Part shown: one piece after another, positions 1-64,000 of the stretch | How positions within the stretch are numbered: position 1 is the first letter of the stretch | Layout of the letters: every line of letters starts with the position of its first letter | Source: Pinibacter soli | Lineage (GTDB): Bacteria; Bacteroidota; Bacteroidia; Chitinophagales; Chitinophagaceae | Assembly: GCF_029961145.1 (NCBI RefSeq) | Contig: NZ_JASBRG010000007.1 | Coordinates: forward strand, 2,832,189-2,896,188 | Length of the DNA: 64,000 bases | Direction of reading: 5' to 3' | Notes under the pieces: generated by a model | The model's input: the letters and a program-made list of their open reading frames with translations, nothing else | The model's database searches: none | What the model was told of the DNA's origin: nothing | Made by a program: the position numbers and the translations under genes

Positions 1-2500
1 AAACGTAGGTGGCGATGTAATTGAAAGAAATGGCCAGGCGTATATAGTGCGTGGTATTGGTTTGCTTAATAACATTGATGAAATTGAAAACATTATTATC
101 ACGAAAATAAACGGTGTGCCGTTGCTGGTAAAGAATGTTGCCAATGTTATGGAAGCCGGTAAACCCCGCCTGGGAACTGTTGCGCTGAATAACAAACGTA
201 ACCAGATAGAAGGTATTGTGGTAATGCGCAAGGGAGAAAACCCAAGTGAGGTTTTAGATCGCGTACACGAAAAAATAACGGAACTCAACAAAACCATTTT
301 GCCAAAAGATGTGAAGATCGTTCCTTTCTACGATCGTACCACGCTGATGGATTTTGCACAGGAAACGGTTATTCACAACCTTATTGAAGGTATCGTTCTG
401 GTAACAGTGATCGTATTTCTTTTCATGGCAGACTGGCGCACAACGGTGATAGTGAGTGTCATCATTCCGCTGTCGCTCTTGTTTGCATTTATTTGTATGC
501 GTATCAAAGGCATGAACGCCAACCTGCTTTCGATGGGAGCGATTGACTTTGGTATTATCATAGATGGAGCCGTCGTAATGGTGGAAGGCTTGTTTGTGGC
601 ACTCGACAAGCGGGCACATGAAGTAGGCATGGAGAAGTTCAACAAACTCGCTAAGCTTGGCCTGTTCAAGAATACCGGTGCTGAAATGGGTAAATCCATC
701 TTCTTCTCTAAGTTGATCATCATCACCTGTTTGATCCCAATCTTCGCGTTCCAGAAAGTAGAAGGTAAAATGTTCTCTCCACTCGCTTACACATTAGGTT
801 TTGCCTTATTGGGAGCATTGATACTTACACTTACGTTGGTGCCCGCGTTAGCTAGTATTTTGCTGAAAAAAAATGTGCGAGAAAAACACAACCCGATCGT
901 GATCTTCTTTGAAAGCATTACACTAAAGGGTCTGAAGAAATTGTATGCCAATCAAAAGATGAGTGTGATCATCGCATTCATCATAATGTTCTTGTCCTTC
1001 TTCTCCTTTAAGTTTTTAGGTTCCGAGTTCTTACCACAGTTGGATGAAGGTGCTCTTTGGGTATCTGCAGAGTTACCGCGAAGCGTGTCATTGAACGAAG
1101 CGGACAGTATAGCTGCGGAAATGAATAAAGTGATCCAAACTTTCCCTGACGTTAAAAATACTTTGACTCAGGTGGGCCGTACAAATGATGGTACCGATCC
1201 AAAAGGATTCTTCAATGTACAGATCGCCGTTGATCTTACACCTAAAAAAGAAAGAACAGATAAACTCTCCACTGATGAGATCGTTGATCAAATGGATGCC
1301 AAACTGCAAAAGTTTCCGGGCATTGTGTTCAACTATTCACAGCCAATTCGCGATAACGTGGCAGAAGCTGTTGCCGGCGTGCCTGCCGCGTTGGTGGTGA
1401 AGATCTTTGGCCAGGACTTCAATGTGCTTGATACAAGCGCCACCCATGTCATGAATATTTTGAAAGGCGTGCAGGGCGTTGAAGACTTGGGAGTAATCAG
1501 GAACCTTGGTCAGCCTGAGTTCCGTATAGAATTGGACCAACAGAAAATGGCATTCTACGGTGTTTCTACGGCAGATGCAAATGCTGTAATTGAAATGGCG
1601 ATTGGCGGTAAAGCAGCGACTGAATTATTTGAAGGTGAAAGAAAATTTGATGTGCGTGTTCGTTATCAAAAAGACTATCGTGCAACACGCGAAGCAGTCG
1701 AAAACCTGATGGTGCCTGCAACTGACGGCGCCAAAGTTCCGCTGAAGGAAATTTCCAGCATCAGAACTTTAACTGGTCCGGCATTTATTTACCGCGACAA
1801 CAACATGCGCTATATCACAGTGAAGTTCTCTGTTCGTGGCCGTGACCTTGGAAGCACCATTGCAGAGGCGCAGCAAAAAGTAAACGCGGCAACTCAACTG
1901 CCTGACGGTTATAAAATGTCATGGAACGGTGAGTTCGAAAACCAGCAACGCGCCACTAAAACACTGGCTCGCGTAGTTCCGATTTGTTTACTGGTTATAT
2001 TCCTGATCTTGTTTGTAACTTTTGGCAATTCCAAAGATGCGATACTAACGTTAATGAACGTACCGTTTGCCTTGATCGGTGGTATTCTTGCATTGCATGT
2101 TACCGGCATCAACTTCAGTATTTCCGCAGGTATTGGATTCATCGCCTTGTTTGGTGTCTGTATCCAAAACGGTGTAATCATGATATCCGTGTTCCGGAAA
2201 AACCTCGAAGGTGGAATGCATTTAAACGAAGCCATTCTCGAAGGCGTTCACTCGCGTGTGCGTCCGGTAGTAATGACGGCGTTGATGGCGATGATTGGTT
2301 TGCTGCCGGCAGCGGTTTCTACAGGTATCGGTTCGGAAACGCAAAAGCCATTGGCAATCGTGGTAATCGGTGGTTTAATCACCTCTACACTACTTACGTT
2401 GCTAATCCTTCCTATCATTTATGCATTGGTATTCAAATTCATGCATAGAAGCCAAATTAGAAGACTCCTTAGAAAAGCGGGATTAATCAGCAGGAAGTAA
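1..2500 (+). CDS. CusA/CzcA-type heavy-metal RND efflux pump, 5' end outside window
   Basis: Inner-membrane proton-driven pump of the HME-RND family, which exports metal ions (Cu/Ag or Co/Zn/Cd type) through a periplasmic adaptor and an outer-membrane channel. The reading frame is open from base 2, so the gene starts upstream; about 832 residues are present where the family usually has about 1,040. Visible features are the membrane segment with DFGIIIDGAVVMVEG (the acidic HME signature of TM4), the periplasmic loop with GGKAATELFEGERKFDVRVR, and the C-terminal membrane block ending in a basic tail. The CusB- and TolC-like partners are presumably upstream. A hairpin terminator follows. The exact metal cannot be read from this part. 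Confidence 0.93.
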   Translation, partial: NVGGDVIERNGQAYIVRGIGLLNNIDEIENIIITKINGVPLLVKNVANVMEAGKPRLGTVALNNKRNQIEGIVVMRKGENPSEVLDRVHEKITELNKTILPKDVKIVPFYDRTTLMDFAQETVIHNLIEGIVLVTVIVFLFMADWRTTVIVSVIIPLSLLFAFICMRIKGMNANLLSMGAIDFGIIIDGAVVMVEGLFVALDKRAHEVGMEKFNKLAKLGLFKNTGAEMGKSIFFSKLIIITCLIPIFAFQKVEGKMFSPLAYTLGFALLGALILTLTLVPALASILLKKNVREKHNPIVIFFESITLKGLKKLYANQKMSVIIAFIIMFLSFFSFKFLGSEFLPQLDEGALWVSAELPRSVSLNEADSIAAEMNKVIQTFPDVKNTLTQVGRTNDGTDPKGFFNVQIAVDLTPKKERTDKLSTDEIVDQMDAKLQKFPGIVFNYSQPIRDNVAEAVAGVPAALVVKIFGQDFNVLDTSATHVMNILKGVQGVEDLGVIRNLGQPEFRIELDQQKMAFYGVSTADANAVIEMAIGGKAATELFEGERKFDVRVRYQKDYRATREAVENLMVPATDGAKVPLKEISSIRTLTGPAFIYRDNNMRYITVKFSVRGRDLGSTIAEAQQKVNAATQLPDGYKMSWNGEFENQQRATKTLARVVPICLLVIFLILFVTFGNSKDAILTLMNVPFALIGGILALHVTGINFSISAGIGFIALFGVCIQNGVIMISVFRKNLEGGMHLNEAILEGVHSRVRPVVMTALMAMIGLLPAAVSTGIGSETQKPLAIVVIGGLITSTLLTLLILPIIYALVFKFMHRSQIRRLLRKAGLISRK

Positions 2501-2530
2501 AAAATAAAACCACTCGCTAAAAACAAAAAA

Positions 2531-2565
2531 GAGCTGCCTCATTTTGAGGTGGCTCTTTTTTTTGC
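2531..2565 (+). terminator. Rho-independent terminator of the RND pump gene
   Basis: Ten-base stem GAGCTGCCTC / GAGGTGGCTC with one G-U pair and a four-base loop, followed by a run of eight or more T, 31 bases after the pump stop codon. Confidence 0.88.
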
Positions 2566-2951
2566 GGAGCCATTTTTACAAATGAGCCGATTCGGTCAAA
2601 ATTTTTTTTTCACCACTGCAAACAAATTACGTACCTAGGTTGTCTTATTCTAGGAACGGTCATAAAACAGTCATAGAACCACAGGGAATACCTTTTTTAT
2701 TTGTCAAAAAACGGAACGCGAGCAGTTGTACGGACAAAAAAAGAAGAATCATTCCAGGAGCAGACTCACACCGCAATCGATACCTTACGTAAAACTTCTA
2801 CACTCAACTTGCACCTTAAATCGGGCAAGTTCTAGAGAAGAATTCCAAAAACTGATTAGCATGCCCCAAGCCGGAGCCCCTTGATTTTAGGGAATTTTCA
2901 CGTCCACGTCCATGTGACGCGGATCAAATAGTCAATAAGCAATTTAATCAT
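2566..2951. other. 386-bp gene-free region upstream of the electron-transfer cluster
   Basis: No coding potential is seen. It holds a CCTAG/CTAGG pair (near 2634-2655), the direct repeat GTCATA..GTCATA close by, and a separate inverted repeat at 2806-2831. No good TAnnTTTG box was found. It presumably carries the promoter of the downstream cluster. Confidence 0.5.
2806..2831. promoter_or_regulatory. Operator-like inverted repeat AACTTGC-N12-GCAAGTT
   Basis: Perfect 7-base arms separated by 12 bases, about 120 bases upstream of the first gene of the redox cluster. The size suits a dimeric DNA-binding protein, but no regulator gene is adjacent; the role is inferred. Confidence 0.3.
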
Positions 2952-3197
2952 ATGCCTACTTCAAAAAACAATCGACGAAAGTTTATTAAGTCGGTCATCG
3001 TCGCGGGCACCACACTTGGTGTCGGCACTCCACTGTTGCATCATCTAACGTCGGAAGACACTTCGCTAGTACCAATGCTGATGCCGGACGGCAAATTGGT
3101 AATGGTAAAAAAATCTGTGATTGACCAAAGTACCGTCGCCAAAAAAGCCACGGAAAAAGAAGTTTTCGACTGGATGAATGATGCACATAAAAAATGA
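2952..3197 (+). CDS. Small Tat-signal protein with PDGK segment, unknown function
   Basis: An 81-residue protein that begins with a twin-arginine export signal (NRRKFIKS followed by a hydrophobic stretch VIVAGTTLGVG). The rest is a short polar tail with LMPDGKLVMV and KKSVID. The same layout, Tat signal followed by LSPDGKIVEVDSSMI, forms the N-terminus of the ferredoxin subunit encoded at 5909-6865, so this looks like a free-standing copy of that leader and linker. It has no metal-binding cysteines. It is the first gene of the redox cluster and may assist export or assembly of the complex (inference). I do not recognise a named family. Confidence 0.7.
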   Translation: MPTSKNNRRKFIKSVIVAGTTLGVGTPLLHHLTSEDTSLVPMLMPDGKLVMVKKSVIDQSTVAKKATEKEVFDWMNDAHKK

Positions 3198-3246
3198 CCT
3201 GCTGCAAAGAGTTTAACTAAAATTCTTCAATTCCAAATTAACCGTC

Positions 3247-3912
3247 ATGAATCTGAAACTAAAAATCTCTGCAATAAGCGTTACGCTTATATTAACCTTG
3301 CTTTTTTACGTTATTTCCTGTACACATAAGGATGACATTGTACCAAGTGGCGGTAGCGGTGGCCCTATCACACGTGGCGAACAGCACGTTGACAACGCAG
3401 CGGGCTTTGACAAAGCTCACTCCAACGTTAACTGGTCAACCAAGTACCTTGGTTCGGTTTCAGCCCTAACCGGACGTTTCAATACGTTCCACATTACCCG
3501 GTTCAAATTCTGGGAAGAAAAGCCAGACAGCATCTACTTCACGGCTGATGTATGGCTGAACTCTGTAAACACGAGCGAACCGGGAAGAGACGGCGGTTGT
3601 TTACTTGGAACATTTGGTACTGCTCCCGGAGCTGGTGATGTAGATAGTAATAAAGCTGTAATCACCAGCAAGAAAGTAGTGTTCAGCACAACAGATAAAG
3701 GCTACATCGTAACTGCCGATTTTAAATTTCACGGTGTGACCAAAGAAATTACTGCCAAGCTAAGCTACGATGGAAAAGCTGAGCAGGGAACACAGGACAC
3801 CTACGGATTCAGCTTGGATTTTTCCATTCTGGCCATTTCTGATTTCGGCATTGTATCATCCAGTATTGGCGATAACGTAGACATTATCTGTAATGCGGCA
3901 ATTAAGTTCTGA
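3247..3912 (+). CDS. YceI-family lipoprotein
   Basis: 221 residues with a lipoprotein signal (lipobox VISC, Cys25) and a YceI domain: FDKAHSNVNWSTKYLG, GRFNTF, and FKFHGVTKEITAKLSY. YceI proteins are lipocalin-like barrels that bind isoprenoid or other long lipophilic molecules in the periplasm. Position between the Tat protein and the cytochromes suggests it serves the same respiratory module, perhaps by holding a quinone or similar lipid; that role is inferred. The gene starts 49 bases after the upstream stop, consistent with one operon. Confidence 0.88.
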   Translation: MNLKLKISAISVTLILTLLFYVISCTHKDDIVPSGGSGGPITRGEQHVDNAAGFDKAHSNVNWSTKYLGSVSALTGRFNTFHITRFKFWEEKPDSIYFTADVWLNSVNTSEPGRDGGCLLGTFGTAPGAGDVDSNKAVITSKKVVFSTTDKGYIVTADFKFHGVTKEITAKLSYDGKAEQGTQDTYGFSLDFSILAISDFGIVSSSIGDNVDIICNAAIKF

Positions 3913-3963
3913 CGCTGCAAAACATGTTAAACACCATTTAATGACTAACGCAAAATATCAATT

Positions 3964-4344
3964 ATGAAAGTCAGAAAAATATATTGGGTGATGGCAATGT
4001 TAATAATGGCATTGACAACAGGCTGTTACTACGATGTTATCACTCCGCCCGATCCTAACGCACCGCCACAAAATGTAAGCTTCAGTAACGACCTTCAGCC
4101 GATTTTTAATACCAGTTGCGCCACAACCGGGTGCCATGGCGATGGTGGACATAATCCAATCTTAACAGCAGATAAGTCTTACAATGCGCTTCTGTCGGGA
4201 GGCTTTGTAAATACAACCATTCCCACAGAAAGTATTTTGTATAAAGAAATTAATAACGGCTTAATGCCTCCAACAGGCAAGCTGCCACAGGTTCAGATTC
4301 AAATGGTGCTGGACTGGATCAAAATAGGCGCTCCTAATAACTAA
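3964..4344 (+). CDS. Small c-type cytochrome lipoprotein with CX4CH haem motif
   Basis: 126 residues. A lipobox LTTGC (Cys21) puts the protein on a membrane. The haem-binding site is CATTGCH (Cys52, Cys57, His58), a CX4CH spacing rather than the usual CX2CH; this variant is known in multihaem proteins of Geobacter and in related single-domain cytochromes. GLMPPTGKLP near residue 105 supplies the likely distal Met, and the end KIGAPNN is typical of small lipoprotein cytochromes in this phylum. It probably passes electrons between the quinol-oxidising subunits encoded downstream and an unknown acceptor. Confidence 0.83.
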   Translation: MKVRKIYWVMAMLIMALTTGCYYDVITPPDPNAPPQNVSFSNDLQPIFNTSCATTGCHGDGGHNPILTADKSYNALLSGGFVNTTIPTESILYKEINNGLMPPTGKLPQVQIQMVLDWIKIGAPNN

Positions 4345-4367
4345 CTACATCCTAAAAAAACGCACAA

Positions 4368-5324
4368 ATGAAAGCACACACAACACTATATCATAGATCA
4401 CATAAAGCGGCTTTAGTATTGTTTTGCTTGCTGGGATGCCTGAATTTTTTGAATGCGCAAGACTCAACTGCAGTTAAAGAAGAAGCAACAGCTTCCGCAG
4501 CACCTAAAAAAAGCAAGCCGGTGCCAAATACATTTGAAAACATCTGGCTGCTGGATAACCAGTCTGTAATGGTGCCCACGAAAGGGTCATTCCAACTTGA
4601 TTTCATGCACCGCTTCGGTACTATCGATGGTGGCTACCAAAGCTTGTTTGGTCTTTTTGGTGGCATCAATATCCGCATAGGAGCTGACTATGTGCCAAGA
4701 GAAGATTTGATGGTCGGAATTTCCTTAACGGAGTACAACCTAACCTGGGAAGGATATGTAAAATATGCGGGGCTTAAGCAAACGAAAGATGATAAAATTC
4801 CAGTGAGTGTAACCTACTACGGCAATATGGCTGTCGATACACGATCAGATCCTACCGGTGGTCTTTACCCCCATGGCAGTGATCGCCTGATGTTCTTTAA
4901 CCAAATACTTATCGCCAGAAAGTTCGGTGATAGATTTTCCATACAGGTGGCGCCCAGCCTCACACACGTGAACGTTGTACAAGGTTATTATGGGGGAGAT
5001 ACAACAGCGGATGGCAAGAGCGTGCTCGGCAAGGAAATGAAACACGACCATTTTGCAATAGCTTTTTCAGGAAAAGTAAAATTGAATAACACGCTTAACC
5101 TGTTACTAAACTATGACCAGCCAATCACAAAGCATTTGACAAACAACCCAAATCCAAATCTCTCGGCAGGACTTGAAATCAATACAACAGGTCACACATT
5201 CCAGGTAATTGTGGGCAACTATCGTTACATAACACCATCCCGGAACAATTACTATAACAACAATGATTATAAAGATGGGCAGTGGCTGATTGGGTTTAAC
5301 ATGACAAGGCTTTGGAACTGGTAG
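4368..5324 (+). CDS. DUF5777-family outer-membrane beta-barrel protein
   Basis: 318 residues with an N-terminal signal peptide (LVLFCLLGCLNFLNAQ) and a Lys/Ala-rich linker, then alternating amphipathic strands ending in an aromatic residue (LIGFNMTRLWNW), as expected for an outer-membrane barrel. FENIWLLDNQSVMVPTKGS and LDFMHRFG match the Bacteroidota DUF5777 family, often found next to cytochrome and YceI genes. The biochemical role is unknown. It lies inside the redox cluster, 23 bases after the preceding cytochrome gene. Confidence 0.85.
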   Translation: MKAHTTLYHRSHKAALVLFCLLGCLNFLNAQDSTAVKEEATASAAPKKSKPVPNTFENIWLLDNQSVMVPTKGSFQLDFMHRFGTIDGGYQSLFGLFGGINIRIGADYVPREDLMVGISLTEYNLTWEGYVKYAGLKQTKDDKIPVSVTYYGNMAVDTRSDPTGGLYPHGSDRLMFFNQILIARKFGDRFSIQVAPSLTHVNVVQGYYGGDTTADGKSVLGKEMKHDHFAIAFSGKVKLNNTLNLLLNYDQPITKHLTNNPNPNLSAGLEINTTGHTFQVIVGNYRYITPSRNNYYNNNDYKDGQWLIGFNMTRLWNW

Positions 5325-5362
5325 AAACAATATTCTTTATCAATACACCTCAAAACAAGATT

Positions 5363-5773
5363 ATGAAAACAAAAACACTGAGTGTCCTTTTACTGATGAC
5401 AACTTTTATCGTAGCTGTAAGTTTTACTTTTTCAAAACAGCAACCGAAACCATGGCCCGTTCCTGACAAAAACGCTAAGATGGCCAACCCTATTAAAGCT
5501 GATGCTGCCTCTATCAATACAGGTAAGGCTTCATGGGCAAAGAACTGCGCTTCATGCCATGGTAAAATGGGTAAGGGCGATGGATCAAAAGCAGCGAAAT
5601 TAACCACACATCCAGGAGATTTTTCAACTGCTGCAACGCAAAGTCAATCAGATGGAGCACTGTATTATAAAATAAGCGAAGGAAGAGACGATATGCCTGC
5701 GTTTAAAAAGAAAATTTCTGACGAAGATGAAATATGGAGTCTGGTAAACTACATACGCACTTTTAAAAAATAG
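5363..5773 (+). CDS. Monohaem cytochrome c, class I type
   Basis: 136 residues from the ATG at 5363, chosen because it opens a clean signal peptide (MKTKTLSVLLLMTTFIVAVS); an in-frame start at 5312 would add a stretch overlapping the barrel gene. The haem motif is CASCH (Cys62, Cys65, His66), followed by GKMGKGDG, a distal Met in RDDMPAF, and the C-terminal helix EIWSLVNYIRTF, the normal class I fold. Likely periplasmic electron carrier for the ferredoxin-NrfD module encoded next. Confidence 0.9.
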   Translation: MKTKTLSVLLLMTTFIVAVSFTFSKQQPKPWPVPDKNAKMANPIKADAASINTGKASWAKNCASCHGKMGKGDGSKAAKLTTHPGDFSTAATQSQSDGALYYKISEGRDDMPAFKKKISDEDEIWSLVNYIRTFKK

Positions 5774-5898
5774 TTGAAAATTGAAAGTTGAAAGTTGAAA
5801 ATGAGCGTTACTGGCGGTCGAACAGACCAATTAAGATTACAGGACAATCATTTTCAATTTTCAATTCTATTTTCAAACTTCAATTTTCAACTTTCAAA
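5774..5898. repeat. Word-repeat inverted repeat, GTTGAAA type
   Basis: Left arm 5774-5812 is built of GTTGAAA/ATTGAAA units. Right arm 5849-5898 is the reverse complement in TTTCAA units. It fills the whole gap between the cytochrome and ferredoxin genes and starts right after the stop codon. Confidence 0.85.
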
Positions 5899-5908
5899 AC
5901 ATAGCTCT

Positions 5909-6865
5909 ATGGATTCAAAAAATAACGATTTGAATGATTCGCGTAGAGATTTCCTGCGAAAAGGTTTTGTGGCCACTGCCGCTGTCGCGACAGGGCTGGG
6001 GCTAACGGAAACGGCGTGCAAGGATACAAAATCCAAAACAGGCGATACGGTGAAACTGCTTTCCCCTGATGGCAAAATAGTGGAAGTGGATTCTTCAATG
6101 ATCAATCCTGCGATACCGGACTCACTTCTCTCCAATCACAATGTGCGAGAGGGTGTGCCCGGTAAAAAGTTTGTAATGGTGATTGATCTGTCCAGGTGCA
6201 GGAATGCAGGCAAGTGTAAGAGTGCCTGTTCAAAGATGCACTATCTGCCGGACAATCGCAGCTACATCAAGATCAACAAAATGCAGGATTCAGATAAGGC
6301 TGCGCCTTACTGGATGCCTACGCCATGCTTTCACTGCGACAATCCGCCGTGCGTAAAAGTGTGCCCTGTGGGCGCCACTTTTAAATTGACGGATGGCATT
6401 GTGGCCATCGATAACGAACGCTGTATTGGTTGCCGGTTCTGCATGGTAGCCTGTCCATATTCCGCAAGGGTTTTTAACTGGGATACCGAGTACCAGTTGA
6501 ACATTACACAGATGAATGAAATAAAGCCACACGCCGCATGCAGCACGCACGTAACGGGTACAGTAGAGAAATGTGATTTCTGCCCGACCAATACTGCTAA
6601 GAATGAATTACCGGATTGTGTGCAGGCTTGCCCCAATGGTGTATTCTATTTTGGCGATGAAGTGGAAGACGTGGTAAGCAACGGCGACGAGACAGTTCGA
6701 CTAAGTCAGTTATTAAAAGATAAGTCTGGTTACAGATACCTCGAAGACCTGGGAACCAAGCCAAGAGTTTATTATTTGCCTCCGGTAAACAGACAATTCC
6801 CATTTAAAGATGTTGAAGGACAAAATGAGACAGACGGACAAACCAGCCATGAATCAGGTCATTAA
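5909..6865 (+). CDS. Tat-exported 4Fe-4S ferredoxin subunit (DmsB/HybA-like)
   Basis: 318 residues from the ATG at 5909; the longer in-frame start at 5795 would translate repeat DNA. A Tat signal (SRRDFLRKGF) is followed by a PDGK linker. Four iron-sulfur sites are laid out as in the DmsB/HybA/NrfC family: C97-C103-C107; C140-C143-C148-C152; C172-C175-C178-C182; C211 with C222-C225-C237-C241. The first site is CX5CX3C instead of the usual CX2CX3C. The protein would carry electrons in the periplasm between the NrfD membrane subunit encoded next and the cytochromes. No molybdopterin catalytic subunit gene is adjacent. Confidence 0.92.
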   Translation: MDSKNNDLNDSRRDFLRKGFVATAAVATGLGLTETACKDTKSKTGDTVKLLSPDGKIVEVDSSMINPAIPDSLLSNHNVREGVPGKKFVMVIDLSRCRNAGKCKSACSKMHYLPDNRSYIKINKMQDSDKAAPYWMPTPCFHCDNPPCVKVCPVGATFKLTDGIVAIDNERCIGCRFCMVACPYSARVFNWDTEYQLNITQMNEIKPHAACSTHVTGTVEKCDFCPTNTAKNELPDCVQACPNGVFYFGDEVEDVVSNGDETVRLSQLLKDKSGYRYLEDLGTKPRVYYLPPVNRQFPFKDVEGQNETDGQTSHESGH

Positions 6866-6904
6866 ACGGTTTGAATAATCGAACCGGTAACAAATGCTGC
6901 ACGT

Positions 6905-6934
6905 ATTAATTGTTAATTATTAATTATTAATTAC
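6905..6934. repeat. Short AATTATT tandem repeat
   Basis: About four units of AATTATT/AATTGTT just before the NrfD gene. It resembles one arm of the AT-rich word-repeat family; no second arm was recognised. Confidence 0.6.
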
Positions 6935-6936
6935 AA

Positions 6937-8289
6937 ATGGAACCTGTAAAAATAAAGTTGGATAAATCGAATCAACTGCTCACGGATTTGATGCCGAAAA
7001 AATTCAACGCCTCGGGAAAGTTATGGGTAGGCTTCCTGCTGGTAATAGTCGTGATAGGCTTCTTTGCCTACATCCGGCAATTGCAAAAGGGCCTTGTTGT
7101 AACCGATATGCGCGATTTTACTTCATGGGGAATATACATATCCAACTTCGTTTTTTTTGTTGCCATAAGCCTCGTTGGTTCGCTCGTGAGTGCCATTCTC
7201 AAACTCACAAATGTAAAATGGCGCACACCGCTTGTGCGTATCTCAGAAATAATTGCGGTTGCTGCTATATTTTTTGCTGCTATCATCATCATTGTGGACA
7301 TGGGAAGACCTGAAAGATTCTGGCATTTGTTTGCATATGGAAGAATTCAATCGCCTATCCTTTGGGATGTAATTGTTATAACCACTTATCTTGTTGTAAG
7401 CTCTTTATTGCTTTACATTCCATTACTTCCTGACATTGCTATTTGTCGCGACCTGACTCCCGAGTCTTCAAAGTTCAAAAAATGGTTTTACACTTTCTTC
7501 GCCTTGAACTGGAGAGGTACTGCCCAACAATACGCTCTCATACACAAATGTATCAATGTGCTTGCAGTGCTTGTTGTTCCTCTTGCGTTAGGCATTCACA
7601 CCGTTACTTCATGGTTGTTTGCAACGACCTACAGGGCCGGTTGGGACAGCTCCAACTTCGGACCTTATTTTGTGGCCGGTGCGTTCCAGGCAGGTTGCGG
7701 AGGCGTAATTGCCGTTACATATGTTTTGAGAAATCATTACAACTTAAAAAAATACATCACCACCAAACACTTTGATAACATGGCAAAGCTATTGGTGCTG
7801 TTGTCACTGGTTTATCTCTATTTCAACATCAACGAATATTTGGTACCGGGTTATAAAATGAAAACGGTAGATGGTGAACATTTGAAATCTTTGTTCACCG
7901 GTCACTATGCGCCATTGTTTTGGAGCGTGCAGATATTCGGCATGATAGTTCCCATTGTCGTTATGCTGTTTAAAAAAGGGCGAGCGCCGCTTCCGGTATT
8001 TATCGTTTCCCTCATGGTGGTGGTCGGTGCATGGTTCAAGCGCTTCCTCATTGTTGTGCCTACGCTTCTTCACCCTTTCATTCCCATCCAGAACGTTCCT
8101 GCATCATGGCACACTTATATGCCAACATGGGAAGAGTGGGCCATTACAGCGGCATCGCTGGCCGGAGCGCTGTTGGTTATTACTTTTTTTGTAAGACTGT
8201 TCCCTATCATTTCAATCTGGGAAATGACCGAAGAGCAGCAAACACCTCAAATTGATGAACAAACGAATTTGTATGAAGCTCAAGCCTAA
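6937..8289 (+). CDS. nrfD: NrfD/PsrC-family membrane quinol-oxidoreductase subunit
   Basis: 450 residues with about nine to ten hydrophobic spans. The pattern fits NrfD/PsrC/ActC: DMGRPERFWHLF after one span (a conserved feature of the family), NWRGTAQQ, and the long C-terminal spans ending in SIWEM. Such proteins hold the quinol site and hand electrons to a four-cluster ferredoxin partner, here the product of 5909-6865. It overlaps the next gene by 17 bases, implying translational coupling. The symbol is a family label; substrate and direction of electron flow cannot be told. Confidence 0.9.
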   Translation: MEPVKIKLDKSNQLLTDLMPKKFNASGKLWVGFLLVIVVIGFFAYIRQLQKGLVVTDMRDFTSWGIYISNFVFFVAISLVGSLVSAILKLTNVKWRTPLVRISEIIAVAAIFFAAIIIIVDMGRPERFWHLFAYGRIQSPILWDVIVITTYLVVSSLLLYIPLLPDIAICRDLTPESSKFKKWFYTFFALNWRGTAQQYALIHKCINVLAVLVVPLALGIHTVTSWLFATTYRAGWDSSNFGPYFVAGAFQAGCGGVIAVTYVLRNHYNLKKYITTKHFDNMAKLLVLLSLVYLYFNINEYLVPGYKMKTVDGEHLKSLFTGHYAPLFWSVQIFGMIVPIVVMLFKKGRAPLPVFIVSLMVVVGAWFKRFLIVVPTLLHPFIPIQNVPASWHTYMPTWEEWAITAASLAGALLVITFFVRLFPIISIWEMTEEQQTPQIDEQTNLYEAQA

Positions 8290-8839
8290 TAATATCATCC
8301 GCGGTTTAGTACTGTGCTGCAGTCTTTTTGTGTTTTCCGCGCAACGTCTGTCTGCACAGGATAGCACAAATGCAGAAGCGCAAATTACACTCACCTTCGG
8401 CGAACAGGACAGCGTTAAACAAGCCAAGGCCGTTGTTACAAAAAATCATACACCTCTAAAAGGCGTTGATGTAGTTTTTTTAATTAAAAAAAGTTTCGGC
8501 TCACTTCCTTTGGGTGATGCCGTAACAACCGACGATAATGGCGAAGCAGTGGCAGACTTTCCAACTGACATGCCCGGTGATCAGCAAGGCAATGTAACAG
8601 TGCTCGCCAAGGTCGATGAGAACGACCAAACCGGAGAACTCCTGGCATCAAAATCCACCAACTGGGGCGTGCCGACAACTGTAAAAGACAGATTTGATCA
8701 AAGAACGCTTTGGGGAACCGCCGAAAATGCTCCCCTAACGCTCGTTGTAACAGTTGTATCATTAGTGGCGCTTGTGTGGGGAATTATTCTTTACATGGTG
8801 CTACAACTGGGAAAAATAAATCGTTTGGGAAAAGCATAG
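8273..8839 (+). CDS. Exported protein with beta domain and C-terminal membrane anchor
   Basis: 188 residues from the ATG at 8273, which gives a clean signal peptide (IIRGLVLCCSLFVFSAQRLSAQ). The middle reads as an Ig- or carboxypeptidase-regulatory-like beta domain (VVTKNHTPLKGVDVVFLIKK, TTDDNGEAVADFP). One membrane span (LTLVVTVVSLVALVWGIILYMVLQL) lies near the end, with a short basic tail. It should sit in the inner membrane with its body in the periplasm, as last gene of the redox cluster. The function is unknown; a scaffold role for the complex is a guess. Confidence 0.72.
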   Translation: MKLKPNNIIRGLVLCCSLFVFSAQRLSAQDSTNAEAQITLTFGEQDSVKQAKAVVTKNHTPLKGVDVVFLIKKSFGSLPLGDAVTTDDNGEAVADFPTDMPGDQQGNVTVLAKVDENDQTGELLASKSTNWGVPTTVKDRFDQRTLWGTAENAPLTLVVTVVSLVALVWGIILYMVLQLGKINRLGKA

Positions 8840-8880
8840 CACACAGATGACGCTGATTAGACTGAGTTGCACTGATTTCA
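8840..8880. repeat. Dispersed 35-bp repeat (CACAGATGACGC type), copy 1
   Basis: A 35-base block starting CACAGATGACGC and ending GAT; 32 of 35 positions match a second copy near 59527-59561. Both copies lie directly beside word-repeat arms. Confidence 0.75.
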
Positions 8881-8885
8881 ATAAA

Positions 8886-8984
8886 CGGAATAACTGAATG
8901 TTTCTGTTTGACAGTCATCTTTGAATTTGAACATCAGTCATTCAGTTACTCAGTATTCAGTTATTCAGTCATTCAGTTATTCAA
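8886..8984. repeat. Word-repeat inverted repeat, ATAACTGA type
   Basis: Left arm GGAATAACTGAATG near 8886-8906; right arm from 8934 is several CAGTTATTCAGTCATT units. It lies in a 408-bp gene-free gap (8840-9247); the remaining part, 8985-9247, shows nothing recognisable beyond AT-rich DNA. Confidence 0.82.
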
Positions 8985-9247
8985 CAGCCATCATACTTCT
9001 GTTACCAGCCTCTTCGCCCAATACGACCAAGATATGATCCGCATCAGTTTTTTGAAAACCATCTACCGGAAATTCTGCTCAAAAAATTTGGATTTTCAAA
9101 AAACTTTTGTCTAAAACATGAAACTTCAGTAAATTTATTAAACAACTTTTTTTCCAAATACTGGTAGAACATCAACCTGGAAAAAACGCTAACGATTGTG
9201 TTTACTGGTTAAACTTTTTAAAAAAAACAGAAGAAAGAGCACCGACT

Positions 9248-9586
9248 ATGATTACAAGTAAAGAGGCAAACGGCTTATTATTGAAAAGCATCCCCAAAAT
9301 CACTACATCTGAAAATGGCATTGAAGATGCCATGGTTGCCTTTGCTACCTACACTCGACAATCTGCACAGGATTGTGATATTTCCCGGATTAAAAAATGC
9401 ATGAGCGTTGCCCACGAGTTATATGCTAATGGAGACGACGAATTAAAAACACTCATTGAACGTGTTTATATTCCCGCACTTAAGCAGGCCATCAATCGCA
9501 ATTGCGCAGAAGCAAGATTGTTACAGATTTATATTCCTGTTGGGCTGTACCAGCTTTATGTAATGCAGGGTTTCAGCAGAGACTAG
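9248..9586 (+). CDS. Hypothetical alpha-helical protein
   Basis: 112 residues with no signal peptide and no membrane span, mostly predicted helix: KEANGLLLKSIPKI, FATYTRQSAQDCDISRIKKCMSVAHELY, LKTLIERVYIPALKQAI. Three cysteines (DCD, KKCMS, RNCAEA) are present but in no known metal motif. It has its own upstream region and is flanked by repeats, so it is probably a single-gene unit. I do not recognise the family. The regular amino-acid composition and clean start make it a likely real gene. Confidence 0.65.
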   Translation: MITSKEANGLLLKSIPKITTSENGIEDAMVAFATYTRQSAQDCDISRIKKCMSVAHELYANGDDELKTLIERVYIPALKQAINRNCAEARLLQIYIPVGLYQLYVMQGFSRD

Positions 9587-9590
9587 GAAG

Positions 9591-9685
9591 TTGCCGACTA
9601 TTAGTTGTTAGACTTTCAGTGCGATATTACTAAATTGTAGTTTCTGCATTTAAAGCCTAACAACTAACAACCATCAACTGACAAC
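9591..9685. repeat. Word-repeat inverted repeat, TTGTTAG type
   Basis: Left arm around ATTAGTTGTTAGA (9599-9612); right arm CCTAACAACTAACAACC and following units at 9656-9685. Confidence 0.75.
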
Positions 9686-9738
9686 ATTCCCCATGCAACG
9701 ACTATTCTTTTAGCCCGGTCAACTACAAAAGCCCATTA

Positions 9739-10302
9739 ATGAAAAAGTCGCTGTTGTTATTGATGACCTCCCTCACATTTGTTTTTTCATTTGCGCAATC
9801 GAAGAAGACCAGTTATTCAGTTGGTGCACTGCTTTCGAGGCCCGCTTATTTCTCAAACACAGAAAACAACAATGCTACAGGCTTTGGTTTTGAAATTCAA
9901 ACCGAACGTCTTTTTTCAAAAAAAATTTCCTGCACTGCGAGCGCAGGCTATATCCATTTTTCCGGCCCTTATACCTATGTTAACTATTCAAGTTTTGCGC
10001 ACGACACAACCATAAACAGCTATGGCAACGTTCCTCTGTTTGCAGGTTTAAGATTTTATTGCTGGAACAAACTGTTTCTCGGCGCTGAAATCGGTGCAAT
10101 GATCCAGGCAAGCAGTAACACTGGCACTCATCTTTCGCTGGCTCCTTCCGTTGGTTACAAGTTTGATATTGCAAAACAAAGAGGCATTGAGGTTGGCCTT
10201 CGGTTAATCAACACGCTACCCAGCTATGGAGTGCCCGAAGCCAATAGTTTAATGAAGGGAGGTTACGGTATTTGGGTATTAAAGGTCGCTTACGCATTTT
10301 AG
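9739..10302 (+). CDS. Putative outer-membrane beta-barrel protein
   Basis: 187 residues. Signal peptide MKKSLLLLMTSLTFVFSFAQ, then alternating strands rich in aromatic and polar residues (FGFEIQTERLFSKKISCTAS, LFAGLRFYCWNKLFLGAEIG, GIEVGLRLINTLP) ending in WVLKVAYAF, with a terminal Phe as in outer-membrane barrels. The size fits an eight-stranded barrel. Ligand and role are unknown; no partner gene is adjacent. Confidence 0.72.
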   Translation: MKKSLLLLMTSLTFVFSFAQSKKTSYSVGALLSRPAYFSNTENNNATGFGFEIQTERLFSKKISCTASAGYIHFSGPYTYVNYSSFAHDTTINSYGNVPLFAGLRFYCWNKLFLGAEIGAMIQASSNTGTHLSLAPSVGYKFDIAKQRGIEVGLRLINTLPSYGVPEANSLMKGGYGIWVLKVAYAF

Positions 10303-10539
10303 CCGCATCACACTACTTTTTAACCCTCAAATTTCTTAAAAAAACAACAAACCTTTTAGTCTGAATGGTTGTTTTATTGTCCTTGCCTGCAATGGCACAC
10401 AAAATGCATACACACATGAAGCATTTTATTTTATGTAGCTGCTATAAACTCAATTACTACGACAAAGGGTTCATTTTTTGATAGTAATGATGTGGAGACA
10501 ACAACAATGATAACTTGCTCATTATTAGAATTAAACATC

Positions 10540-11055
10540 ATGAATATGAAAAAAAACTGGCTAAAAAACCTTGCTGTTCTCGGAACAGCAGTGATCATTT
10601 CTTTAAGCGTTGCTTCCTGTGGTCCTAAAGATGCAGATGTCCAATCTGCTGCAGCTACCGCGCTCGCTGGCGATCCTACAACTTCTGCGCTCCAGGTGAG
10701 TGTAAAAGACGGAGTTGCTACTATTAGCGGTGAGTGCAAAGACGATGCATGCAAAGTAAGCAGCGAGAATGTTGTGAAAGGCATAAAAGGTGTAAAACAA
10801 GTGGTCAGCAATGTAACTGTTGCGCCTCCGCCTCCGCCATTGCCTCCTGCTGCTCCTGTTACTATTTCTGCAGATGACAACTTAAGCAAGATGGTAACTG
10901 ATGCTATTAAAGATAATGCAGGTGTTATGGCTTCTGTAAAAGATGGCGTGGTAACCTTGACAGGAGAAATCAAAAGAGCAGACCTTCCTAAACTCATGCA
11001 AAAGGTTCAGGCTCTGAAACCGAAAAAAGTTGAAAACAAATTAACCATAAAATAA
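10540..11055 (+). CDS. Lipoprotein with two BON domains
   Basis: 171 residues from the ATG at 10540; lipobox SVASC puts the lipidated Cys at 27. Two BON domains are visible: ALQVSVKDGVATISGECKD..VKGIKGVKQVVSNVTV, then after a proline-rich linker (APPPPPLPPAAP) MASVKDGVVTLTGEIKRADL. BON domains attach to phospholipid membranes and occur in osmotic-stress lipoproteins such as OsmY and DolP. An inverted repeat AAAATGC-N13-GCATTTT at 10401-10427 lies upstream and may be an operator. The next gene starts 6 bases downstream, so the two are co-transcribed. Confidence 0.85.
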   Translation: MNMKKNWLKNLAVLGTAVIISLSVASCGPKDADVQSAAATALAGDPTTSALQVSVKDGVATISGECKDDACKVSSENVVKGIKGVKQVVSNVTVAPPPPPLPPAAPVTISADDNLSKMVTDAIKDNAGVMASVKDGVVTLTGEIKRADLPKLMQKVQALKPKKVENKLTIK

Positions 11056-11061
11056 AATATC

Positions 11062-11481
11062 ATGGCACTACAGGATAAATACAAAGAGCTGATCGATACA
11101 GCAAGTTCTTCGGGTGTGTCTAACCTGCAGGTAAGAGAGCAGGATGGTGTTTTATACGTTGACGGTGATGCACCAAGCGGTAGCGCTAAAGACAACCTTT
11201 GGAACATTTACAATAAAATAGATCCGGATTTTCGTGCCGGCGATCTTGTTTTAAATGTAAATGTCGGCAGTGCTGCAGATGGAGGCAAATTGAAAGTGGT
11301 TACAGAAAGCAGCAACCTGAATATTCGCAAAGGCCCCGGCACAGACCAGCCTATTGTAGGCAAAGCCGGACACAATGAGATCGTAACATTAGTAAATAAG
11401 ACAAGCGACCAGTGGTATCTTATCAGAACAGATGGCGGAGCTGAAGGTTATGCATATGCGCAGTACTTGCAGCCTGCATAG
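11062..11481 (+). CDS. BON-like plus bacterial SH3 domain protein
   Basis: 139 residues without a signal peptide. The first half (NLQVREQDGVLYVDGDAPSG) looks like a BON-type repeat and the second half is an SH3b domain (SSNLNIRKGPGTDQPIVG..GEIVTLV-like stretch..WYLIRTDGG..GYAYAQYLQ). In other bacteria, BON plus LysM or SH3 proteins bind potassium or cell wall; here the lack of an export signal favours a cytoplasmic place. It is in an operon with the BON lipoprotein upstream, 6 bases apart. Confidence 0.75.
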   Translation: MALQDKYKELIDTASSSGVSNLQVREQDGVLYVDGDAPSGSAKDNLWNIYNKIDPDFRAGDLVLNVNVGSAADGGKLKVVTESSNLNIRKGPGTDQPIVGKAGHNEIVTLVNKTSDQWYLIRTDGGAEGYAYAQYLQPA

Positions 11482-11482
11482 C

Positions 11483-11580
11483 GAGTTATGAGTTTTGAGT
11501 TATAAGTTATGAGTTTTAGGGCACCGAATTTCATAAATTGATAACTCAAAACTTATTACTCAAAACTTCTTTTTAACTCA
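11483..11580. repeat. Word-repeat inverted repeat, GAGTTATGAG type
   Basis: Left arm 11483-11519 in GAGTTATGAGTTTT units; right arm 11540-11570 in AACTCAAAACTTATTACTC units, between two genes of the same strand. Confidence 0.8.
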
Positions 11581-11600
11581 TTTTCATTAAAACAAATTTT

Positions 11601-12041
11601 ATGTTAGAAGAATTATTACAACTGGTTCAGCAACACAGCCAGGAGGCCGTTGTTGACAATAGCGCTATTCCCAATGAGCACAACCAAGATGTGATGAACG
11701 AAGCTGTAAGTTCAATTACCAACGGGCTGCAGAGCTATGGCCAGGGAAATGCAGAAGGCATTATGCAGTTGTTCCAATCGCAAAGCGGCATTTCCGCAGA
11801 TCACCCCGCGGTGCAAGGAATTTCGAACAATTTTGTTGAATCCATTACTTCAAAATTTGGCATCAGCGGAACGCAGGCACAAAGCATTGCTGCTGCTATC
11901 ATTCCAATGGTAATGGCAAAATTCATTCACAAAACAAATGATCCCAACGATCAAAGCTTCAACTTCCAGAACATCATCGGCGCATTTACCGGCGGTGGTG
12001 GCGGCGGCTTATCGAGCCTGCTCGGCAAATTTGGTTTGTAA
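11601..12041 (+). CDS. DUF937-like small protein with Gly-rich end
   Basis: 146 residues. Helical N-terminal part (LEELLQLVQQHSQEAV), a central segment with IAAAIIPMVMAKFIHK, and a Gly-rich end (FTGGGGGGLSSLLGKFGL). The pattern of short helices plus Gly/Leu end is that of DUF937/YidB-type proteins; the larger protein at 59761-60972 carries a full DUF937 domain. No export signal is seen. Function unknown; grouping with BON proteins suggests an envelope-stress setting. Confidence 0.65.
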   Translation: MLEELLQLVQQHSQEAVVDNSAIPNEHNQDVMNEAVSSITNGLQSYGQGNAEGIMQLFQSQSGISADHPAVQGISNNFVESITSKFGISGTQAQSIAAAIIPMVMAKFIHKTNDPNDQSFNFQNIIGAFTGGGGGGLSSLLGKFGL

Positions 12042-12070
12042 AAATTTCATCTACGACTGATATTTCTCAT

Positions 12071-12099
12071 AAACCGGTTTGATTGAAAACCGGTTTTTT
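12071..12099 (+). terminator. Rho-independent terminator
   Basis: Perfect stem AAACCGGTTT / AAACCGGTTT around the six-base loop GATTGA, ending in six T, 30 bases after the stop of the preceding gene. Confidence 0.85.
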
Positions 12100-12228
12100 G
12101 TTGAAATCGCTGAAAATAAAATGCGTTAACCGGGGTAGTACGGAGTTATTGGGTGATCCTCAAGCTATTTTGCTGATTTTTCCTCATTTTGCCCTAATTT
12201 CGAACCCTCAAATCAACAATCATAATCT

Positions 12229-13863
12229 ATGGCAGAAGAGATATTAATGCCCCGCTTGAGTGATACCATGACAGAAGGGGTAATTGCTGCATGGCATAAA
12301 AAGGTAGGCGATACTGTGAAGAAGGGTGATCTGTTAGCTGAAGTAGAAACAGATAAGGCCACAATGGAGCTGGAAAGCTATAAAGACGGTACCTTATTAC
12401 ATATTGGCGTACAGAACGGTGGAAAATTGCAGGTGAATGATTTGTTAGCCATCATCGGCGCTCCTGGTGAAGATATTTCCGGAATTCTAAATAAACAAGG
12501 CGGTGCTCCGGCTGCAGCACCTGCAGCTGAGAAAAAAGAAGAAGCTCCTAAACAAGAGCAGGCTCCCCAAGCTGCTCCTGCAACTGGCGGGTCAGTTGAT
12601 CTTTCCAAAGTTGAAGAGGTTATTTTGATGCCTCGCCTTAGCGACACCATGACTGAGGGTGTGATCGCTGAGTGGCACAAAAAAGTAGGCGACGACGTTA
12701 AAAAAGGCGACCTGCTTGCTGAAATCGAAACAGATAAAGCTACCATGGAGCTGGAAAGCTACAAGAATGGTAAGTTATTATATATAGGTGCACAAAAAGG
12801 CGACAAAGTTCCGGTGAACGCTTTGCTGTGTATCATTGGTGAAGAAGGAAAAGTAGATGTTGATAAAATTGTTGCTTCTGCAAAAGGTGGAGGCACTGCA
12901 TCTGCGGGTGCTTCTCAACCAGCGGCTGCTCCTGCTCAACAAGCGGCTCCTGCTGCACAGGCTGCTCCGGCACAATCTTCTTCTGACAACGGAAGAGTAA
13001 AAGCTTCTCCGCTTGCTAAAAAAGTAGCAGAGGAAAAAGGTATCGATATTTCACAAGTTCCGGGAAGTGGCGATGGCGGACGTATTATAAAAGCAGATGT
13101 TGACAGCTACAAACCTGCTGCACAACAAGCGGCTCCTGCTGCGAAAAGCGCACCAGCTGCGGCTTCCGCTCCGGCAGGACAAGTAAGCTTCGATGAAGTA
13201 CCGGTTTCTCAAATGCGTAAAGTAATTGCGAAACGCCTTGGAGAAAGCTTGTTCACTGCTCCCCACTTCTACGTAACAATGGCGATCGATATGGACAACG
13301 CTATCGCTGCACGTACGAAGATCAATGAGAAAGCGGCTGTAAAAATCTCTTTCAACGACCTTGTATTAAAAGCTTGTGCTATTGCACTGAAACAACACCC
13401 TGCTATCAACAGCAGCTGGCTAGGTGATAAAATTCGGGTGAATCATCACGTGAACATTGGCGTTGCCGTTGCAGTTGACGAAGGTTTGTTAGTACCAGTG
13501 GTGCGTTTTGCAGATACTAAATCTCTAACGCAGATAGGTGCGGAAGTGAAAGACTTCGCGGCTCGTGCAAAAGCTAAAAAATTGCAACCTTCAGATTGGG
13601 AAGGAAGCACATTCACTATTTCTAACTTAGGTATGTTTGGTGTAGATGAATTCACAGCGATCATCAACCCTCCTGATGCTTGTATTCTTGCAGTAGGCGG
13701 TATCAGCCAGGTGCCTGTAGTAAAAGACGGTGTTGTAAAACCAGGAAACATCATGAAGGTTACTTTGAGTTGCGACCACCGTGTAGTGGACGGCGCAACC
13801 GGCGCAGCTTTCCTGCAAACGCTGAAAAGCTTCCTGGAAGAGCCTTTGAGAATGCTGGTTTAA
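12229..13863 (+). CDS. pdhC: Pyruvate dehydrogenase E2, dihydrolipoamide acetyltransferase
   Basis: 544 residues. Two tandem lipoyl domains (residues about 3-80 and 128-205), each with the lipoylated Lys in ETDKATMELES, joined by Ala/Pro-rich flexible linkers. Then the E1/E3-binding domain (ASPLAKKVAEEKGIDISQVPG, near 262-297) and the catalytic core ending in CDHRVVDGATGAAFL with the active-site His and Asp. It transfers the acetyl group to CoA in the pyruvate dehydrogenase complex. The E1 and E3 genes are not adjacent. 2-oxoacid specificity is inferred from the two-lipoyl layout typical of PDH E2 in this phylum. Confidence 0.93.
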   Translation: MAEEILMPRLSDTMTEGVIAAWHKKVGDTVKKGDLLAEVETDKATMELESYKDGTLLHIGVQNGGKLQVNDLLAIIGAPGEDISGILNKQGGAPAAAPAAEKKEEAPKQEQAPQAAPATGGSVDLSKVEEVILMPRLSDTMTEGVIAEWHKKVGDDVKKGDLLAEIETDKATMELESYKNGKLLYIGAQKGDKVPVNALLCIIGEEGKVDVDKIVASAKGGGTASAGASQPAAAPAQQAAPAAQAAPAQSSSDNGRVKASPLAKKVAEEKGIDISQVPGSGDGGRIIKADVDSYKPAAQQAAPAAKSAPAAASAPAGQVSFDEVPVSQMRKVIAKRLGESLFTAPHFYVTMAIDMDNAIAARTKINEKAAVKISFNDLVLKACAIALKQHPAINSSWLGDKIRVNHHVNIGVAVAVDEGLLVPVVRFADTKSLTQIGAEVKDFAARAKAKKLQPSDWEGSTFTISNLGMFGVDEFTAIINPPDACILAVGGISQVPVVKDGVVKPGNIMKVTLSCDHRVVDGATGAAFLQTLKSFLEEPLRMLV

Positions 13864-13927
13864 GTTTCAGGCTTATTTCACGCAAAGGCACCAAGGAGCA
13901 AAGACGCAAAGATCTCTTAAGATAAGT

Positions 13928-13965
13928 AAGGGTATTCTGTTTAAAAGCAGAATACCCTTTTTCTT
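13928..13965 (+). terminator. Terminator of pdhC
   Basis: Stem AAGGGTATTCTG / CAGAATACCCTT with an eight-base loop and a following T run. Confidence 0.88.
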
Positions 13966-13993
13966 TGATCAGCTTTTGAAGCTTCCTTACCCT

Positions 13994-14033
13994 AAAAAAG
14001 AAAGAGAGGCTGCATCAACTACAGTCTCTCTTT
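13994..14033 (-). terminator. Terminator of leuS
   Basis: On the minus strand, stem AAAGAGAGACTG / CAGCCTCTCTTT (one G-U pair) followed by a T-rich run, about 57 bases past the leuS stop codon. Confidence 0.78.
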
Positions 14034-14089
14034 TATACTTAATAACCTTTTGCGTCTTTGCTCCTTCGCGCCTTTGCGTGAAACACTTC

Positions 14090-16852
14090 CTACATCACCA
14101 CGTTGATCATTTTGTTTTTCACATAGATCACTTTCTTGGGCGCTTTGCCTTCGAGCCATTTTTTTACGATGTCATCGGCCATTACCATTTCTTCTACTTG
14201 TTGCTGCGTGGCATCAAGTGCAATGGTTAATTCAGTTCTCGTTTTACCGTTGATTGCAACAGGATATGCCTTCGCGGTTTCAACCAGGTATTTATTTTCA
14301 ATCGGCGGATACGCCGCATCCAGAATATAACCTTCATTACCGATCATGTGCCACAATTCTTCTGCAATATGCGGAGCATACGGCGTTAACGCTATCAGCA
14401 ATTTTTCCAGTATCGCTTTCTTGTGGCATTTCAAATCACCTAACTCATTTACGGCGATCATGAATGTACTTACTGCCGTATTGAAAGAGAACTTTTCTGT
14501 GTCCTCTTCAATTTTCTTAGCGGCTTTGTACAGCACTTTCCACTCTGCGTCTGTGGGTGTGTCGTTGGTAACGATTAGTCCTTTATCTTCGTCGGCAAAC
14601 AGGCGCCAGAATTTTCTCAAAAATCTGTGTACACCTTCAATACCTTTCGTATCCCACGGCTTGCTCATTTCCACCGGACCGAGGAACATTTCATACATGC
14701 GGAAAGTATCGGCACCGTATTTATCAACAAGATAATCCGGGTTAACGGTATTGAATTTTGATTTACTCATTTTCTCCACCTCAACGCCGCAGATATATTT
14801 ATCGCCTTCCAAAATAAATTCAGCATCGCCAAATTCTCCATTTTTCCACTCTTTGAAAGCTTCTGTATCCAACTCAAGACCATCCACAAAGTTTACATCT
14901 ACGTGGATCGCATCTACTGAATATTGTTCTTTCAAGCCGTGAGAAACAAACTTGCTTGTGCCGTGAACACGATAAACAAATCTTGACGAACCTTGTATCA
15001 TTCCCTGGTTCACCAGTTTCTTGTACGGCTCTTCGTGACCAATCAGGCCGAGGTCGAACAATACTTTTGTCCACATACGGCTGTACAGCAAATGTCCCAC
15101 CGCGTGTTCCGTTCCTCCGATATACAGATCAACTTGTCCCCAGTAGTCGCTTGCTTTTCTGCTGCAAAACTCCTGGTTATTTTCAGGGTCCATGTAGCGA
15201 AGGAAATACCATGATGAACCAGCATAGCCCGGCATCGTGTTTACTTCACGAATACCACCGTTATAGCTTTTCCATTCGGTAAGGTTTGCTAATGGCCCCT
15301 CACCTTCTGGTCCGTTTTTAATTTTGTCCATTTCCGGAAGTAGTACCGGCAATTCGCTTTCTGGCAAAGGATGCGCAATACCGTCTTTCCACACAATCGG
15401 GAAAGGTTCACCCCAATAACGCTGGCGGCTAAACGCTGCATCGCGCATGCGGTAGTTGGTTTGGCGCTTACCAATGCCCATTTCTTCTAATTTCGTGATC
15501 ACGACGTCCATTGCGTCACGCATCTTTACACCGTTCAGGAAATCGCTGTTTTCCAAAAGTGCATCTTTCGTAGCGTTTGCTTCTAATCCATCAAAATGAC
15601 TTCCGATAATGTTGGTGATAGGAATATTAAAATGCTGTGCAAATTTGAAATCTCTTTCATCACCGCAAGGAACGGCCATGATAGCGCCGGTTCCATAACC
15701 GATCAACACATATTCTGAAATCCAGATGGGGATTTGTTTTCCGTTAAACGGATTCACTGCATAAGCACCGGTGAAAGCTCCTGTGATTTTTTTCTCGGCT
15801 TGTCTTTCCCTGTCGCTACGGCTTTTAACGTAGGTTACGTATTCTTCAACGGCTTGCTTTTGATCGGCAGACGTAATCTTTTCGATCAAATCATGCTCAG
15901 GAGCAATTACCATAAAGTCAACTCCGAAAATGGTGTCAGGGCGGGTTGTGTAAACCACCAAAGATTCAGAAGAAGCACTGATATCAAATTTAATCTCAGC
16001 ACCATAGCTCTTTCCGATCCAGTTGGTTTGCATTTCCTTCATCGCTTCGCTGAACTCGATCTTATCGAGCCCTGTTAGCAGGCGGTCAGCATATTCCGTA
16101 ATACGCAGGTACCATTGGCGCAATTTCTTTTTTACCACAGGATAACCACCTCGCTCACTCACGCCATTTACCACCTCGTCATTTGCCAACACGGTTCCCA
16201 GCGCCTCGCACCAGTTTACTTCACCGTATCCACAGAAGGACAAGCGATATTCCATCAAAATATCTTCGCGGCGTTTTTCATCGAAAGACTTCCATTCTTC
16301 CGCTGAAAAAGAAATAGTCTTATCGCCAGGGCAAACGTGATTGCCGTTGCCTTCTGTTTCAAATACCTTAATTAAACCATCAATGCTTTCTGCTTTTTGT
16401 GTTTTGCGGTTATACCAGCTTTTAAACAATTGCAGAAATATCCATTGCGTCCATTTGTAATAATTGGGATCGCTTGTTTTCACTTCTCTGTCCCAATCGT
16501 AGCAAAAACCAATGTTATCAAGCTGGCTGCGGAAGTTTTTAATGTTTTGATCCGTACTCACTGCAGGGTGAATGCCGTGTTCGATAGCGTATTGCTCTGC
16601 TGGCAAACCAAATGCGTCGTAACCCATTGGGTGCAACACGTTGTAGCCTTTTAATCTTTTGTATCTGCTGAAAATATCGCTCGCAATATAACCAAGCGGA
16701 TGACCCACATGCAGTCCCGCACCACTTGGGTAAGGAAACATGTCCAGTACATAATACTTTGGCTTTGTCGTATCATTGCTCACTTTGTAGACTTTGGCAT
16801 CGATCCATTTCTTCTGCCAGTCTTTCTCTATTCGTCTGAAATCGTATTCCAT
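14090..16852 (-). CDS. leuS: Leucine--tRNA ligase
   Basis: 920 residues, class I aminoacyl-tRNA synthetase that charges tRNA-Leu. The HIGH motif appears as HVGHPLGY in PYPSGAGLHVGHPLGY near residue 43. The CP1 editing domain includes TTRPDTIFGVDFMVIAPEH and YGTGAIMAVPCGDERD, and the KMSKS loop is VEKMSKSKFN near residue 680. A family-typical insertion precedes KMSKS (roughly residues 615-675). The C-terminal part includes the anticodon-binding helices and an extra tail. The ATG at 16852 is the only sensible start. A long structured leader lies upstream (see the regulatory entry at 16900-16980). Confidence 0.97.
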   Translation of the reverse strand: MEYDFRRIEKDWQKKWIDAKVYKVSNDTTKPKYYVLDMFPYPSGAGLHVGHPLGYIASDIFSRYKRLKGYNVLHPMGYDAFGLPAEQYAIEHGIHPAVSTDQNIKNFRSQLDNIGFCYDWDREVKTSDPNYYKWTQWIFLQLFKSWYNRKTQKAESIDGLIKVFETEGNGNHVCPGDKTISFSAEEWKSFDEKRREDILMEYRLSFCGYGEVNWCEALGTVLANDEVVNGVSERGGYPVVKKKLRQWYLRITEYADRLLTGLDKIEFSEAMKEMQTNWIGKSYGAEIKFDISASSESLVVYTTRPDTIFGVDFMVIAPEHDLIEKITSADQKQAVEEYVTYVKSRSDRERQAEKKITGAFTGAYAVNPFNGKQIPIWISEYVLIGYGTGAIMAVPCGDERDFKFAQHFNIPITNIIGSHFDGLEANATKDALLENSDFLNGVKMRDAMDVVITKLEEMGIGKRQTNYRMRDAAFSRQRYWGEPFPIVWKDGIAHPLPESELPVLLPEMDKIKNGPEGEGPLANLTEWKSYNGGIREVNTMPGYAGSSWYFLRYMDPENNQEFCSRKASDYWGQVDLYIGGTEHAVGHLLYSRMWTKVLFDLGLIGHEEPYKKLVNQGMIQGSSRFVYRVHGTSKFVSHGLKEQYSVDAIHVDVNFVDGLELDTEAFKEWKNGEFGDAEFILEGDKYICGVEVEKMSKSKFNTVNPDYLVDKYGADTFRMYEMFLGPVEMSKPWDTKGIEGVHRFLRKFWRLFADEDKGLIVTNDTPTDAEWKVLYKAAKKIEEDTEKFSFNTAVSTFMIAVNELGDLKCHKKAILEKLLIALTPYAPHIAEELWHMIGNEGYILDAAYPPIENKYLVETAKAYPVAINGKTRTELTIALDATQQQVEEMVMADDIVKKWLEGKAPKKVIYVKNKMINVVM

Positions 16853-16899
16853 TATTCTTCAGTTTATAGAAAAATGTTTATTCGTTTTGTTATATTGCT

Positions 16900-16980
16900 A
16901 ACGGCTGAGTAAAAGCCCCGGAAGCCAACAGTTTTGAGTTGTTCCGGCTCATGTTTAGTTAATAGCCTAAGCTTCCAGAA
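16900..16980 (-). promoter_or_regulatory. Structured leader RNA of leuS with alternative hairpins (candidate attenuator)
   Basis: In the transcript toward leuS, CCGGAA (16947-16942) can pair with TTCCGG (16923-16918), reinforced by CAAC/GTTG inside. Alternatively GGAAGC (16976-16971) can pair with GCTTCC (16926-16921), which uses the same bases. An outer GGCT..AGCC pairing is also possible. Mutually exclusive stems ahead of an aminoacyl-tRNA synthetase gene suggest leader-based control. No T-box consensus or leucine-rich leader peptide was recognised. Confidence 0.4.
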
Positions 16981-17117
16981 GACCGTCCATTCAAGGGTTT
17001 GGGATTTGCTGATGTGTAAAATAGAAATCCTTAAACAAATCTTAAAAAAGCCGACAATTATTTTTAATCAATGTATTTGAAAAATATTTTGCAAACCCTA
17101 CTCGTTACTTAGGGCGG

Positions 17118-17125
17118 CAAAAATA
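17118..17125 (-). promoter_or_regulatory. Candidate -7 box for leuS, TATTTTTG
   Basis: Matches the Bacteroidota consensus TAnnTTTG on the minus strand; transcription from here would give a leader of about 260 nt. No TTG at the expected upstream spacing was seen. Confidence 0.4.
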
Positions 17126-17147
17126 CGGATTCAGCATTTAAATCCTT

Positions 17148-17155
17148 TACTTTTG
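17148..17155 (+). promoter_or_regulatory. Candidate -7 box for ftsX, TACTTTTG
   Basis: Consensus TAnnTTTG word 42 bases before the ftsX start codon, divergent from the leuS box. No clear -33 element. Confidence 0.45.
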
Positions 17156-17197
17156 CCTGTCTAGCAACGTAATACTAACCAGAAAAATATCAACAGT

Positions 17198-18070
17198 ATG
17201 GCGCAAACCGGAAAAAGTTCCGCAAAAAGATCCAAACCTTCCTATTTCATGTCCATTTTAGGAGTATCGCTGGTGCTTTTTATTCTTGGCATCTGGGGCT
17301 GGATAGCAATCAATGCAAATAAACTTAGCCAGTATTTTAAAGAAAATGTAGAGGTTCGTGTTTACCTGCGCGAAAATATCACTGCAAAGGACAGTGTAAC
17401 CCTTACTCAATATATTGCTAACAAACCTTACGTTAAGGAATATGAATATGTAACAAAAGACCTTGCCCGCAGGAAATTTATTGGGGACGGCAACGAAGAC
17501 TGGAAAAATGTTCTGGACGCAAATCCTCTGCCTGCAAGCATAGATTTCAAACTCCGAAGCGAATATGTTAATACCGATACGCTGGCGACCATTAAAAAAG
17601 ATCTTGAGCAAAACATCTCCGTAAGCGACGTTCAATACCCGCAATCTTTGGTGGACAGCCTTTTGAAGAACATGAGACCGATCAGCCTCGGTTTTCTTGT
17701 TATTGCCATCATATTCTCCATCGTGGTGATTATATTAATTGATAATACCATCCGTTTGGCCATGTTCAGCAACCGTTTTCTTATTAAAACCATGCAAATG
17801 GTGGGTGCGACAAGATGGTTCATCGCGAAACCGATGGATATCCGCGCCATCGTCAACGGTGCCTTGAGCGCTATCCTGGCTTTTATCGGCGTTTTTGGCC
17901 TGGTAGTGTTCTTGGAAAAACAAATACCTGAGCTGAAAGCACTTCGCGATCCGTACTGGTTCTCCATTTTATGCATTGGCTTATTGGTAATCGGCATCTT
18001 CATTTCGCTGGTAAGTACGCACCGTAGCGTGATTAAATACCTGAAGATGAAACTGGACGACTTATATTAA
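17198..18070 (+). CDS. ftsX: Cell division protein FtsX
   Basis: 290 residues. One N-terminal membrane span (YFMSILGVSLVLFILGIWGWIAI), a periplasmic domain (residues about 50-155, VEVRVYLRENITAKD), then three C-terminal spans separated by TMQMVGATRWFI, the classic FtsX/MacB signature. It forms an ABC-type complex with FtsE and controls cell-wall hydrolases at the septum. No ftsE gene is adjacent; unlinked ftsE is usual in this phylum. Followed by DUF3098 and uppP, a gene order common in Bacteroidota. Confidence 0.93.
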   Translation: MAQTGKSSAKRSKPSYFMSILGVSLVLFILGIWGWIAINANKLSQYFKENVEVRVYLRENITAKDSVTLTQYIANKPYVKEYEYVTKDLARRKFIGDGNEDWKNVLDANPLPASIDFKLRSEYVNTDTLATIKKDLEQNISVSDVQYPQSLVDSLLKNMRPISLGFLVIAIIFSIVVIILIDNTIRLAMFSNRFLIKTMQMVGATRWFIAKPMDIRAIVNGALSAILAFIGVFGLVVFLEKQIPELKALRDPYWFSILCIGLLVIGIFISLVSTHRSVIKYLKMKLDDLY

Positions 18071-18075
18071 TAGCA

Positions 18076-18174
18076 GAGTTATTGAATAATCGAATAACTG
18101 AAGGTTGAAATACTAAAGGTTTGATAAAATGTAAACGTTCAGTTATTCAATTATTCAGTTTATTCAATTATTGC
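18076..18174. repeat. Word-repeat inverted repeat, ATAACTGA type
   Basis: Left arm 18076-18104 (GAGTTATTGAATAATCG and on); right arm 18136-18174 (CAGTTATTCAATTATTCAG and on). It fills the gap between ftsX and the DUF3098 gene. Confidence 0.85.
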
Positions 18175-18203
18175 TATATTGCGCACCTAAGTTTTTAATC
18201 TAT

Positions 18204-18467
18204 ATGAGCGAAAAGAAAGTAATTACTGCAAAAAAAAGCAGCTCAAGCAATCTTGTACTAGGTAAGGAAAATTTCATGTGGATGTTGGTTGGCGTTGCCA
18301 TCATTGCTTTGGGAATGTTGCTGATGGCCGGAGGCAAAAGCAGTAATCCAGCAGAATTTAACCAAAACGAAGTGTACAGCACACGCCGTATCACCATTGC
18401 TCCATTGTTGATCATCATTGGTCTTGGAGTGGAAGTTTTCGCGATATTCAAAAAGCCAAAAGCTTAA
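18204..18467 (+). CDS. DUF3098 small membrane protein
   Basis: 87 residues from the ATG at 18204; an upstream in-frame TTG would extend into the repeat. Two hydrophobic spans (FMWMLVGVAIIALGMLLMAGG and IAPLLIIIGLGVEVFAIF) are joined by the polar link SNPAEFNQNEVYSTRRIT, the hallmark of DUF3098. The family is found almost only in Bacteroidota, typically between ftsX and uppP as here, hinting at a role in division or cell-wall lipid handling. Function is not established. Confidence 0.9.
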   Translation: MSEKKVITAKKSSSSNLVLGKENFMWMLVGVAIIALGMLLMAGGKSSNPAEFNQNEVYSTRRITIAPLLIIIGLGVEVFAIFKKPKA

Positions 18468-18490
18468 TATCTTTAATATAATATTGAAAA

Positions 18491-18517
18491 GCGATACCGA
18501 AAGGTGTCGCTTTTTTT
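18491..18517 (+). terminator. Terminator after DUF3098 gene
   Basis: Stem GCGATACC / GGTGTCGC (one G-U pair), GAAA tetraloop, then seven T. Confidence 0.9.
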
Positions 18518-18533
18518 GTTTAGGTTCGGTTTA

Positions 18534-18610
18534 AAAACCTGCCAGGTCTCGTAACCTGGAACACCTCAATTCCTGATTTTTAATTCCTAATTCCTAATTA
18601 ATTATTATTT
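18534..18610. repeat. CCAGGT/ACCTGG hairpin plus AATTCCTA word repeat
   Basis: Inverted pair CCAGGT..ACCTGG at 18542-18559 followed by TAATTCC/TAATTCCTAATT units at 18569-18610, one arm of the AATTAGGA word family. It ends about 50 bases before uppP. Confidence 0.65.
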
Positions 18611-18657
18611 ACTTTCCTTTCCTTGATTATTTTTATGCCTTTATAAACACAACCCAC

Positions 18658-19452
18658 ATGAATTTCATTCAAGTTATTATTCTTGCCATCGTAGAAGGTA
18701 TTACCGAATTCTTACCCGTTTCGTCAACCGGCCATATGATTGTTACCAGTTCTTTAATGGGAATTGAGTCAAATAACTTCGTAAAACTTTTTGAAGTATG
18801 TATCCAATTGGGTGCCATTCTTGCGGTAGTGGTTTTATTCTGGAAAAAATTCTTTGATTTCTCCCGCTGGCAGTTTTACATAAAGCTTATCGTTGCCGTA
18901 ATTCCGGCGCTTATTTTCGGAGCTTTGTTTAGTCATAAGATCAAAAGTCTGATGGAAAGCAATGTAACCGTTGCCATCAGCCTGCTTGTGGGCGGTATCG
19001 TTTTGCTTTTCATCGATAATGCATTTAAAAATCCTGTTATTAAGGACGAGCAGCACGTTACGTATCCAAAAGCATTTGTAATAGGCATCTGGCAGTGTTT
19101 GGCGATGATTCCCGGTGTGAGCAGAAGTGCTTCTTCCATTATTGGAGGTATGCAGCAAAAACTGACACGCAGTGCAGCAGCCGAGTTTTCATTCTTTCTT
19201 GCGGTGCCCACCATGTTTGCTGCTACTGCAAAGGATTTGCTGGACTGGTACAAGGAGAAAGGAGCTATTTCCGGCGAGGAAATAAAATTTCTTGCTGCTG
19301 GCAATATCATTGCATTTATTGTTGCTGTGCTTGCGATTAAATTCTTTATAGACTATTTAAAAAAATACGGTTTCAAACTGTTCGGCTACTATAGAATTTT
19401 GGCGGGCATTGTGATTTTGTTATTGGTATGGAAGGGAGTGATTGGGTCTTAG
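18658..19452 (+). CDS. uppP: Undecaprenyl-diphosphatase
   Basis: 264 residues, inner-membrane enzyme that dephosphorylates undecaprenyl pyrophosphate to recycle the cell-wall lipid carrier; high expression gives bacitracin resistance. The two catalytic signatures are clear: [17 protein letters not shown] at residues 13-29 and the [13 protein letters not shown] segment near 148-160. About seven to eight membrane spans. Length agrees with the family (about 265). Confidence 0.96.
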
Positions 19453-19461
19453 GATGTGTTC

Positions 19462-19560
19462 TTTACCACTAAGACACTAAGGACACTAAGCCCCACTAAG
19501 GGGTTCCCGATAAGCGGGTTTTCTTAGTGAAGCTTTGTGCCCTTAGTGCCTTAGTGGTAA
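19462..19560. repeat. Word-repeat inverted repeat, CACTAAG type
   Basis: Left arm 19462-19490 (ACCACTAAGACACTAAGG and on) and right arm 19523-19560 (CTTAGTG..CCTTAGTGGTAA). Within the loop CCCACTAAGGGG and CCCGATAAGCGGG form small hairpins. Confidence 0.87.
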
Positions 19561-19601
19561 TATTTGGCCGAATAGCATTGTTTCACCACTCACTTTAATT
19601 T

Positions 19602-20909
19602 ATGCAAACAGCATCAAAAAAAGTCATCAACGGTTGGGCCATGTACGATTGGGCCAACAGCGTTTATAATCTTGTAATCACTACAACGTTCTTCCCTATC
19701 TATTTTACCTCAGTAACCAAAAGCCATTTTGGATCGGAGAATATTCCTTTTCTGGGTAGAACCTTTGTAAACTCTTCTCTGTATGATTACACGCTGGCAG
19801 TTGCCTATTTATTCATTGCATTACTATACCCCATTCTTACATCCATTGCAGATACAAGAGGCAACAAAATAAACTTCATGAAGTTCTTTTGCTACATGGG
19901 TTCTATTGGTTGCGCTTGCTTGTACTTTTTTAAAGGCGCCAATTTATGGTGGGGAATCATCTGCTTCATGCTTGCAGCCATGGGTTATGTAGGCAGTCTG
20001 GTTTTTTACAACGCTTATCTTCCCGAAATCGCAGCCCCGGAAGATCAGGACCGTGTAAGCGCCAAAGGCTTTTCAATGGGTTACATTGGTAGTGTAATAC
20101 TTCAGATGATTGGCTTTGCGTTGGTGGTTGTAATGAAGGACAATTCTGCGCTTGCATCCCGGATAACTTTCTTGCTTGTGGGTATTTGGTGGATCAGCTT
20201 TGCACAGATAACGTTCTCCGTGCTACCTAAAGTGAACAAAGAGTCTGTAAAGAGGATCAACATTTTTACAGATGGTTTTACCGAAGTGAAAAAAGTGTAT
20301 GGCGAAGTAAAGAAACTGCCGGTGCTTAAAAGATTTCTGCGTGCGTTCTTCTTCTATAGCATGGGCGTACAAACAGTAATGCTAGCGGCTACTTTATTCG
20401 GAAGCAAATTGCTCGGGCTCCCAGATACAAAACTTATTATCACTGTTGTACTTATCCAATTGGTGGCGATTCCCGGAGCTATTATGATGAGCCGCTTATC
20501 CGCAGTTTATGGAAACATAAAGGTTTTGATGGGCGTGGTTCTGTTCTGGATTGGCATTTGTGTGGCAGCTTATTATACCGCTCAATTCAAAGAAAATGGA
20601 GGGGACCCGGAATACGGATTTTATGGACTTGCCATTGCCGTTGGCCTTGTCATGGGCGGCATTCAATCGCTTAGCCGTTCTACCTATTCAAAACTAATGC
20701 CCCAAACAAAAGATACCGCTTCCTACTTTAGCTATTACGATTTGACTGAAAAAATAGCGATCGTGATCGGCATGTTCAGCTTTGGTTTTATTGAGGAGTT
20801 ATCGGGCAGTATGAAAAACTCCGTTCTGTCATTGATCGTTTTCTTTGTAATAGGCCTGGTTTGGCTATATTCAGCGTTGAAAGTGTCAAACGTGAATCGT
20901 CAATCTTGA
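19602..20909 (+). CDS. MFS transporter, Atg22/UMF1 type
   Basis: 435 residues with about twelve membrane spans. The start VINGWAMYDWANSVYNLVITTTFFPIYF is the signature of the UMF1 (Atg22-like) branch of the major facilitator superfamily, and GGIQSLSRSTYSKLMP in the second half is also conserved there. Fungal Atg22 exports amino acids from vacuoles; bacterial substrates are unknown. The last codons fall within an inverted repeat (20885-20953). Confidence 0.88.
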   Translation: MQTASKKVINGWAMYDWANSVYNLVITTTFFPIYFTSVTKSHFGSENIPFLGRTFVNSSLYDYTLAVAYLFIALLYPILTSIADTRGNKINFMKFFCYMGSIGCACLYFFKGANLWWGIICFMLAAMGYVGSLVFYNAYLPEIAAPEDQDRVSAKGFSMGYIGSVILQMIGFALVVVMKDNSALASRITFLLVGIWWISFAQITFSVLPKVNKESVKRINIFTDGFTEVKKVYGEVKKLPVLKRFLRAFFFYSMGVQTVMLAATLFGSKLLGLPDTKLIITVVLIQLVAIPGAIMMSRLSAVYGNIKVLMGVVLFWIGICVAAYYTAQFKENGGDPEYGFYGLAIAVGLVMGGIQSLSRSTYSKLMPQTKDTASYFSYYDLTEKIAIVIGMFSFGFIEELSGSMKNSVLSLIVFFVIGLVWLYSALKVSNVNRQS

Positions 20910-20953
20910 ATGGGTAGACTCAGGGCGTACAACCTGCATTCACGTTTCACGAC
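20885..20953. repeat. Word-repeat inverted repeat overlapping a gene end, ACGTGAATC type
   Basis: Left arm (AAACGTGAATCGTCAATC) lies inside the last codons of the MFS gene; right arm CTGCATTCACGTTTCACGA at 20935-20953. The same 19 bases occur at 61141-61159. Confidence 0.8.
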
Positions 20954-20969
20954 TACAAAACTTCTTACT

Positions 20970-21812
20970 ATGCAACTCTATTCCATACACACAGGTAATT
21001 TTAAACTCGATGGCGGCGCTATGTTTGGCGTGGTACCAAAGAGCATTTGGAACAAATTGAATCCCGCAGATGAAAACAATCTTTGCAACTGGGCTATGCG
21101 TTGTTTGCTCATTCAGGATGGCAACAGGTTAATTCTGGTCGACAATGGGATTGGCGATAAACAAGACGCTAAATTCATGGGGCACTATTTTCTGAATGGT
21201 GACGACACTTTAGATAAATCGCTTGCCAGACAAGGGTTCCACAGAAATGATATTACCGATGTTTTTCTAACGCATCTTCATTTTGATCATTGCGGCGGCA
21301 GCATTGTACGCGAAGGCGACAAACTCGTTCCGGCTTTCAAAAATGCTATATACTGGAGCAATGAGAGACATTGGGAATGGGCAACGAAACCCAATGAACG
21401 CGAAAAAGCATCTTTCTTAAAAGAAAATATTCTACCCATTCAAGAAAGCGGTCAACTGAAATTTATTGAGGATAACGGTGTACTGGCTTCATTTACCGAC
21501 AATATCAAGGTCCGTTTTGCCAACGGCCACACAGACGCCATGATGCTGCCGCAGCTTTCTTATAAGGGAAAAACAATCGTTTATATGGCAGATCTTCTGC
21601 CTTCTACCGGCCACATTCCTTTGCCGTATGTAATGGCTTACGACATGTTTCCCCTCACGACTTTACAGGAGAAAAAGGCTTTTTTACAGGAGGCTCAGCA
21701 AAATGAATACATTCTTTTCTTTGAGCACGACCTGAAAACCGAGTGCTGCACGCTTGTGCAAACGGAGAAAGGTATCCGCGCCGGTGACTCGTTTCTGCTG
21801 TCGGAGGTGTAA
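20970..21812 (+). CDS. Metallo-beta-lactamase-fold hydrolase
   Basis: 280 residues from the ATG at 20970 (an in-frame start at 20910 would translate repeat DNA). The zinc motif is THLHFDHCGG (HXHXDH) near residue 104, with further ligands ANGHTDAM and the C-terminal FFEHD. The layout resembles the lactonase/quorum-quenching and carbapenem-inactive branches of the fold; a natural substrate cannot be named. No signal peptide, so cytoplasmic. Confidence 0.87.
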   Translation: MQLYSIHTGNFKLDGGAMFGVVPKSIWNKLNPADENNLCNWAMRCLLIQDGNRLILVDNGIGDKQDAKFMGHYFLNGDDTLDKSLARQGFHRNDITDVFLTHLHFDHCGGSIVREGDKLVPAFKNAIYWSNERHWEWATKPNEREKASFLKENILPIQESGQLKFIEDNGVLASFTDNIKVRFANGHTDAMMLPQLSYKGKTIVYMADLLPSTGHIPLPYVMAYDMFPLTTLQEKKAFLQEAQQNEYILFFEHDLKTECCTLVQTEKGIRAGDSFLLSEV

Positions 21813-21818
21813 CGGGAC

Positions 21819-21908
21819 CGGTGAATAGTGAATAATGAACGGGTTGCTGACTGCCGGAGAACCAAATAATCGGCAACTTATTCACAATTAACGATTCACC
21901 ATTCACCT
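21819..21908. repeat. Word-repeat inverted repeat, GTGAATAGTGAAT type
   Basis: Left arm GGTGAATAGTGAATAATGAA at 21820-21839; right arm 21879-21908 (TTATTCACAATTAACGATTC and on). It ends 26 bases before the glyS start codon. Confidence 0.82.
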
Positions 21909-21916
21909 TTGACGTT

Positions 21917-21924
21917 TATATTTG
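21917..21924 (+). promoter_or_regulatory. Candidate -7 box TATATTTG close to the glyS start
   Basis: Perfect TAnnTTTG word whose last base is 9 bases before the glyS ATG, implying a leader of only a few bases. No -33 TTG at the usual spacing. Confidence 0.45.
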
Positions 21925-21933
21925 CACATTCTT

Positions 21934-23376
21934 ATGGCAACAGACAATAACAAATTTCAGGCGATCATTTCACACTGCAAGGAGTACGGATTCATTTTCC
22001 AATCCAGCGAAATCTATGATGGATTAAGTGCGGTTTATGACTACGGTCAAAATGGTAGTGAGCTGAAAAGAAATATTCGTGATTATTGGTGGAAGAGCAT
22101 GACGCAGTTCCATGAAAATATCGTAGGCATCGATGCAGCCATTTTCATGCATCCTACCACATGGAAAGCGAGCGGGCACGTGGACAATTTCAGCGACCCT
22201 ATGATCGACAACAAGGATAGCAAAAAACGCTACCGCGTGGATCACCTTATTGAGGCGCATGCCGAGAAACTAGCTCTTGAAGGTAAAAAGGAAGAAGAGG
22301 CTGCACTGTTGCAATCAATGGACAACCTGCTTGCCAAAGATGATTTTGACGGACTGAAAAGATTAATCGAAGACAACAAAATAAAATGCAGCGTCAGCGG
22401 CACTGCTCACTGGACAGATATTCGCCAGTTTAACCTGATGTTCTCTACCCAGCTTGGAAGTGTTGCTGAGGAAGCCAGCGAAATTTACCTGAGACCGGAA
22501 ACGGCGCAGGGTATTTTTGTTAATTTCCTTAACGTTCAGAAAACCGGCCGCATGAAAATACCTTTCGGTATTGCGCAGGTTGGTAAAGCTTTCCGTAACG
22601 AAATCGTTGCACGTCAGTTCGTTTTCCGTATGAGGGAGTTCGAGCAAATGGAAATGCAGTTCTTTGTTCGCCCTGGTACTCAAAAAGAATGGTACGAATA
22701 TTGGAAAGCTGAAAGAATGAAATGGCACCTGAGCCTTGGCATTTCACCCGATAAATATCGTTTCCACGACCACGTAAAGCTGGCATTTTATGCCGATGCA
22801 GCGTGCGATATCGAATACGATTTCCCTATCGGCTTTAAAGAGGTGGAAGGTATACATTCGAGGACGGATCACGATCTTAGCCGTCACCAGGAGTACAGCA
22901 AGAAAAAGATGCAGTATTTCGATACGGAGATAAACCAGAATTATATACCCTACGTTATTGAAACATCTATTGGCCTTGACAGAACGGTATTGATGGTTCT
23001 CAGCGAAGCATACGCAGAAGAGGATCTAAGCACAGAAGATAAGAAAGACAGCCGCGTTGTATTAAAATTTCCGGCCAAATTAGCTCCGATTAAGTTGGCT
23101 GTTCTTCCACTGACAAAAAAAGATGGTCTTCCAGAAATAGCAAGGGAAATCATGGACGGTTGCAAAAAAAGTTTCCGTTGTTTTTACGAAGAAAAAGATA
23201 CTATTGGAAAACGCTATCGCAGGATGGATGCGTTAGGAACGCCTTTCTGTGTAACTGTTGACCACCAGACAAAAGAAGACAATACTGTAACGATACGTTA
23301 TCGCGACAGTATGCAACAGGAAAGAATTCCAATTGCAGAAATCAGTAGAATTATAAACGAGGCAATCGATCAATAG
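21934..23376 (+). CDS. glyS: Glycine--tRNA ligase, single-chain dimeric type
   Basis: 480 residues from the ATG at 21934. Class II synthetase of the eukaryote-like alpha-2 type. Motif 2 region is FRNEIVARQFVFRMREFEQMEMQFF, motif 3 is the IGLDRTVLMVL stretch, and the anticodon-binding domain spans the last 100 residues (LAPIKLAVLPLTKKDGLPE). Residues for the glycine pocket (RPETAQGIFVNF) are present. It charges tRNA-Gly. An upstream TTG in frame is rejected because it lies in the promoter-like box. Confidence 0.96.
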   Translation: MATDNNKFQAIISHCKEYGFIFQSSEIYDGLSAVYDYGQNGSELKRNIRDYWWKSMTQFHENIVGIDAAIFMHPTTWKASGHVDNFSDPMIDNKDSKKRYRVDHLIEAHAEKLALEGKKEEEAALLQSMDNLLAKDDFDGLKRLIEDNKIKCSVSGTAHWTDIRQFNLMFSTQLGSVAEEASEIYLRPETAQGIFVNFLNVQKTGRMKIPFGIAQVGKAFRNEIVARQFVFRMREFEQMEMQFFVRPGTQKEWYEYWKAERMKWHLSLGISPDKYRFHDHVKLAFYADAACDIEYDFPIGFKEVEGIHSRTDHDLSRHQEYSKKKMQYFDTEINQNYIPYVIETSIGLDRTVLMVLSEAYAEEDLSTEDKKDSRVVLKFPAKLAPIKLAVLPLTKKDGLPEIAREIMDGCKKSFRCFYEEKDTIGKRYRRMDALGTPFCVTVDHQTKEDNTVTIRYRDSMQQERIPIAEISRIINEAIDQ

Positions 23377-23394
23377 TTTCTACTATCAATATAT

Positions 23395-23429
23395 TTCAAC
23401 GGACAGTTTTATCCGGACTGTCCGTTGAA
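23395..23429 (+). terminator. Hairpin after glyS
   Basis: Perfect 12-base stem TTCAACGGACAG / CTGTCCGTTGAA with an 11-base loop. No T run follows, so it may act in mRNA 3'-end stability or as a weak terminator. Confidence 0.55.
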
Positions 23430-23511
23430 TCCCAAAAGTCCGTAATTCTATGAAAGCTATCAACGATCACTTATCCTAAGAAGATTATTAATATTTATTT
23501 TATAGAATGCG

Positions 23512-23823
23512 ATGCTAGCTATTATAATCAAATTAGATCTGATCTGGGTTATTGCAGGGATAATCATCTTGCCGATAATTGGTTTTATGTTCAGATTCAG
23601 CAAAAAGTCCCTCGAAAAAAAGAGGATTGAAGTACTGGAAAGAGAAATGGTGGAGAGCCATGCGGAAATTCTTGCACTGCAGGAGCAGATTGCTACTATG
23701 CAGTCAGCAGCTTCCGGCACCTCTGATGCTCCCGTGGTATCACTCAAAGAAAGTAGTTCATCGAAAAAATACCCTCCGAAGGACTCGGGAAGCACTGGTG
23801 GCGCCTTGAAGCTTTTACTATAA
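23512..23823 (+). CDS. Small membrane protein with coiled coil, paralogue 1
   Basis: 103 residues. One N-terminal membrane span (LIWVIAGIIILPIIGFMF), a basic turn (SKKSLEKKR), then a short coiled coil (IEVLEREMVESHAEILALQEQIATM) and a Ser/Lys-rich disordered tail. The next gene encodes the same layout with a matching coil. Could be a small membrane scaffold; no family recognised. Confidence 0.68.
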   Translation: MLAIIIKLDLIWVIAGIIILPIIGFMFRFSKKSLEKKRIEVLEREMVESHAEILALQEQIATMQSAASGTSDAPVVSLKESSSSKKYPPKDSGSTGGALKLLL

Positions 23824-23893
23824 TTAATCGAGGATTTCTACTATTGCAAGTACAGTACCCTAACCTTAATTTGTGATACTAATTTTTTACCCT

Positions 23894-24178
23894 ATGCTAT
23901 ACATTGGAATCAGTCTGTCAACGATTGTTTGCATCGCTGCTGCCTTAACCGTAGGATTCTCATCCGGGCTCATGGTTAGAAAAGCCATAATAAGAAAGCT
24001 GAAAAGATCCGTTTTGGAACTTGAGACCGAAATGGTTGAAAATCATGCAGATATTCTCAAATTAACCGAACAGATCGCACGCATGGAAAACGAAGGCTGT
24101 AAAGTGGATGTACCGGTAATCACCATCGGCTCTTCTAAAATCCAGGGTGGTAAAACCGGAGTCAGCAAATCCAGCTAA
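23894..24178 (+). CDS. Small membrane protein with coiled coil, paralogue 2
   Basis: 94 residues from the ATG at 23894. Membrane span ISLSTIVCIAAALTVGFSSG, basic segment RKAIIRKLKRS, then the coil LELETEMVENHADILKLTEQIARME, which matches the neighbour (E-M-V-E-x-H-A-x-I-L-x-L-x-E-Q-I-A-x-M). A tandem duplication is the simplest reading. The convergent flavin reductase gene starts 8 bases beyond its stop. Confidence 0.67.
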   Translation: MLYIGISLSTIVCIAAALTVGFSSGLMVRKAIIRKLKRSVLELETEMVENHADILKLTEQIARMENEGCKVDVPVITIGSSKIQGGKTGVSKSS

Positions 24179-24186
24179 CATATCCG

Positions 24187-24930
24187 TTACCCATATAGTT
24201 CGAGGTGTATGTCTTTTTTGTCATACCCCAGGCTCAGGATGCGCTGTTTCGCCTCATCAATCATGTTCTTCCATCCGCACAAATAAAAGTGAGCGGGCCT
24301 TAAAAAAGGGTCAGCAGCGTTTTTATTATTGGTGCAAATGTCTTCATAAACAGCATGTACATAACCCTTCCTCACGAGGTCATTTCCTTCCTCACGGGAA
24401 AAGGTTGGCAAGTATTTAAAGGTACTAAGCTGACTTTCAAGTTCTTGCATTTCATTTTTATATAAAGCATCTCCACATTTTCTACATCCGAAGATCAGAT
24501 AGATATTCTTGTGGGGGATATTATTGTTCAAAATATGCCTCACCATCGCCCTGAATGGCGCAATGCCTGTGCCCGTGCAAATAAAATACAAGTCTTTTTC
24601 TATAACCTGAGGTAAAGTAAAGACACCTTGAGGGCCGCGTAATGTCAGTTCGGAGCCAACAGTTACTTCATTAAATAAATAAGTAGTGCCTAAACCGCCT
24701 TCCAGCAATACGATCACCAACTCAATTACGTTTGTGCCATCCGGCCAGGAAGCGATTGAATAGCTTCGCCATCTTTTATTTTTCAGTTCATGAATGGGGA
24801 GATCGAGGGTTACAAACTGACCAGGGGAAAAATCAAATTTTTCCAGTTCCGGCACTTGTATCCAGAAACGCCTTGTGGCATTTGTCTCATCCTGAATTTT
24901 GATAACTTTTCCAGTAAGCCAAGGTAGCAT
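24187..24930 (-). CDS. Ferredoxin/flavodoxin--NAD(P)H reductase-type flavoprotein
   Basis: 247 residues, two-domain FNR fold. The FAD domain has the RSYSIAS motif (residues about 54-60) and the NAD(P) domain has CTGTGIAPFRAM (about 111-122) and a C-terminal HLELYG. It lacks iron-sulfur cysteines, so it should work with a separate ferredoxin, flavodoxin or oxygenase partner. The final residue context is unlike plant FNR (no terminal Tyr); substrate is open. Single gene, convergent with the membrane-protein pair. Confidence 0.86.
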   Translation of the reverse strand: MLPWLTGKVIKIQDETNATRRFWIQVPELEKFDFSPGQFVTLDLPIHELKNKRWRSYSIASWPDGTNVIELVIVLLEGGLGTTYLFNEVTVGSELTLRGPQGVFTLPQVIEKDLYFICTGTGIAPFRAMVRHILNNNIPHKNIYLIFGCRKCGDALYKNEMQELESQLSTFKYLPTFSREEGNDLVRKGYVHAVYEDICTNNKNAADPFLRPAHFYLCGWKNMIDEAKQRILSLGYDKKDIHLELYG

Positions 24931-24956
24931 GATTAGATGTTTGAGTTTTGAAGGTT

Positions 24957-25028
24957 AAATAATTGAATGATTGAATAACCGGTGCAATGTCAACATTCAG
25001 TCCCAACTATTCAATGATTCGATTATTA
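24957..25028. repeat. Word-repeat inverted repeat, AATTGAATGA type
   Basis: Left arm 24957-24980 (AATAATTGAATGATTGAATA and on); right arm 25005-25027 (TATTCAATGATTCGATTATT). Confidence 0.83.
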
Positions 25029-25077
25029 ATCCCGTGTAAATCAGCATGATCCTTGTCAACGCTGTTCCGGTGCTTTA

Positions 25078-28000
25078 TCATCTCCAACTATGCACAAACA
25101 TTTTCTTGGAATACATTTTTCCGCCCTGCTCTATTCGCACCACATATACTCCACTCGCAAGCAGGCCCCCATTTATCAGCTGAATGTAATTTCCAACAAC
25201 ATTATTATAAGTTTGTTCAAATACTTTCTGACCAATATAGTTAAAAATTACCACCTTCATATCTCCGGCTTGTGATGCCACGAAGGAAAGGTTGAAAGTA
25301 CCGTTATTCGGATTTGGCCATATTACCACCGGATCAATGTCTGCATTGCCACTGCCATAAAAGATCTCATTTGAATACATAATGCAGCCGCTGGTAGTGG
25401 TATCAACAAGTTTGTAAGTGCCTCCTTGTCTAACTAAGTATGTTGATGCATTTGCGCCAGGTATCGGTGCGTTATTCAGCAACCATTGCAATTTTCCGCC
25501 TGTAGATGAGGTGCTGGTAAACATGGTGCCTGTGAGCATAATAGTAGGTGCCACCGGCGAAGCTGTCGTGGCATCTATCACAATGCGATTGCTTTCGCAA
25601 TTAGCCAAACGCAACTTCATGTCGTAGAGGTAATAATAGAAATTCTGATAATCTGCGGTTAATCCGGCACTGTTACCAATGACAGAGAATACGCCAGGAA
25701 TGGTAAACGGATATGGCTTGGATGTAACGCCATTGTTTCTATATAAAGTAGCTCCGTTACTTAGCGAAAAAATAATTACATGTTTACCCGCCGGAATGGA
25801 AAGACCAACATTAAACACTGCTCCATTATCGGAGTTGTCAGTTCCTTGTGTTGCATAGACGTCAATTGTTGTCGTAGACAGCGTTACATACGAGTAGGAA
25901 CCGTTTGCCGCATTTGTATTGGATGTATCTGCAACAATGAAGGTTACTTTACCGGAGTGGCCCACAAATAGTTTTGCCGTTTCAAGCGTTAGCGGAACAC
26001 TGGCAGTAAATCCGATAAACTGGCCGCCGTCAGTCATGTAGCTGCCAACACCCAATGTACTCTTATCGGCAGGCCCGATGCTGAGTTTGGTGTCATTTTT
26101 TGCGAGATAATATTTTTTGTCAGTCGTGACCACATTCGTTGCAACATAGCTTCCTGTTGCGATGGGCGTCGTAGAAGTTGCGCTGGTGTACCAATTGTAC
26201 ACATTACCGCTTCCTGAACTTGAATCGGCAATGAGTGAAACATTATCCGTTCCACAAATCACTACCCTTCCTGCAGCATCGTTTGTTTTGCCATTTATAA
26301 TCACGCTTGTTGTAGTCGCGTCATTGGTCGTATTTTGATCTGATGTGAAAGAGGTAGACGCAGTTATGCTATATGTGCCGGCGGCCGACAATGCTACCGG
26401 AGTTTGCAATGTAAAGTCTTTATAGCTGTTTGCCGGTATCGTGTCGGGATATGTTCCCGTAAGAGTAGCAACTGTTGTTGTGCCGTTTTTCACGACAACA
26501 GTAACAGGGATATTCTTAGCAGCAACGCTTCCAAAATTTTTAATTCGCAAGGTTATGTATTGTGCTGCATTTACGCAGTAACCTGAACTTGGCGCTACAA
26601 CCTGAAGCACGCCAAAATCAATTGACGAAGAAACAACCTTGACTGTGTAATCCTGCGTTTCTCCCTTTGAATAAGTACCGCAGGTTTTTATGTCATTGAT
26701 ATTAGTAGTTTCCTGTGCAACAATTCGCATTAAGAAATTCGTACCAGGAGTAATGGTTAAAGGCGTTTGAATAGTGCCCGTAAAACTTCCTCCTTTGTTC
26801 AGAACGCCGCTTTGCGCCACCATTTCACCGGCATCATCAAAATCTCCATCCTGGTTATAGTCGATAAAGATTTTAATCATAGACGAGGCGCTTGTTGCGT
26901 CGCAACTCCCCACAGTTATACCGAATGGAACACTTTGATTTGGCTCCAGGTTTAATATAGAACCCCTGTTATCTGTATAAGTTGTACAGGATGTAGTGTT
27001 GGAATAATTGAGACTACCCATTGTGACACGCTCAATCCTGGTGCCGCCGCTGTTTAGCGCACCTGAAGCGCACGCCGTATTTCCGCCCACGCCACTAATG
27101 ATGAGCGAATATGCCTGAGAACCTCTGTTCAAAGTGCCTTTATGAGTAACGATCACAAGACTGGTATCACCGGGAGTTGAATTATCCACTTCTACTCTTT
27201 CCACATTGTCAGTAATGTTATCTCCCTTTGTTGCCGCATTAGCAGGATTTGCGACATCCAATATCCACGGCAGAAAAGCAGTAGTCCCGGTTTTGATCCT
27301 AAGATCAAGATCATTCACCAGTTTCTTTGTACGGTTATTCAAAGTATTGGCGTGATCGACCGTAGCTTTTGGATCTGTCCATACTATTGTTGCCATTAGT
27401 TTTCCTTTGCCGGATGCCACAACTTTTATCGTGTCTGATTTCCCGTTTTGCAAAACTTTTTCATAGATCTGCTGATCGGTATTGTTGGAAGTGATAACAG
27501 CAGCGGCTTTTATCATATCAATCAAACCCCAGCCAAACTGATAATCGGGACCCGCAGATGGGCCAGACTCATCAGCAGTATGTATAACGATTGCTTTGAG
27601 TGTTGAAGCACGCAAAAATGTACCGCTGTGGCTTCTAGAATAAAGTTCCTGTAAAAGAAACAGCGAACCCGTTGCTGCAGGCGACGCCATTGACGTTCCG
27701 CTTAATGTACCGTAAGCTGTGTTAGAACCCGCGAAGCAGGAAGTAACATTCAATCCATCGGCCACAACGTCGGGCTTTATGCGCCCATCATCTGTTGGCC
27801 CCCATGCGCTGAATGTTGTCATCACCACATCCGCAGGTTTTCCATAGCCACTTGTAATAGGATTTACAGCACCGATCGTCAAAATATTTTTAGCTACGCC
27901 TGTAGTCGCAATAATATCGTAGCCGTCATTGTTGCTTATGCCCGCCGGTCTTGGACCTGCATTGTAAAATGTTCCGTTCTGATCCATGCGCCAGTACGTG

Positions 28001-28824
28001 GCACCTACCGCCGGACCGTTTTCAATGCGACTGTTTCCCCCTGCTTTTACTATAAGATAATAGGGGGCATTGTATGCTATAGAATCCCATAGTTGCGTGT
28101 TATCGTCGTAGTATCCAAACTTGTAATCTTCTGTTGCATTTGGCGCACCCCAGAACTCCCATCTCTTGTTGTCACTGTTATACACCCAACCGGCATTGTA
28201 AGCGTAAGAGTGATTTGACAACAACAAATTTGGCGCTTCAGCCATCATTTCCGACATGTCGTTATTAAAATCGTATGCGATAAGCTGCTGCGCACCAAAC
28301 GCCATGCCTTTTACCACAGGATTTACGCCGGATGCAATCATCGTACCGGCTACGTGTGTGGGGTGATCATCAACAGATGTAGGAACATCTTTTTGAGCAA
28401 CTCTTCCGGTTAACTCTACGTGCGATAAACGCACGCCGCTACCATCCCACACCGCCATCTTTCCTTTCATGTTATCGGATGAGCCCGACAAACTTAAACC
28501 TGTAGAACCTCCTGCCCACAAAGAGCTTGTACCTATTGTAGCTGCTGAAATAATATTATTCTGAGTGCTTAAATAAAGTGGAAGTCCTAAATGATCCGTT
28601 CCTACCAATTGCATGATCTGCCCGTTTTTGCCATGCTTAAGCATTGGCCAGTTTCTCTCTTTTGACAGAGTAAGTAATTTAGAGAAGGTCAAACGCTCTT
28701 TTTCAGCCTGCAATTTTGCACCTTGCTGCAACACAGAAGCATTTGTATTTACCTGGGAAAAACCTTTACTAACAATTCCTAAACAAAAAAAGAAAGTAAA
28801 GCCGATCAAAAGATTCCTTCTCAT
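25078..28824 (-). CDS. Secreted subtilisin-like (S8) protease with type IX sorting domain
   Basis: 1,248 residues from the Met at 28824 (three codons inside a longer start at 28833), opening signal peptide RRNLLIGFTFFFCLGIVSKGFSQ. The S8 domain has the catalytic Asp in AVWDGSGVRLSHVEL, His in DDHPTHVAGTM and Ser in GTSMASPAATG. After it come a P/CUB-like segment, a GEVED domain (FIDYNQDGDFDDAGEMV), a CARDB-type domain (SVAAKNIPVTVVVKNG) and a C-terminal type IX secretion signal (VVIWPNPNNGTFNLSF..KMYSKKMFVHSW). It should be exported by the Por/type IX system and anchored or released at the surface to digest proteins. Confidence 0.93.
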   Translation of the reverse strand: MRRNLLIGFTFFFCLGIVSKGFSQVNTNASVLQQGAKLQAEKERLTFSKLLTLSKERNWPMLKHGKNGQIMQLVGTDHLGLPLYLSTQNNIISAATIGTSSLWAGGSTGLSLSGSSDNMKGKMAVWDGSGVRLSHVELTGRVAQKDVPTSVDDHPTHVAGTMIASGVNPVVKGMAFGAQQLIAYDFNNDMSEMMAEAPNLLLSNHSYAYNAGWVYNSDNKRWEFWGAPNATEDYKFGYYDDNTQLWDSIAYNAPYYLIVKAGGNSRIENGPAVGATYWRMDQNGTFYNAGPRPAGISNNDGYDIIATTGVAKNILTIGAVNPITSGYGKPADVVMTTFSAWGPTDDGRIKPDVVADGLNVTSCFAGSNTAYGTLSGTSMASPAATGSLFLLQELYSRSHSGTFLRASTLKAIVIHTADESGPSAGPDYQFGWGLIDMIKAAAVITSNNTDQQIYEKVLQNGKSDTIKVVASGKGKLMATIVWTDPKATVDHANTLNNRTKKLVNDLDLRIKTGTTAFLPWILDVANPANAATKGDNITDNVERVEVDNSTPGDTSLVIVTHKGTLNRGSQAYSLIISGVGGNTACASGALNSGGTRIERVTMGSLNYSNTTSCTTYTDNRGSILNLEPNQSVPFGITVGSCDATSASSMIKIFIDYNQDGDFDDAGEMVAQSGVLNKGGSFTGTIQTPLTITPGTNFLMRIVAQETTNINDIKTCGTYSKGETQDYTVKVVSSSIDFGVLQVVAPSSGYCVNAAQYITLRIKNFGSVAAKNIPVTVVVKNGTTTVATLTGTYPDTIPANSYKDFTLQTPVALSAAGTYSITASTSFTSDQNTTNDATTTSVIINGKTNDAAGRVVICGTDNVSLIADSSSGSGNVYNWYTSATSTTPIATGSYVATNVVTTDKKYYLAKNDTKLSIGPADKSTLGVGSYMTDGGQFIGFTASVPLTLETAKLFVGHSGKVTFIVADTSNTNAANGSYSYVTLSTTTIDVYATQGTDNSDNGAVFNVGLSIPAGKHVIIFSLSNGATLYRNNGVTSKPYPFTIPGVFSVIGNSAGLTADYQNFYYYLYDMKLRLANCESNRIVIDATTASPVAPTIMLTGTMFTSTSSTGGKLQWLLNNAPIPGANASTYLVRQGGTYKLVDTTTSGCIMYSNEIFYGSGNADIDPVVIWPNPNNGTFNLSFVASQAGDMKVVIFNYIGQKVFEQTYNNVVGNYIQLINGGLLASGVYVVRIEQGGKMYSKKMFVHSWR

Positions 28825-28961
28825 AAAGTGCATGCTAAAAAGTATAAAAAGATTAGTAACCTAAAGTACGATTAATTTCATAGGCTTTAACAATTGACCT
28901 ACATTAGTTTGCAGAAACAACCGCTGTTAACAATTGTTTTAAAAACGCTTAAATTAATGTC

Positions 28962-29411
28962 ATGAATATCAAGCATCTTACGTTGATTTTTACCGCTGCT
29001 GTTACCTTTTTTACCCTGTCATTCAAAGCTAAGTCCAAACAGGGATTGGAGGGATATATCTATTTTCTCTCCGGAAACAGAATGCCATCACCGGATGTAA
29101 AACCGGTGCAACCTTCAGGATATTCGACTACGTTATTTATTTATGAACTTACCAATCGCAACCAGGTATCTGCCATTAATCATTCGCCTTTTTACAGCAA
29201 TATTTTTACCAAACTTGTTAAAACCGTAAAATCAAACGACAAAGGTTACTTTAAAGTGAAATTACCTCCCGGCCATTATTCATTGTTTGTAAAAAAAGAT
29301 ACCGCTTTCTATGCCAATTTATTTGAAGGAGATAATATCAATCCCGTAAAAGTAGAAGCAGGCAAGTTCACTCAGGTGAAAATGAATGTGGACTATGATG
29401 CAGTTTATTAA
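28962..29411 (+). CDS. Exported small beta-domain protein, unknown function
   Basis: 149 residues. Signal peptide (KHLTLIFTAAVTFFTLSFKA), then one compact beta domain with GLEGYIYFLSGNRMP, SNDKGYFKVKLPPGHYSLFVKKD and VKVEAGKFTQVKMNVDY, the pattern of carboxypeptidase-regulatory-like (Ig-type) domains. The middle of the sheet is interrupted by an insertion with INHSPFYSNIF. It is a stand-alone version; function unknown. Confidence 0.75.
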   Translation: MNIKHLTLIFTAAVTFFTLSFKAKSKQGLEGYIYFLSGNRMPSPDVKPVQPSGYSTTLFIYELTNRNQVSAINHSPFYSNIFTKLVKTVKSNDKGYFKVKLPPGHYSLFVKKDTAFYANLFEGDNINPVKVEAGKFTQVKMNVDYDAVY

Positions 29412-29549
29412 TTTGAAAATTTGAAAATGTTTTTATGCGAAGATGTTGAGAGTATTTTATCACCATGTTGGGCAGCGGAGAAATTGCTGCTTTTTGGGGA
29501 TATGCACACCCCAATTTTCAAATCTTCAAATTTTCAAATTTTCAAATTA
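29410..29549. repeat. Word-repeat inverted repeat, TTTGAAAAT type
   Basis: Left arm 29410-29429 (AATTTGAAAATTTGAAAATG); right arm 29512-29549 made of four TTTTCAAAT units. It overlaps the stop codon of the preceding gene. Confidence 0.85.
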
Positions 29550-29581
29550 CCTTCGGTGTAATTTAAGAAGATAAGGAGCGG

Positions 29582-32500
29582 ATGAATCTGGATAATTTGT
29601 TAGCACAGTACAAGGATAACCCCCGCATTTTTCAGATTGCGGACAGGTTTACTATGTCGCAACCTCAGCGACTTTTTCTAAAAAATCTTTACGGCAGTTC
29701 TCCCGAGTTTGTAATTACTTCTATTTTTCAGCATTCGGCATGCGAGCAACTGAATCATGTTGTTGTACTGAACGATGCTGAAGAAGCGGCGTATTTTCAC
29801 AACACACTGGAGAATCTCACCAATGCGCTTGACTTGTTTTATTTCCCTTCTTCGTTTAAGAACCGGAAAAATTTCAGGTTGCTGAACAGCAGTCATGTAA
29901 TGCTGCGAACAGAGGCGCTCACAAAGATTTCAGCAGGTGGCAATAAGAAAATATTGATCACCTACCCTGAGGCATTGTTTGAAAAAGTAGTGCTTCCAAA
30001 AACATTAAGTGGCAATATCATTTCTATCAAAACAAATGATACGCTGAATGTAAACAGCCTGCTGGAATTATTGGTGGATCTCGGCTTCACAAGAACTGAT
30101 TTCGTTTACGAGCCGGGACAATTTGCAATACGCGGCGGCATTTTGGACATCTATTCTTTTGGTAATGAAAAACCTTACCGGGTAGAATTGTTTGGCAACG
30201 ATGTCGACTCAATTCGCATATTCGACCCCGAAACACAGTTGAGTGAAAGGAAATTGCTTCAGGTAAATATTATTCCGAACGTGGAAACGCAGTTTGAAAC
30301 CGGCGACAAGGTTTCACTATTTGAGTTTCTTCCGGAAAACACCGTTTGCTGGGTGCAGGATTGGGATGTGATAAAAGATAAAATCCTTACACAGGAAGAG
30401 GACCTCGAATTGTACATTACCAACGTACAACCTTTACAGGCAAAGAAACAGGACAGCGACGATGATGTGTTGGAAAAAACCAACATCACGAAAGACGATT
30501 TTGTTCCCGGTGCAGAAATCGAAAAACAACTTGCTACACGACATATCGCAGAGTTCGGCGGAAGAAATACCATGCCAGCGGGACTTACGTATGAAATAGA
30601 ATTCAACACAAAATCGCAGCCTTCCTTCAACAGACAATTTGACCTTCTGATAAAAGATCTGAAAAGCTGGGAAACGAAGAAATACGGCATTTACATTTTT
30701 GCTGAAAATCCGCGTCAGCTTGAAAGATTGCACAGCATCTTCACCGACTTGAAAGTAGAGATACAATTTGTTCCCGTTGCCATTTCTATTTACAAAGGTT
30801 TTATTGACGAAGATGTAAAGGCGGTATGTTATACCGACCACCAGATCTTCCAGCGTTATCATAAGTACAAGGTTAAACAGGCCTACAACAAAAGCAAAGC
30901 ACTTACAATACGTACCTTGCGTGAGTTGCAGCCTGGCGACTATGTAACACATATCGACCACGGGGTAGGCGTATACAGTGGTTTGCAAAAATTGGAGGTA
31001 AATGGCAAACTGCAGGAAGCTGTTCGTATCATTTACAAAGACAGCGACATCTTGTATGTAAACATCAACTCCCTTCATAAAATTGCCAAATATACCGGCA
31101 AGGAAGGAAGCGTGCCGAAAGTAAATAAACTCGGCAGCGATGTTTGGAACAAATTAAAAGAGAAAACAAAAGTTAAGGTTAAAGAAATTGCATTTGACCT
31201 TATCAAATTATACGCACAACGTAAAGCGCAACTGGGCTTTGCACACACGCCTGACACCTACATGCAAACGGAGCTGGAAGCATCTTTTATTTATGAAGAC
31301 ACTCCGGACCAAAGCAAGGCAACGGCAGATGTAAAGCGTGATATGGAAGCGCCGTCACCAATGGACAGACTGGTCTGCGGTGATGTAGGCTTTGGTAAAA
31401 CAGAAATTGCTGTACGTGCAGCTTTCAAATCATGCACAGATGGCAAACAAGCCGCGATCCTGGTTCCTACCACTATTCTTGCTTTTCAGCACTACAAAAC
31501 ATTTAAAGAGCGTTTAAAAGATTTTCCTGTAACCGTTGATTATCTGAACCGTTTCAAATCTGCCAAAGAGAAAAAAGAAACGTTGAAGAAGCTGGAAGAA
31601 GGAAAAATCGATATCATCGTTGGTACACATGCATTACTTAGCAAAGACATCAAGTTCAAAGATCTTGGCGTGATGATCATTGACGAGGAGCAAAAGTTTG
31701 GCGTAGCCGCAAAAGAAAAATTAAAAACGCTGCGCACAACTGTTGACAGCTTAACACTAACGGCAACACCTATCCCAAGAACATTGCAATTCAGTTTGAT
31801 GGGCGCAAGAGATTTGAGTATCATCAACACACCCCCGCCAAACAGGCAACCAATACAAACAGAAGTTGCTGTCTTCAATGAAGATTTTATCCGTGATGCT
31901 ATTTACTACGAAACTGAGCGTGGCGGCCAGGTTTTCTTTATTCATAACCGTGTACATGGCCTTGCGGAAATGAGTGCGTTGATTCAAAGGCTTTGTCCGG
32001 ATCTAAGCGTTGGTTTTGCACATGGACAATTGGAAGGGCACGAACTGGAAGAAAGAATACTTGATTTCATCGAAAGAAAATATGACGTGCTGGTTTGTAC
32101 TAATATCGTGGAAAGCGGCGTGGACATACCTAATGTGAACACCATCATCATCAACAATGCGCACCATTTTGGCTTGAGCGATCTGCACCAATTACGTGGT
32201 CGTGTGGGCCGGAGCAATAAGAAAGCGTTCTGTTATCTTATGGGGCCGCCAATGAGCACGCTGCCAACAGACAGCCGCAAACGCTTGCAAACACTGGAGC
32301 AACACAGTGACCTCGGAAGTGGTTTCCAGATTGCGATGCGCGACCTCGACATTCGCGGCGCGGGAAATATGCTGGGTGGTGAACAAAGTGGCTTTATGGC
32401 AGAGATTGGTTTTGAGATGTACCAAAAAGTTTTGGATGAAGCCATCAAAGAATTAAAGCGTACCGAATTCCGCGAGTTGTTTAAAAATGAAATTCAGCAG

Positions 32501-33007
32501 CAGGATGACTTTGTACATGATTGTACGATTGATACTGATCTTGAAATATTAATTCCGGATAGTTACGTAGAAAGCATTACAGAAAGGCTATCACTATACA
32601 CCAGACTGGACAACTGCGAAAATGAAGAAGAGCTGCTTGCCTTCCATTCAGAAATGGGCGATCGCTTCGGACCGATACCGCAACAAGTGGAAGATCTTTT
32701 CATAACCGTTCGCTGCCGTAGATTGGCTGTTGAAATAGGTTTTGAGAAAATGACTTTGAAGAATGAAACGTTTCGCTGCTATTTCATCAACAAAAATGAT
32801 TCGCCTTATTTTGAATCTGTACTTTTCAAAAACGTATTGGATTACCTGCAAACAGGTACAAACAAAGCAAGATTAAAACAAACGGGTAAAAACTTCCTGA
32901 TGGTGGTTGAGGATGTAAAAGATATGGATACAATGCATCGTTTTTTAGCAAGAATGGCGAAGGCTGTGGCACCGAAAGAAGACACGCCGATGGCTAGTAG
33001 CCGGTAG
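29582..33007 (+). CDS. mfd: Transcription-repair coupling factor
   Basis: 1,141 residues, Mfd translocase that removes stalled RNA polymerase and recruits UvrA. N-terminal UvrB-like module, then the CarD-like polymerase-binding domain (GDYVTHIDHGVGVYSGLQ near 460), the Walker A motif CGDVGFGKTEIA, the DEEQ box in IIDEEQKFGV, further helicase motifs (TATPIPRTLQ, ESGVDIPNVNT, QLRGRVGRSNKKAF) and the C-terminal UvrA-blocking domain. A strong ribosome site (AAGGAG) is 6 bases before the ATG. Slightly shorter than Escherichia Mfd (1,148). Confidence 0.97.
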   Translation: MNLDNLLAQYKDNPRIFQIADRFTMSQPQRLFLKNLYGSSPEFVITSIFQHSACEQLNHVVVLNDAEEAAYFHNTLENLTNALDLFYFPSSFKNRKNFRLLNSSHVMLRTEALTKISAGGNKKILITYPEALFEKVVLPKTLSGNIISIKTNDTLNVNSLLELLVDLGFTRTDFVYEPGQFAIRGGILDIYSFGNEKPYRVELFGNDVDSIRIFDPETQLSERKLLQVNIIPNVETQFETGDKVSLFEFLPENTVCWVQDWDVIKDKILTQEEDLELYITNVQPLQAKKQDSDDDVLEKTNITKDDFVPGAEIEKQLATRHIAEFGGRNTMPAGLTYEIEFNTKSQPSFNRQFDLLIKDLKSWETKKYGIYIFAENPRQLERLHSIFTDLKVEIQFVPVAISIYKGFIDEDVKAVCYTDHQIFQRYHKYKVKQAYNKSKALTIRTLRELQPGDYVTHIDHGVGVYSGLQKLEVNGKLQEAVRIIYKDSDILYVNINSLHKIAKYTGKEGSVPKVNKLGSDVWNKLKEKTKVKVKEIAFDLIKLYAQRKAQLGFAHTPDTYMQTELEASFIYEDTPDQSKATADVKRDMEAPSPMDRLVCGDVGFGKTEIAVRAAFKSCTDGKQAAILVPTTILAFQHYKTFKERLKDFPVTVDYLNRFKSAKEKKETLKKLEEGKIDIIVGTHALLSKDIKFKDLGVMIIDEEQKFGVAAKEKLKTLRTTVDSLTLTATPIPRTLQFSLMGARDLSIINTPPPNRQPIQTEVAVFNEDFIRDAIYYETERGGQVFFIHNRVHGLAEMSALIQRLCPDLSVGFAHGQLEGHELEERILDFIERKYDVLVCTNIVESGVDIPNVNTIIINNAHHFGLSDLHQLRGRVGRSNKKAFCYLMGPPMSTLPTDSRKRLQTLEQHSDLGSGFQIAMRDLDIRGAGNMLGGEQSGFMAEIGFEMYQKVLDEAIKELKRTEFRELFKNEIQQQDDFVHDCTIDTDLEILIPDSYVESITERLSLYTRLDNCENEEELLAFHSEMGDRFGPIPQQVEDLFITVRCRRLAVEIGFEKMTLKNETFRCYFINKNDSPYFESVLFKNVLDYLQTGTNKARLKQTGKNFLMVVEDVKDMDTMHRFLARMAKAVAPKEDTPMASSR

Positions 33008-33041
33008 CTTGTGTATAAAGCGATCAAATTTTTATAAATAA

Positions 33042-33084
33042 AGAGGCTGACTTTTTGGGGGCAGTTCAGTACGAGTCAGCCTCT
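33042..33084. terminator. Bidirectional terminator between mfd and DUF4870 gene
   Basis: Perfect 11-base stem AGAGGCTGACT / AGTCAGCCTCT between two convergent genes; T-rich on one side and A-rich on the other. Confidence 0.82.
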
Positions 33085-33134
33085 TCTATTTATAACTGTT
33101 ACACGTAAACCGCTAGCGACCTGCAACGCCCTCT

Positions 33135-33503
33135 CTATTTAATCAATCTCAACGTAAACGGATAACGATAAATTTTTCCCTCGTTGGCTCTAATGGTAGC
33201 AACGATTACACATACGAGCGCAAATAGTCCGACGATCCAGATAAGAAATAAACCAATGATCGTTATCGCGAGAACTATACATGCAATGACCATTGTTATT
33301 TGAAAGTTCAACGACTCTTTCGCGTGTGTGGCTACAAACTGCGACTCATCTTTTTTAATAAGATAAATAATGAGAGGAGCAAGAATAGAGGCAACGAATG
33401 TTAACAGGTGCGCCAGCATCGCAACGGTTTTTTCATCCTGTGTTGGAGCAACAACAGGATTCTCTGCTGATCCTAAAAAAGTTTTTTCAGTATTTGGGTC
33501 CAT
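33135..33503 (-). CDS. DUF4870 (Tic20-like) membrane protein
   Basis: 122 residues from the Met at 33503; the longer in-frame version begins in untranslated sequence. Polar start (DPNTEKTFLGSAENPVV), then three to four membrane spans: EKTVAMLAHLLTFVASILAPLIIYLIKKD, SLNFQITMVIACIVLAITIIGLFLIWIVGLFALVCVIVATIRAN. AHLLTF with later HAKESLNFQ is the DUF4870 signature. Function is unknown. Confidence 0.88.
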   Translation of the reverse strand: MDPNTEKTFLGSAENPVVAPTQDEKTVAMLAHLLTFVASILAPLIIYLIKKDESQFVATHAKESLNFQITMVIACIVLAITIIGLFLIWIVGLFALVCVIVATIRANEGKIYRYPFTLRLIK

Positions 33504-33749
33504 AAACGTTGTTTTGTTATAAGATAAAACGAATTGTTCGTCCTTGCAAGCAAATAGTTTCTGCACAGCAAGAAGGATGGAAAAGCCTTTGCTAATCAAT
33601 CTTTTCAGCGTTTTTTAATTGGATCCGCTTCTGTGAAATCTTTTTTTGCCAAAAAAATGGGCTATTTTGGAAACCTCTGATGTAACATTTTCTCTCTTCG
33701 CGTATCTAAATACTACAAACAACAAGAGTGCGTCAATTAAACTTTACGA

Positions 33750-34229
33750 ATGGACTTTGAACAGATATATAGTACCTACATGACGAAAATATTTCGTTTG
33801 TGCATGGGGTATATTAATGACGAAGAACATGCAAGAGATCTTACACAGGAAACCTTTATTTCGGTGTGGCAAAATCTCAACACGTTTAGGAACCAGGCAG
33901 ACTTGGGCACGTGGATCTACAAAATAGCCACCAATATTTGCTTAAGACGAATTGAGGTTGAGAAACGCCTAAAAACCACATCAATACCTATAACCTGCAA
34001 CCCTGCAGCAGAAACAGATCAGGTAACAGAAGAAAGACACAAATATCTCAGAGCATGTATCGCAGAATTGTCTGAGATAGACAGGCTCATCATTGGGTTA
34101 TTTCTGGAAGGAATACCGCAAGACAGAATCGCAGAGATTATGGGAATTAGCCATGCCAATGTGCGGGTTAAAGTGCACCGGATAAAAGAAGTGTTAACCC
34201 AAAAAATGAAAAAGAATGAACGGATTTGA
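33750..34229 (+). CDS. ECF-family RNA polymerase sigma factor
   Basis: 159 residues. Region 2 (MDFEQIYSTYMTKIFRLCMGYINDEEHARDLTQETFISVWQNL, residues 1-45) and region 4 (RACIAELSEIDRLIIGLFLEGIPQDRIAEIMGISHANVRVKVHRIKEVL) are complete. It would direct transcription of a small regulon in response to a signal. It is in an operon with two membrane proteins that overlap it (14 bases) and each other (ATGA), one of which should act as anti-sigma factor. Confidence 0.93.
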   Translation: MDFEQIYSTYMTKIFRLCMGYINDEEHARDLTQETFISVWQNLNTFRNQADLGTWIYKIATNICLRRIEVEKRLKTTSIPITCNPAAETDQVTEERHKYLRACIAELSEIDRLIIGLFLEGIPQDRIAEIMGISHANVRVKVHRIKEVLTQKMKKNERI

Positions 34230-34800
34230 TGAAATACAAGACATGTGGCTGGAGCAACCGTTAAAACGTGCCCCACAAGTGGAAGACATACGCGCAGCTA
34301 TAAAAAAATATAAGACAAAAACGAACCGTCCCCTCACAATTCAGATATCTCTATTGATGGTCTCACTTGCAGTATTTATCTATATGCTTTTGTGTGGGCC
34401 TTCTGTAACATTGACAGCACGCATCGGAATCCTGCTGTTTATCGTTAGCATCATTTATGGAGTATTTCTTAAAATAAACGCTGTTCTAAAAACCAGGCGA
34501 ATGCAGGTGCTGAGTGCCAAAGAATTTATTTCACAGTTAGAGGAAGAAAAAACGAAAACCTGTACCGGTTCTGCAAACGAACAGGCAAGAATTTTTATAC
34601 TTTTCTGCGTGGCTTATATTTTTTACATCTATGGAGGACTATCACAAAATATTACTGCTCTAATAATAACGTATAGTGCCATTGCTCTTATGCTGGGACT
34701 GTTGTGGTTTGTGATACGCCCTTATAGCGCCAGGAAGCGACGAAAAAGAATTCAATCTTTAATATCAAAGTTGGAACAAATAAAAAATGAAGAATTATGA
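34216..34800 (+). CDS. Membrane protein, probable anti-sigma factor
   Basis: 194 residues; its start codon lies inside the sigma gene. A cytoplasmic N-terminus of about 37 residues (GFDEIQDMWLEQPLKRAPQV..RAAIKKYKTKTN) is followed by two membrane spans, a middle polar part with EFISQLEEEKTK, two more spans, and a basic coil at the end. No zinc-finger HXXXCXXC anti-sigma motif is present. Coupling to the sigma gene is the main reason for the call; the family is not recognised. Confidence 0.65.
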   Translation: MNGFDEIQDMWLEQPLKRAPQVEDIRAAIKKYKTKTNRPLTIQISLLMVSLAVFIYMLLCGPSVTLTARIGILLFIVSIIYGVFLKINAVLKTRRMQVLSAKEFISQLEEEKTKTCTGSANEQARIFILFCVAYIFYIYGGLSQNITALIITYSAIALMLGLLWFVIRPYSARKRRKRIQSLISKLEQIKNEEL

Positions 34801-34979
34801 AAACCCTGGGTAAAAAGCAATATTTGCTACTCACTATTTCAAATCTTGTGATATTATTTAGTGTTTTGTTGCACCGGAGTAGCACGATAAGTGGAATATC
34901 TTATTGGGCAGTTGCAGGAATATTTTGTGGCTTAATATTGGGTTTTACCATTTGCCTGTGGCGTAAAAAAAACACCTGA
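34797..34979 (+). CDS. Two-span small membrane protein in ECF operon
   Basis: 60 residues. Two hydrophobic spans (YLLLTISNLVILFSVLL and SYWAVAGIFCGLILGFTICLW) with a basic end RKKNT. Its ATG overlaps the stop of the previous gene (ATGA), a sign of coupled translation. Function unknown; possibly a partner of the sensor/anti-sigma protein. Confidence 0.68.
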   Translation: MKTLGKKQYLLLTISNLVILFSVLLHRSSTISGISYWAVAGIFCGLILGFTICLWRKKNT

Positions 34980-35108
34980 AAAGCACCAAATTAAATTTCA
35001 CCTTTTGTTAATCGATCTTTATTAACATTCCGCGACTAAAGATTTTTATAAAAGGCATGAAAACATTCCCAAAGACAGTTAAATTTGGTTTATCAAAAAC
35101 ATCGTCTA

Positions 35109-35855
35109 ATGCCTAAATGGATAATTGCAGGTTTCGCATTTTTTCTAACGCTTACCCTGTTTGCCGCACAAGCTCAAACCGCTGATGAAGTGATCAGCAA
35201 ATATGTTGACGCAATGGGTGGAAAAGAAAAACTCAATTCTATCAATACACTTCATATGGAAGGTGTGGCCGTTATGCAAAACGGAAATGAACTTACCACA
35301 ACGATGGACAAAGTGAATGGTAAACTTTCGCGCAGGGAATCACAGTTTGGTGCGATGGGTTCGCTTACATCAATTATTACAGACAAAGGCGGTTGGGTAT
35401 CAGGTCCTCGTTCTGGAGGAAAATTTGAACCCATTCCTGCTGATAAATTAAAGAATACAAAAGCAGAACTTGATTGTGCAGGTTCATTGGTTGACTACGC
35501 ATCAAAAGGCTACAAAGTAGAATACCTTGGTAAAGAAACACTCGATGGCAAGGACTGTCACAAAATAAAACTAACACTTACTTCCGGTGCCGATATTACT
35601 TATTACATTGATGCCCAGACTTACTACATTTTACGTGAAACCCATAAAGGCAGCAGCTTTGCGGGCAATGGTGGCGGACGTCCCGGCGCTGCAGATGCAG
35701 ATATCAGCACAGATTTTTCCGACTATCAAAAAACAGATCAGGGTTATATTTTTCCATTTAAAGTGAAGGTAGGCGGTATGGGGAATGGCATGACTTTTGA
35801 AAAAATTGAAGTAAACAAACCGCTGGATGTAGCTAAACTCAGTAAACCAGAATAG
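35109..35855 (+). CDS. LolA-like outer-membrane lipoprotein-sorting domain protein, copy 1
   Basis: 248 residues from the ATG at 35109. Signal peptide IIAGFAFFLTLTLFAAQAQ, then a domain starting TADEVISKYVDAMGGKEKLNSINTLHMEG. The all-beta body (KDCHKIKLTLTSGADITYYIDAQTYYILRETH) resembles LolA/LolB-type folds that carry lipids. A paralogue lies next to it (35958-36683). A ribosome site is not clear; a 19-codon reading frame overlaps the start but was not called. Probable periplasmic protein of unknown ligand. Confidence 0.75.
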   Translation: MPKWIIAGFAFFLTLTLFAAQAQTADEVISKYVDAMGGKEKLNSINTLHMEGVAVMQNGNELTTTMDKVNGKLSRRESQFGAMGSLTSIITDKGGWVSGPRSGGKFEPIPADKLKNTKAELDCAGSLVDYASKGYKVEYLGKETLDGKDCHKIKLTLTSGADITYYIDAQTYYILRETHKGSSFAGNGGGRPGAADADISTDFSDYQKTDQGYIFPFKVKVGGMGNGMTFEKIEVNKPLDVAKLSKPE

Positions 35856-35919
35856 GAATTAGGAACTAGAAATTAGGAGTTATAAATTTTCACACTGCCT
35901 TACTAATTCCTAATTCCTC
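35854..35919. repeat. Word-repeat inverted repeat, AATTAGGA type
   Basis: Left arm 35854-35882 (AGGAATTAGGAACTAG and on) and right arm 35900-35919 (TTACTAATTCCTAATTCCTC), starting at the stop codon of the first LolA-like gene. Confidence 0.83.
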
Positions 35920-35957
35920 TACTCTTCTTCAACACAAAAATTTCTAAACACATACTA

Positions 35958-36683
35958 ATGAAAATTCTAAAAACTTTATTACTGGCAACTACAGTTTTAT
36001 CATCTATTGCCGTAAAAGCGCAAACAGCGAATGAAATAGTTGATAAGTACGTCGCGGCACTTGGCGGCAAAGAAAAAATAGCAGCTATCAAGACTATTTA
36101 TACAGAGAGTAGCGTGCAGATCATGGGTAACGAGGCTCCTTCTATAACTACTCTCGTAAATGGAAAGGGCTTTAAAAATGAAATGGACTTCAATGGTTCA
36201 AAAATAGTTCAGTGCTACACCAAAGACGGCGGCTGGACAATCAATCCTTTCCAGGGACAAACAGCTGCGGAACCGTTGCCAGCTGAAATGGTAAAGAGAG
36301 GTAAAGCACAACTTGATATCGGCGGACCCTTGTTCAACTATGCAGCAAAAGGAAACAAAGTTGAACTGGTGGGCAAAGAAGATGTGAACAAGATTAAAAA
36401 TGCTTACAAACTGAAAGTTACCACTCCGGATTCACTTGTAATGATGCTGTACATCGATCCTACTACTTACTACCTTGTAAAAAATGTAAGCACCATCACT
36501 GCACAGGGACAAGACATCGAAATCGGCAGCACCTTCTCTGATTATAAGAAAACAGATTACGGCTACCCGGTTCCATATTCTACAGAGCTTGCTTTGCCAC
36601 AAGGTATGTCCTTAACGATCGTTACTAAAAAAGTAGAGATCAATAAAGAGGTTGATCCGAAGATATTTGAAATGCCGAAGTAG
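35958..36683 (+). CDS. LolA-like outer-membrane lipoprotein-sorting domain protein, copy 2
   Basis: 241 residues. Signal peptide KILKTLLLATTVLSSIAVKAQ. The start of the mature part, TANEIVDKYVAALGGKEKIAAIKTIYTES, aligns with copy 1 (TADEVISKYVDAMGGKEKL), and later segments match too (NAYKLKVTT, MMLYIDPTTYYLVKN, FSDYKKTDYGYPVPY). Tandem duplication with divergence. Function unknown as for copy 1. Confidence 0.77.
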   Translation: MKILKTLLLATTVLSSIAVKAQTANEIVDKYVAALGGKEKIAAIKTIYTESSVQIMGNEAPSITTLVNGKGFKNEMDFNGSKIVQCYTKDGGWTINPFQGQTAAEPLPAEMVKRGKAQLDIGGPLFNYAAKGNKVELVGKEDVNKIKNAYKLKVTTPDSLVMMLYIDPTTYYLVKNVSTITAQGQDIEIGSTFSDYKKTDYGYPVPYSTELALPQGMSLTIVTKKVEINKEVDPKIFEMPK

Positions 36684-36822
36684 TAATTAATAATTAATAA
36701 AGAATAATTAAGAAGGCCGCATTCGTTATTGAATGCGGCCTTCCTGTTTATTTAAACACAGGAAAAGCTATTTTCTTATTGGTAAGTCGCACCTATTAAT
36801 TCTTAATTATTAATTATTAATT
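36684..36822. repeat. AT-rich word-repeat inverted repeat enclosing a terminator
   Basis: Left arm 36684-36710 (TAATTAATAATTAATAA and on); right arm 36795-36822 (TTAATTCTTAATTATTAATT and on). The loop holds the stem-loop at 36713-36742. Confidence 0.8.
36713..36742 (+). terminator. Terminator-like hairpin, AAGGCCGCATTC stem
   Basis: Perfect 12-base stem AAGGCCGCATTC / GAATGCGGCCTT with loop GTTATT, after the second LolA-like gene. Its core recurs at 37726-37757 and 51471-51500. Confidence 0.75.
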
Positions 36823-36828
36823 TCATCC

Positions 36829-37437
36829 ATGCATTACATCCAACATCTCTCCAAAGACAAAAAGTTCCAGCCACTTCTACAAGGCGAGCCGATTGAATTG
36901 AAGAAACGGAAAGTGGTGTATATGAGTTTGATAGGCTCGATTATGAGCCAACAGCTTTCTACCAAAGTGGCACAAGTAATTCACAAGCGTTTTATGGATC
37001 TGTATGGTGGCAAGGTTCCTACTCCTGAGCAGATCATTAATACACCGGTTGAAACGTTGCGCTCGATTGGCCTCTCCAATGCGAAAGCAGGTTATGTGCA
37101 CAATGTAGCACGATTTTCGGCTGAACAAGGCATGGAAAAGAAGAAGCTGGATAAAATGTCTAATGAAGAAGTCATCGCTTATTTAACACAAATTAAAGGT
37201 GTCGGAAAATGGACCACAGAAATGATCCTGATGTTTACGCTGGGGCGCGAGGACGTATTTGCCATTGATGACTGGGGCGTTCAATCGGCGATGATAAAAA
37301 TCTACAAACTCAAAACGGACGACAAGAAAAAACTACGTGAAAGGCTGTTGAAAATATCATCTAAATGGAGCCCGTACAGAACTTATGCATGTATGCATTT
37401 GTGGGCATGGAAGGATAACCCACCTGCTGTAGAATAA
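36829..37437 (+). CDS. DNA-3-methyladenine glycosylase, AlkA/HhH-GPD type
   Basis: 202 residues, base-excision-repair enzyme removing alkylated bases. Helix-hairpin-helix LTQIKGVGKWTTEMILMF near residues 119-136 and catalytic Asp in FAIDDWGVQSAM. The N-terminal domain of AlkA (about 80 residues) is absent, as in the short HhH-GPD form common in Bacteria. The start is 6 bases after a repeat arm. Confidence 0.9.
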   Translation: MHYIQHLSKDKKFQPLLQGEPIELKKRKVVYMSLIGSIMSQQLSTKVAQVIHKRFMDLYGGKVPTPEQIINTPVETLRSIGLSNAKAGYVHNVARFSAEQGMEKKKLDKMSNEEVIAYLTQIKGVGKWTTEMILMFTLGREDVFAIDDWGVQSAMIKIYKLKTDDKKKLRERLLKISSKWSPYRTYACMHLWAWKDNPPAVE

Positions 37438-37438
37438 C

Positions 37439-37612
37439 TTAATATTTCTGGTTCCTATTAATCGACTTTACTTTTCTTGGTTTCATAAACCATAATGATG
37501 CATACAGCAATGCTGCCCACAAAGCGAAAGCAAACATTGACCATAGGAATACAAGCATAAACTTTTCAGGAAACTGCAGCGGCAAACCGGGGGTAAAAAA
37601 TATTGTGCTCAT
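37439..37612 (-). CDS. 57-residue single-span membrane protein
   Basis: A short open frame, below the usual cut-off. ATG at 37612 on the minus strand, TAA at 37439. The product has a polar start (STIFFTPGLPLQFPEK), a 24-residue hydrophobic span (FMLVFLWSMFAFALWAALLYASLWF) and a basic end (MKPRKVKSINRNQKY), as expected for an N-out or N-in single-pass protein. It is convergent with the glycosylase gene, 1 base beyond its stop. No relative recognised; coding is inferred from the clean span and charge pattern. Confidence 0.55.
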   Translation of the reverse strand: MSTIFFTPGLPLQFPEKFMLVFLWSMFAFALWAALLYASLWFMKPRKVKSINRNQKY

Positions 37613-37666
37613 GGTGATTCTTTTGCTTAAATAGTCGTGGCGCGGATTTTAGCAGGAAACAAGACG

Positions 37667-37787
37667 AATTAATAATTAATAGGGAGAATTCGAAACAAAA
37701 AGTTTCACCTCATGCTTAAAAAAAACAGGGCGACATTCGATATTGAATGCCGCCCTGTTAATAATTAATTTTTAATTCTTAATTCCT
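37667..37787. repeat. AT-rich word-repeat inverted repeat enclosing a terminator
   Basis: Left arm AATTAATAATTAATAGG at 37667-37683; right arm 37758-37787 (TTAATAATTAATTTTTAATT and on). Confidence 0.75.
37724..37759 (-). terminator. Terminator of the S46 peptidase gene
   Basis: On the minus strand, stem AACAGGGCGGCATTC / GAATGTCGCCCTGTT (one mismatch) with loop AATATC, followed by eight T. Related in stem to 36713-36742. Confidence 0.88.
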
Positions 37788-39954
37788 ACTGCTTCACCAA
37801 ATTCAACTCACTAACAATATTGCTCGCACCACCCAACTTATCAATGCACCACAACACATAACGAACGTCTACGCATATCGTACGGTTAAGATCTTTGTCG
37901 AAAGCCATTTTGTGGCTCAACGCTTCGTAGTTGCCGTCAAATGCAAGACCGATTAGGTTTCCATAAGCATCCATTACTGGAGAACCAGAGTTCCCTCCTG
38001 TGATGTCATTTGTTGTGATAAATGTTACTACAAGATCATTGCGACTTTTGTCGATATACTGACCGTAATCTTTTTTCGCAACAAGATCTCTGTAGTGTTG
38101 AGGAAGATCAAACTCATAATCACCCGGCACATATTTTTCCATCACACCTTTCATGGTACATACATAATCGAATTTAGTGGCATCACGCGGCGTATAGCTT
38201 TTAACATTACCGAAGCTCACACGCATGGTAAAGGTTGCGTCAGGATACATTTTTTTTGCTTTCACAGGATCCATTTCCATAATACCCTTCAAATACAATC
38301 TTCCCAATTCATTATTCTTAGTGGTGAAATCCTGGAACTTAGGCAAATATTTTCCTGTATAATTTTTTACAAAAGCAGTAGCGTATGCATATGCAGGATC
38401 GTTCTGCAAAGCACTTGCAGTAGGCACTTTCACAAACTGATCCCACTTAGCATCATTGAAGATCATTGTTGTGTTAAACACATCCGCGGCCATTTTTTTG
38501 AATGTCGCAGGATCTTTCAAATCACCATAAGTCGTTTTTATGTTTTCGTAGAAGCCAATTGGATGCTGGCTTTTGTCGATATCAGTATAGAACATTTCTG
38601 CTGTTGCAGCCATGATCTTTTGATCAGAAACTTTATTCTCATCTGCCAGAAAAGTTTTCCGGCGTGCATTTGCATCATCCATCGCTTTCTTAACGTCGTC
38701 AGGTTTTGAACCTTGCATATTAAGCACTCTTTCTACCTGCATTAACGAAGAAGCAAAAGCAGCAAGTGGCGAACCTAGAATACCTTCATTTAAATACATG
38801 CGCTCTTTTGCGTACGGGAGCCAATCAGCATACACTTTTCCCCAATCGCTCATTACATTTTGATACTCTGGTTTTCCGTTTGCCCATTTCTGAAAAGCAT
38901 CTTCTGCTTTTTTCTTTTGACCATACACATCGTATTTCAACAATTGTTTGGTTTCACCGTCAAAGAATTTCCAGTAATTCGCAATACCAGCATAGCTTGA
39001 CGCGAGTTGCAATTTTATCGCAGGGTCTTTTTTCATTTCTTCAAACATTGCTTTCAGGCGCACATCACGCAAGGCAACAAGAGACGGGTTATTGATGTCA
39101 GTAGAAAGTTTTACTCCGTAAGAAGTTTCGTAGCGATTCGTCCCTCCAGGATATCCGTAGATCATTGCATAGTCGCCATCTTTAATTCCTTTGATAGAAA
39201 CCGGCAATGAATATTTAGGTTTTAAAGGAACGTTGTTTGGAGAATAATCTGCCGCTTTACCTTCTTTGTTCATGTATACGCGGAAAACAGAAAAGTCGCC
39301 AGTGTGGCGTGGCCACTCCCAGTTGTCAGTATCTCCACCGTACTTACCTACGCTTTCAGGAGGAGTGCCTACGAGGCGAATGTCTTTATAGCGCTGATAT
39401 ACGAAAACAAGGAACTGGTTATTTTTGAACAGTGGGCTCACTCTTGCCTCAATGCTTTGAGTAGAGTCAGAATAGCGTGCATTGATAGTCGCAATTACGT
39501 CTGCTTGCTTTTTCAATCTGTCAGCTCCCGAAAGACCATTCAAGGCAGTTTCCACTTCTTTTGTAACGTCTTCTATTTTGAGCAGAAACTGTGCAGTCAA
39601 TCCTTGTGCAGGAATTTCTTCCTGGAAAGATTTTGCGTAAAAACCATCGCGCAGATAGTTGTGCTCTACAGAACTTGCCGCAGCGATTGCCGCATATCCG
39701 CAGTGGTGGTTAGTGAAGATCAAGCCTTGCTTGCTCACAATTTCTCCTGTACATCCGTTTCCAAAGATGATGATCGCATCTTTAATGGAAGCCTTATTAA
39801 TGCTATAAAGTTGTTCAGGTTTCAGTTTAAGGCCACGTTTTACCATGTCGTTATACACCTGCTGTCCCAGCAAAAGAGGTAACCACATGCCTTCATCGGC
39901 ATAGCTTCGTAGTAAGGTGACTGACAGCGCAATCACTGCTAAAATTTTCTTCAT
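37786..39954 (-). CDS. S46-family dipeptidyl-peptidase (DPP7/DPP11 type)
   Basis: 722 residues with signal peptide (KKILAVIALSVTLLRSYA). Trypsin-like catalytic triad of the family: His in FTNHHCGYAAI, Asp in GDTDNWEWPRHTGDFSVFRV, Ser in TGGNSGSPVMDAYG near residue 655. The helical insert between them is the S46 cap that admits dipeptides. The residue after the serine, FDGNYEALS, has Gly where DPP11 has Arg, which favours the DPP7 (hydrophobic P1) type; this specificity call is tentative. It is periplasmic and releases dipeptides. Confidence 0.93.
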   Translation of the reverse strand: MKKILAVIALSVTLLRSYADEGMWLPLLLGQQVYNDMVKRGLKLKPEQLYSINKASIKDAIIIFGNGCTGEIVSKQGLIFTNHHCGYAAIAAASSVEHNYLRDGFYAKSFQEEIPAQGLTAQFLLKIEDVTKEVETALNGLSGADRLKKQADVIATINARYSDSTQSIEARVSPLFKNNQFLVFVYQRYKDIRLVGTPPESVGKYGGDTDNWEWPRHTGDFSVFRVYMNKEGKAADYSPNNVPLKPKYSLPVSIKGIKDGDYAMIYGYPGGTNRYETSYGVKLSTDINNPSLVALRDVRLKAMFEEMKKDPAIKLQLASSYAGIANYWKFFDGETKQLLKYDVYGQKKKAEDAFQKWANGKPEYQNVMSDWGKVYADWLPYAKERMYLNEGILGSPLAAFASSLMQVERVLNMQGSKPDDVKKAMDDANARRKTFLADENKVSDQKIMAATAEMFYTDIDKSQHPIGFYENIKTTYGDLKDPATFKKMAADVFNTTMIFNDAKWDQFVKVPTASALQNDPAYAYATAFVKNYTGKYLPKFQDFTTKNNELGRLYLKGIMEMDPVKAKKMYPDATFTMRVSFGNVKSYTPRDATKFDYVCTMKGVMEKYVPGDYEFDLPQHYRDLVAKKDYGQYIDKSRNDLVVTFITTNDITGGNSGSPVMDAYGNLIGLAFDGNYEALSHKMAFDKDLNRTICVDVRYVLWCIDKLGGASNIVSELNLVKQ

Positions 39955-39979
39955 GTTTTGATCAAGTATTTTAATGCGA

Positions 39980-39987
39980 CAAACGTA
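39980..39987 (-). promoter_or_regulatory. Candidate -7 box TACGTTTG for the S46 gene
   Basis: Minus-strand TAnnTTTG word 26 bases upstream of the start codon, giving a leader of about 20 nt. No good -33 element. Confidence 0.45.
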
Positions 39988-39999
39988 AGAGATTTTTCA

Positions 40000-40028
40000 A
40001 ATTAATAATTAAGAATTAAGAATTAATA
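40000..40028. repeat. AATTAAGAATTAAT word repeat
   Basis: Units of AATTAAGAATTAAG/AATTAATA; one arm of the AT-rich word family, next to the larger repeat at 40063-40202. Confidence 0.65.
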
Positions 40029-40062
40029 GTGGGAAACCTTGATGAATAGTTGGTTGCGTGGG

Positions 40063-40202
40063 AGTAATGAATGGTGAAACGTCAATCGTTAATAGCCTGC
40101 ACATTTAACTCCAAAAGCATCCTGAGTTTTATCGGCTCGTAAATAAAAATCAAACGTACCGAATTGGGCTTTCTATTCACGATTGACGTTTCATCATTCA
40201 CC
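40063..40202. repeat. Word-repeat inverted repeat, GTGAAACGTCAATCG type
   Basis: Left arm 40063-40095 and right arm 40171-40202 are reverse complements (GAATGGTGAAACGTCAATCG / CGATTGACGTTTCATCATTC after allowing one change). Confidence 0.88.
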
Positions 40203-40203
40203 A

Positions 40204-40629
40204 CTAGCTGCTGTGGTCAGCAATGATCAACCACTTACCATTGATTTTTTTAAACAATAAGGTATAAATACCGCCGATATCGCCGACAGTTCTTTTAAGG
40301 AACCATTTACCAACAACAAAATAGGTATCTCCTGAAAGCGGTTTTACTTGTAACACTTCAAAGAATAGTTTGCCCATTTGCACCGTATCCTTGTAGTTTT
40401 TTTTGTAGTTATCAAGCGTGTTTTGGTAACCATACGTCACTCCTGATTTTCCGACAAATATTAATGAATCGCTTTTCCAATAGCCTTTCATAAAATCATC
40501 AATATTGCCTCTGTTCCAGGCTTGCAACTGATCGTTAAGCACCTTTCTTATGGCTTCCTCATTTTTGCTTTGCGAAAATACGGGTGCGAGGGTGAGCAGG
40601 AAAAATGCTGCAGTTAGTAATTTCTTCAT
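40204..40629 (-). CDS. DUF4440/SnoaL-like exported protein
   Basis: 141 residues from the Met at 40629. Signal peptide KKLLTAAFFLLTLAPVFSQ, then one NTF2-like cone domain: EAIRKVLNDQLQAWNRGNIDDFMKGYW, DSLIFVGKSG, TYGYQNTLDNYKKNYKD, GGIYTLLFKKINGKWLIIADHSS. This is the YybH/DUF4440 pattern. No catalytic residues can be assigned. Exported; ligand unknown. Confidence 0.85.
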   Translation of the reverse strand: MKKLLTAAFFLLTLAPVFSQSKNEEAIRKVLNDQLQAWNRGNIDDFMKGYWKSDSLIFVGKSGVTYGYQNTLDNYKKNYKDTVQMGKLFFEVLQVKPLSGDTYFVVGKWFLKRTVGDIGGIYTLLFKKINGKWLIIADHSS

Positions 40630-40842
40630 GTTTAAATGTTTATAAAATAATGCGTTCACGGCTCTAATAAATAGAATTGGTTTATTAACTTGGCACTTGT
40701 AATGCGGAACGGCTAAGTTAATGATCCGTTCTTACTTTTCATTGAGCCTCTTGCTGCCTCTGAAGATAAGTCCTTTATCAATGATGTTTTTAAAAAAACC
40801 TGTAACATAGAGCATTTCATTAAACCACATCAGTTAACCGGT

Positions 40843-41460
40843 ATGACGCTTATCACTACAATTAAATCGAACTCAGCATTAAAGAATGTAGCACATAAAT
40901 TGTTATTTGCTAAAAATGAGATCCGGCCAAGATGGTGGGTGCGCAAATTTGTAAATCCATTTTATCACCAGCGCGGCAAAAACACGAAGATCTTTAAATA
41001 CGCGAGACTTGATCTTATTCCTTCCAAAGAGTTTACAATAGGTCACGATTCTGTAGTAGAGGATTTTACTTTGCTCAATAACGGACTTGGCGCTTTACAC
41101 ATCGGCAATCATGTTTTTCTTGGCGCTTCCAACGTGGTGATCGGCCCTGTGACCATTGAAGATCATGTAATGACGGCACAGAACGTAGTGATATCCGGAC
41201 TTAATCATGGCTTTGATAATGTACAAACAGCTTTCAGATACCAGCCCTGCACTACAAATGAAATCGTTATTGGCGAAGGTAGCTGGCTCGGTGCCAACGT
41301 TGTAATAACAGCCGGTGTTCGCGTTGGGAAATTCTCTGTTGTGGCTGCGGGAAGTGTAGTTACGAAAGATGTAGACGATTATACAATCGTTGCCGGCAAT
41401 CCTGCAAGAGTGCTTAAGCAGTTTAACCACAAGAGTGGACAGTGGGAAAAAGTGAGTTGA
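40843..41460 (+). CDS. Acyltransferase of the left-handed beta-helix family
   Basis: 205 residues, hexapeptide-repeat (LbetaH) protein. A positively charged N-terminal helix (RPRWWVRKFVNPFY) is followed by hexad repeats (LHIGNHVFLGASNVVIGPVTIEDHVMTAQNVVISG, GEGSWLGANVVITAGVRVGKFSVVAAGSVVT). The catalytic His is probably in GLNHGF. WcaF/CysE-like acetylation of sugars or a small molecule is expected. C-terminal PARVLKQF is typical. Confidence 0.88.
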   Translation: MTLITTIKSNSALKNVAHKLLFAKNEIRPRWWVRKFVNPFYHQRGKNTKIFKYARLDLIPSKEFTIGHDSVVEDFTLLNNGLGALHIGNHVFLGASNVVIGPVTIEDHVMTAQNVVISGLNHGFDNVQTAFRYQPCTTNEIVIGEGSWLGANVVITAGVRVGKFSVVAAGSVVTKDVDDYTIVAGNPARVLKQFNHKSGQWEKVS

Positions 41461-41461
41461 G

Positions 41462-41476
41462 AGACGCCTCGCGTCT
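41462..41476 (+). terminator. Small hairpin after the acyltransferase gene
   Basis: AGACGC / GCGTCT stem with a three-base loop, starting two bases after the stop codon; followed by TTTAA only, so a weak terminator at best. Confidence 0.4.
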
Positions 41477-41480
41477 TTAA

Positions 41481-41667
41481 GGTTGCCACTGAGGTACAGA
41501 GGATACAGAATTAATTTTACCAGGAAATACTTTATTTAAACACAAAGGGCTCAAAGTCTCGCATACGGGAACTAAGAGTGGTAAATATCTTGTTTCCTTT
41601 GCGCAAGACTTTGAGCCCTTTGCGGTTAAATAGCTTCTCCGTATCTCTAGGCCTCTGTGGCAAAAAC
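41481..41667. repeat. Nested inverted repeats between convergent genes
   Basis: Inner arms CACAAAGGGCTCAAAGTCT (41541) and AGACTTTGAGCCCTTTGCG (41606-41624) are nearly perfect; outer arms at 41481-41510 and 41634-41667 share GCCAC..GAGG..CAGAGGATAC. Same style as the word-repeat family. Confidence 0.82.
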
Positions 41668-42699
41668 CTACGTTGCAGACGTAAACTGCTTCAAGAATCT
41701 CACATCATTCTCACTAAACAATCTCAAATCTTTTATCTGGTATTTCAACATGGTGATGCGCTCAATGCCCATACCGAAAGCGAAGCCTGTGTATTTGTTA
41801 CTGTCAATTCCGCAATTCTCTAATACTTTAGGATGCACCATTCCACAACCTAGAATCTCTACCCAGCCTGTGTGTTTACAAACGTTACAACCTTTGCCGC
41901 CGCAAATAAGACAACTGATGTCCATTTCTGCGCTTGGCTCAGTAAATGGAAAATAAGACGGACGGAAACGCACTTTTACATTTTTGCCAAACATTTCCTG
42001 TACGAAGAAGTAAAGCGTTTGCTTAAGATCTGCAAAGCTTACATTTTCATCAATATACAAACCCTCTACCTGCTGGAAGAAGCAATGCGCCCTTGCACTG
42101 ATCGTTTCGTTACGGTATACACGACCCGGACAAATAATGCGGATTGGCAATTTCCCTTTTTCCATTTCACGCACCTGTACACTGCTGGTGTGCGTGCGCA
42201 GCAACCAATCAGGATTTTGGGAAATATAGAAAGTGTCCTGCATATCACGTGCGGGGTGATTTTCAGGAAGATTCAATGCGGTAAAATTGTGCATATCGTC
42301 TTCTATTTCAGGCCCTTCGGCTATTGCAAAACCAAGGCGCTGGAAAATAGAAACTATCTCGTTACGCACTATTGAAATCGGGTGGTGGGTTCCTACGGGA
42401 ATATCATCCCCCGGCAAAGTGAGATCAAGGGACGAAGTGGCAGAATCGCCGTTAACCGACGTAAGTTCTTTAAATTGTTCGTATTTGGCTTCAGCATGTT
42501 GCTTGAAATCATTCAGAATTTGGCCAAATTCCTTTTTGTTTTCGTTGGCAACAGATTTCATTTCCCCGAAAAGGCCCTTCAAAATGCCTTTTGTTCCAAG
42601 GAATTTTATACGGTATTCTTCCAAAGATGCGGCGCCGTCTATCACAGCGGCATCAATTTCTTCTTTATACTGTTTTATTTTTTCTATCAACTGATCCAT
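41668..42699 (-). CDS. pheS: Phenylalanine--tRNA ligase alpha subunit
   Basis: 343 residues from the Met at 42699 (the longer frame start would fall inside the promoter-like box). Class II synthetase: coiled-coil N-terminus (residues 1-85), motif 2 YRNETISARAHCFFQQVEGLYIDENVSF, the catalytic core with GKGCNVCKHTGWVEILGCGMVHP and motif 3 GFAFGMGIERITMLKY. Works with a pheT beta subunit not seen here. Charges tRNA-Phe. Confidence 0.96.
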   Translation of the reverse strand: MDQLIEKIKQYKEEIDAAVIDGAASLEEYRIKFLGTKGILKGLFGEMKSVANENKKEFGQILNDFKQHAEAKYEQFKELTSVNGDSATSSLDLTLPGDDIPVGTHHPISIVRNEIVSIFQRLGFAIAEGPEIEDDMHNFTALNLPENHPARDMQDTFYISQNPDWLLRTHTSSVQVREMEKGKLPIRIICPGRVYRNETISARAHCFFQQVEGLYIDENVSFADLKQTLYFFVQEMFGKNVKVRFRPSYFPFTEPSAEMDISCLICGGKGCNVCKHTGWVEILGCGMVHPKVLENCGIDSNKYTGFAFGMGIERITMLKYQIKDLRLFSENDVRFLKQFTSAT

Positions 42700-42703
42700 G
42701 CGG

Positions 42704-42711
42704 CAAAGATA
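42704..42711 (-). promoter_or_regulatory. Candidate -7 box TATCTTTG abutting the pheS start
   Basis: Minus-strand TAnnTTTG word only 4 bases from the pheS ATG, so transcription would begin at about the start codon (leaderless). Confidence 0.45.
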
Positions 42712-42721
42712 AGGAGGCAAA

Positions 42722-42752
42722 CAGGAATTAGAAATTAGGAATTAGGAATTAG
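42722..42752. repeat. AATTAGGA word repeat between pheS and next gene
   Basis: Several AGGAATTAG/AAATTAGG units; second arm not recognised. Rest of the divergent gap (42753-42926) has no visible signal. Confidence 0.7.
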
Positions 42753-42926
42753 ACGGCATTTGTTTCTATTTTACCGTTGGCTGAAGCGAAACGGTAATGA
42801 ATTAGATCTTACAGTATCTATTTTCATTAACGACGACAGTAGGCTTTGGCTGTCAAAAATCAATTCGCACCCGCTCTCAACTTATTTAAAAAATATTGGT
42901 ATTTTGTCCCGCTTAAAAGTGAAAAA

Positions 42927-43232
42927 ATGCTGGAAATAATTCTAATAATTTACTATTCTAAGAAAATTGGTGTACTTGCTTTGGACAAAGGCGAATCAAA
43001 AGGAAAATGGGTAACTATAATGATCATATCATGGTTCCTTGCTGAAATACTCGGAGCAGTGGTTGGTCTTATCGTGCTTGGTCAACAAAATATTTATTTA
43101 GCCTTGTTAATTGGTTATGGATTCGCTTTTGCCTCCTACTATCTCATTAGAAACTCATTAAGTAAAAAACCAGATATAGCGGGATACGATCAAATGATCG
43201 ATGAAATTGGATCAGGCGACCAGGAGCAATAA
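42927..43232 (+). CDS. Hypothetical membrane protein
   Basis: 101 residues from the ATG at 42927; an upstream TTG would add an unlikely basic extension. Start MLEIILIIYYSKKIGVLALDKGESKGKW, then two hydrophobic spans (IMIISWFLAEILGAVVGLIVLG and IYLALLIGYGFAFASYYLI). The tail is acidic (IDEIGSGDQE). Convergent with the MFS gene; the two stop codons are 3 bases apart. Family not recognised. Confidence 0.68.
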   Translation: MLEIILIIYYSKKIGVLALDKGESKGKWVTIMIISWFLAEILGAVVGLIVLGQQNIYLALLIGYGFAFASYYLIRNSLSKKPDIAGYDQMIDEIGSGDQEQ

Positions 43233-43235
43233 ATT

Positions 43236-44486
43236 CTATTTCTCATTATTCGCCGGAACCCTTTCAGCTGCTACGCGGCCGGGGTGTAGCGCCCTGAAAG
43301 CAAGAATGGCGCTGACTGTAATTAAGATGGCTCCCGCCAAAAATGGAGCACCTGGCAAATAAACGGGTGCTGTTTTTTTAGTAAATGTTGAAAACAGGTT
43401 CGTCATGAGTAACGGACCAATTACAGATGTTGCGCTCATTAAACTTGTCAACGCGCCCTGCAACTCGCCCTGTTCATTTCTGGGAACATTTCCTGAAATA
43501 ATAGCCTGCAAAGCAGGACCTGCAATACCGCCGAGGCAATAAACGGCAGTAAACACAAACATCATCCATCCGTGTGTGGCAAATGCAAAAAGAAACAACC
43601 CAACACTGTATAATGCCAAACCGGTGTAAACGCTTTTTTCCTGACCAAGTCTGGGAATAACCACGCGAATCAAGCCGCCTTGTACAAGTGCTACACAAAA
43701 GCCTACTACGCCAAGAGAAATTCCTACCATTTTGTTAGTCCAGTGAAATTTTTCCATGCCGTAAAAACTCCAGGTGCTTTGTACGGAATGTGCCGCTACA
43801 TAAACGAGTATTATAGAAACGACGAGACCCGAAACAGCCGGATATTTCTTCAGAGCCATTAATGAGCCTAGTGGATTAGCACGTTTCCATTCAAACGACC
43901 TGCGGTTTTCTTTCGGAAGTGATTCCGGCAAGATGAAGAATCCATACAAAAAATTTAAAAGTGCCAATGCAGCAGCCGCCAGGAATGGCGCTTTGATGCT
44001 GATATCGCCGAGAAATCCTCCAAGCAGTGGCCCAATGATAAACCCAAGACCAAACGCCACACCAATCATTCCAAAATTCTGCGCACGGTTTTCGGGCGTG
44101 CTAACATCTGCAATATATGCTGAAGCTGTAGTGAAGCTGGCTCCGGTAATACCTGCAATGATGCGTCCTACAAACAGCCACCAGATAGTTGGTGCAAATG
44201 CGAGGAACATATAATCTATACCAAAACCTAAAAGTGAACATAGCAGCACAGGTCTTCTTCCGTAACGATCGCTAAGATTGCCGATGATGGGAGAACATAC
44301 AAATTGCATGATCGCATAGGCAAACGTAAGCCAGCCACTGTACTTTGAAGCAACACTAAGATCGCCATGAACCAATTGCTCGATCAGCTTGGGCATTACA
44401 GGAACAATAATTCCTAAGCCAGTAACATCAATTAATAGTGTGATGAAGATAAAACTAAGTGCAGCTGTCTTTTTTGTACTTGGCAT
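43236..44486 (-). CDS. MFS transporter of the TCR/Tet type
   Basis: 416 residues from the Met at 44486 (nine codons inside a longer open frame). Twelve membrane spans. [21 protein letters not shown] at the start and [14 protein letters not shown] in the loop after TM2 (the conserved MFS loop) match the TetA/Tet-like drug efflux branch, as do GPLLGGFLG and [10 protein letters not shown]. It may export tetracyclines or other cations, but the natural substrate is unknown and no resistance gene is adjacent. Confidence 0.88.
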
Positions 44487-44542
44487 AAGTGGTGCAAAAT
44501 ACGCCAAATTCAAGCGGATCGGGGCAAGTGGGGATTAAAAAA

Positions 44543-44594
44543 TAGTTGTTAGTTGTTAGTTGTTAGTTGTTAGTTGTTAGTTGTTAGTTGTTAG
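44543..44594. repeat. Seven-fold tandem repeat of TAGTTGT
   Basis: Seven perfect 7-base units and a partial one. The word is the same as the TTGTTAG inverted-repeat type at 9591-9685 and 53395-53474; a remnant of the second arm (TCTAACAACTCC) lies near 44677-44688. Perfect phase suggests recent slippage. Confidence 0.92.
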
Positions 44595-44688
44595 ACACTA
44601 TGTGCAAGTTTCAAATTAATAGCACAGTTTTCAAAAAGTGCGGATTAATATAAACAGCCCAAACGTTCCCATAACTTCTAACAACTCC

Positions 44689-44720
44689 AAAAAAACAATG
44701 GCCCACCACTGGTGAGCCAT
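44689..44720 (-). terminator. Terminator of the RRM protein gene
   Basis: On the minus strand, stem ATGGCTCACC / GGTGGGCCAT around a short loop (one G-U pair), followed by a T run. Confidence 0.85.
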
Positions 44721-44744
44721 CATTTATAATTTTATAAACAGAGA

Positions 44745-45053
44745 CTAGTATCTGTTATTGCTGTAGCTTCTTTTTTGGAAAGAACCACCGCCACCTCTGT
44801 TGCTGCTCTCTTCGCGAGGTTTAGCAACTGTAACGCGGATTGTTCTGCCTTCTACAACACCACCATCCAATTCAGCGATTGCTTTTTGAGCAGCTTCGTC
44901 GTTTGGCATTTCAACAAATCCAAAGCCACGGCTTTTTTGAGTGAATTTGTCAGTGATTACTTTAGCAGAAGATACTTCGCCGTACTCTGCAAAAAACTCT
45001 CTTAAGTCTTCATCCTGAACGTTGAAGCTTAAATTTGAAACATAAATGTTCAT
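44745..45053 (-). CDS. RNA-recognition-motif (RRM) protein
   Basis: 102 residues. One RRM domain: RNP2 NIYVSNLSF at the start and RNP1 SRGFGFVEM near residue 42, then an Arg/Gly/Ser-rich tail (EESSNRGGGGSFQKRSYSNNRY). Single-RRM proteins with such tails are common in Bacteroidota and bind RNA as post-transcriptional regulators, where Hfq is absent or rare. A promoter box 137 bases upstream gives a long leader, suggesting cold or translational control. Confidence 0.93.
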   Translation of the reverse strand: MNIYVSNLSFNVQDEDLREFFAEYGEVSSAKVITDKFTQKSRGFGFVEMPNDEAAQKAIAELDGGVVEGRTIRVTVAKPREESSNRGGGGSFQKRSYSNNRY

Positions 45054-45189
45054 TCTAACTAATTAAAATTTAAATAAATAACCTTTGAGGTAAAACAGCA
45101 GCGTAAAAAGAATACTTAACTAACTAATTGCGGACTTGCGTAGCAGAAAATATGTTCAATTACTTATGCGATATATCTCAATTGCGGTG

Positions 45190-45197
45190 CAAAGATA
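45190..45197 (-). promoter_or_regulatory. Candidate -7 box TATCTTTG for the RRM gene
   Basis: Minus-strand TAnnTTTG word 137 bases upstream of the start codon; implies a leader of about 130 nt. No -33 TTG at usual spacing. Confidence 0.4.
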
Positions 45198-45210
45198 GGG
45201 ATTTAATTAT

Positions 45211-45322
45211 TAATAATTGAATGATTGAAGAATTGATTAACAGAATGGCAACATTAGAATAACTGAATGACTGAATAAACTGAATAATTGAGTTGTTGAA
45301 AGTCATAGCGAATAACTGAAAT
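45211..45322. repeat. Word-repeat arm, AATTGAATGA/ATAACTGA type, left of the IS
   Basis: AATAATTGAATGATTGAAG at 45211-45229 and ATAACTGAATGACTGAATAA and further units at 45259-45322. A matching right arm is at 46531-46557, on the other side of the inserted element. Confidence 0.75.
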
Positions 45323-45357
45323 GAAGCCTTCAATAATTTGTAGAAGTTAAGATTTAA

Positions 45358-46513
45358 TCTGACAGTTGGGGTAACTTTAAGTTACCACACTTTCAATCAC
45401 CCCAAAATGTCAGATTATGAATCAAGAATCTAAGTTAATCAAAACCAAGCTAGGTTTATTGAATTTAGCTGACCACTTGAACAATGTAACGAAGGCATGT
45501 AAGCTGATGGGTTACAGTCGAGACAGCTTCTACAGGATCAAACAATTGTACGACACAGGCGGCGAAGCAGCGCTGCTTGAAATTAGCCGCAGTAAACCAA
45601 TATTAAAGAACCGCGTTGATCCAATCATTGAAAAAGCTGTTGTGAAAATGGCCTTTGATTATCCTGCTTTTGGTCAAAGCAGAGTTAGTAATGAATTAAG
45701 AAAACAAGGCGTTTTTATTTCAGCGGGCGGCGTTCGCAGTGTTTGGCAACGCCATGATTTGGAAATATTTGACAAACGTCTCAAAGCTTTAGAAGTACGT
45801 ATTTCCCAAGATGGCATTATCCTTACCGAAGGCCAGATGATGGCTCTTGAACGCAAGAAAGAAAAGAGAGAAGCCATAGGTGAAATAGAAACCGAACACC
45901 CAGGTTACCTCGGCGCTCAGGATACCTACTATGTCGGTACGATTAAAGGAGTTGGTCGCATCTATCAGCAAACCTTTATCGACACCTATACTCGTGTAGC
46001 ATTTGCCAAATTATACGACACTAAGCATGCGATCACTTCTGCTGAAATTCTTAATGACAGGGTGCTTCCATTCTTCGAAGAACAGCAGATTCCATTGCTC
46101 AGGATATTAACAGACAGAGGAACAGAGTTCAAAGGCAAAATGGAGCATCATGAGTATGAACTTTATCTTCACATTGAAGGCATTGAACACAGCAAGACAC
46201 AGGTGCGTCATCCACAAACCAATGGCATTTGCGAGCGTCTACACCGAACCATGCAAGATGAATTCTATGCTGTTACTTTTAGGAAAAAACTGTACGAAAA
46301 TCTGGCTCAACTTCAACAGGACCTAGACGAATGGATGGACTATTACAACAATGAAAGACCGCATAGCGGGCGTTACTGCTATGGCAAAACACCTATGCAA
46401 ACATTCAAAGAATCTCTACCTTTAGCAAAACAAAAACTGCTGGATCAAAATAACCCAGCAGCCTAACAAACTTCTTCCATACCCTATAAAACTAAATACC
46501 CTTAACTGTCAGA
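45358..46513 (+). mobile_element. IS481-family insertion sequence, apparently complete
   Basis: About 1.16 kb with terminal inverted repeats: TCTGACAGTT at the left end and its complement AACTGTCAGA at the right end; the match extends outward by TTTAA and inward loosely to GGGTA. A TTAA flanks both sides (45354-45357 and 46514-46517), either as a 4-bp target duplication or as part of a longer 15-base repeat, so the exact ends are uncertain by about five bases. It carries one intact transposase gene. Confidence 0.85.
45417..46466 (+). CDS. IS481-family DDE transposase
   Basis: 349 residues. N-terminal helix-turn-helix domain (NNVTKACKLMGYSRDSFYRIKQLY), then the rve catalytic core with DDE residues: Asp in GAQDTYYVGTIKG, Asp in LTDRGTEFKGK and Glu in NGICERLHRTMQDEF. 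C-terminal NERPHSGRYCYGKTPMQTF is the IS481/IS3-type end. No frameshift or stop, so it may be active. The start codon is 60 bases from the left end of the element. Confidence 0.94.
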   Translation: MNQESKLIKTKLGLLNLADHLNNVTKACKLMGYSRDSFYRIKQLYDTGGEAALLEISRSKPILKNRVDPIIEKAVVKMAFDYPAFGQSRVSNELRKQGVFISAGGVRSVWQRHDLEIFDKRLKALEVRISQDGIILTEGQMMALERKKEKREAIGEIETEHPGYLGAQDTYYVGTIKGVGRIYQQTFIDTYTRVAFAKLYDTKHAITSAEILNDRVLPFFEEQQIPLLRILTDRGTEFKGKMEHHEYELYLHIEGIEHSKTQVRHPQTNGICERLHRTMQDEFYAVTFRKKLYENLAQLQQDLDEWMDYYNNERPHSGRYCYGKTPMQTFKESLPLAKQKLLDQNNPAA

Positions 46514-46530
46514 TTAAATACTAACTATTA

Positions 46531-46557
46531 CAAATAATTCAATGTTTCAATCATTCC
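46531..46557. repeat. Word-repeat arm right of the IS, overlapping the M23 gene end
   Basis: AATAATTCAATGTTTCAATCATTCC, the complement of the arm at 45211-45229. It runs into the last codons of the M23 peptidase gene. Confidence 0.72.
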
Positions 46558-47225
46558 ATGATTTGCAAAATCAAATTCGGATCGGGACAATTGGCTAAAT
46601 ACTTTTCTCTTTCTGAAAATTTGCATACGCCTGGGTAATCTCCTCTCTTCAGCTCCATGTCTGCAATTACCTGAAAATGAAGATGTGGCGGCCAGTTTCC
46701 GTTTTCATGAGGCTCACCAAAGTGCGCTATTTCCTGGCCATGTGAAACATATTGGCCCGGTGCTATCGCATCAATATCACGTAAGCTGATGTGGCCATAC
46801 AAAGTATAAAATGCTAATCCATCTAATTGGTGGAGTAATACAAGTGTGGCACCATAGTCTCCGTCGTTGTCATTGAAAGCAAAACTGTGTACCATTCCGC
46901 CGAGAAAGCAATACACTGGCGTTCCTGCATTTCCCCAGAAATCAACGCCCAAATGAAGTCGTCTTGGCTCTTCACCGCTAAAAAGATCACTCTTGCCATA
47001 AATACTTCGCAACTCATTATAACCACCGGCGAGATATTCAGCATTTGCTTTGCGTCGCTCGCTTTCTATGAATTGAATAAAGGATGGCGTGTTTGTAAAA
47101 ATATCTTCCGTAAGTTCTGCATTCTTTGCAGACAGATCCAGCGAAGCTATCTTCTCACCTTGCTTCAATTTAATCACAGGATGAAATGTTGATTGATATT
47201 TTTTTAAAACCGCGCTGATGAGCAT
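46551..47225 (-). CDS. M23-family metallopeptidase, LytM-like
   Basis: 224 residues. Zinc ligands of the M23 fold: His and Asp in HLGVDFWGNAG, then HxH in HLHFQVI within GEPHENGNWPPHLHFQV. The middle has GHISLRDIDAIAPGQYVSHGQEIAHFG, also typical of LytM domains that cut peptide cross-links of peptidoglycan. No signal peptide is evident at the N-terminus (MLISAVLKKYQ), so the location is open; it may be exported after an unrecognised leader or act inside. A word-repeat arm overlaps its 3' end. Confidence 0.85.
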   Translation of the reverse strand: MLISAVLKKYQSTFHPVIKLKQGEKIASLDLSAKNAELTEDIFTNTPSFIQFIESERRKANAEYLAGGYNELRSIYGKSDLFSGEEPRRLHLGVDFWGNAGTPVYCFLGGMVHSFAFNDNDGDYGATLVLLHQLDGLAFYTLYGHISLRDIDAIAPGQYVSHGQEIAHFGEPHENGNWPPHLHFQVIADMELKRGDYPGVCKFSEREKYLANCPDPNLILQIME

Positions 47226-47278
47226 GGAGGTTGTTTATTGTGCAATGTAACTAATGATTTGAAAACAGCGTGAGTGAA

Positions 47279-47386
47279 CGATAACTGAATAATTGAGTAA
47301 CTGAATAACTGAATGTTTCATTTCAATCATTCGCTATAAATTTCGACCACTCAGTTATTCAGTCATTCAGTTATTCAGTCATTCAA
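47279..47386. repeat. Word-repeat inverted repeat, ATAACTGA type
   Basis: Left arm 47279-47316 (CGATAACTGAATAATTGAG and on); right arm 47349-47386 in CAGTTATTCAGTCATT units. Confidence 0.87.
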
Positions 47387-47390
47387 AAAA

Positions 47391-47414
47391 AGGACCCCCA
47401 TTCCTGGAGGTCCT
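47391..47414 (-). terminator. Terminator of the 47472-47960 gene
   Basis: On the minus strand, stem AGGACCTCC / GGGGGTCCT (one mismatch) followed by seven T. Confidence 0.8.
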
Positions 47415-47471
47415 AAATACGCTAGGGTAAGCTTGTAGAGTTGCTTACAATATATCTACGAGCTGCCTGTG

Positions 47472-47960
47472 TTACACGTACATGATTGGTTTTTCTACTT
47501 CTTCACTAATAAGGTTTTTAAGAACCTGCTGGCCCTCGTGCTGGCGCAACTTGCTTTCCAGTAAATCGGCAAAGGCCTCAAAGTAATCGATCACATCGGC
47601 CCTGTCGTTCCTCTTCAACCATCTGAAGCCTCCGGGAAGATTGCTTAATACATCTGCATCTTCCAGGTATTCAATATTGTGTATATCAGTAGGCGTTAAG
47701 CCAATAGCTTCCAATTTTGAGATCATTACATATGCTGGGGTGAGTGAGGTTTCACAAAACTCTTCAGCAATCTCTGTCCATTCCCCACGTGTAGTATGCG
47801 CATAACTCAGAATTTCTTCTTTCGTTAGCGAAGTCACTACCTGCAGCAAGTTGCCGCAATTACATCCGCCATGATGTCCCCATGCATAATATGCACCATT
47901 GCGAAGGCGGGAAGCCGTTTCCCGCAAGGACTCGATCAGTTTTTTATTTGCACATGCCAT
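47472..47960 (-). CDS. Hypothetical protein with HHGGCNCG motif
   Basis: 162 residues from the ATG at 47960, which sits 5 bases after a strong ribosome site (GAGGTGG). A cysteine/histidine cluster YAWGHHGGCNCGNLLQVV near residues 26-43 could bind metal or act as redox site. The remainder is helical (FEAFADLLESKLRQHEGQQVLKNL). No signal peptide. I do not recognise the family; proteins with this start occur widely in Bacteroidota. Confidence 0.72.
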   Translation of the reverse strand: MACANKKLIESLRETASRLRNGAYYAWGHHGGCNCGNLLQVVTSLTKEEILSYAHTTRGEWTEIAEEFCETSLTPAYVMISKLEAIGLTPTDIHNIEYLEDADVLSNLPGGFRWLKRNDRADVIDYFEAFADLLESKLRQHEGQQVLKNLISEEVEKPIMYV

Positions 47961-48109
47961 AACCACCTCTTTTTATAAATAACAACCATAAGTTACGAAA
48001 TGTTGCGCATGTTTATTACTTTACCACCCATCCTTATCATTTTGCCTCTGTCGAATTCCTTTTGTATAAACACAGCCGTTAATTAATTTTAGAAACTAAA
48101 AAATTGAAA

Positions 48110-51100
48110 ATGAAGTATTTACTAGGACTACTGCTGTCAGTAACCTCCCTTGCCCTTACAGCCCAGGAAAACCCGTTATGGATGCGCTACCCTGCGATCA
48201 GCCCGGATGGAAAAAACATTGCATTCGGCTATAAAGGGGATATTTATGTTGTCCCGGCATCTGGCGGAACCGCTATCCCGCTTACCATTCACGAAGCACA
48301 GGACATGATGCCTGTATGGAGCCACGATGGAAAATCAATTGCTTTTGCCAGTGACCGTTATGGGAATTTTGATGTATTCATTATGCCAGCTACAGGAGGT
48401 GTTCCTATTCGCCTGACTTACAACAGCGCCGGAGATTACCCTTATGATTTTTCACCTGACGACAAAAAGGTACTTTTCGGTAGCTCTCGTATTGTACCTG
48501 CAAGCGACATTCTGTTCTACAGCCCTCGTTTTTTTCAAAATCTTTACAGCGTAAATGCGAAAGGCGGCCGTGCTCTGCTGATCAGTGCAGGTGGTTTTGA
48601 AAATGCCCATTACAACAATGCCGGAACGCAGATCGTGTTCCAAGATAGAAAGGGGTACGAAGATCCATGGCGCAAACACCAGACGTCTTCTGTATGCCGG
48701 GACATATGGATAATGGATGTAGATAAAAAAACATTCGCGAAAAAAAGTACTCACCAGGGTGAGAATCGTGAACCTTTGTTTAGCAGCGATAATCAATCAA
48801 TTTATTATTTAAGTGAAAATGGCGGCAGCCAAAATTTGTATAAGATGCCGATAGCGGCGGGAGCTACCGAGCAAAAACTCACTGATTTCAAAACGCATCC
48901 CGTTCGTCATTTGAGCGAAAGCAAAGACAACACTCTTTGCTTTACTTACAATGGGGAGATCTATACATTGAAAGAAGGAAGTGCTGCTGCAAAAGTGAAT
49001 ATTCAGATCAACAATGATGGCAGACAAGGAATAGAAAAAAATCTTCCAGTTAGCGGAAATGTTACAGAGTTTGCATTATCTCCCAATGGAAAAGAAGTGG
49101 CGTTTGTAAGCAGAGGTGAAGTTTTTGTAACGAGCGTAGACGGCACGCAAACAAAGAGAATAACCAACACACCACAACAAGAGCGTATGGTGCAGTGGAA
49201 CCCTGATGGAAGAAGCGTTATCTATGCCGCTGAACGAAACAACAGCTGGGACATTTACAGCACATCGATCGTGAACAAAGATGAGCCCTATTTCTTCGCT
49301 TCTACTGTGCTGAAAGAAGAGCCACTGATTGCAACCGCTGCAGAAGAATTTCAACCGAAATATTCTCCTGACGGAAAAGAGATCGCCTACGTGGAAGAGC
49401 GCAATATTTTGAAAGTTTACAATATTGCTTCAAAACAATCGAGAACAGTTTTGCCTAAGGGCCGCAATTATTCTTACAGTGATGGTGACTGGAACTTTAA
49501 TTGGAGTCCAAACAGCCAGTGGCTGGTAAGCGATGACCAGGAAGGTCATTGGTTCACTTCGAACGTTGCCCTTTTAAAAGCTGACGGCAGCAATGGCATT
49601 CAACATCCGCTGACAAGTGGCTTTGGACAAGGCAATGTGAAATGGAACTGGAACGGAAAAGCATTAAGCTGGGTAAGCGCAAAAGAAGGCCGTAAATCGT
49701 TAGCTATGCAAGGCAGTCGCGAGGTAGATATTTATGTTGGCTTCTTTGATCAGGACCAATATGACAGATTCAAATTGAGCAAAGATGATTTTACATTATT
49801 GAAAGAAAAAGAAGACAAAGAGAAAGCTGAAAAAGAAAAGGCTGAAAAAAATAAAACCGCAGATGCTCATGCACCAACCAAGGTTGGCCCTTCGCACAAA
49901 GACACAGCCACATCTCTGAAGACCTGGAATCCTGACATCGACAACATGGAAAACCGTGTAGCGAAATTAACCATCAACAGCTCTACTGTTTCCGACTATG
50001 CAGTTAGTCCTGATGGCGAAAAAGTTTATTACCTGTCAGCATTTGAAAAAGGCTTTGATCTGTGGGTAACTGAGCCCAGAACACATGAAACAAAAGTGTT
50101 GGCCAAGCTCGGTGGCACACAAAGTGGCATTGAAATGAGCAAAGATGGCAAAGCGGTCTTTGTATTGAATAAAGGCTCAATTGTAAAAGTAGACGAAAAT
50201 GGGAAAGTTAGTCCTATCGGCATAAATGCAGACATGGTGTTGAACCAGGCAGAAGAGCGTGCTTATATTTACAATCACGTTTGCCGCCAGGTGCAAAGGA
50301 AATTTTATGACACCTCGCTACACAAAGTTGACTGGAAGATGATGACCAGCAACTATGCCCGCTTCCTGCCACACATCAGTAACAACTACGACTTCCAGGA
50401 ATTGCTAAGTGAACTGCTGGGTGAGCTAAACGCCTCACACACCGGTGGACGCTACAGCCCAATGAATCCAACCGGCGATGCAACTGCTGCGTTGGGTTTG
50501 ATCTATGATGAAACTTACACCGGCAAAGGCATCAAAATTTCCGAAGTAATTGCAGGAGGTCCATTTGATAAATCTTACAGCAAAATAAAGAACGGAACGA
50601 TCATTGAAAAGATAGATGGTACGCCGGTGACAGACAGCATTGATTTTGCTTCATTTCTTAACCGCAAAATGGACAAAAACATTTTACTCGACCTTTCAGA
50701 TGGCGCCAATGCACACTGGCAAGAAACTGCTAAACCAATTTCTTTTGGAGAAGAAACGGCGCTGATGTACAAACGCTGGACAAAAAAAATGGAATCCATG
50801 GTGGACAAACTAAGCGATGGTAAAGTTGGCTATGTGCACGTGCAAGGTATGAACGACGCTAGTTTCCGCAATACGTTTGACGCAGTGCTTGGAAAAAACT
50901 ATAATAAAAAAGCATTGATCGTTGATACAAGATTTAATGGCGGCGGTTGGCTGCACGATGATCTTGCGACTTTCTTAAGCGGCAAACGTTATCTCGATTT
51001 TGCGCCGCAAGGTAATCGTCTTAACGATGGAGAACCAATGGGTCGCTGGACAAAACCAAGTTGTGTTCTTATGAGCGAGGGCAACTATAGTGATGCATTT

Positions 51101-51391
51101 ATTTTCCCTTACGTTTACAAACAAAATGGCATTGGCAAACTAATAGGCATGCCTGTTCCCGGCACTGGTACTGCAGTTTGGTGGGAGACGCAAATTGACC
51201 CAACAATCGTGTTCGGTATTCCGATGGTAGCCACTATCGGCAAAGAAAACCGGCCAACCGAAAACCTGCAACTGGAGCCAGATATCAAAGTGCCTTTGCC
51301 TTATGAAGATTTCCTTAATGGCAAGGATGTGCAGATTGAGGCTGCGGTGAGAGAGATGTTGAAGGAGATTGGAGGAACTGCCGCTAATTAA
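48110..51391 (+). CDS. Tricorn-type protease with N-terminal propeller, PDZ and S41 domains
   Basis: 1,093 residues with signal peptide (KYLLGLLLSVTSLALTAQ). WD40/TolB-like propeller blades fill residues about 20-540 (SPDGKNIAFGYKG, WSHDGKSIAFASDR and further repeats), then a charged Lys/Glu linker (residues 560-600), a second propeller part, a PDZ domain (GKGIKISEVIAGGPFDKSYSKIKNGTIIEKIDG) and the S41 catalytic part. The nucleophile should be Ser in SEGNYSDAFIF, with GGGWLHDDLATF before it. Acts as a periplasmic tricorn/S41 peptidase. Confidence 0.9.
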   Translation: MKYLLGLLLSVTSLALTAQENPLWMRYPAISPDGKNIAFGYKGDIYVVPASGGTAIPLTIHEAQDMMPVWSHDGKSIAFASDRYGNFDVFIMPATGGVPIRLTYNSAGDYPYDFSPDDKKVLFGSSRIVPASDILFYSPRFFQNLYSVNAKGGRALLISAGGFENAHYNNAGTQIVFQDRKGYEDPWRKHQTSSVCRDIWIMDVDKKTFAKKSTHQGENREPLFSSDNQSIYYLSENGGSQNLYKMPIAAGATEQKLTDFKTHPVRHLSESKDNTLCFTYNGEIYTLKEGSAAAKVNIQINNDGRQGIEKNLPVSGNVTEFALSPNGKEVAFVSRGEVFVTSVDGTQTKRITNTPQQERMVQWNPDGRSVIYAAERNNSWDIYSTSIVNKDEPYFFASTVLKEEPLIATAAEEFQPKYSPDGKEIAYVEERNILKVYNIASKQSRTVLPKGRNYSYSDGDWNFNWSPNSQWLVSDDQEGHWFTSNVALLKADGSNGIQHPLTSGFGQGNVKWNWNGKALSWVSAKEGRKSLAMQGSREVDIYVGFFDQDQYDRFKLSKDDFTLLKEKEDKEKAEKEKAEKNKTADAHAPTKVGPSHKDTATSLKTWNPDIDNMENRVAKLTINSSTVSDYAVSPDGEKVYYLSAFEKGFDLWVTEPRTHETKVLAKLGGTQSGIEMSKDGKAVFVLNKGSIVKVDENGKVSPIGINADMVLNQAEERAYIYNHVCRQVQRKFYDTSLHKVDWKMMTSNYARFLPHISNNYDFQELLSELLGELNASHTGGRYSPMNPTGDATAALGLIYDETYTGKGIKISEVIAGGPFDKSYSKIKNGTIIEKIDGTPVTDSIDFASFLNRKMDKNILLDLSDGANAHWQETAKPISFGEETALMYKRWTKKMESMVDKLSDGKVGYVHVQGMNDASFRNTFDAVLGKNYNKKALIVDTRFNGGGWLHDDLATFLSGKRYLDFAPQGNRLNDGEPMGRWTKPSCVLMSEGNYSDAFIFPYVYKQNGIGKLIGMPVPGTGTAVWWETQIDPTIVFGIPMVATIGKENRPTENLQLEPDIKVPLPYEDFLNGKDVQIEAAVREMLKEIGGTAAN

Positions 51392-51576
51392 GAATTAGGA
51401 ATTAAGAATTCGTTAGGTCGATCTTTGAGCACTAAAAATAAGAACCTTAACGAAAGTCTACAATAAAGAAGGATGCCGCATTCATAGTTGAGTGCGGCAT
51501 CTTCTTTATGCTCGATTAAAAATTACTCTGACATACCAGCAACAATTCTTAATTCTTAATTCCTAATTCTTAATTG
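51386..51576. repeat. Word-repeat inverted repeat, AATTAGGAATTAAGAATT type
   Basis: Left arm 51386-51411 starts at the tricorn stop codon; right arm 51542-51576 (TTCTTAATTCCTAATTC and on). The loop holds the hairpin 51463-51509. Confidence 0.85.
51463..51509. terminator. Long hairpin between convergent genes
   Basis: ATAAAGAAG-G-ATGCCGCA and TGCGGCATCTTCTTTAT pair with one bulged G. The core ATGCCGCATTC..GAGTGCGGCAT resembles the stems at 36713 and 37726. It serves the convergent tricorn and flippase genes. Confidence 0.75.
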
Positions 51577-53079
51577 TCACCTAATGAATTTCCCAATTAC
51601 AGGAAGCTTCTGAAACTCTTTCTTTTCTACTCTCAGAATAAAACCGATGTAGCCCAGAAGCAGAATGGTTCCAAACGCCATGCTTGCTATTTTGTTTGGT
51701 ACAAAGAAATAGAACAGTTGTTGTATGAAATAAAGCAGCACAACAATCACGATGTAAGCCACAAGTTTTTTCCATGCATACGGAACAGGATATTCTTTTT
51801 GTCCCCATATAAATGAAATGATCATCATGGTGCCGTAGCATATGCAGGTTGCCCACGCACAAGCTACATAGCTGAAACGCGGAACAAAGAAATAGTTGAT
51901 CAAAAGTGTAATGGCTGCACCAATGATGGTGATGTACGCCCCTGCCATGGTGCGATTGCTCAATTTGTACCAAATAGAAAGATTGTAGTAAATGCCCAGG
52001 AACATATTGGCAAGCAATAATACAGGCACTACCTTCAGGCCTTGCCACAGGACCGGGTTGCGGATAAAGTATTTCCAGATTTCCAGATAAAGCACCACTA
52101 CGAGGAACATCACACAAACCGTGATGACAAAAAACTTCATTACACGGGCATATGTTTTTTGTGCGTTGCCAGCCTCCGCCTGTTTAAAAAAGAAAGGCTC
52201 GGCACCCATTCTAAATGCCTGCACAAAAAGCGTTATCAACAAAGAAAGTTTATAGCAGGCGCTGTAAATTCCTACATCAAGCTTTTTGGCCTCCGGCGTT
52301 AATGAAGGCGACCACCAGTCAAGCATAATACGGTCGAATGTCTCATTAATTACACCACCAAAGCCAACGAGGATCAATGGTGATGAGTATTTCATCATTT
52401 CTTTCCAAAGACGGAAATCAAATTTCCATGAAAAAGAAAAAAATGTTTTCGACAGCAGTAAAAAAGTGGCAGCAGATGATATAAGGTTGGCAACAAGATA
52501 ATAAGCAACACTTGCATCCTCTCTATAAAAAATTGAAATGGGATGGTGTGGATTTGCTTTTTTAAATGCCGGTATAACAGACAGAAACAGTACAACAAAC
52601 CCTATGTTGATAAGAATGCCGGAAATACGAATTGCAGCATATTTCATGGGCCTTCCTTCAAACCTTAATTTGGCAAAGGGCAGCGTAGATAAAGTGTCGA
52701 TTGAGATGATCGCTATACTTAATGTAAAGTATTCCGGATGATTTTTTATGTTGAGCAGCGTGGCAATGCCATTTCGCCCCGCAAACATGATCAATGCAAG
52801 CGTCGCAGTAGAGATAATGATGGAAAGACAACTGGTACTGTACACCTGCCCTTTGTACTGCTCTTTCTGCATAAAACGAAAGAAAGCCGTTTCCATTCCA
52901 TAAGTAAAAATTACAGTAAAAAATGGAATCGCGGCATACATGATACTCATTTCACCGTAATCAACTCCGGTCATTATCCCGGTAAGGTATGGTGTAAGCA
53001 AATAACCTAGAAACCTTGCTGCTATGGAACTGGCGCCGTACCAGAAGGTTTGCGATGCCAGGGATTTTAGACTACTCAA
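51577..53079 (-). CDS. Polysaccharide/oligosaccharide flippase (Wzx-like, MOP superfamily)
   Basis: 500 residues with about fourteen membrane spans: LASQTFWYGASSIAARFLGYLLTPY at the start, GMETAFFRFM, GFGGVINETFDRIMLDWW (the conserved central element of this family) and FFFKQAEAG. It would move lipid-linked sugar chains across the inner membrane. No glycosyltransferase genes are adjacent, so the substrate is unknown. Confidence 0.88.
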   Translation of the reverse strand: MSSLKSLASQTFWYGASSIAARFLGYLLTPYLTGIMTGVDYGEMSIMYAAIPFFTVIFTYGMETAFFRFMQKEQYKGQVYSTSCLSIIISTATLALIMFAGRNGIATLLNIKNHPEYFTLSIAIISIDTLSTLPFAKLRFEGRPMKYAAIRISGILINIGFVVLFLSVIPAFKKANPHHPISIFYREDASVAYYLVANLISSAATFLLLSKTFFSFSWKFDFRLWKEMMKYSSPLILVGFGGVINETFDRIMLDWWSPSLTPEAKKLDVGIYSACYKLSLLITLFVQAFRMGAEPFFFKQAEAGNAQKTYARVMKFFVITVCVMFLVVVLYLEIWKYFIRNPVLWQGLKVVPVLLLANMFLGIYYNLSIWYKLSNRTMAGAYITIIGAAITLLINYFFVPRFSYVACAWATCICYGTMMIISFIWGQKEYPVPYAWKKLVAYIVIVVLLYFIQQLFYFFVPNKIASMAFGTILLLGYIGFILRVEKKEFQKLPVIGKFIR

Positions 53080-53118
53080 ATCATCTGTTGTTTTAGCAAA
53101 TTTAAAAATTCCGAACAG

Positions 53119-53220
53119 AATGCCGAGGTCGCGTCTTCACGAATGCCGTGGTTTGTGTCTCTACAAACCACCAACCAATTGGTGAATGGTTCGTGAAGAC
53201 ACGAACCACGGCATTCAGCA
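53119..53220. repeat. Composite inverted repeat with four hairpins
   Basis: Arms CGTCTTCACGAATGCCGTGG (53132-53151) and TTCGTGAAGACACGAACCACGGCATTC region (53190-53216) match in two registers, so each arm can pair two ways. Between them are two smaller stems, GGTTTGT/ACAAACC and CACCAA/TTGGTG. Confidence 0.82.
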
Positions 53221-53394
53221 TTGCCATTCAGAGCACCGAAGGTAAATATTGCCAGCGAAATGCCATTTATAAAAAAATTTAAAAAACAGGTATACATACC
53301 TGTTTACTTTGTGGAAAGTATTACCTATTTTGTATTAATTGATTACGGTCCAGCTACTTGCCTCTTTTCCATTATAGGTAGATTCTGCTAAAGA

Positions 53395-53474
53395 CAGTTG
53401 TTGGTTGATAGTTGTTGGTTGTTAGATAAGACAGCCCATTTGACCCAACACTAATAACTATCAACTAACAACTA
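53395..53474. repeat. Word-repeat inverted repeat, TTGTTAG type
   Basis: Left arm 53395-53426 (CAGTTGTTGGTTGATAGTTG and on); right arm 53446-53474 (CTATCAACTAACAACTA and on). Confidence 0.83.
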
Positions 53475-53553
53475 AATCGACTATTGCTTGCCAATTAAAG
53501 GGCGTTTATTCTCAACACATATATTGTCTAACCTTAAAAAAAACTGATCTGCC

Positions 53554-56500
53554 ATGAGAATTGCAATTACACTGGCATTACTATGCCTGCTAGTGCTTCA
53601 GCAGCATGTTGCCATTTGTCAAACACGGCTCATTACCGGTACAGTTAAAGACCCCAAAAGTGGTCCTGTGCCATTTGCCACGGTTCATCAAAAAGGAACA
53701 TCAAGATCCGCCAGCACAGATGAAAAAGGAAACTTCAGGATTGAAGTGGCCGGGAATAATCCTGTTCTGGAAATTTCGTCTTCCGGTTTTTCCACGCAGG
53801 AAATAAACCTTACGTCTGGCAATTCTTACAATGTCGTTTTACAACAAGGAGGAAATTTGTCTGAGGTTGTTGTAACGGCGCTTGGCATTACCCGCAAAGA
53901 GCGATCCATTGGGTATTCCACGCAACAAATAAGCGGCGAGAATCTTACTGTTGCCAAAGAGCAAAACGTACTCGGTTCTCTTGCAGGTAAAATTTCCGGT
54001 GTGCAACTTTCCGGATCCTCTGCCGCAAGTATGGGTGGCACCCAAAAAATCCAGCTGCGTGGCGTAAATTCAATCACAGGTGAAGGAGAACCATTGATCA
54101 TTGTAGATGGAACGCCTATTTCCAACAGCAACTATGCAGTTAAAAACGGACGTGACTATGGCGATATCGCGCAAGATATCAACCCTGACGACGTTGAATC
54201 TATCAACGTACTGAAAGGCCCTGCTGCAGCTGCTTTGTACGGACTGCGCGGCCAATACGGCGCCATTATGATCACGACAAAAAAAGGAAGCAAGAACAAA
54301 AAACCAACTGTAAACTTCAGCTCGTCCTTCACTTTGGATAAGGCTGGAAATTATATGCCGTTGCAAGACATTTACGGAGCGGGCTCCAGCTTAAATTTCC
54401 CTACCATTAATATAAACGGAGTTTCAACAAAATATGTTGATGGAACATGGGATGAAAGCTGGGGACCAAAAATGGACGGAACTCCTGTAAGACATCAATA
54501 CAGCTTCTACCCTGCCGATCCCGACTTCGGAAAAGCGACGCCGTTCGTGCCGCAGCCAGATAACATCAAACAATATTTTGAAACCGGGCACACGATCAAC
54601 AACAGCATATCATTTGCCGGAGGCGGAGAAAATACAAGCTTCCGTTTGTCTTATAACAACACCACCATCAAGGGTATTGAGCCAAACACCTGGTTAAGAA
54701 GAAATAATCTTGGCCTGAATGGAAGCATTAACGTGTTATCCAACCTAAGTATTTCTGCAAATATCAACTATGCAAATAACAGTGCTCAAAGGCCCTCGCA
54801 GGGTTACCAGGCATTGGGTTCGAGAAATATGTATCAGTGGTTCGAGCGTAACCTTGATATGAACAGACTTAAGCAGTACAAATATTCTGACGGCACATTC
54901 TATCAGTGGAACGTGAACGATCCTAATGATGACGGCATTTACGAAGACATGATACCGATCGACTGGAACAATCCTTATTTTGATGCGTACGAAAATCCTG
55001 CGCACGATTCCCGCGACAGATTGTTTGGAAATATTGGCGCGACTTACACGATTATTCCGGGCCTGCAGGTTAGCGGTTTTATAAGGCAGGATAACTACAC
55101 ACAAAACATTGATAAGCGAAATGCAGAAGGTGGCAGAGGAACACCAAGTTTTTCTATTGGGAAATATGAAAACAAAGAAAACAACTACGAGTTCCTGGCG
55201 CAGTATAATAAAGAGTTCGGCAAGTTTTCTGTTGCAGCAGCATTGGGTGGAAATATTTTGAAACAGAATTATTCTTATCTGTACCAGCAAACCGTTGGAG
55301 GGCTTGTTACTCCAGGCTTTTATAACATTTCGAATTCCCTGGAAAGACCAAACGTTGAAAATTACCTGAGAAAAAAAGAAGTGAGAAGCGCTTATGGTTC
55401 GGTAACATTGGGTTATAACAACACTTACTTTTTAGATGCGAGTCTGCGCCGAGATATTTCTTCAACGCTTCCTTCGGAAAACAATGCATACGTATATCCA
55501 TCAGTGTCTGCAAGTGTTGTCTTCAGCGAATTGCTGAAATGGCAACCGCTTTCTTATGGTAAAGCACGTTTGAGTTTTGCGCAAGCGGGAGCAGATCTGC
55601 AGCCATACAAAACAACTTCATTTTATAATCTTGGTTCACCGTACAATGGAAATTTTCCTGAGTATGTGCCTGACAGCCTTTCCAACGGATCATTGGAACC
55701 CTCTCTCTCTACGGCTTATGAAGCGGGGCTTGACCTTCGTTTTTTCAAGGACCGCTTAGGCATTAGCGCCACTTATTATCACCAGGAAAACAAGAAGGCC
55801 ATTCTTGATCTTGATATTTCCGGAGCGAGCGGTTATCAAACTTATGTGATCAATGCGGGAAATATTCAGAACAAGGGGTTGGAATTATCGCTGAATGCCA
55901 TTCCTGTAAAAACAAAAAACACAAACTGGAGCACTACTATCAACTATGCGTATAACAAGAACAAAATACTGGAGCTGTATCCAGGTTTGAATTCTTTGCT
56001 GCTCGATCAAAATACCTATGCCAGAGTAAGCATGTATTTGCTGGCAAATGTTGGCGAGCCATTCGGAACCATTATTGGCAATGGCTACAAACGCGATCCG
56101 AAAACAGGAAAGATCTTACTGGGCACAAACAACATGCCGCTGTATGAAACAGGTCATAATCTTGGTACAGCCGTTCCAAAATTCACAGGAGGATGGACGA
56201 ATACTGTGACATGGAAAAACTTTGACTTTGCAGCGAATATCGATTTTCAAAGCGGTGGAAAATTTATCAGCTGGACAAGAATGCTTGCTGTTAAAAGCGG
56301 GCAAGCTGCAGAAACTGCTGCGATGAATGATAAAGGAAAAAATATACGCGACCCACTGGCGGACGGAGGTGGTTTCAAAATAGAAGGCATTTCGGCAGCA
56401 AGCGGCCAGGACGTTACTGCCTACGTTTCTGCAAGAACTTATTACAGAAATACCATCGGCACACAAGTGTATGAAGAGTGGGTCTATGATGCTTCCTACA

Positions 56501-56739
56501 TTAGAATGAGAGAGTTGCGCCTCGGCTACACATTTGCAAAAGCTAATTATGCAAAGCTTCCATTCAGAAGCATCAACATTGCGTTCATCGCAAGAAATCC
56601 TTTCATGATATGGCAGAAGGCTCCCAAAGGTGTGAATCCTGCAGAACTGGCTACCGGCGCTTCTTCGCTGAACTGGCTGGAGACCGGACAGCTGGCTACT
56701 GTTCGTTCCTATGGTTTAAATCTTAACGTTAATTTTTAA
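53554..56739 (+). CDS. susC: SusC/RagA-type TonB-linked outer-membrane transporter
   Basis: 1,061 residues. Signal peptide RIAITLALLCLLVLQQHVAICQ, a carboxypeptidase-regulatory-like domain (RLITGTVKDPKSGPVPFATV, residues 25-100), TonB-box-like VVVTALGITRKERSIG, plug domain (LRGVNSITGEGEPLIIVDGTPI..ESINVLKGPAAAALYG) and a C-terminal beta barrel ending in LNLNVNF. With SusD it forms a bivalve pump for oligomers across the outer membrane. Uptake is powered by TonB. The symbol is a family label; substrate not readable. Confidence 0.94.
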   Translation: MRIAITLALLCLLVLQQHVAICQTRLITGTVKDPKSGPVPFATVHQKGTSRSASTDEKGNFRIEVAGNNPVLEISSSGFSTQEINLTSGNSYNVVLQQGGNLSEVVVTALGITRKERSIGYSTQQISGENLTVAKEQNVLGSLAGKISGVQLSGSSAASMGGTQKIQLRGVNSITGEGEPLIIVDGTPISNSNYAVKNGRDYGDIAQDINPDDVESINVLKGPAAAALYGLRGQYGAIMITTKKGSKNKKPTVNFSSSFTLDKAGNYMPLQDIYGAGSSLNFPTININGVSTKYVDGTWDESWGPKMDGTPVRHQYSFYPADPDFGKATPFVPQPDNIKQYFETGHTINNSISFAGGGENTSFRLSYNNTTIKGIEPNTWLRRNNLGLNGSINVLSNLSISANINYANNSAQRPSQGYQALGSRNMYQWFERNLDMNRLKQYKYSDGTFYQWNVNDPNDDGIYEDMIPIDWNNPYFDAYENPAHDSRDRLFGNIGATYTIIPGLQVSGFIRQDNYTQNIDKRNAEGGRGTPSFSIGKYENKENNYEFLAQYNKEFGKFSVAAALGGNILKQNYSYLYQQTVGGLVTPGFYNISNSLERPNVENYLRKKEVRSAYGSVTLGYNNTYFLDASLRRDISSTLPSENNAYVYPSVSASVVFSELLKWQPLSYGKARLSFAQAGADLQPYKTTSFYNLGSPYNGNFPEYVPDSLSNGSLEPSLSTAYEAGLDLRFFKDRLGISATYYHQENKKAILDLDISGASGYQTYVINAGNIQNKGLELSLNAIPVKTKNTNWSTTINYAYNKNKILELYPGLNSLLLDQNTYARVSMYLLANVGEPFGTIIGNGYKRDPKTGKILLGTNNMPLYETGHNLGTAVPKFTGGWTNTVTWKNFDFAANIDFQSGGKFISWTRMLAVKSGQAAETAAMNDKGKNIRDPLADGGGFKIEGISAASGQDVTAYVSARTYYRNTIGTQVYEEWVYDASYIRMRELRLGYTFAKANYAKLPFRSINIAFIARNPFMIWQKAPKGVNPAELATGASSLNWLETGQLATVRSYGLNLNVNF

Positions 56740-56749
56740 ACAGCACATC

Positions 56750-58249
56750 ATGAAAAACTATTTAATCTATATACTTTTCTTCACAGCCCTAAGTGTAATA
56801 CAATCGGGTTGTACCAAATTTTCGGATGATATCAATGTCAATCCCAATGCTCCCACCAATGCTTCCAATGCTCAGTTGTTAACTTATGCCATCAATCACT
56901 TAACCGATGAAATTGAATCATCTTATGGCATGCTGTATTCGCAACATTGGTCCGAACTTCCTTACACAGACAACTCGCGATACACAGTGGTGAGTTTTGA
57001 TTTTTATGACATCTATTCAGAACCGCTGGAGAATCTGTATACCATTCTTAACGCGAAAAGCTACAACGTGAACGAAGGTTCTGAGGCAAATCAAAAAGCG
57101 GTTGCCAGAATTTTGAAGGCTTATTATTTCTGGCAAATGACAGACAGATGGGGCGATATTCCTTACACCAAGGCATTGAAAGGAAAAGACAATCTTACTC
57201 CTACTTACGATAAGCAGCAGGATATTTATAATGATCTGTTTAAAGAATTAAAAGAAGCGGCTGCGCAAATTGACAACGGCAATGCCGTAACAGGCGATGT
57301 TTTGTATGATGGAGCCATGAATAAATGGCGAATGTTTGCCAACTCTATACGCATGATCATGGCGCTGCGATTATCCAAAGTTGACGCAACAACAGGCAAG
57401 GCCCAATTTAACGATGCAATGCAGGCAGGGGTGTTTACTGACAACAGTCAGAATGCTGTGTATGCCCATTTGCCGGAGGCGAATTATGAGAACTACTGGT
57501 ATTATGTGGATGTAGTGCAAAACCGCAAATGGTATTGGACAAGCGCCACATTGGTTAACTATATGAAGCCGCTTAACGATCCACGCCTGCCAACATTTGC
57601 AGAAAAGAACAGCCATGGAGATTATGCCGGTGTTCCTTATGGCCTCGACGGAGATGCGATTGCACTTATTAAAACCGCAGATGTATCATATACAGGATTG
57701 CATATTCGCGCACAAAATGCACCAACATTCATTGTCACTTATGCGGAACTCTTGTTTGCAGAGGCAGAAGCTGCAAAGATTGGCTGGATCAGCGGAGGTG
57801 ATGCCAATGCCGCCACCTATTACAACAAAGCGATCGAAGCTTCTGTAAGGCAATGGAACAGGAGCTATTTGAAGGAATATAATCCAAGCGGCAATCCACC
57901 GGAAAAGAACTATAACCCTGCCGATAAAGGCGACACTACCGGCCTTGGTGCATTGATGGCGCAACCTTCTGTGAAATACAATGCAACAGATGCACTCAAA
58001 CAAATCGGTTATCAAAAATGGGTGCACCTCTATACAAATGGATATGAAGCCTGGGCCGAATGGAGAAGAACCGGTTATCCAACTTTGTCGCCCGCGCCTA
58101 ACAACAACAACATTGCCATTCCACGCAGGCAAGCTTATCCAACCACTGAGCAAACCATCAACGGCACTAATTATAAAGCTGCCGTTGCACAACAATCCGG
58201 CTTAAATGGCAAAGATGATTTGACTGGCAAGGTTTGGTGGGACAAGTAG
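56750..58249 (+). CDS. susD: SusD/RagB-family nutrient-binding lipoprotein
   Basis: 499 residues, lipobox QSGC (Cys21). SusD-like_2 pattern: NVNPNAPTNASNAQLLTYAINHLTDE at the start, AYYFWQMTDRWGDIPYTKALKG, PTFIVTYAELLFAEAEAAKIGW and C-terminal WAEWRRTGYP. It forms the lid of the SusC pore encoded 11 bases upstream. No glycoside hydrolase or sensor gene is next to the pair, so glycan or peptide use cannot be told. The SusD-like_2 group is common for non-starch substrates. Confidence 0.92.
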   Translation: MKNYLIYILFFTALSVIQSGCTKFSDDINVNPNAPTNASNAQLLTYAINHLTDEIESSYGMLYSQHWSELPYTDNSRYTVVSFDFYDIYSEPLENLYTILNAKSYNVNEGSEANQKAVARILKAYYFWQMTDRWGDIPYTKALKGKDNLTPTYDKQQDIYNDLFKELKEAAAQIDNGNAVTGDVLYDGAMNKWRMFANSIRMIMALRLSKVDATTGKAQFNDAMQAGVFTDNSQNAVYAHLPEANYENYWYYVDVVQNRKWYWTSATLVNYMKPLNDPRLPTFAEKNSHGDYAGVPYGLDGDAIALIKTADVSYTGLHIRAQNAPTFIVTYAELLFAEAEAAKIGWISGGDANAATYYNKAIEASVRQWNRSYLKEYNPSGNPPEKNYNPADKGDTTGLGALMAQPSVKYNATDALKQIGYQKWVHLYTNGYEAWAEWRRTGYPTLSPAPNNNNIAIPRRQAYPTTEQTINGTNYKAAVAQQSGLNGKDDLTGKVWWDK

Positions 58250-58272
58250 CGGGGAATTAATAATTAAAAATA

Positions 58273-58310
58273 AATAGGGTTACATTCCTTACAGGATGTA
58301 ACCCTATTTT
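58273..58310 (+). terminator. Terminator of the susC-susD operon
   Basis: Stem AATAGGGTTACATTCC / GGATGTAACCCTATT with one bulge and loop TTACA, ending in TTTT. Confidence 0.87.
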
Positions 58311-58378
58311 AGAAACAGATGATTAGTTTATATCAGCGAGGCCCTAGCACAAAGCCATCTTCATGAGGCTACTCTAAC

Positions 58379-58406
58379 GAATTTCGTACATCGTACTTCG
58401 TACACA
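58379..58406. repeat. CGTACTTCGTACA short repeat
   Basis: Units TTCGTACATCGTACTTCGTACA near the convergent ends of susD and ruvB; no second arm recognised. Confidence 0.5.
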
Positions 58407-58430
58407 ATTACACTCAAGAAGTTATTGATT

Positions 58431-59462
58431 TTAAAACAGCATTTGGTCATTCGCGCCCCGGGACGGCTTCTTACCCAAATGCTCATACGCTTTGGCGGTT
58501 ACTTCGCGGCCGCGCGGCGTTCTCTGAATGAAGCCTTCCTGGATTAAGAATGGTTCGTACACTTCTTCGAGGGTGCCGGGCTCTTCGCCAACAGCAGTGG
58601 CGATAGTGGAGATGCCGACAGGACCACCTTTGAATTTTTCAATGATCGTGTTGAGGATGCGATTGTCCATATCATCTAAACCGTATTCATCTACATTCAG
58701 AGCTTTCAATGCATGTTGCGTAATACCCAGATCAATTTGTCCATCGTTTAACACTTGCGCAAAATCACGCACACGTCGAAGCAGCCCATTGGCGATACGA
58801 GGTGTGCCGCGGCTTCTGCGTGCTATTTCCCCAGCAGCATCAGATGTGATGGCCGTATTTAAAATACCGGCAGCTCGTTCGATGATTTTCTTAAGCGTTG
58901 CCGCATTATAATATTCAAGTCTTGATTTAATGGCAAACCTTGACAATAAAGGAGCAGTTAGCAAACCGCTTCTTGTAGTGGCACCAATCAATGTAAAAGG
59001 ATTCAACGTAAGTTGTATACTTCTTGCGTTGGGGCCGCTATCGATCATAATATCGATGCGGTAGTCTTCCATTGCAGCATACAAATATTCTTCCACAACA
59101 GTGCTCAAACGATGTATCTCATCAATAAACAAAACATCGTTTGGCTCGAGGTTAGTAAGCAATCCGGCAAGATCGCCCGGCTTTTCAATTACAGGTCCGG
59201 ATGTCTCTTTAATGTTTACTCCCAATTCATTCGCCACAATCCTCGACAATGTTGTTTTACCCAATCCCGGAGGGCCGTGAAACAACACGTGGTCCAATGC
59301 CTCACCGCGTATTTTGGCGGCTTTGATGAAGATCTTGAGATTTTCAATTGCCTGCGGCTGACCCGAAAATTCGGCAATCTGCTTCGGCCTTATATTGTTC
59401 TCAAACTCTTTCTCGGCAGCGGACAGCTGCGATTTATCGTTATTTAAAATGGGATTTGACAT
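58431..59462 (-). CDS. ruvB: Holliday junction branch-migration helicase RuvB
   Basis: 343 residues, AAA+ motor that drives branch migration with RuvA. Walker [20 protein letters not shown], Walker [10 protein letters not shown], sensor 1 [10 protein letters not shown], arginine-finger region [13 protein letters not shown] and the C-terminal winged helix with [20 protein letters not shown]. Length agrees with the family (about 336-345). A promoter-like box lies 5 bases from the ATG. Confidence 0.97.
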
Positions 59463-59467
59463 TGATG

Positions 59468-59475
59468 CAAATATA
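59468..59475 (-). promoter_or_regulatory. Candidate -7 box TATATTTG abutting the ruvB start
   Basis: Minus-strand TAnnTTTG word 5 bases from the ruvB ATG; transcription would start at about the start codon. No -33 element seen. Confidence 0.45.
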
Positions 59476-59526
59476 GATCGATTTGGGATTAGGGATCGGA
59501 AATTTGAGATTTTAGATTTGATGGCT

Positions 59527-59561
59527 CACAGATGACGCAGATTAGACTGATTTGCACGGAT
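59527..59561. repeat. Dispersed 35-bp repeat (CACAGATGACGC type), copy 2
   Basis: 35-base block matching the copy near 8842-8876 at 32 positions; same strand. Confidence 0.75.
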
Positions 59562-59620
59562 GTTTGAATGAAGATACTAGCAGACTCAAACTAGTGAAAC
59601 TCACCAGAACTCAAAATAAA

Positions 59621-59683
59621 GAGGCTTCGACGAACCGCGACTGACATCAAAAACCAGTGTCAGGCTAAGCTTGCCGAAGCCTC
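59621..59683 (-). terminator. Terminator of the DUF937-OmpA gene
   Basis: Two stacked stems GAGGCTTCG / CGAAGCCTC and CTGACA / TGTCAG; on the minus strand it is followed by a TTTATTTTG tract, downstream of the OmpA gene stop. Confidence 0.72.
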
Positions 59684-59760
59684 GTTAAACATATTGAATG
59701 ACGTCAATTACTTCGAACATCGACACCAATCTCAAATATCAAATTTCAAATCTCTAATCA

Positions 59761-60972
59761 TTATTTCTCCCTCACACTTACAGATATGTGCCTATCCATC
59801 TTTCTTTCCTCGTCCGAAGCATCAGCAGCGGCTTTCGCATACATTGATCCATAGCCTTCTCCGCCCAGCAGTTGGGCACCTTTTGCACCCGCAGCTTTAA
59901 TAGCATCCGAAGTGGATTTTGCCCTGTCGGTAGACAATTTCATGTTTGCAGTGCTGTCGCCTGTCTTATCAGTATAACCACCAATTTTGATTTTCACTTT
60001 TGGATAAGCTTTTAAAATAGCGGCGATGTTGTTGATCTGCTTTTGGCTCTCAGGAGTAATTTTTGCGCTCCCTGTTTCAAAGTTCAGGTCGTCAAAATCG
60101 AACCAAACATCTTTGCCTGGTTGCGAATTCGGATCATTGAGGAAGGCAACCAATTTATCTTCTATACCACCTTTCCATGCGTCCAGTTCAGTACCATCAG
60201 GCAACTTTACTTTTAGTGATTCTCGTGCAGGAGGCATCACGACAGTAGTGGTTGTATCTGGTTTCACAACATTTGTTGTGTCAGGCGGCGGAGGCGGAGG
60301 CGGTACATTTTTGTTACAACCGCGCATCAGGTACCATAACAATGCTATCAACACGATAGCAATCAATAACCACAGCAACCAGTTAGTGCCGGATTTTTCA
60401 GTAGGCGGCAAACTCGCATTGTAAGTAGTATCGGCCGGCCTCATCGTTTTACCAAGAGTTGGTAGTGTGAACCCTGCAGGTAATGCATTCATTATATCCT
60501 GTTTTTGCGAACCGAGCCAATTCGTAAGACCACTTGCGGACAGATTATTACTCGTTGCTTCCCTGCCGATAAACCCCAATGCTATCGGAGCGATGGCGCT
60601 CATAATGGTTGTGGCGGTAGATGATTTTATGCCGGAAAAATTGGAGATAAGATTTCCGATCACACCGCTGTTATTTCCAAATATGCTGGTTATAAATGAA
60701 GATCCCGTGCTAAGCAAACTGCTTCCAGCGCCAGAGAAAAGATTTTCCGGCGCCTCCGGCATCCCGGAAGCAGCCGCCTGTTTGGCCGCATTTAAAAGGT
60801 TGCTGCCACCATCGGCCTGCGCATTGCCTATAATGCCGGCTAATATTGCGGGTATACCTGCATTTACGGCTTTGCTCACCGCAACATTGTTTTCTCCCAA
60901 TAGCCCGGCGGCTTTACTTATAAAGTCGCTGTGAAAATAGTTTTTTACTGAATCGAGAAGACTGAATGCCAT
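59761..60972 (-). CDS. DUF937 domain fused to OmpA-type peptidoglycan-binding domain
   Basis: 403 residues. DUF937 covers residues about 1-160 (NAGIPAILAGIIGNAQADGGSNL, SIFGNNSGVIGNLISNFSG). A membrane span (WLLWLLIAIVLIALLWYLMRG near 200) and a Pro/Thr linker (VPPPPPPPDTTNV) lead to an OmpA_C domain with NFETGSAKITPESQKQINNIAAILKAYP and GGYTDKTGDSTANMKLSTDRA, ending in DRHISVSVREK. With no signal peptide before the span, DUF937 should lie inside and OmpA in the periplasm. Possible tether of the inner membrane to the wall. Confidence 0.88.
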   Translation of the reverse strand: MAFSLLDSVKNYFHSDFISKAAGLLGENNVAVSKAVNAGIPAILAGIIGNAQADGGSNLLNAAKQAAASGMPEAPENLFSGAGSSLLSTGSSFITSIFGNNSGVIGNLISNFSGIKSSTATTIMSAIAPIALGFIGREATSNNLSASGLTNWLGSQKQDIMNALPAGFTLPTLGKTMRPADTTYNASLPPTEKSGTNWLLWLLIAIVLIALLWYLMRGCNKNVPPPPPPPDTTNVVKPDTTTTVVMPPARESLKVKLPDGTELDAWKGGIEDKLVAFLNDPNSQPGKDVWFDFDDLNFETGSAKITPESQKQINNIAAILKAYPKVKIKIGGYTDKTGDSTANMKLSTDRAKSTSDAIKAAGAKGAQLLGGEGYGSMYAKAAADASDEERKMDRHISVSVREK

Positions 60973-61082
60973 GATGTTGTTTTTTTAATTTTAAGAAATG
61001 AGATCAAAATAGCTACAGGACAAAGTCTTCGAAGGGAGGACAGTGTAAACGAAGTAGAACAAATTAATGAGATAAGAGTTCA

Positions 61083-61161
61083 ATAGTGAATAGTCAATCG
61101 TGAATGTGGCCTCTGGTCTGGCTCCGAAACAGTAACCAAGCTGCATTCACGTTTCACGATG
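61083..61161. repeat. Word-repeat inverted repeat, GTGAATAGTCAATCG type
   Basis: Left arm 61085-61107 (AGTGAATAGTCAATCGTGAA and on); right arm CTGCATTCACGTTTCACGA at 61141-61159, identical over 19 bases to 20935-20953. Confidence 0.85.
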
Positions 61162-61245
61162 CACCTGTCACTACTGCAAACTCTGTTCCCTGCCAATTTA
61201 ATTATTGCGTAATGTTCACTTAATTATTCGGTAATAATGGTGAGA

Positions 61246-61253
61246 TACTTTTG
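61246..61253 (+). promoter_or_regulatory. Candidate -7 box TACTTTTG for an intergenic transcript
   Basis: Plus-strand TAnnTTTG word; the only plus-strand signal in this gap that is followed by a terminator. No -33 TTG at the usual spacing. Confidence 0.4.
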
Positions 61254-61254
61254 T

Positions 61255-61358
61255 ACTGCTCTTATTTACTTGTTGTGTTAATCAAATGGTTTTAATTGAG
61301 CAAAGAATAGAATTTTCTCATGCAGTTTCCGCTTCATGTCTATGAAGCGGTTTTTTTT
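61255..61358 (+). ncRNA. Candidate small RNA, about 100 nt, between OmpA-like and kinase genes
   Basis: Both flanking genes are on the minus strand, yet a plus-strand Rho-independent terminator is present: stem CCGCTTCAT / ATGAAGCGG, loop GTCT, then eight T (61329-61358). A TACTTTTG box stands about 80 bases upstream. A 5' stem TGCTC/GAGCA frames the rest. A 19-codon frame from 61286 exists but has no ribosome site. No known RNA family recognised. Confidence 0.5.
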
Positions 61359-61360
61359 AT

Positions 61361-61438
61361 TAATTGAAAATGGAAAGTTGAAAGTTGAAAATTAAGCTGG
61401 ACACCCATTTTCAACTTTCAACTTTCCATTTTCAATTA
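61361..61438. repeat. Near-perfect 32-base palindrome, GTTGAAA word
   Basis: Arms 61361-61392 and 61407-61438 are exact reverse complements over 32 bases with a 14-base loop; made of TTGAAA/AAAGTTG units, the same word as 5774-5898. It ends two bases before the kinase gene stop. Confidence 0.93.
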
Positions 61439-61439
61439 A

Positions 61440-62492
61440 CTACAGGTCTTTCTTTTTTTCCAGCGTAAAACCTATAGTCGTTCCCACGTCTGGCGTACTG
61501 CGTACATGCATTGCCTGTCCGTGAGCTTCTATGATGTGCTTGCAAATAGCGAGGCCAAGGCCGGCGCCTCCTTTGTCGCGGCTGCGACCTTTATCTGTGC
61601 GGTAAAATCTTTCAAAAATGCGTGGCAGGTGTTCTTTTTCAATACCAATCCCGTCGTCGCTTATTTCTACCAAAACCCGGTCGCCTTCAGTTTTATACAC
61701 GCTGGCAACAATATTGCCCTCTATTTTTCCGTATTTACGGGCATTGTCTATGAGGTTTATAAGCACTTGCCTTACTTTTTCCTTGTCCGCAAAAACCGTT
61801 ACCGGTGCTTCGCAACCTTTTTTAATGCTCGTGCGAATATGCTTTTCGGTCAACTTAATGGACAGAGATTCATACAGCTCTTTTATAAGATCCTGTATAA
61901 CAAAGTTTTGCTTGTACAATATTTGCTCGCCTCTTTCCAGCTTGGAAATTTCATCCAGGTCGTTCATAAGGTGCACCAGACGCTCAACGTTGCGTGCGGT
62001 ATTTTCAAGAAATCTTTTTCTAACGTCGGGATTCTCCATCGCTCCGTTTAAAAGCGTATCTACATACCCCTGGACAGCGAAAATGGGAGTCTTGAATTCA
62101 TGGGCCAGGTTTTGCAAAAACTCCTTCCTGTAAGCTTCGTTTTTCTTAAGGATTTCAATCTCATCACTTTTTTGTGCCGCCCATTTCTCCACGTCCTCGC
62201 TTACTTCGTCAATGCTTTTGTGGGGAATGATGTATTTGTAGTAAACCTCTTCCTTTTTGCTGGCTTTCGTTTGATAAATAAACTTGTAAATCAGCTTGAT
62301 CCTCCGGTAAATGAACTGTTGCAGAAAAAACAGTATGAGAAAATACGCGACCGTATAAAGTATGATAAGGGTAAGCAAAGCCACCCACCAACTGCCAATA
62401 AAGATGAAGTTGGCAATAGCCACCAATATTGATATAGACGCCGCGTTGATAGCAGCTATTTGACGGGGGGATAAGTTTTTTGTTGAAAGCAT
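61440..62492 (-). CDS. Two-component sensor histidine kinase, PhoR-like
   Basis: 350 residues. Two adjacent membrane spans (residues about 12-32 and 36-58) with hardly any periplasmic loop, then a coil, HisKA with the phospho-His in NLAHEFKTPIFAVQG, and HATPase with NLIDNARKYG, DDGIGIEKEHLPRIFERFYR and GGAGLGLAICKHIIEAHG. Partner is the response regulator encoded just upstream (62594-63286). The lack of a sensing loop suggests it senses inside the membrane or through a partner. Confidence 0.93.
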   Translation of the reverse strand: MLSTKNLSPRQIAAINAASISILVAIANFIFIGSWWVALLTLIILYTVAYFLILFFLQQFIYRRIKLIYKFIYQTKASKKEEVYYKYIIPHKSIDEVSEDVEKWAAQKSDEIEILKKNEAYRKEFLQNLAHEFKTPIFAVQGYVDTLLNGAMENPDVRKRFLENTARNVERLVHLMNDLDEISKLERGEQILYKQNFVIQDLIKELYESLSIKLTEKHIRTSIKKGCEAPVTVFADKEKVRQVLINLIDNARKYGKIEGNIVASVYKTEGDRVLVEISDDGIGIEKEHLPRIFERFYRTDKGRSRDKGGAGLGLAICKHIIEAHGQAMHVRSTPDVGTTIGFTLEKKKDL

Positions 62493-62502
62493 TCTGAATT
62501 GA

Positions 62503-62585
62503 AAAAGTAAAAATTCAAAAGTAAAAATTCAAAAAGAAAGTCACACTGCGCCTGGTGGTTTTTGACTTTTAAATTTTTACTTAAA
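62503..62585. repeat. Word-repeat inverted repeat between regulator and kinase genes
   Basis: Left arm in AAGTAAAAATTCAAA units (62503-62542); right arm 62563-62585 (TGACTTTTAAATTTTTACTT). It sits inside the two-gene unit. Confidence 0.78.
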
Positions 62586-62593
62586 GAGGTAAT

Positions 62594-63286
62594 TTATTGA
62601 AGATCAAACTTGTAACCAACTCCTTTTACAGTGGTAATACAATCCAGACCCAATTTCTGACGCACTTTTCTGATGTGTACGTCGATGGTTCTGTCACCCA
62701 CAATAACTTCATTTCCCCAGATCTGGTTCAAGATTTCATTTCTAAGAAAAACTCGTCCTGGTTTTGAAGCGAGTAAGTACAACAATTCAAATTCTTTCTT
62801 CGCCAATGTAATTTCCTCTTCGCCCACTTTTACTATAAATCTCACAGGGTCAATAACTATTTTATCTATTGTCAATACACCAGCACCATTTTCATCAATC
62901 GGTTTGCTTACTCTTCTGAAAAGCGCATTTACCCTGCTCAGCAGTAATTTCGGGCTTATTGGCTTATTCACATAATCGTCCGCACCTTTCTCGAAACCTT
63001 TTACCTGAGAAGATTCGTCGCTTAGTGCAGTAAGGAAAATGATCAGCGTTTCTTTAAAATTTGGCTGCGACCTCAAAATCTCACACACTTCCACACCTGT
63101 TTTCTTTGGCATCATAATGTCAAGAATAATAAGGTCCGGTTTAACCAGTTTCGCCTTGTTCAAAGCATCATCTCCATCTTTCGCGGTGTACACGTTGTAG
63201 CCTTCTCCTTCCAGATTATATCCAATGATTTCCAATATATCCGGCTCGTCATCAGCTATAAGTACCTTTTTTCCTTTGGATTCCAT
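62594..63286 (-). CDS. Two-component response regulator, OmpR/PhoB family
   Basis: 230 residues. Receiver domain (residues 1-120) with acidic pocket DDEP and phospho-Asp in LIILDIMMPKKTG, conserved Thr/Lys (FLTALSDES, NKPISP). C-terminal winged helix with EFELLYLLASKPGRVFLRNEI, VGDRTIDVHIRKVRQKLG and GVGYKF. Transcription factor partner of the kinase downstream (101 bases apart). PhoB-like in layout; target genes unknown. Confidence 0.94.
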   Translation of the reverse strand: MESKGKKVLIADDEPDILEIIGYNLEGEGYNVYTAKDGDDALNKAKLVKPDLIILDIMMPKKTGVEVCEILRSQPNFKETLIIFLTALSDESSQVKGFEKGADDYVNKPISPKLLLSRVNALFRRVSKPIDENGAGVLTIDKIVIDPVRFIVKVGEEEITLAKKEFELLYLLASKPGRVFLRNEILNQIWGNEVIVGDRTIDVHIRKVRQKLGLDCITTVKGVGYKFDLQ

Positions 63287-63303
63287 TTAACAATTTGTTT
63301 ACG

Positions 63304-63311
63304 CAAAGTTA
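63304..63311 (-). promoter_or_regulatory. Candidate -7 box TAACTTTG for the two-component genes
   Basis: Minus-strand TAnnTTTG word 17 bases upstream of the response-regulator start; predicted leader about 10 nt. No -33 element. Confidence 0.5.
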
Positions 63312-63418
63312 ATTTACGTCTTAATGCATAAATTACGAATTCGATTATGAAATTGTTAAGCTACAAGTAAATCGGGCCTGTATTACCTTAATGTTAAGGC
63401 AGGTATATTTATTGATAG

Positions 63419-63426
63419 TATTTTTG
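63419..63426 (+). promoter_or_regulatory. Candidate -7 box TATTTTTG for the gene at 63450
   Basis: Plus-strand TAnnTTTG word 23 bases before the start codon. Confidence 0.4.
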
Positions 63427-63449
63427 CTAATAATTGGAAGCCGTTAGTT

Positions 63450-64000
63450 ATGAATAAATTAATCGCCCTGGTCCTTAGCTTGGCATTACTACAAAATGCA
63501 GACGCACAAAACTACCCTGTTGATAAACGACGGGTCCTTTTTCATGATGCAGTAGACAAGTATCAGAAAAAAGTATACTCACTTGACGGGAAAGCCGATT
63601 CTACTATAATGATTGCCCGGGATGAAACCGTTAATCTGCAAATAGAATATGCACTGATTGATAAGGTAGATGAACTGCAGAAAACAATAGAACTGGATTC
63701 CACGCTTTCACACAATGCCAAAATCAAATATCTGCGCGGTTTGGAAATCATGCTGAAAGGATACGTTACAAATTATAAGAAGCGAGATTTCCCCGTTACC
63801 ATGGCACCGGCGCTGGTAAATGGATTTGAGCAGGGAATGTTGTTGGATGCCAAGGGGCAAAGTATTGTGCCGGTGGTGAATAATAACATTTACGGCGTTG
63901 GCAAAATATTGATCGATTGCTTTATGGTACTTCCGGAAAATCCGGGAACGCAGGCTTCGAAAACTATTATCATCAGAAAATATCTGGCAAGCCATCCGGC
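63450..64000 (+). CDS. Exported protein of unknown function, 3' end outside window
   Basis: At least 183 residues, open to the last base. Signal peptide NKLIALVLSLALLQNADAQ, followed by NYPVDKRRVLFHDAVDKYQKKVYSLDG and a mostly helical mature part (IEYALIDKVDELQKTIEL, KIKYLRGLEIMLKGYV). No motif recognised. Transcribed away from the two-component genes, with its own promoter word. Confidence 0.72.
   Translation, partial: MNKLIALVLSLALLQNADAQNYPVDKRRVLFHDAVDKYQKKVYSLDGKADSTIMIARDETVNLQIEYALIDKVDELQKTIELDSTLSHNAKIKYLRGLEIMLKGYVTNYKKRDFPVTMAPALVNGFEQGMLLDAKGQSIVPVVNNNIYGVGKILIDCFMVLPENPGTQASKTIIIRKYLASHP

Follow-up and report, generated by a model that had tools for sequence, protein, structure and literature searches.

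Intergenic DNA in a 64,000-nucleotide stretch of Pinibacter soli, of the Chitinophagaceae (the window, in what follows), holds many palindromes whose arms are themselves built from short repeated words, which raises the question of what these structures are and how they come to lie between so many genes. A preliminary description favoured a mobile or self-amplifying palindrome family. Mobility is supported by the analysis below, self-amplification by an encoded protein is inferred, and full-length members that carry a gene can be added to the picture. Most window hairpins are probably copies, without an ORF, of small palindromic elements that are mobile and whose longer members contain one four-helix-bundle (4HB) or GxxExxY gene.

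Occurrence of the palindromes

Inverted repeats were scored as matches minus mismatches without gaps, with 16 or more termed strong, in the 43 window gaps of at most 1 kb and, for comparison, in these gaps after dinucleotide shuffling (20 rounds). Strong repeats occur in 19 of the 43 gaps compared with a mean of 0.15 in the shuffles, and 21 gaps reach a score of at least 14 (Table 1); the earlier figure of more than 25 gaps is therefore slightly too high and is attained only by adding weak arms and the element at 5774, which falls outside the gap count because the following gene, as called, begins within the element. Window copies are located between protein-coding ORFs. Across 744 kb of the genome, window included, 163 of 467 gaps contain a strong inverted repeat, compared with one in shuffled gaps and one in coding segments, which confirms that the palindromes are real and that matching arms are nearly absent from shuffled intergenic DNA. 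Among 19 positions listed in the preliminary description, 14 score at least 16 and four are weaker at 11–14 (8886, 20885, 37667 and 61083), while 45211 has word arrays but lacks a partner arm.

Table 1. Word-built hairpins and related features of the window (positions count from its first base; G001 and G002 are compared genomes)
Positions	Feature	Score or pairing	Remarks
5774..5897	GTTGAAA-word hairpin	21	arms 5774-5802 / 5869-5897; left arm begins right after upstream stop codon
8885..8983	TAACTGA-word hairpin, decayed	13	strong counterpart in G002 (37)
9589..9679	TTGTTAG-word hairpin	18	word also present in G001 and G002
11491..11567	AGTTATG-word hairpin	21	
13876..14083	CGCAAAGG-word hairpin (GxxExxY-class word)	32, 39/46 paired	around terminator-like hairpins
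18083..18157	TAACTGA-word hairpin	21	
19463..19560	CACTAAG-word hairpin	28	
20885..20950	GTGAAT-type word pair, weak	11 only	overlaps gene ends
21811..21909	GTGAAT-word hairpin, decayed	16	
24953..25032	TAACTGA-type hairpin, decayed	17	
29409..29549	AATTTGAAA-word hairpin	20, 20/20 paired	
35849..35923	AATTAGG-word hairpin	16	same gap in G002: GTTGAAA hairpin
36685..36822	AATTAAT-word hairpin	21	around GC-rich hairpin
37667..37785	AATTAAT-word hairpin	14	around GC-rich hairpin
40063..40205	GTGAAT-word hairpin	26	same gap in G002: CACTAAG hairpin
41533..41632	CACAAAGG-word hairpin (GxxExxY-class word)	27	
44543..44698	TTGTTAG array (~7 units), partner arm decayed	16	G002 gap: AAGTCAAAA-type hairpin
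45200..45291	TAACTGA-type word arrays without partner arm		
47281..47382	TAACTGA-word hairpin	25	
51386..51575	AATTAAG-word hairpin	25/25 paired	among the best of the window; arms 51386-51410 / 51551-51575; between convergent genes; left arm overlaps stop codon
53396..53473	TTGTTAG-word hairpin	18	divergent gap
59487..59759	GATTTGA-word hairpin	22	loop contains an additional hairpin and arrays of other words
61086..61164	GTGAAT-word hairpin, weak	13	
61360..61439	GTTGAAA-word hairpin	33/33 paired	among the best of the window; arms 61360-61392 / 61407-61439; abuts gene end; RNA fold predicted at -42.2 kcal/mol
62505..62582	AAGTCAAAA-word hairpin	19	

Arm architecture and turnover

Each arm spans about 20–46 bases, in which a degenerate word, specific to the family and facing inward, is repeated about four times. 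The two-level structure holds up against shuffling: 136 of 290 arms of at least 22 nt are periodic compared with 14 after shuffling, with periods of 7 (90 arms), 8 (42), 9 (3) and 13 (1). Words are strongly correlated between loci, with 114 of 163 left arms matching an arm of another locus (score at least 18, same polarity) compared with 8 in the opposite polarity and 5 for shuffled arms. Given this correlation and the near absence of matching arms from shuffled gaps, neither outcome that the preliminary description named as refuting its idea was obtained. Loop sequence also recurs: for 70 of 163 hairpins, alignment with some other locus in that genome runs on into the loop (24–25 with shuffled loops), and family-specific variant units can be recognized by eye among copies. 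What had been called a single palindrome family is at least a dozen word families that have one architecture in common.

In two congeneric species, 29 of the 58 gaps occupied in both contain a hairpin of a different word. Comparison with close relatives, proposed earlier as a way to find empty sites, thus reveals turnover between species, and the clean filled/empty pair comes from cyanobacterial plasmids instead: Aulosira laxa plasmid2 has an insertion relative to five homologous plasmids, with about 25 nt replaced and no target-site duplication seen at this one clean site (both by eye). Species turnover and this site pair support mobility of the elements.

Gene-bearing relatives

Window copies have no gene; gene-bearing elements lie outside the window. 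In three Pinibacter genomes (G000, G001 and G002), all 18 4HB genes (PF05635/TIGR02436, encoding the 23S-rRNA-IVS protein) and 8 of 10 unbroken GxxExxY genes (PF13366; an eleventh, broken gene, L176/L177, is left out of this count) stand between inverted arms scoring at least 16. Judged by homology of their flanks, the 18 4HB genes represent about 10 separate sites; one of these genes has an internal stop. Such arms enclose only 4 of 214 control genes of 75–160 aa, one of them a 4HB gene, and 38 of all 953 genes. Arms around 4HB and GxxExxY genes are nearly all made of words that are also found in hairpins, and some bases just inside the arm are common, by eye, to ORF-less AATTTGAAA hairpins and the ORF-bearing copy. 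Full-length members in Pinibacter are 472–812 bp long with one small gene between the arms, and are either of a 4HB type (TIGR02436) with 7/8-base words or of a GxxExxY PD-(D/E)XK type (TIGR04256) with mostly 8–10-base C-R-C-type words. At the site of the window's CACTAAG hairpin, G001 (L152) and G002 (L151) have a GTGAAT-word element with a 4HB gene between the same flanks. G001 also has two TAACTGA-4HB copies with 87% identical proteins at sites without flank homology. 4HB genes are under purifying selection (omega 0.05–0.13 in six of nine pairs, the other three being saturated). Element proteins scanned with NCBIfam (10) or Pfam (2) have no known transposase domain and match only TIGR02436/PF05635-type or TIGR04256/PF13366 models. 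The two CACTAAG-linked GxxExxY genes (L168 and L175) have a whole hairpin beside the gene, not around it, and the AGTTATG, TACGATG and GAACGCAGATT families have no member with a 4HB or GxxExxY gene in the three genomes.

Word class follows protein class. Periodic 4HB arms have a period of 7 or 8 (67 of 72 arms tested are periodic) and GxxExxY arms one of 9, 8, 10 or 12 (22 of 56 periodic), while a C-R-C/CGGAT/CAGAT pattern is matched by 31 of 32 GxxExxY loci compared with 5 of 36 4HB loci. Protein similarity correlates with word similarity (Mantel rho 0.31, p 0.0005, n 28; 0.19, p 0.015, n 31). Arm polarity is marked at 4HB loci, where G exceeds C in 33 of 36 and falls short of it in 2, and looser at GxxExxY loci (22 and 7 of 32); Gemmatirosa arms (L255) have a reversed reading direction.

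Copy number follows the gene for some words, not always, which we count against the main reading. The lack of a known transposase domain, the Bacteroidota loci that have no arms, the looser polarity of GxxExxY arms, the reversed Gemmatirosa arms, the word families with no gene-bearing member and the hairpins beside rather than around L168 and L175 also weigh against it. Matches to the TAACTGA pattern, with overlapping registers counted twice, number 14 in G000, without the gene, and 62 and 42 in genomes that have it; AATTAAT matches number 18 and 69 where the gene is present and 11 where it is absent; near-perfect GTTGAAA has a density of 4.0 per Mb in G000, which lacks the gene, and of 17.5 in G002, which carries it. 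Among sampled hairpins, however, CAGATGAC is common in G000, where no such gene was found, and absent in G002, which has one; TTGTTAG is commoner in G002, though only G001 was seen to have its gene; AAGTCAAAA and GTGAAT are not richer where the gene is present; and CACTAAG is commoner in G002.

Distribution beyond Pinibacter

Of 148 Bacteroidota genomes sampled, 116 contain the 4HB family and 75 the GxxExxY family. When the 30 top-scoring loci per family were examined, one per genome, 15–16 of 30 had arms in each family compared with 2 of 369 control genes; about half of the loci thus have no arms at score 16. Fourteen of these 30 4HB loci were compared with Rfam, and none gave a match. Similar gene-bearing elements recur on plasmids of other phyla, cyanobacteria among them. 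All 12 plasmid 4HB loci fetched score at least 15 and 11 score at least 18 (the Chloroflexota locus has 15), and three of five plasmid GxxExxY loci have arms. On cyanobacterial plasmids, heptamer arms enclose 4HB genes. An upstream gene was found for 66 armed loci of Bacteroidota and shares the strand of the element gene in 64 of them; of 467 ordinary gaps, 296 are flanked by two genes of like orientation. On the broader reading given at the end, gene-bearing copies in this phylum would ride host genes in the sense direction, which suggests an RNA-level life cycle for them.

Proposed mechanism and alternatives

Association of genes with arms, its recurrence elsewhere and the clean insertion make ORF-less copies the best reading of the window hairpins. 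The 4HB or GxxExxY protein would be the mover, acting through a nucleic-acid intermediate: it would probably recognize the stem, of DNA or RNA, that the word arms of its element form, and then copy or insert the palindrome, with short ORF-less copies moved in trans. Targets would be intergenic DNA, often stop or start codons or interiors of older hairpins; insertion would remove local DNA, and copies would decay afterwards.

The hairpins might instead be moved by a different enzyme, whether a transposase of the RAYT/Y1 or DDE type or one of host repair, with 4HB and GxxExxY genes as passengers or domesticated riders. Elements without a known transposase domain would fit this, as would three Y1_Tnp genes and GTAG-type REP hairpins in the genome. 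One Y1 gene (L107) has a AATTTGAAA hairpin right behind it, although one such neighbour is expected by chance because hairpins fill 163/467 gaps, and another (L108) is flanked by inverted repeats that score 36 but are of REP type and without tandem words. This explanation seems unlikely: in several phyla, 4HB and GxxExxY genes are found between word arms, as none of the three Y1 genes is, and word class and sequence track the enclosed protein.

Selection for functional 3'-end structures (terminators, mRNA stabilizers or RNase III sites), for which any hairpin will do, is more improbable still. Hairpins occur in every gap orientation, as first described, but unevenly, with convergent gaps enriched (+- 45/82, -- 60/169, ++ 35/127); median distance is 5 nt to stop codons compared with 33 nt to starts, and 77 of 135 stop-facing edges lie within 6 nt (54 by random placement) compared with 13 of 103 start-facing edges (28 by random placement). 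Stems are long and predicted to be stable, the same gap holds different hairpins in the two species in 29 cases compared with 20.6 expected from gap length and orientation (p 0.0002), and 19 compensated changes exceed a rough expectation of ~5. Yet divergent gaps are also occupied (-+ 23/89), a change on one side removed or created pairing at 160 aligned positions in 36 same-word ortholog pairs compared with those 19 compensated doubles, and conservation of the arms (85.5% and 89.4%) barely exceeds that of the flanks (85.7%). By eye, window stems are mostly AT-rich, 20–46 bp long and with longer loops, and do not have the intrinsic-terminator form, in which a T run comes after a short GC-rich stem; GC-rich terminator-like hairpins sit separately inside some loops. 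We agree that ordinary terminators do not explain the palindromes, a terminator role leaving shared words and enclosed genes unaccounted for. Local origin by slippage and hairpin-templated repair, with no movement, would suit quasi-tandem, matched arms and some compensated changes but is scarcely credible given the same words in one polarity at unrelated loci, the loop alignments and the recurring variant units.

Relation to known repeat systems

Intervening sequences (IVSs) of 23S rRNA are described as having complementary ends that form a stem around a PF05635 (S23/IVP) gene, as being sited in transcribed DNA, and as parasitic or selfish (PMC4990558). Stem-forming complementary ends, a PF05635 gene between them in gene-bearing relatives (18/18 in Pinibacter) and a transcribed setting are likenesses to the present elements. 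IVSs are excised from RNA by RNase III; for the present elements, long stems are predicted. The present elements differ in lying between protein genes rather than in an rRNA gene, in stems of 7/8-base words, many families per genome and many ORF-less copies, and in having a second, unrelated gene class (GxxExxY).

Heptameric STRR repeats are known in cyanobacteria. TAACTGA direct repeats have been reported in Beggiatoaceae, Cyanobacteria and Bacteroidetes, with 169 direct-repeat sets and one indirect set in the main genome and a suggested role in translational regulation (MacGregor 2015, PMC4679880). Intergenic TAACTGA arrays are present here too, and the likeness extends to heptamer arrays between genes, indels mostly in 7-nt steps, patchy distribution and lack of a known mechanism. 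MacGregor's sets are, with that one exception, direct, whereas here the repeats form inverted arms, and heptamer arms enclose 4HB genes on cyanobacterial plasmids.

MITEs offer a further parallel: short, intergenic, with inverted ends, many gene-less copies, and short non-autonomous copies with the same ends as a longer gene-bearing copy. In the BrickBuilt MITE of Porphyromonas gingivalis, a tandem array of 23-nt units lies between small inverted ends (PMC4596501), whereas in the present elements the inverted end consists of the word array; the gene-bearing copy also lacks a known transposase gene, and the one clean site lacks a target duplication.

REP/REPIN elements, by comparison, likewise disperse as intergenic palindromes. 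They are linked with RAYT (Y1) transposases, and the genome has three Y1 genes and GTAG-type REPs. Word arms are, by eye, not palindromes in themselves and have no GTAG or CGTC foot, whereas separate GTAGAGAC families do have a REP-type foot.

Wider significance

A broader reading, which we hold tentatively and a little less firmly than its opposite, is that 4HB (IVP/S23) and GxxExxY proteins move two parallel classes of single-gene palindrome with no known transposase and recognize stems of about four 7–10-base words, and that the heptamer arrays observed in cyanobacteria over decades, TAACTGA repeats of giant sulfur bacteria and 23S rRNA IVSs are footprints of one system. To our knowledge, 4HB and GxxExxY are common small-protein families with no known role; they would gain one that can be tested. 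One model would then join 23S rRNA IVSs, cyanobacterial/Beggiatoaceae heptamer repeats and dense intergenic palindromes, would extend the range of mobile elements to ones that have no known transposase, and would account for fast turnover of gaps between genes in such genomes. Caution is also advisable when function is inferred from 4HB genes among cas genes because both such cases that were fetched have arms.

Word hairpins in the Pinibacter soli genome

Strong inverted repeats, defined as those with an ungapped score (matches minus mismatches) of 16 or more, occupy 19 of the 43 gaps in the window, where shuffled sequence gives a mean of 0.15. Across 744 kb of the 5.9-Mb genome, including the window, 163 of 467 gaps are strong, as called by a greedy longest-ORF method rather than a gene finder; shuffles and matched coding stretches yield one each. 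The preliminary description had placed arms at 19 positions, and they are present at 18 of these (14 strong, 4 weak). Periodic arms number 136 of 290 compared with 14 in shuffles, and the period is nearly always 7 or 8. By eye, each arm repeats a degenerate word about four times; TAACTGA and AATTTGAAA elements, for instance, have four 8-mers. The earlier claim that different loci share words also stands, with one polarity: 114 of the 163 hairpins share words at score 18, versus 8 when reversed and 5 when shuffled. In the inward direction from either end, G exceeds C in the arms of 135 of 163 hairpins and falls below it in 24; in 133 the arms are purine-rich. Stop triplets in arms number 981 inward (805 shuffled) and 482 outward (439 shuffled).

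The dispersed units are elements, not loose arms. At least 20 loop bases align with another locus of the same genome in 70 of 163 hairpins (24–25 when only loops are shuffled), or in 83 of 163 if orthologous copies in two same-genus relatives, P. aurantiacus MAH-26 and Chitinophagaceae bacterium 26-R-25, are also counted; for at least 40 bases, the within-genome figure is 34 of 163 versus 6–7. A TAACTGA element of ~95–100 bp is 80–87% identical to several places in 26-R-25, one of which may be its ortholog, and AATTTGAAA elements keep an inner motif beside the arm. Nesting also occurs, with loops of one word family containing hairpins of another word.

Hairpins lie close to gene ends. For 119 labelled hairpins, the median edge distance is 5 nt to a stop codon versus 33 nt to a start, and 36 of 135 stop-facing edges overlap the gene end. 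The labels, assigned by regular expression, are rough (several GTTGAAA hairpins fall under other names) and were used solely to exclude unlabelled hairpins from this analysis.

Gene-bearing elements in three Pinibacter genomes

The first gene-bearing case was the 26-R-25 ortholog of window gap 19453-19601, in which GTGAAT arms surround an ORF of the four-helix-bundle (4HB) family. PF05635 (4HB) matches number 3, 9 and 6 in P. soli, MAH-26 and 26-R-25, respectively, and PF13366 (GxxExxY) matches number 2, 7 and 3; in MAH-26, one broken gene accounts for two of the seven, and an internal stop interrupts one of the PF05635 genes. Inverted arms with scores of 16 or more enclose all 18 PF05635 genes and 8 of the 10 PF13366 genes that are unbroken; judged by flank homology, the 18 represent ~10 separate sites. 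Among controls, such arms enclose 4 of 214 small genes (one of the four is itself a PF05635 gene) and 38 of 953 genes overall. Ten element proteins scanned against NCBIfam were all identified as four helix bundle protein (TIGR02436) or GxxExxY protein (TIGR04256). Most gene-bearing copies have a simple arm-gene-arm structure, and some carry an entire hairpin at one end. Some word families have no 4HB or GxxExxY partner in the three genomes, where the survey of genes between arms covered these two families and control genes. Copy number follows gene presence for only some of the words, and this mixed relationship was excluded as proof.

Arm words at gene-bearing elements and coordinates of other features in the window
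Feature	Window position	Details
Words at 4HB genes		TTGTTAG, AATTAAT, GTGAAT, AAGTCAAAA, GTTGAAA, AATTTGAAA, TAACTGA, GTGGAGA, GCTTAACGC; A-rich array at locus L161
Words at GxxExxY genes		CACAGAGG, CGCAAAGG, CAGATGAC, GGATT-type
GC-rich terminator-like stem	36684-36828	
GC-rich terminator-like stem	37667-37785	
GC-rich terminator-like stem	51392-51576	
GC-rich terminator-like stem	58250-58430	
Integrase-core (rve) transposase gene	45417-46466	46-bp imperfect inverted repeat in flanks, near 45322 and 46525

Recurrence beyond Pinibacter

Among 147 genomes of the family, the strict TAACTGA word-hairpin pattern occurs in 3, each of them Pinibacter, and the strict GTTGAAA pattern occurs in 1 of 296 phylum genomes, which is P. 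soli itself, with the other two Pinibacter genomes lying outside that sample. A less strict 20-kb survey covering 20 relatives found two Pinibacter words in other genera, and 10 strong repeats in 253 gaps (excluding the repeat of locus L061). Confinement of the system to one genus is rejected by gene searches, in which the architecture recurs with different words. Among 148 Bacteroidota genomes, PF05635 occurs in 116 and PF13366 in 75. Arms with scores of 16 or more are present at 15–16 of 30 loci in each class, the difference between 15 and 16 arising from the choice of start codon; each genome contributed its best-scoring place, with 30 taken per class from longer lists, so the armed share should not be read as an unbiased rate. 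Controls in Bacteroidota are armed in 2 of 369 genes, and in 0 of 61 small genes.

Plasmids extend the distribution further. Of 26 plasmid records matching 4HB, 12 were sampled, with loci from Cyanobacteria, Spirochaetota, Chloroflexota and Bacteroidota; all 12 loci score 15 or more and 11 score 18 or more, the lowest being the Chloroflexota locus at 15; their arms are mostly heptameric. Arms are present at three of five sampled GxxExxY loci (from seven records with a match), and those of Gemmatirosa have the opposite reading direction. The arm period is 7 or 8 for 4HB loci and 9, 8, 10 or 12 for GxxExxY loci. In searches of open-access literature, no listing described 4HB or GxxExxY genes enclosed by inverted arms built of words, and searches for the word strings as printed gave nothing relevant.

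The strand of neighbouring genes was also compared. Among armed gene-bearing Bacteroidota loci for which an upstream neighbour was found, 64 of 66 have it on their own strand, with orthologous loci counted singly; both neighbours share a strand in 296 of 467 ordinary P. soli gaps. In Bacteroidota, it may be important for the elements to ride host transcripts. Of 11 4HB loci on the sampled plasmids, 7 share a strand with their annotated left neighbour, and such riding is therefore not a fixed rule.

Turnover and probable movement

Of 173 gaps orthologous between P. soli and 26-R-25, 79 are empty in both, 29 have the same word, 29 have different words, 27 are occupied only in 26-R-25 and 9 only in P. 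soli. The 33 gaps shared with MAH-26 divide into 22 empty in both, 7 with the same word and 4 with different words, with none occupied in one genome only. Flanks have a median identity of 88% over both relatives. Different-word co-occupancy with 26-R-25 exceeds expectation (29 observed versus 20.6; p 0.0002, permutation stratified by gap length and orientation), and ortholog alignments at many sites have arm, loop and arm exchanged as one block. In 36 same-word ortholog pairs, identities are 85.5% and 89.4% for the arms, 78.7% for loops and 85.7% for flanks; one-sided changes gained or lost pairing at 160 aligned pairs, and 19 are compensated. From these comparisons, hairpins seem to start out with well-matched arms and to decay later.

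Only two clean insertions emerged when Pinibacter species were compared automatically. MAH-26 has two TAACTGA-4HB copies whose proteins are 87% identical, at sites without flank homology. On Aulosira laxa plasmid2, a 502-bp 4HB insert replaces 25 bp between two genes, and the junction is uninterrupted in plasmid1 of the same strain and in four other homologous plasmids. No target duplication was seen by eye at this one site, and the annotated ends of the neighbouring genes are at most 5 nt from the insert edges.

In P. soli, a CACTAAG hairpin at 19463-19560 stands where both relatives have a GTGAAT-4HB element. The P. soli counterpart of locus L158 has a GAACGC-word hairpin whose adjoining bases resemble the outer GTTGAAA arm, and that of L165 has a CAGATGAC hairpin followed by the apparent last bases of a 4HB gene and a right TAACTGA arm. 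Newer hairpins thus appear to insert within older elements, deleting part of them. We infer that movement is driven by the 4HB or GxxExxY proteins. Three rival readings, in which the hairpins are terminators, arise by local slippage or are moved by RAYT proteins, were tried and set aside.

The element proteins

Of nine 4HB pairs, six have usable divergence, and their omega is 0.05–0.13, with 0.106 for the two same-genome copies. The GxxExxY pair L168/L175 has an omega of 0.024; the three remaining pairs of this class are saturated. GxxExxY positions G, E, D, E-x-K and Q-x-x-x-Y are conserved in 39–40 of 40 sequences, a pattern that we take to be the one expected of a PD-(D/E)XK nuclease. Pfam places the family with PD-(D/E)XK. 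One structure query found no solved structure similar to GxxExxY, and one 4HB query gave 2rld, an uncharacterised protein, as the nearest solved structure by sequence. 4HB residues R, S, N and E are conserved in 44–46 of 48 sequences and a further E in 48 of 48; this is the motif noted in PMC3936711. Protein similarity correlates with word similarity.

Other elements and gene contexts

The transposase unit in the window is probably a conventional insertion sequence with no connection to the word hairpins. The GC-rich terminator-like stems end in GCATTC/GAATGC or similar; AATTAAT/AATTAAG-word arms enclose or adjoin them, and other members have comparable bases at their loop edges. REP-type palindromes (GTAGAGAC...) occur in gaps of P. 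soli and 26-R-25 (e.g., L048:13927, L052:6882; L108). P. soli has three Y1_Tnp genes, with L108 between REP-type inverted repeats (score 36). Dispersed families around GACCTGACAGGTTTT, CATCCCGACGAAGGAGGGATC and CTCAGCCTGACA are not built from tandem words.

Armed 4HB genes lie between or beside cas1/cas2 on Anabaena cylindrica pANACY.01 (L249, score 33) and Pseudanabaena pPg_04 (L250, score 20). The reported presence of 4HB genes in cas loci may therefore be due to mobile-element insertion. On Planktothrix plasmids (L251/L264), and in Chlorohelix (L252) and Gloeocapsa (L253), 4HB genes lie between large genes of the helicase, methylase, restriction or HEPN type in defence-like clusters. A GxxExxY gene between fabD and fabG on a Sphingomonas parapaucimobilis plasmid (L256) has no word arms, which suggests that it is decayed, captured or domesticated. 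The 4HB locus of the 69-kb Dolichospermum plasmid pAfl69 (L248), used as a query, matches 20 places in that plasmid, suggesting that it carries many copies of this heptamer array.
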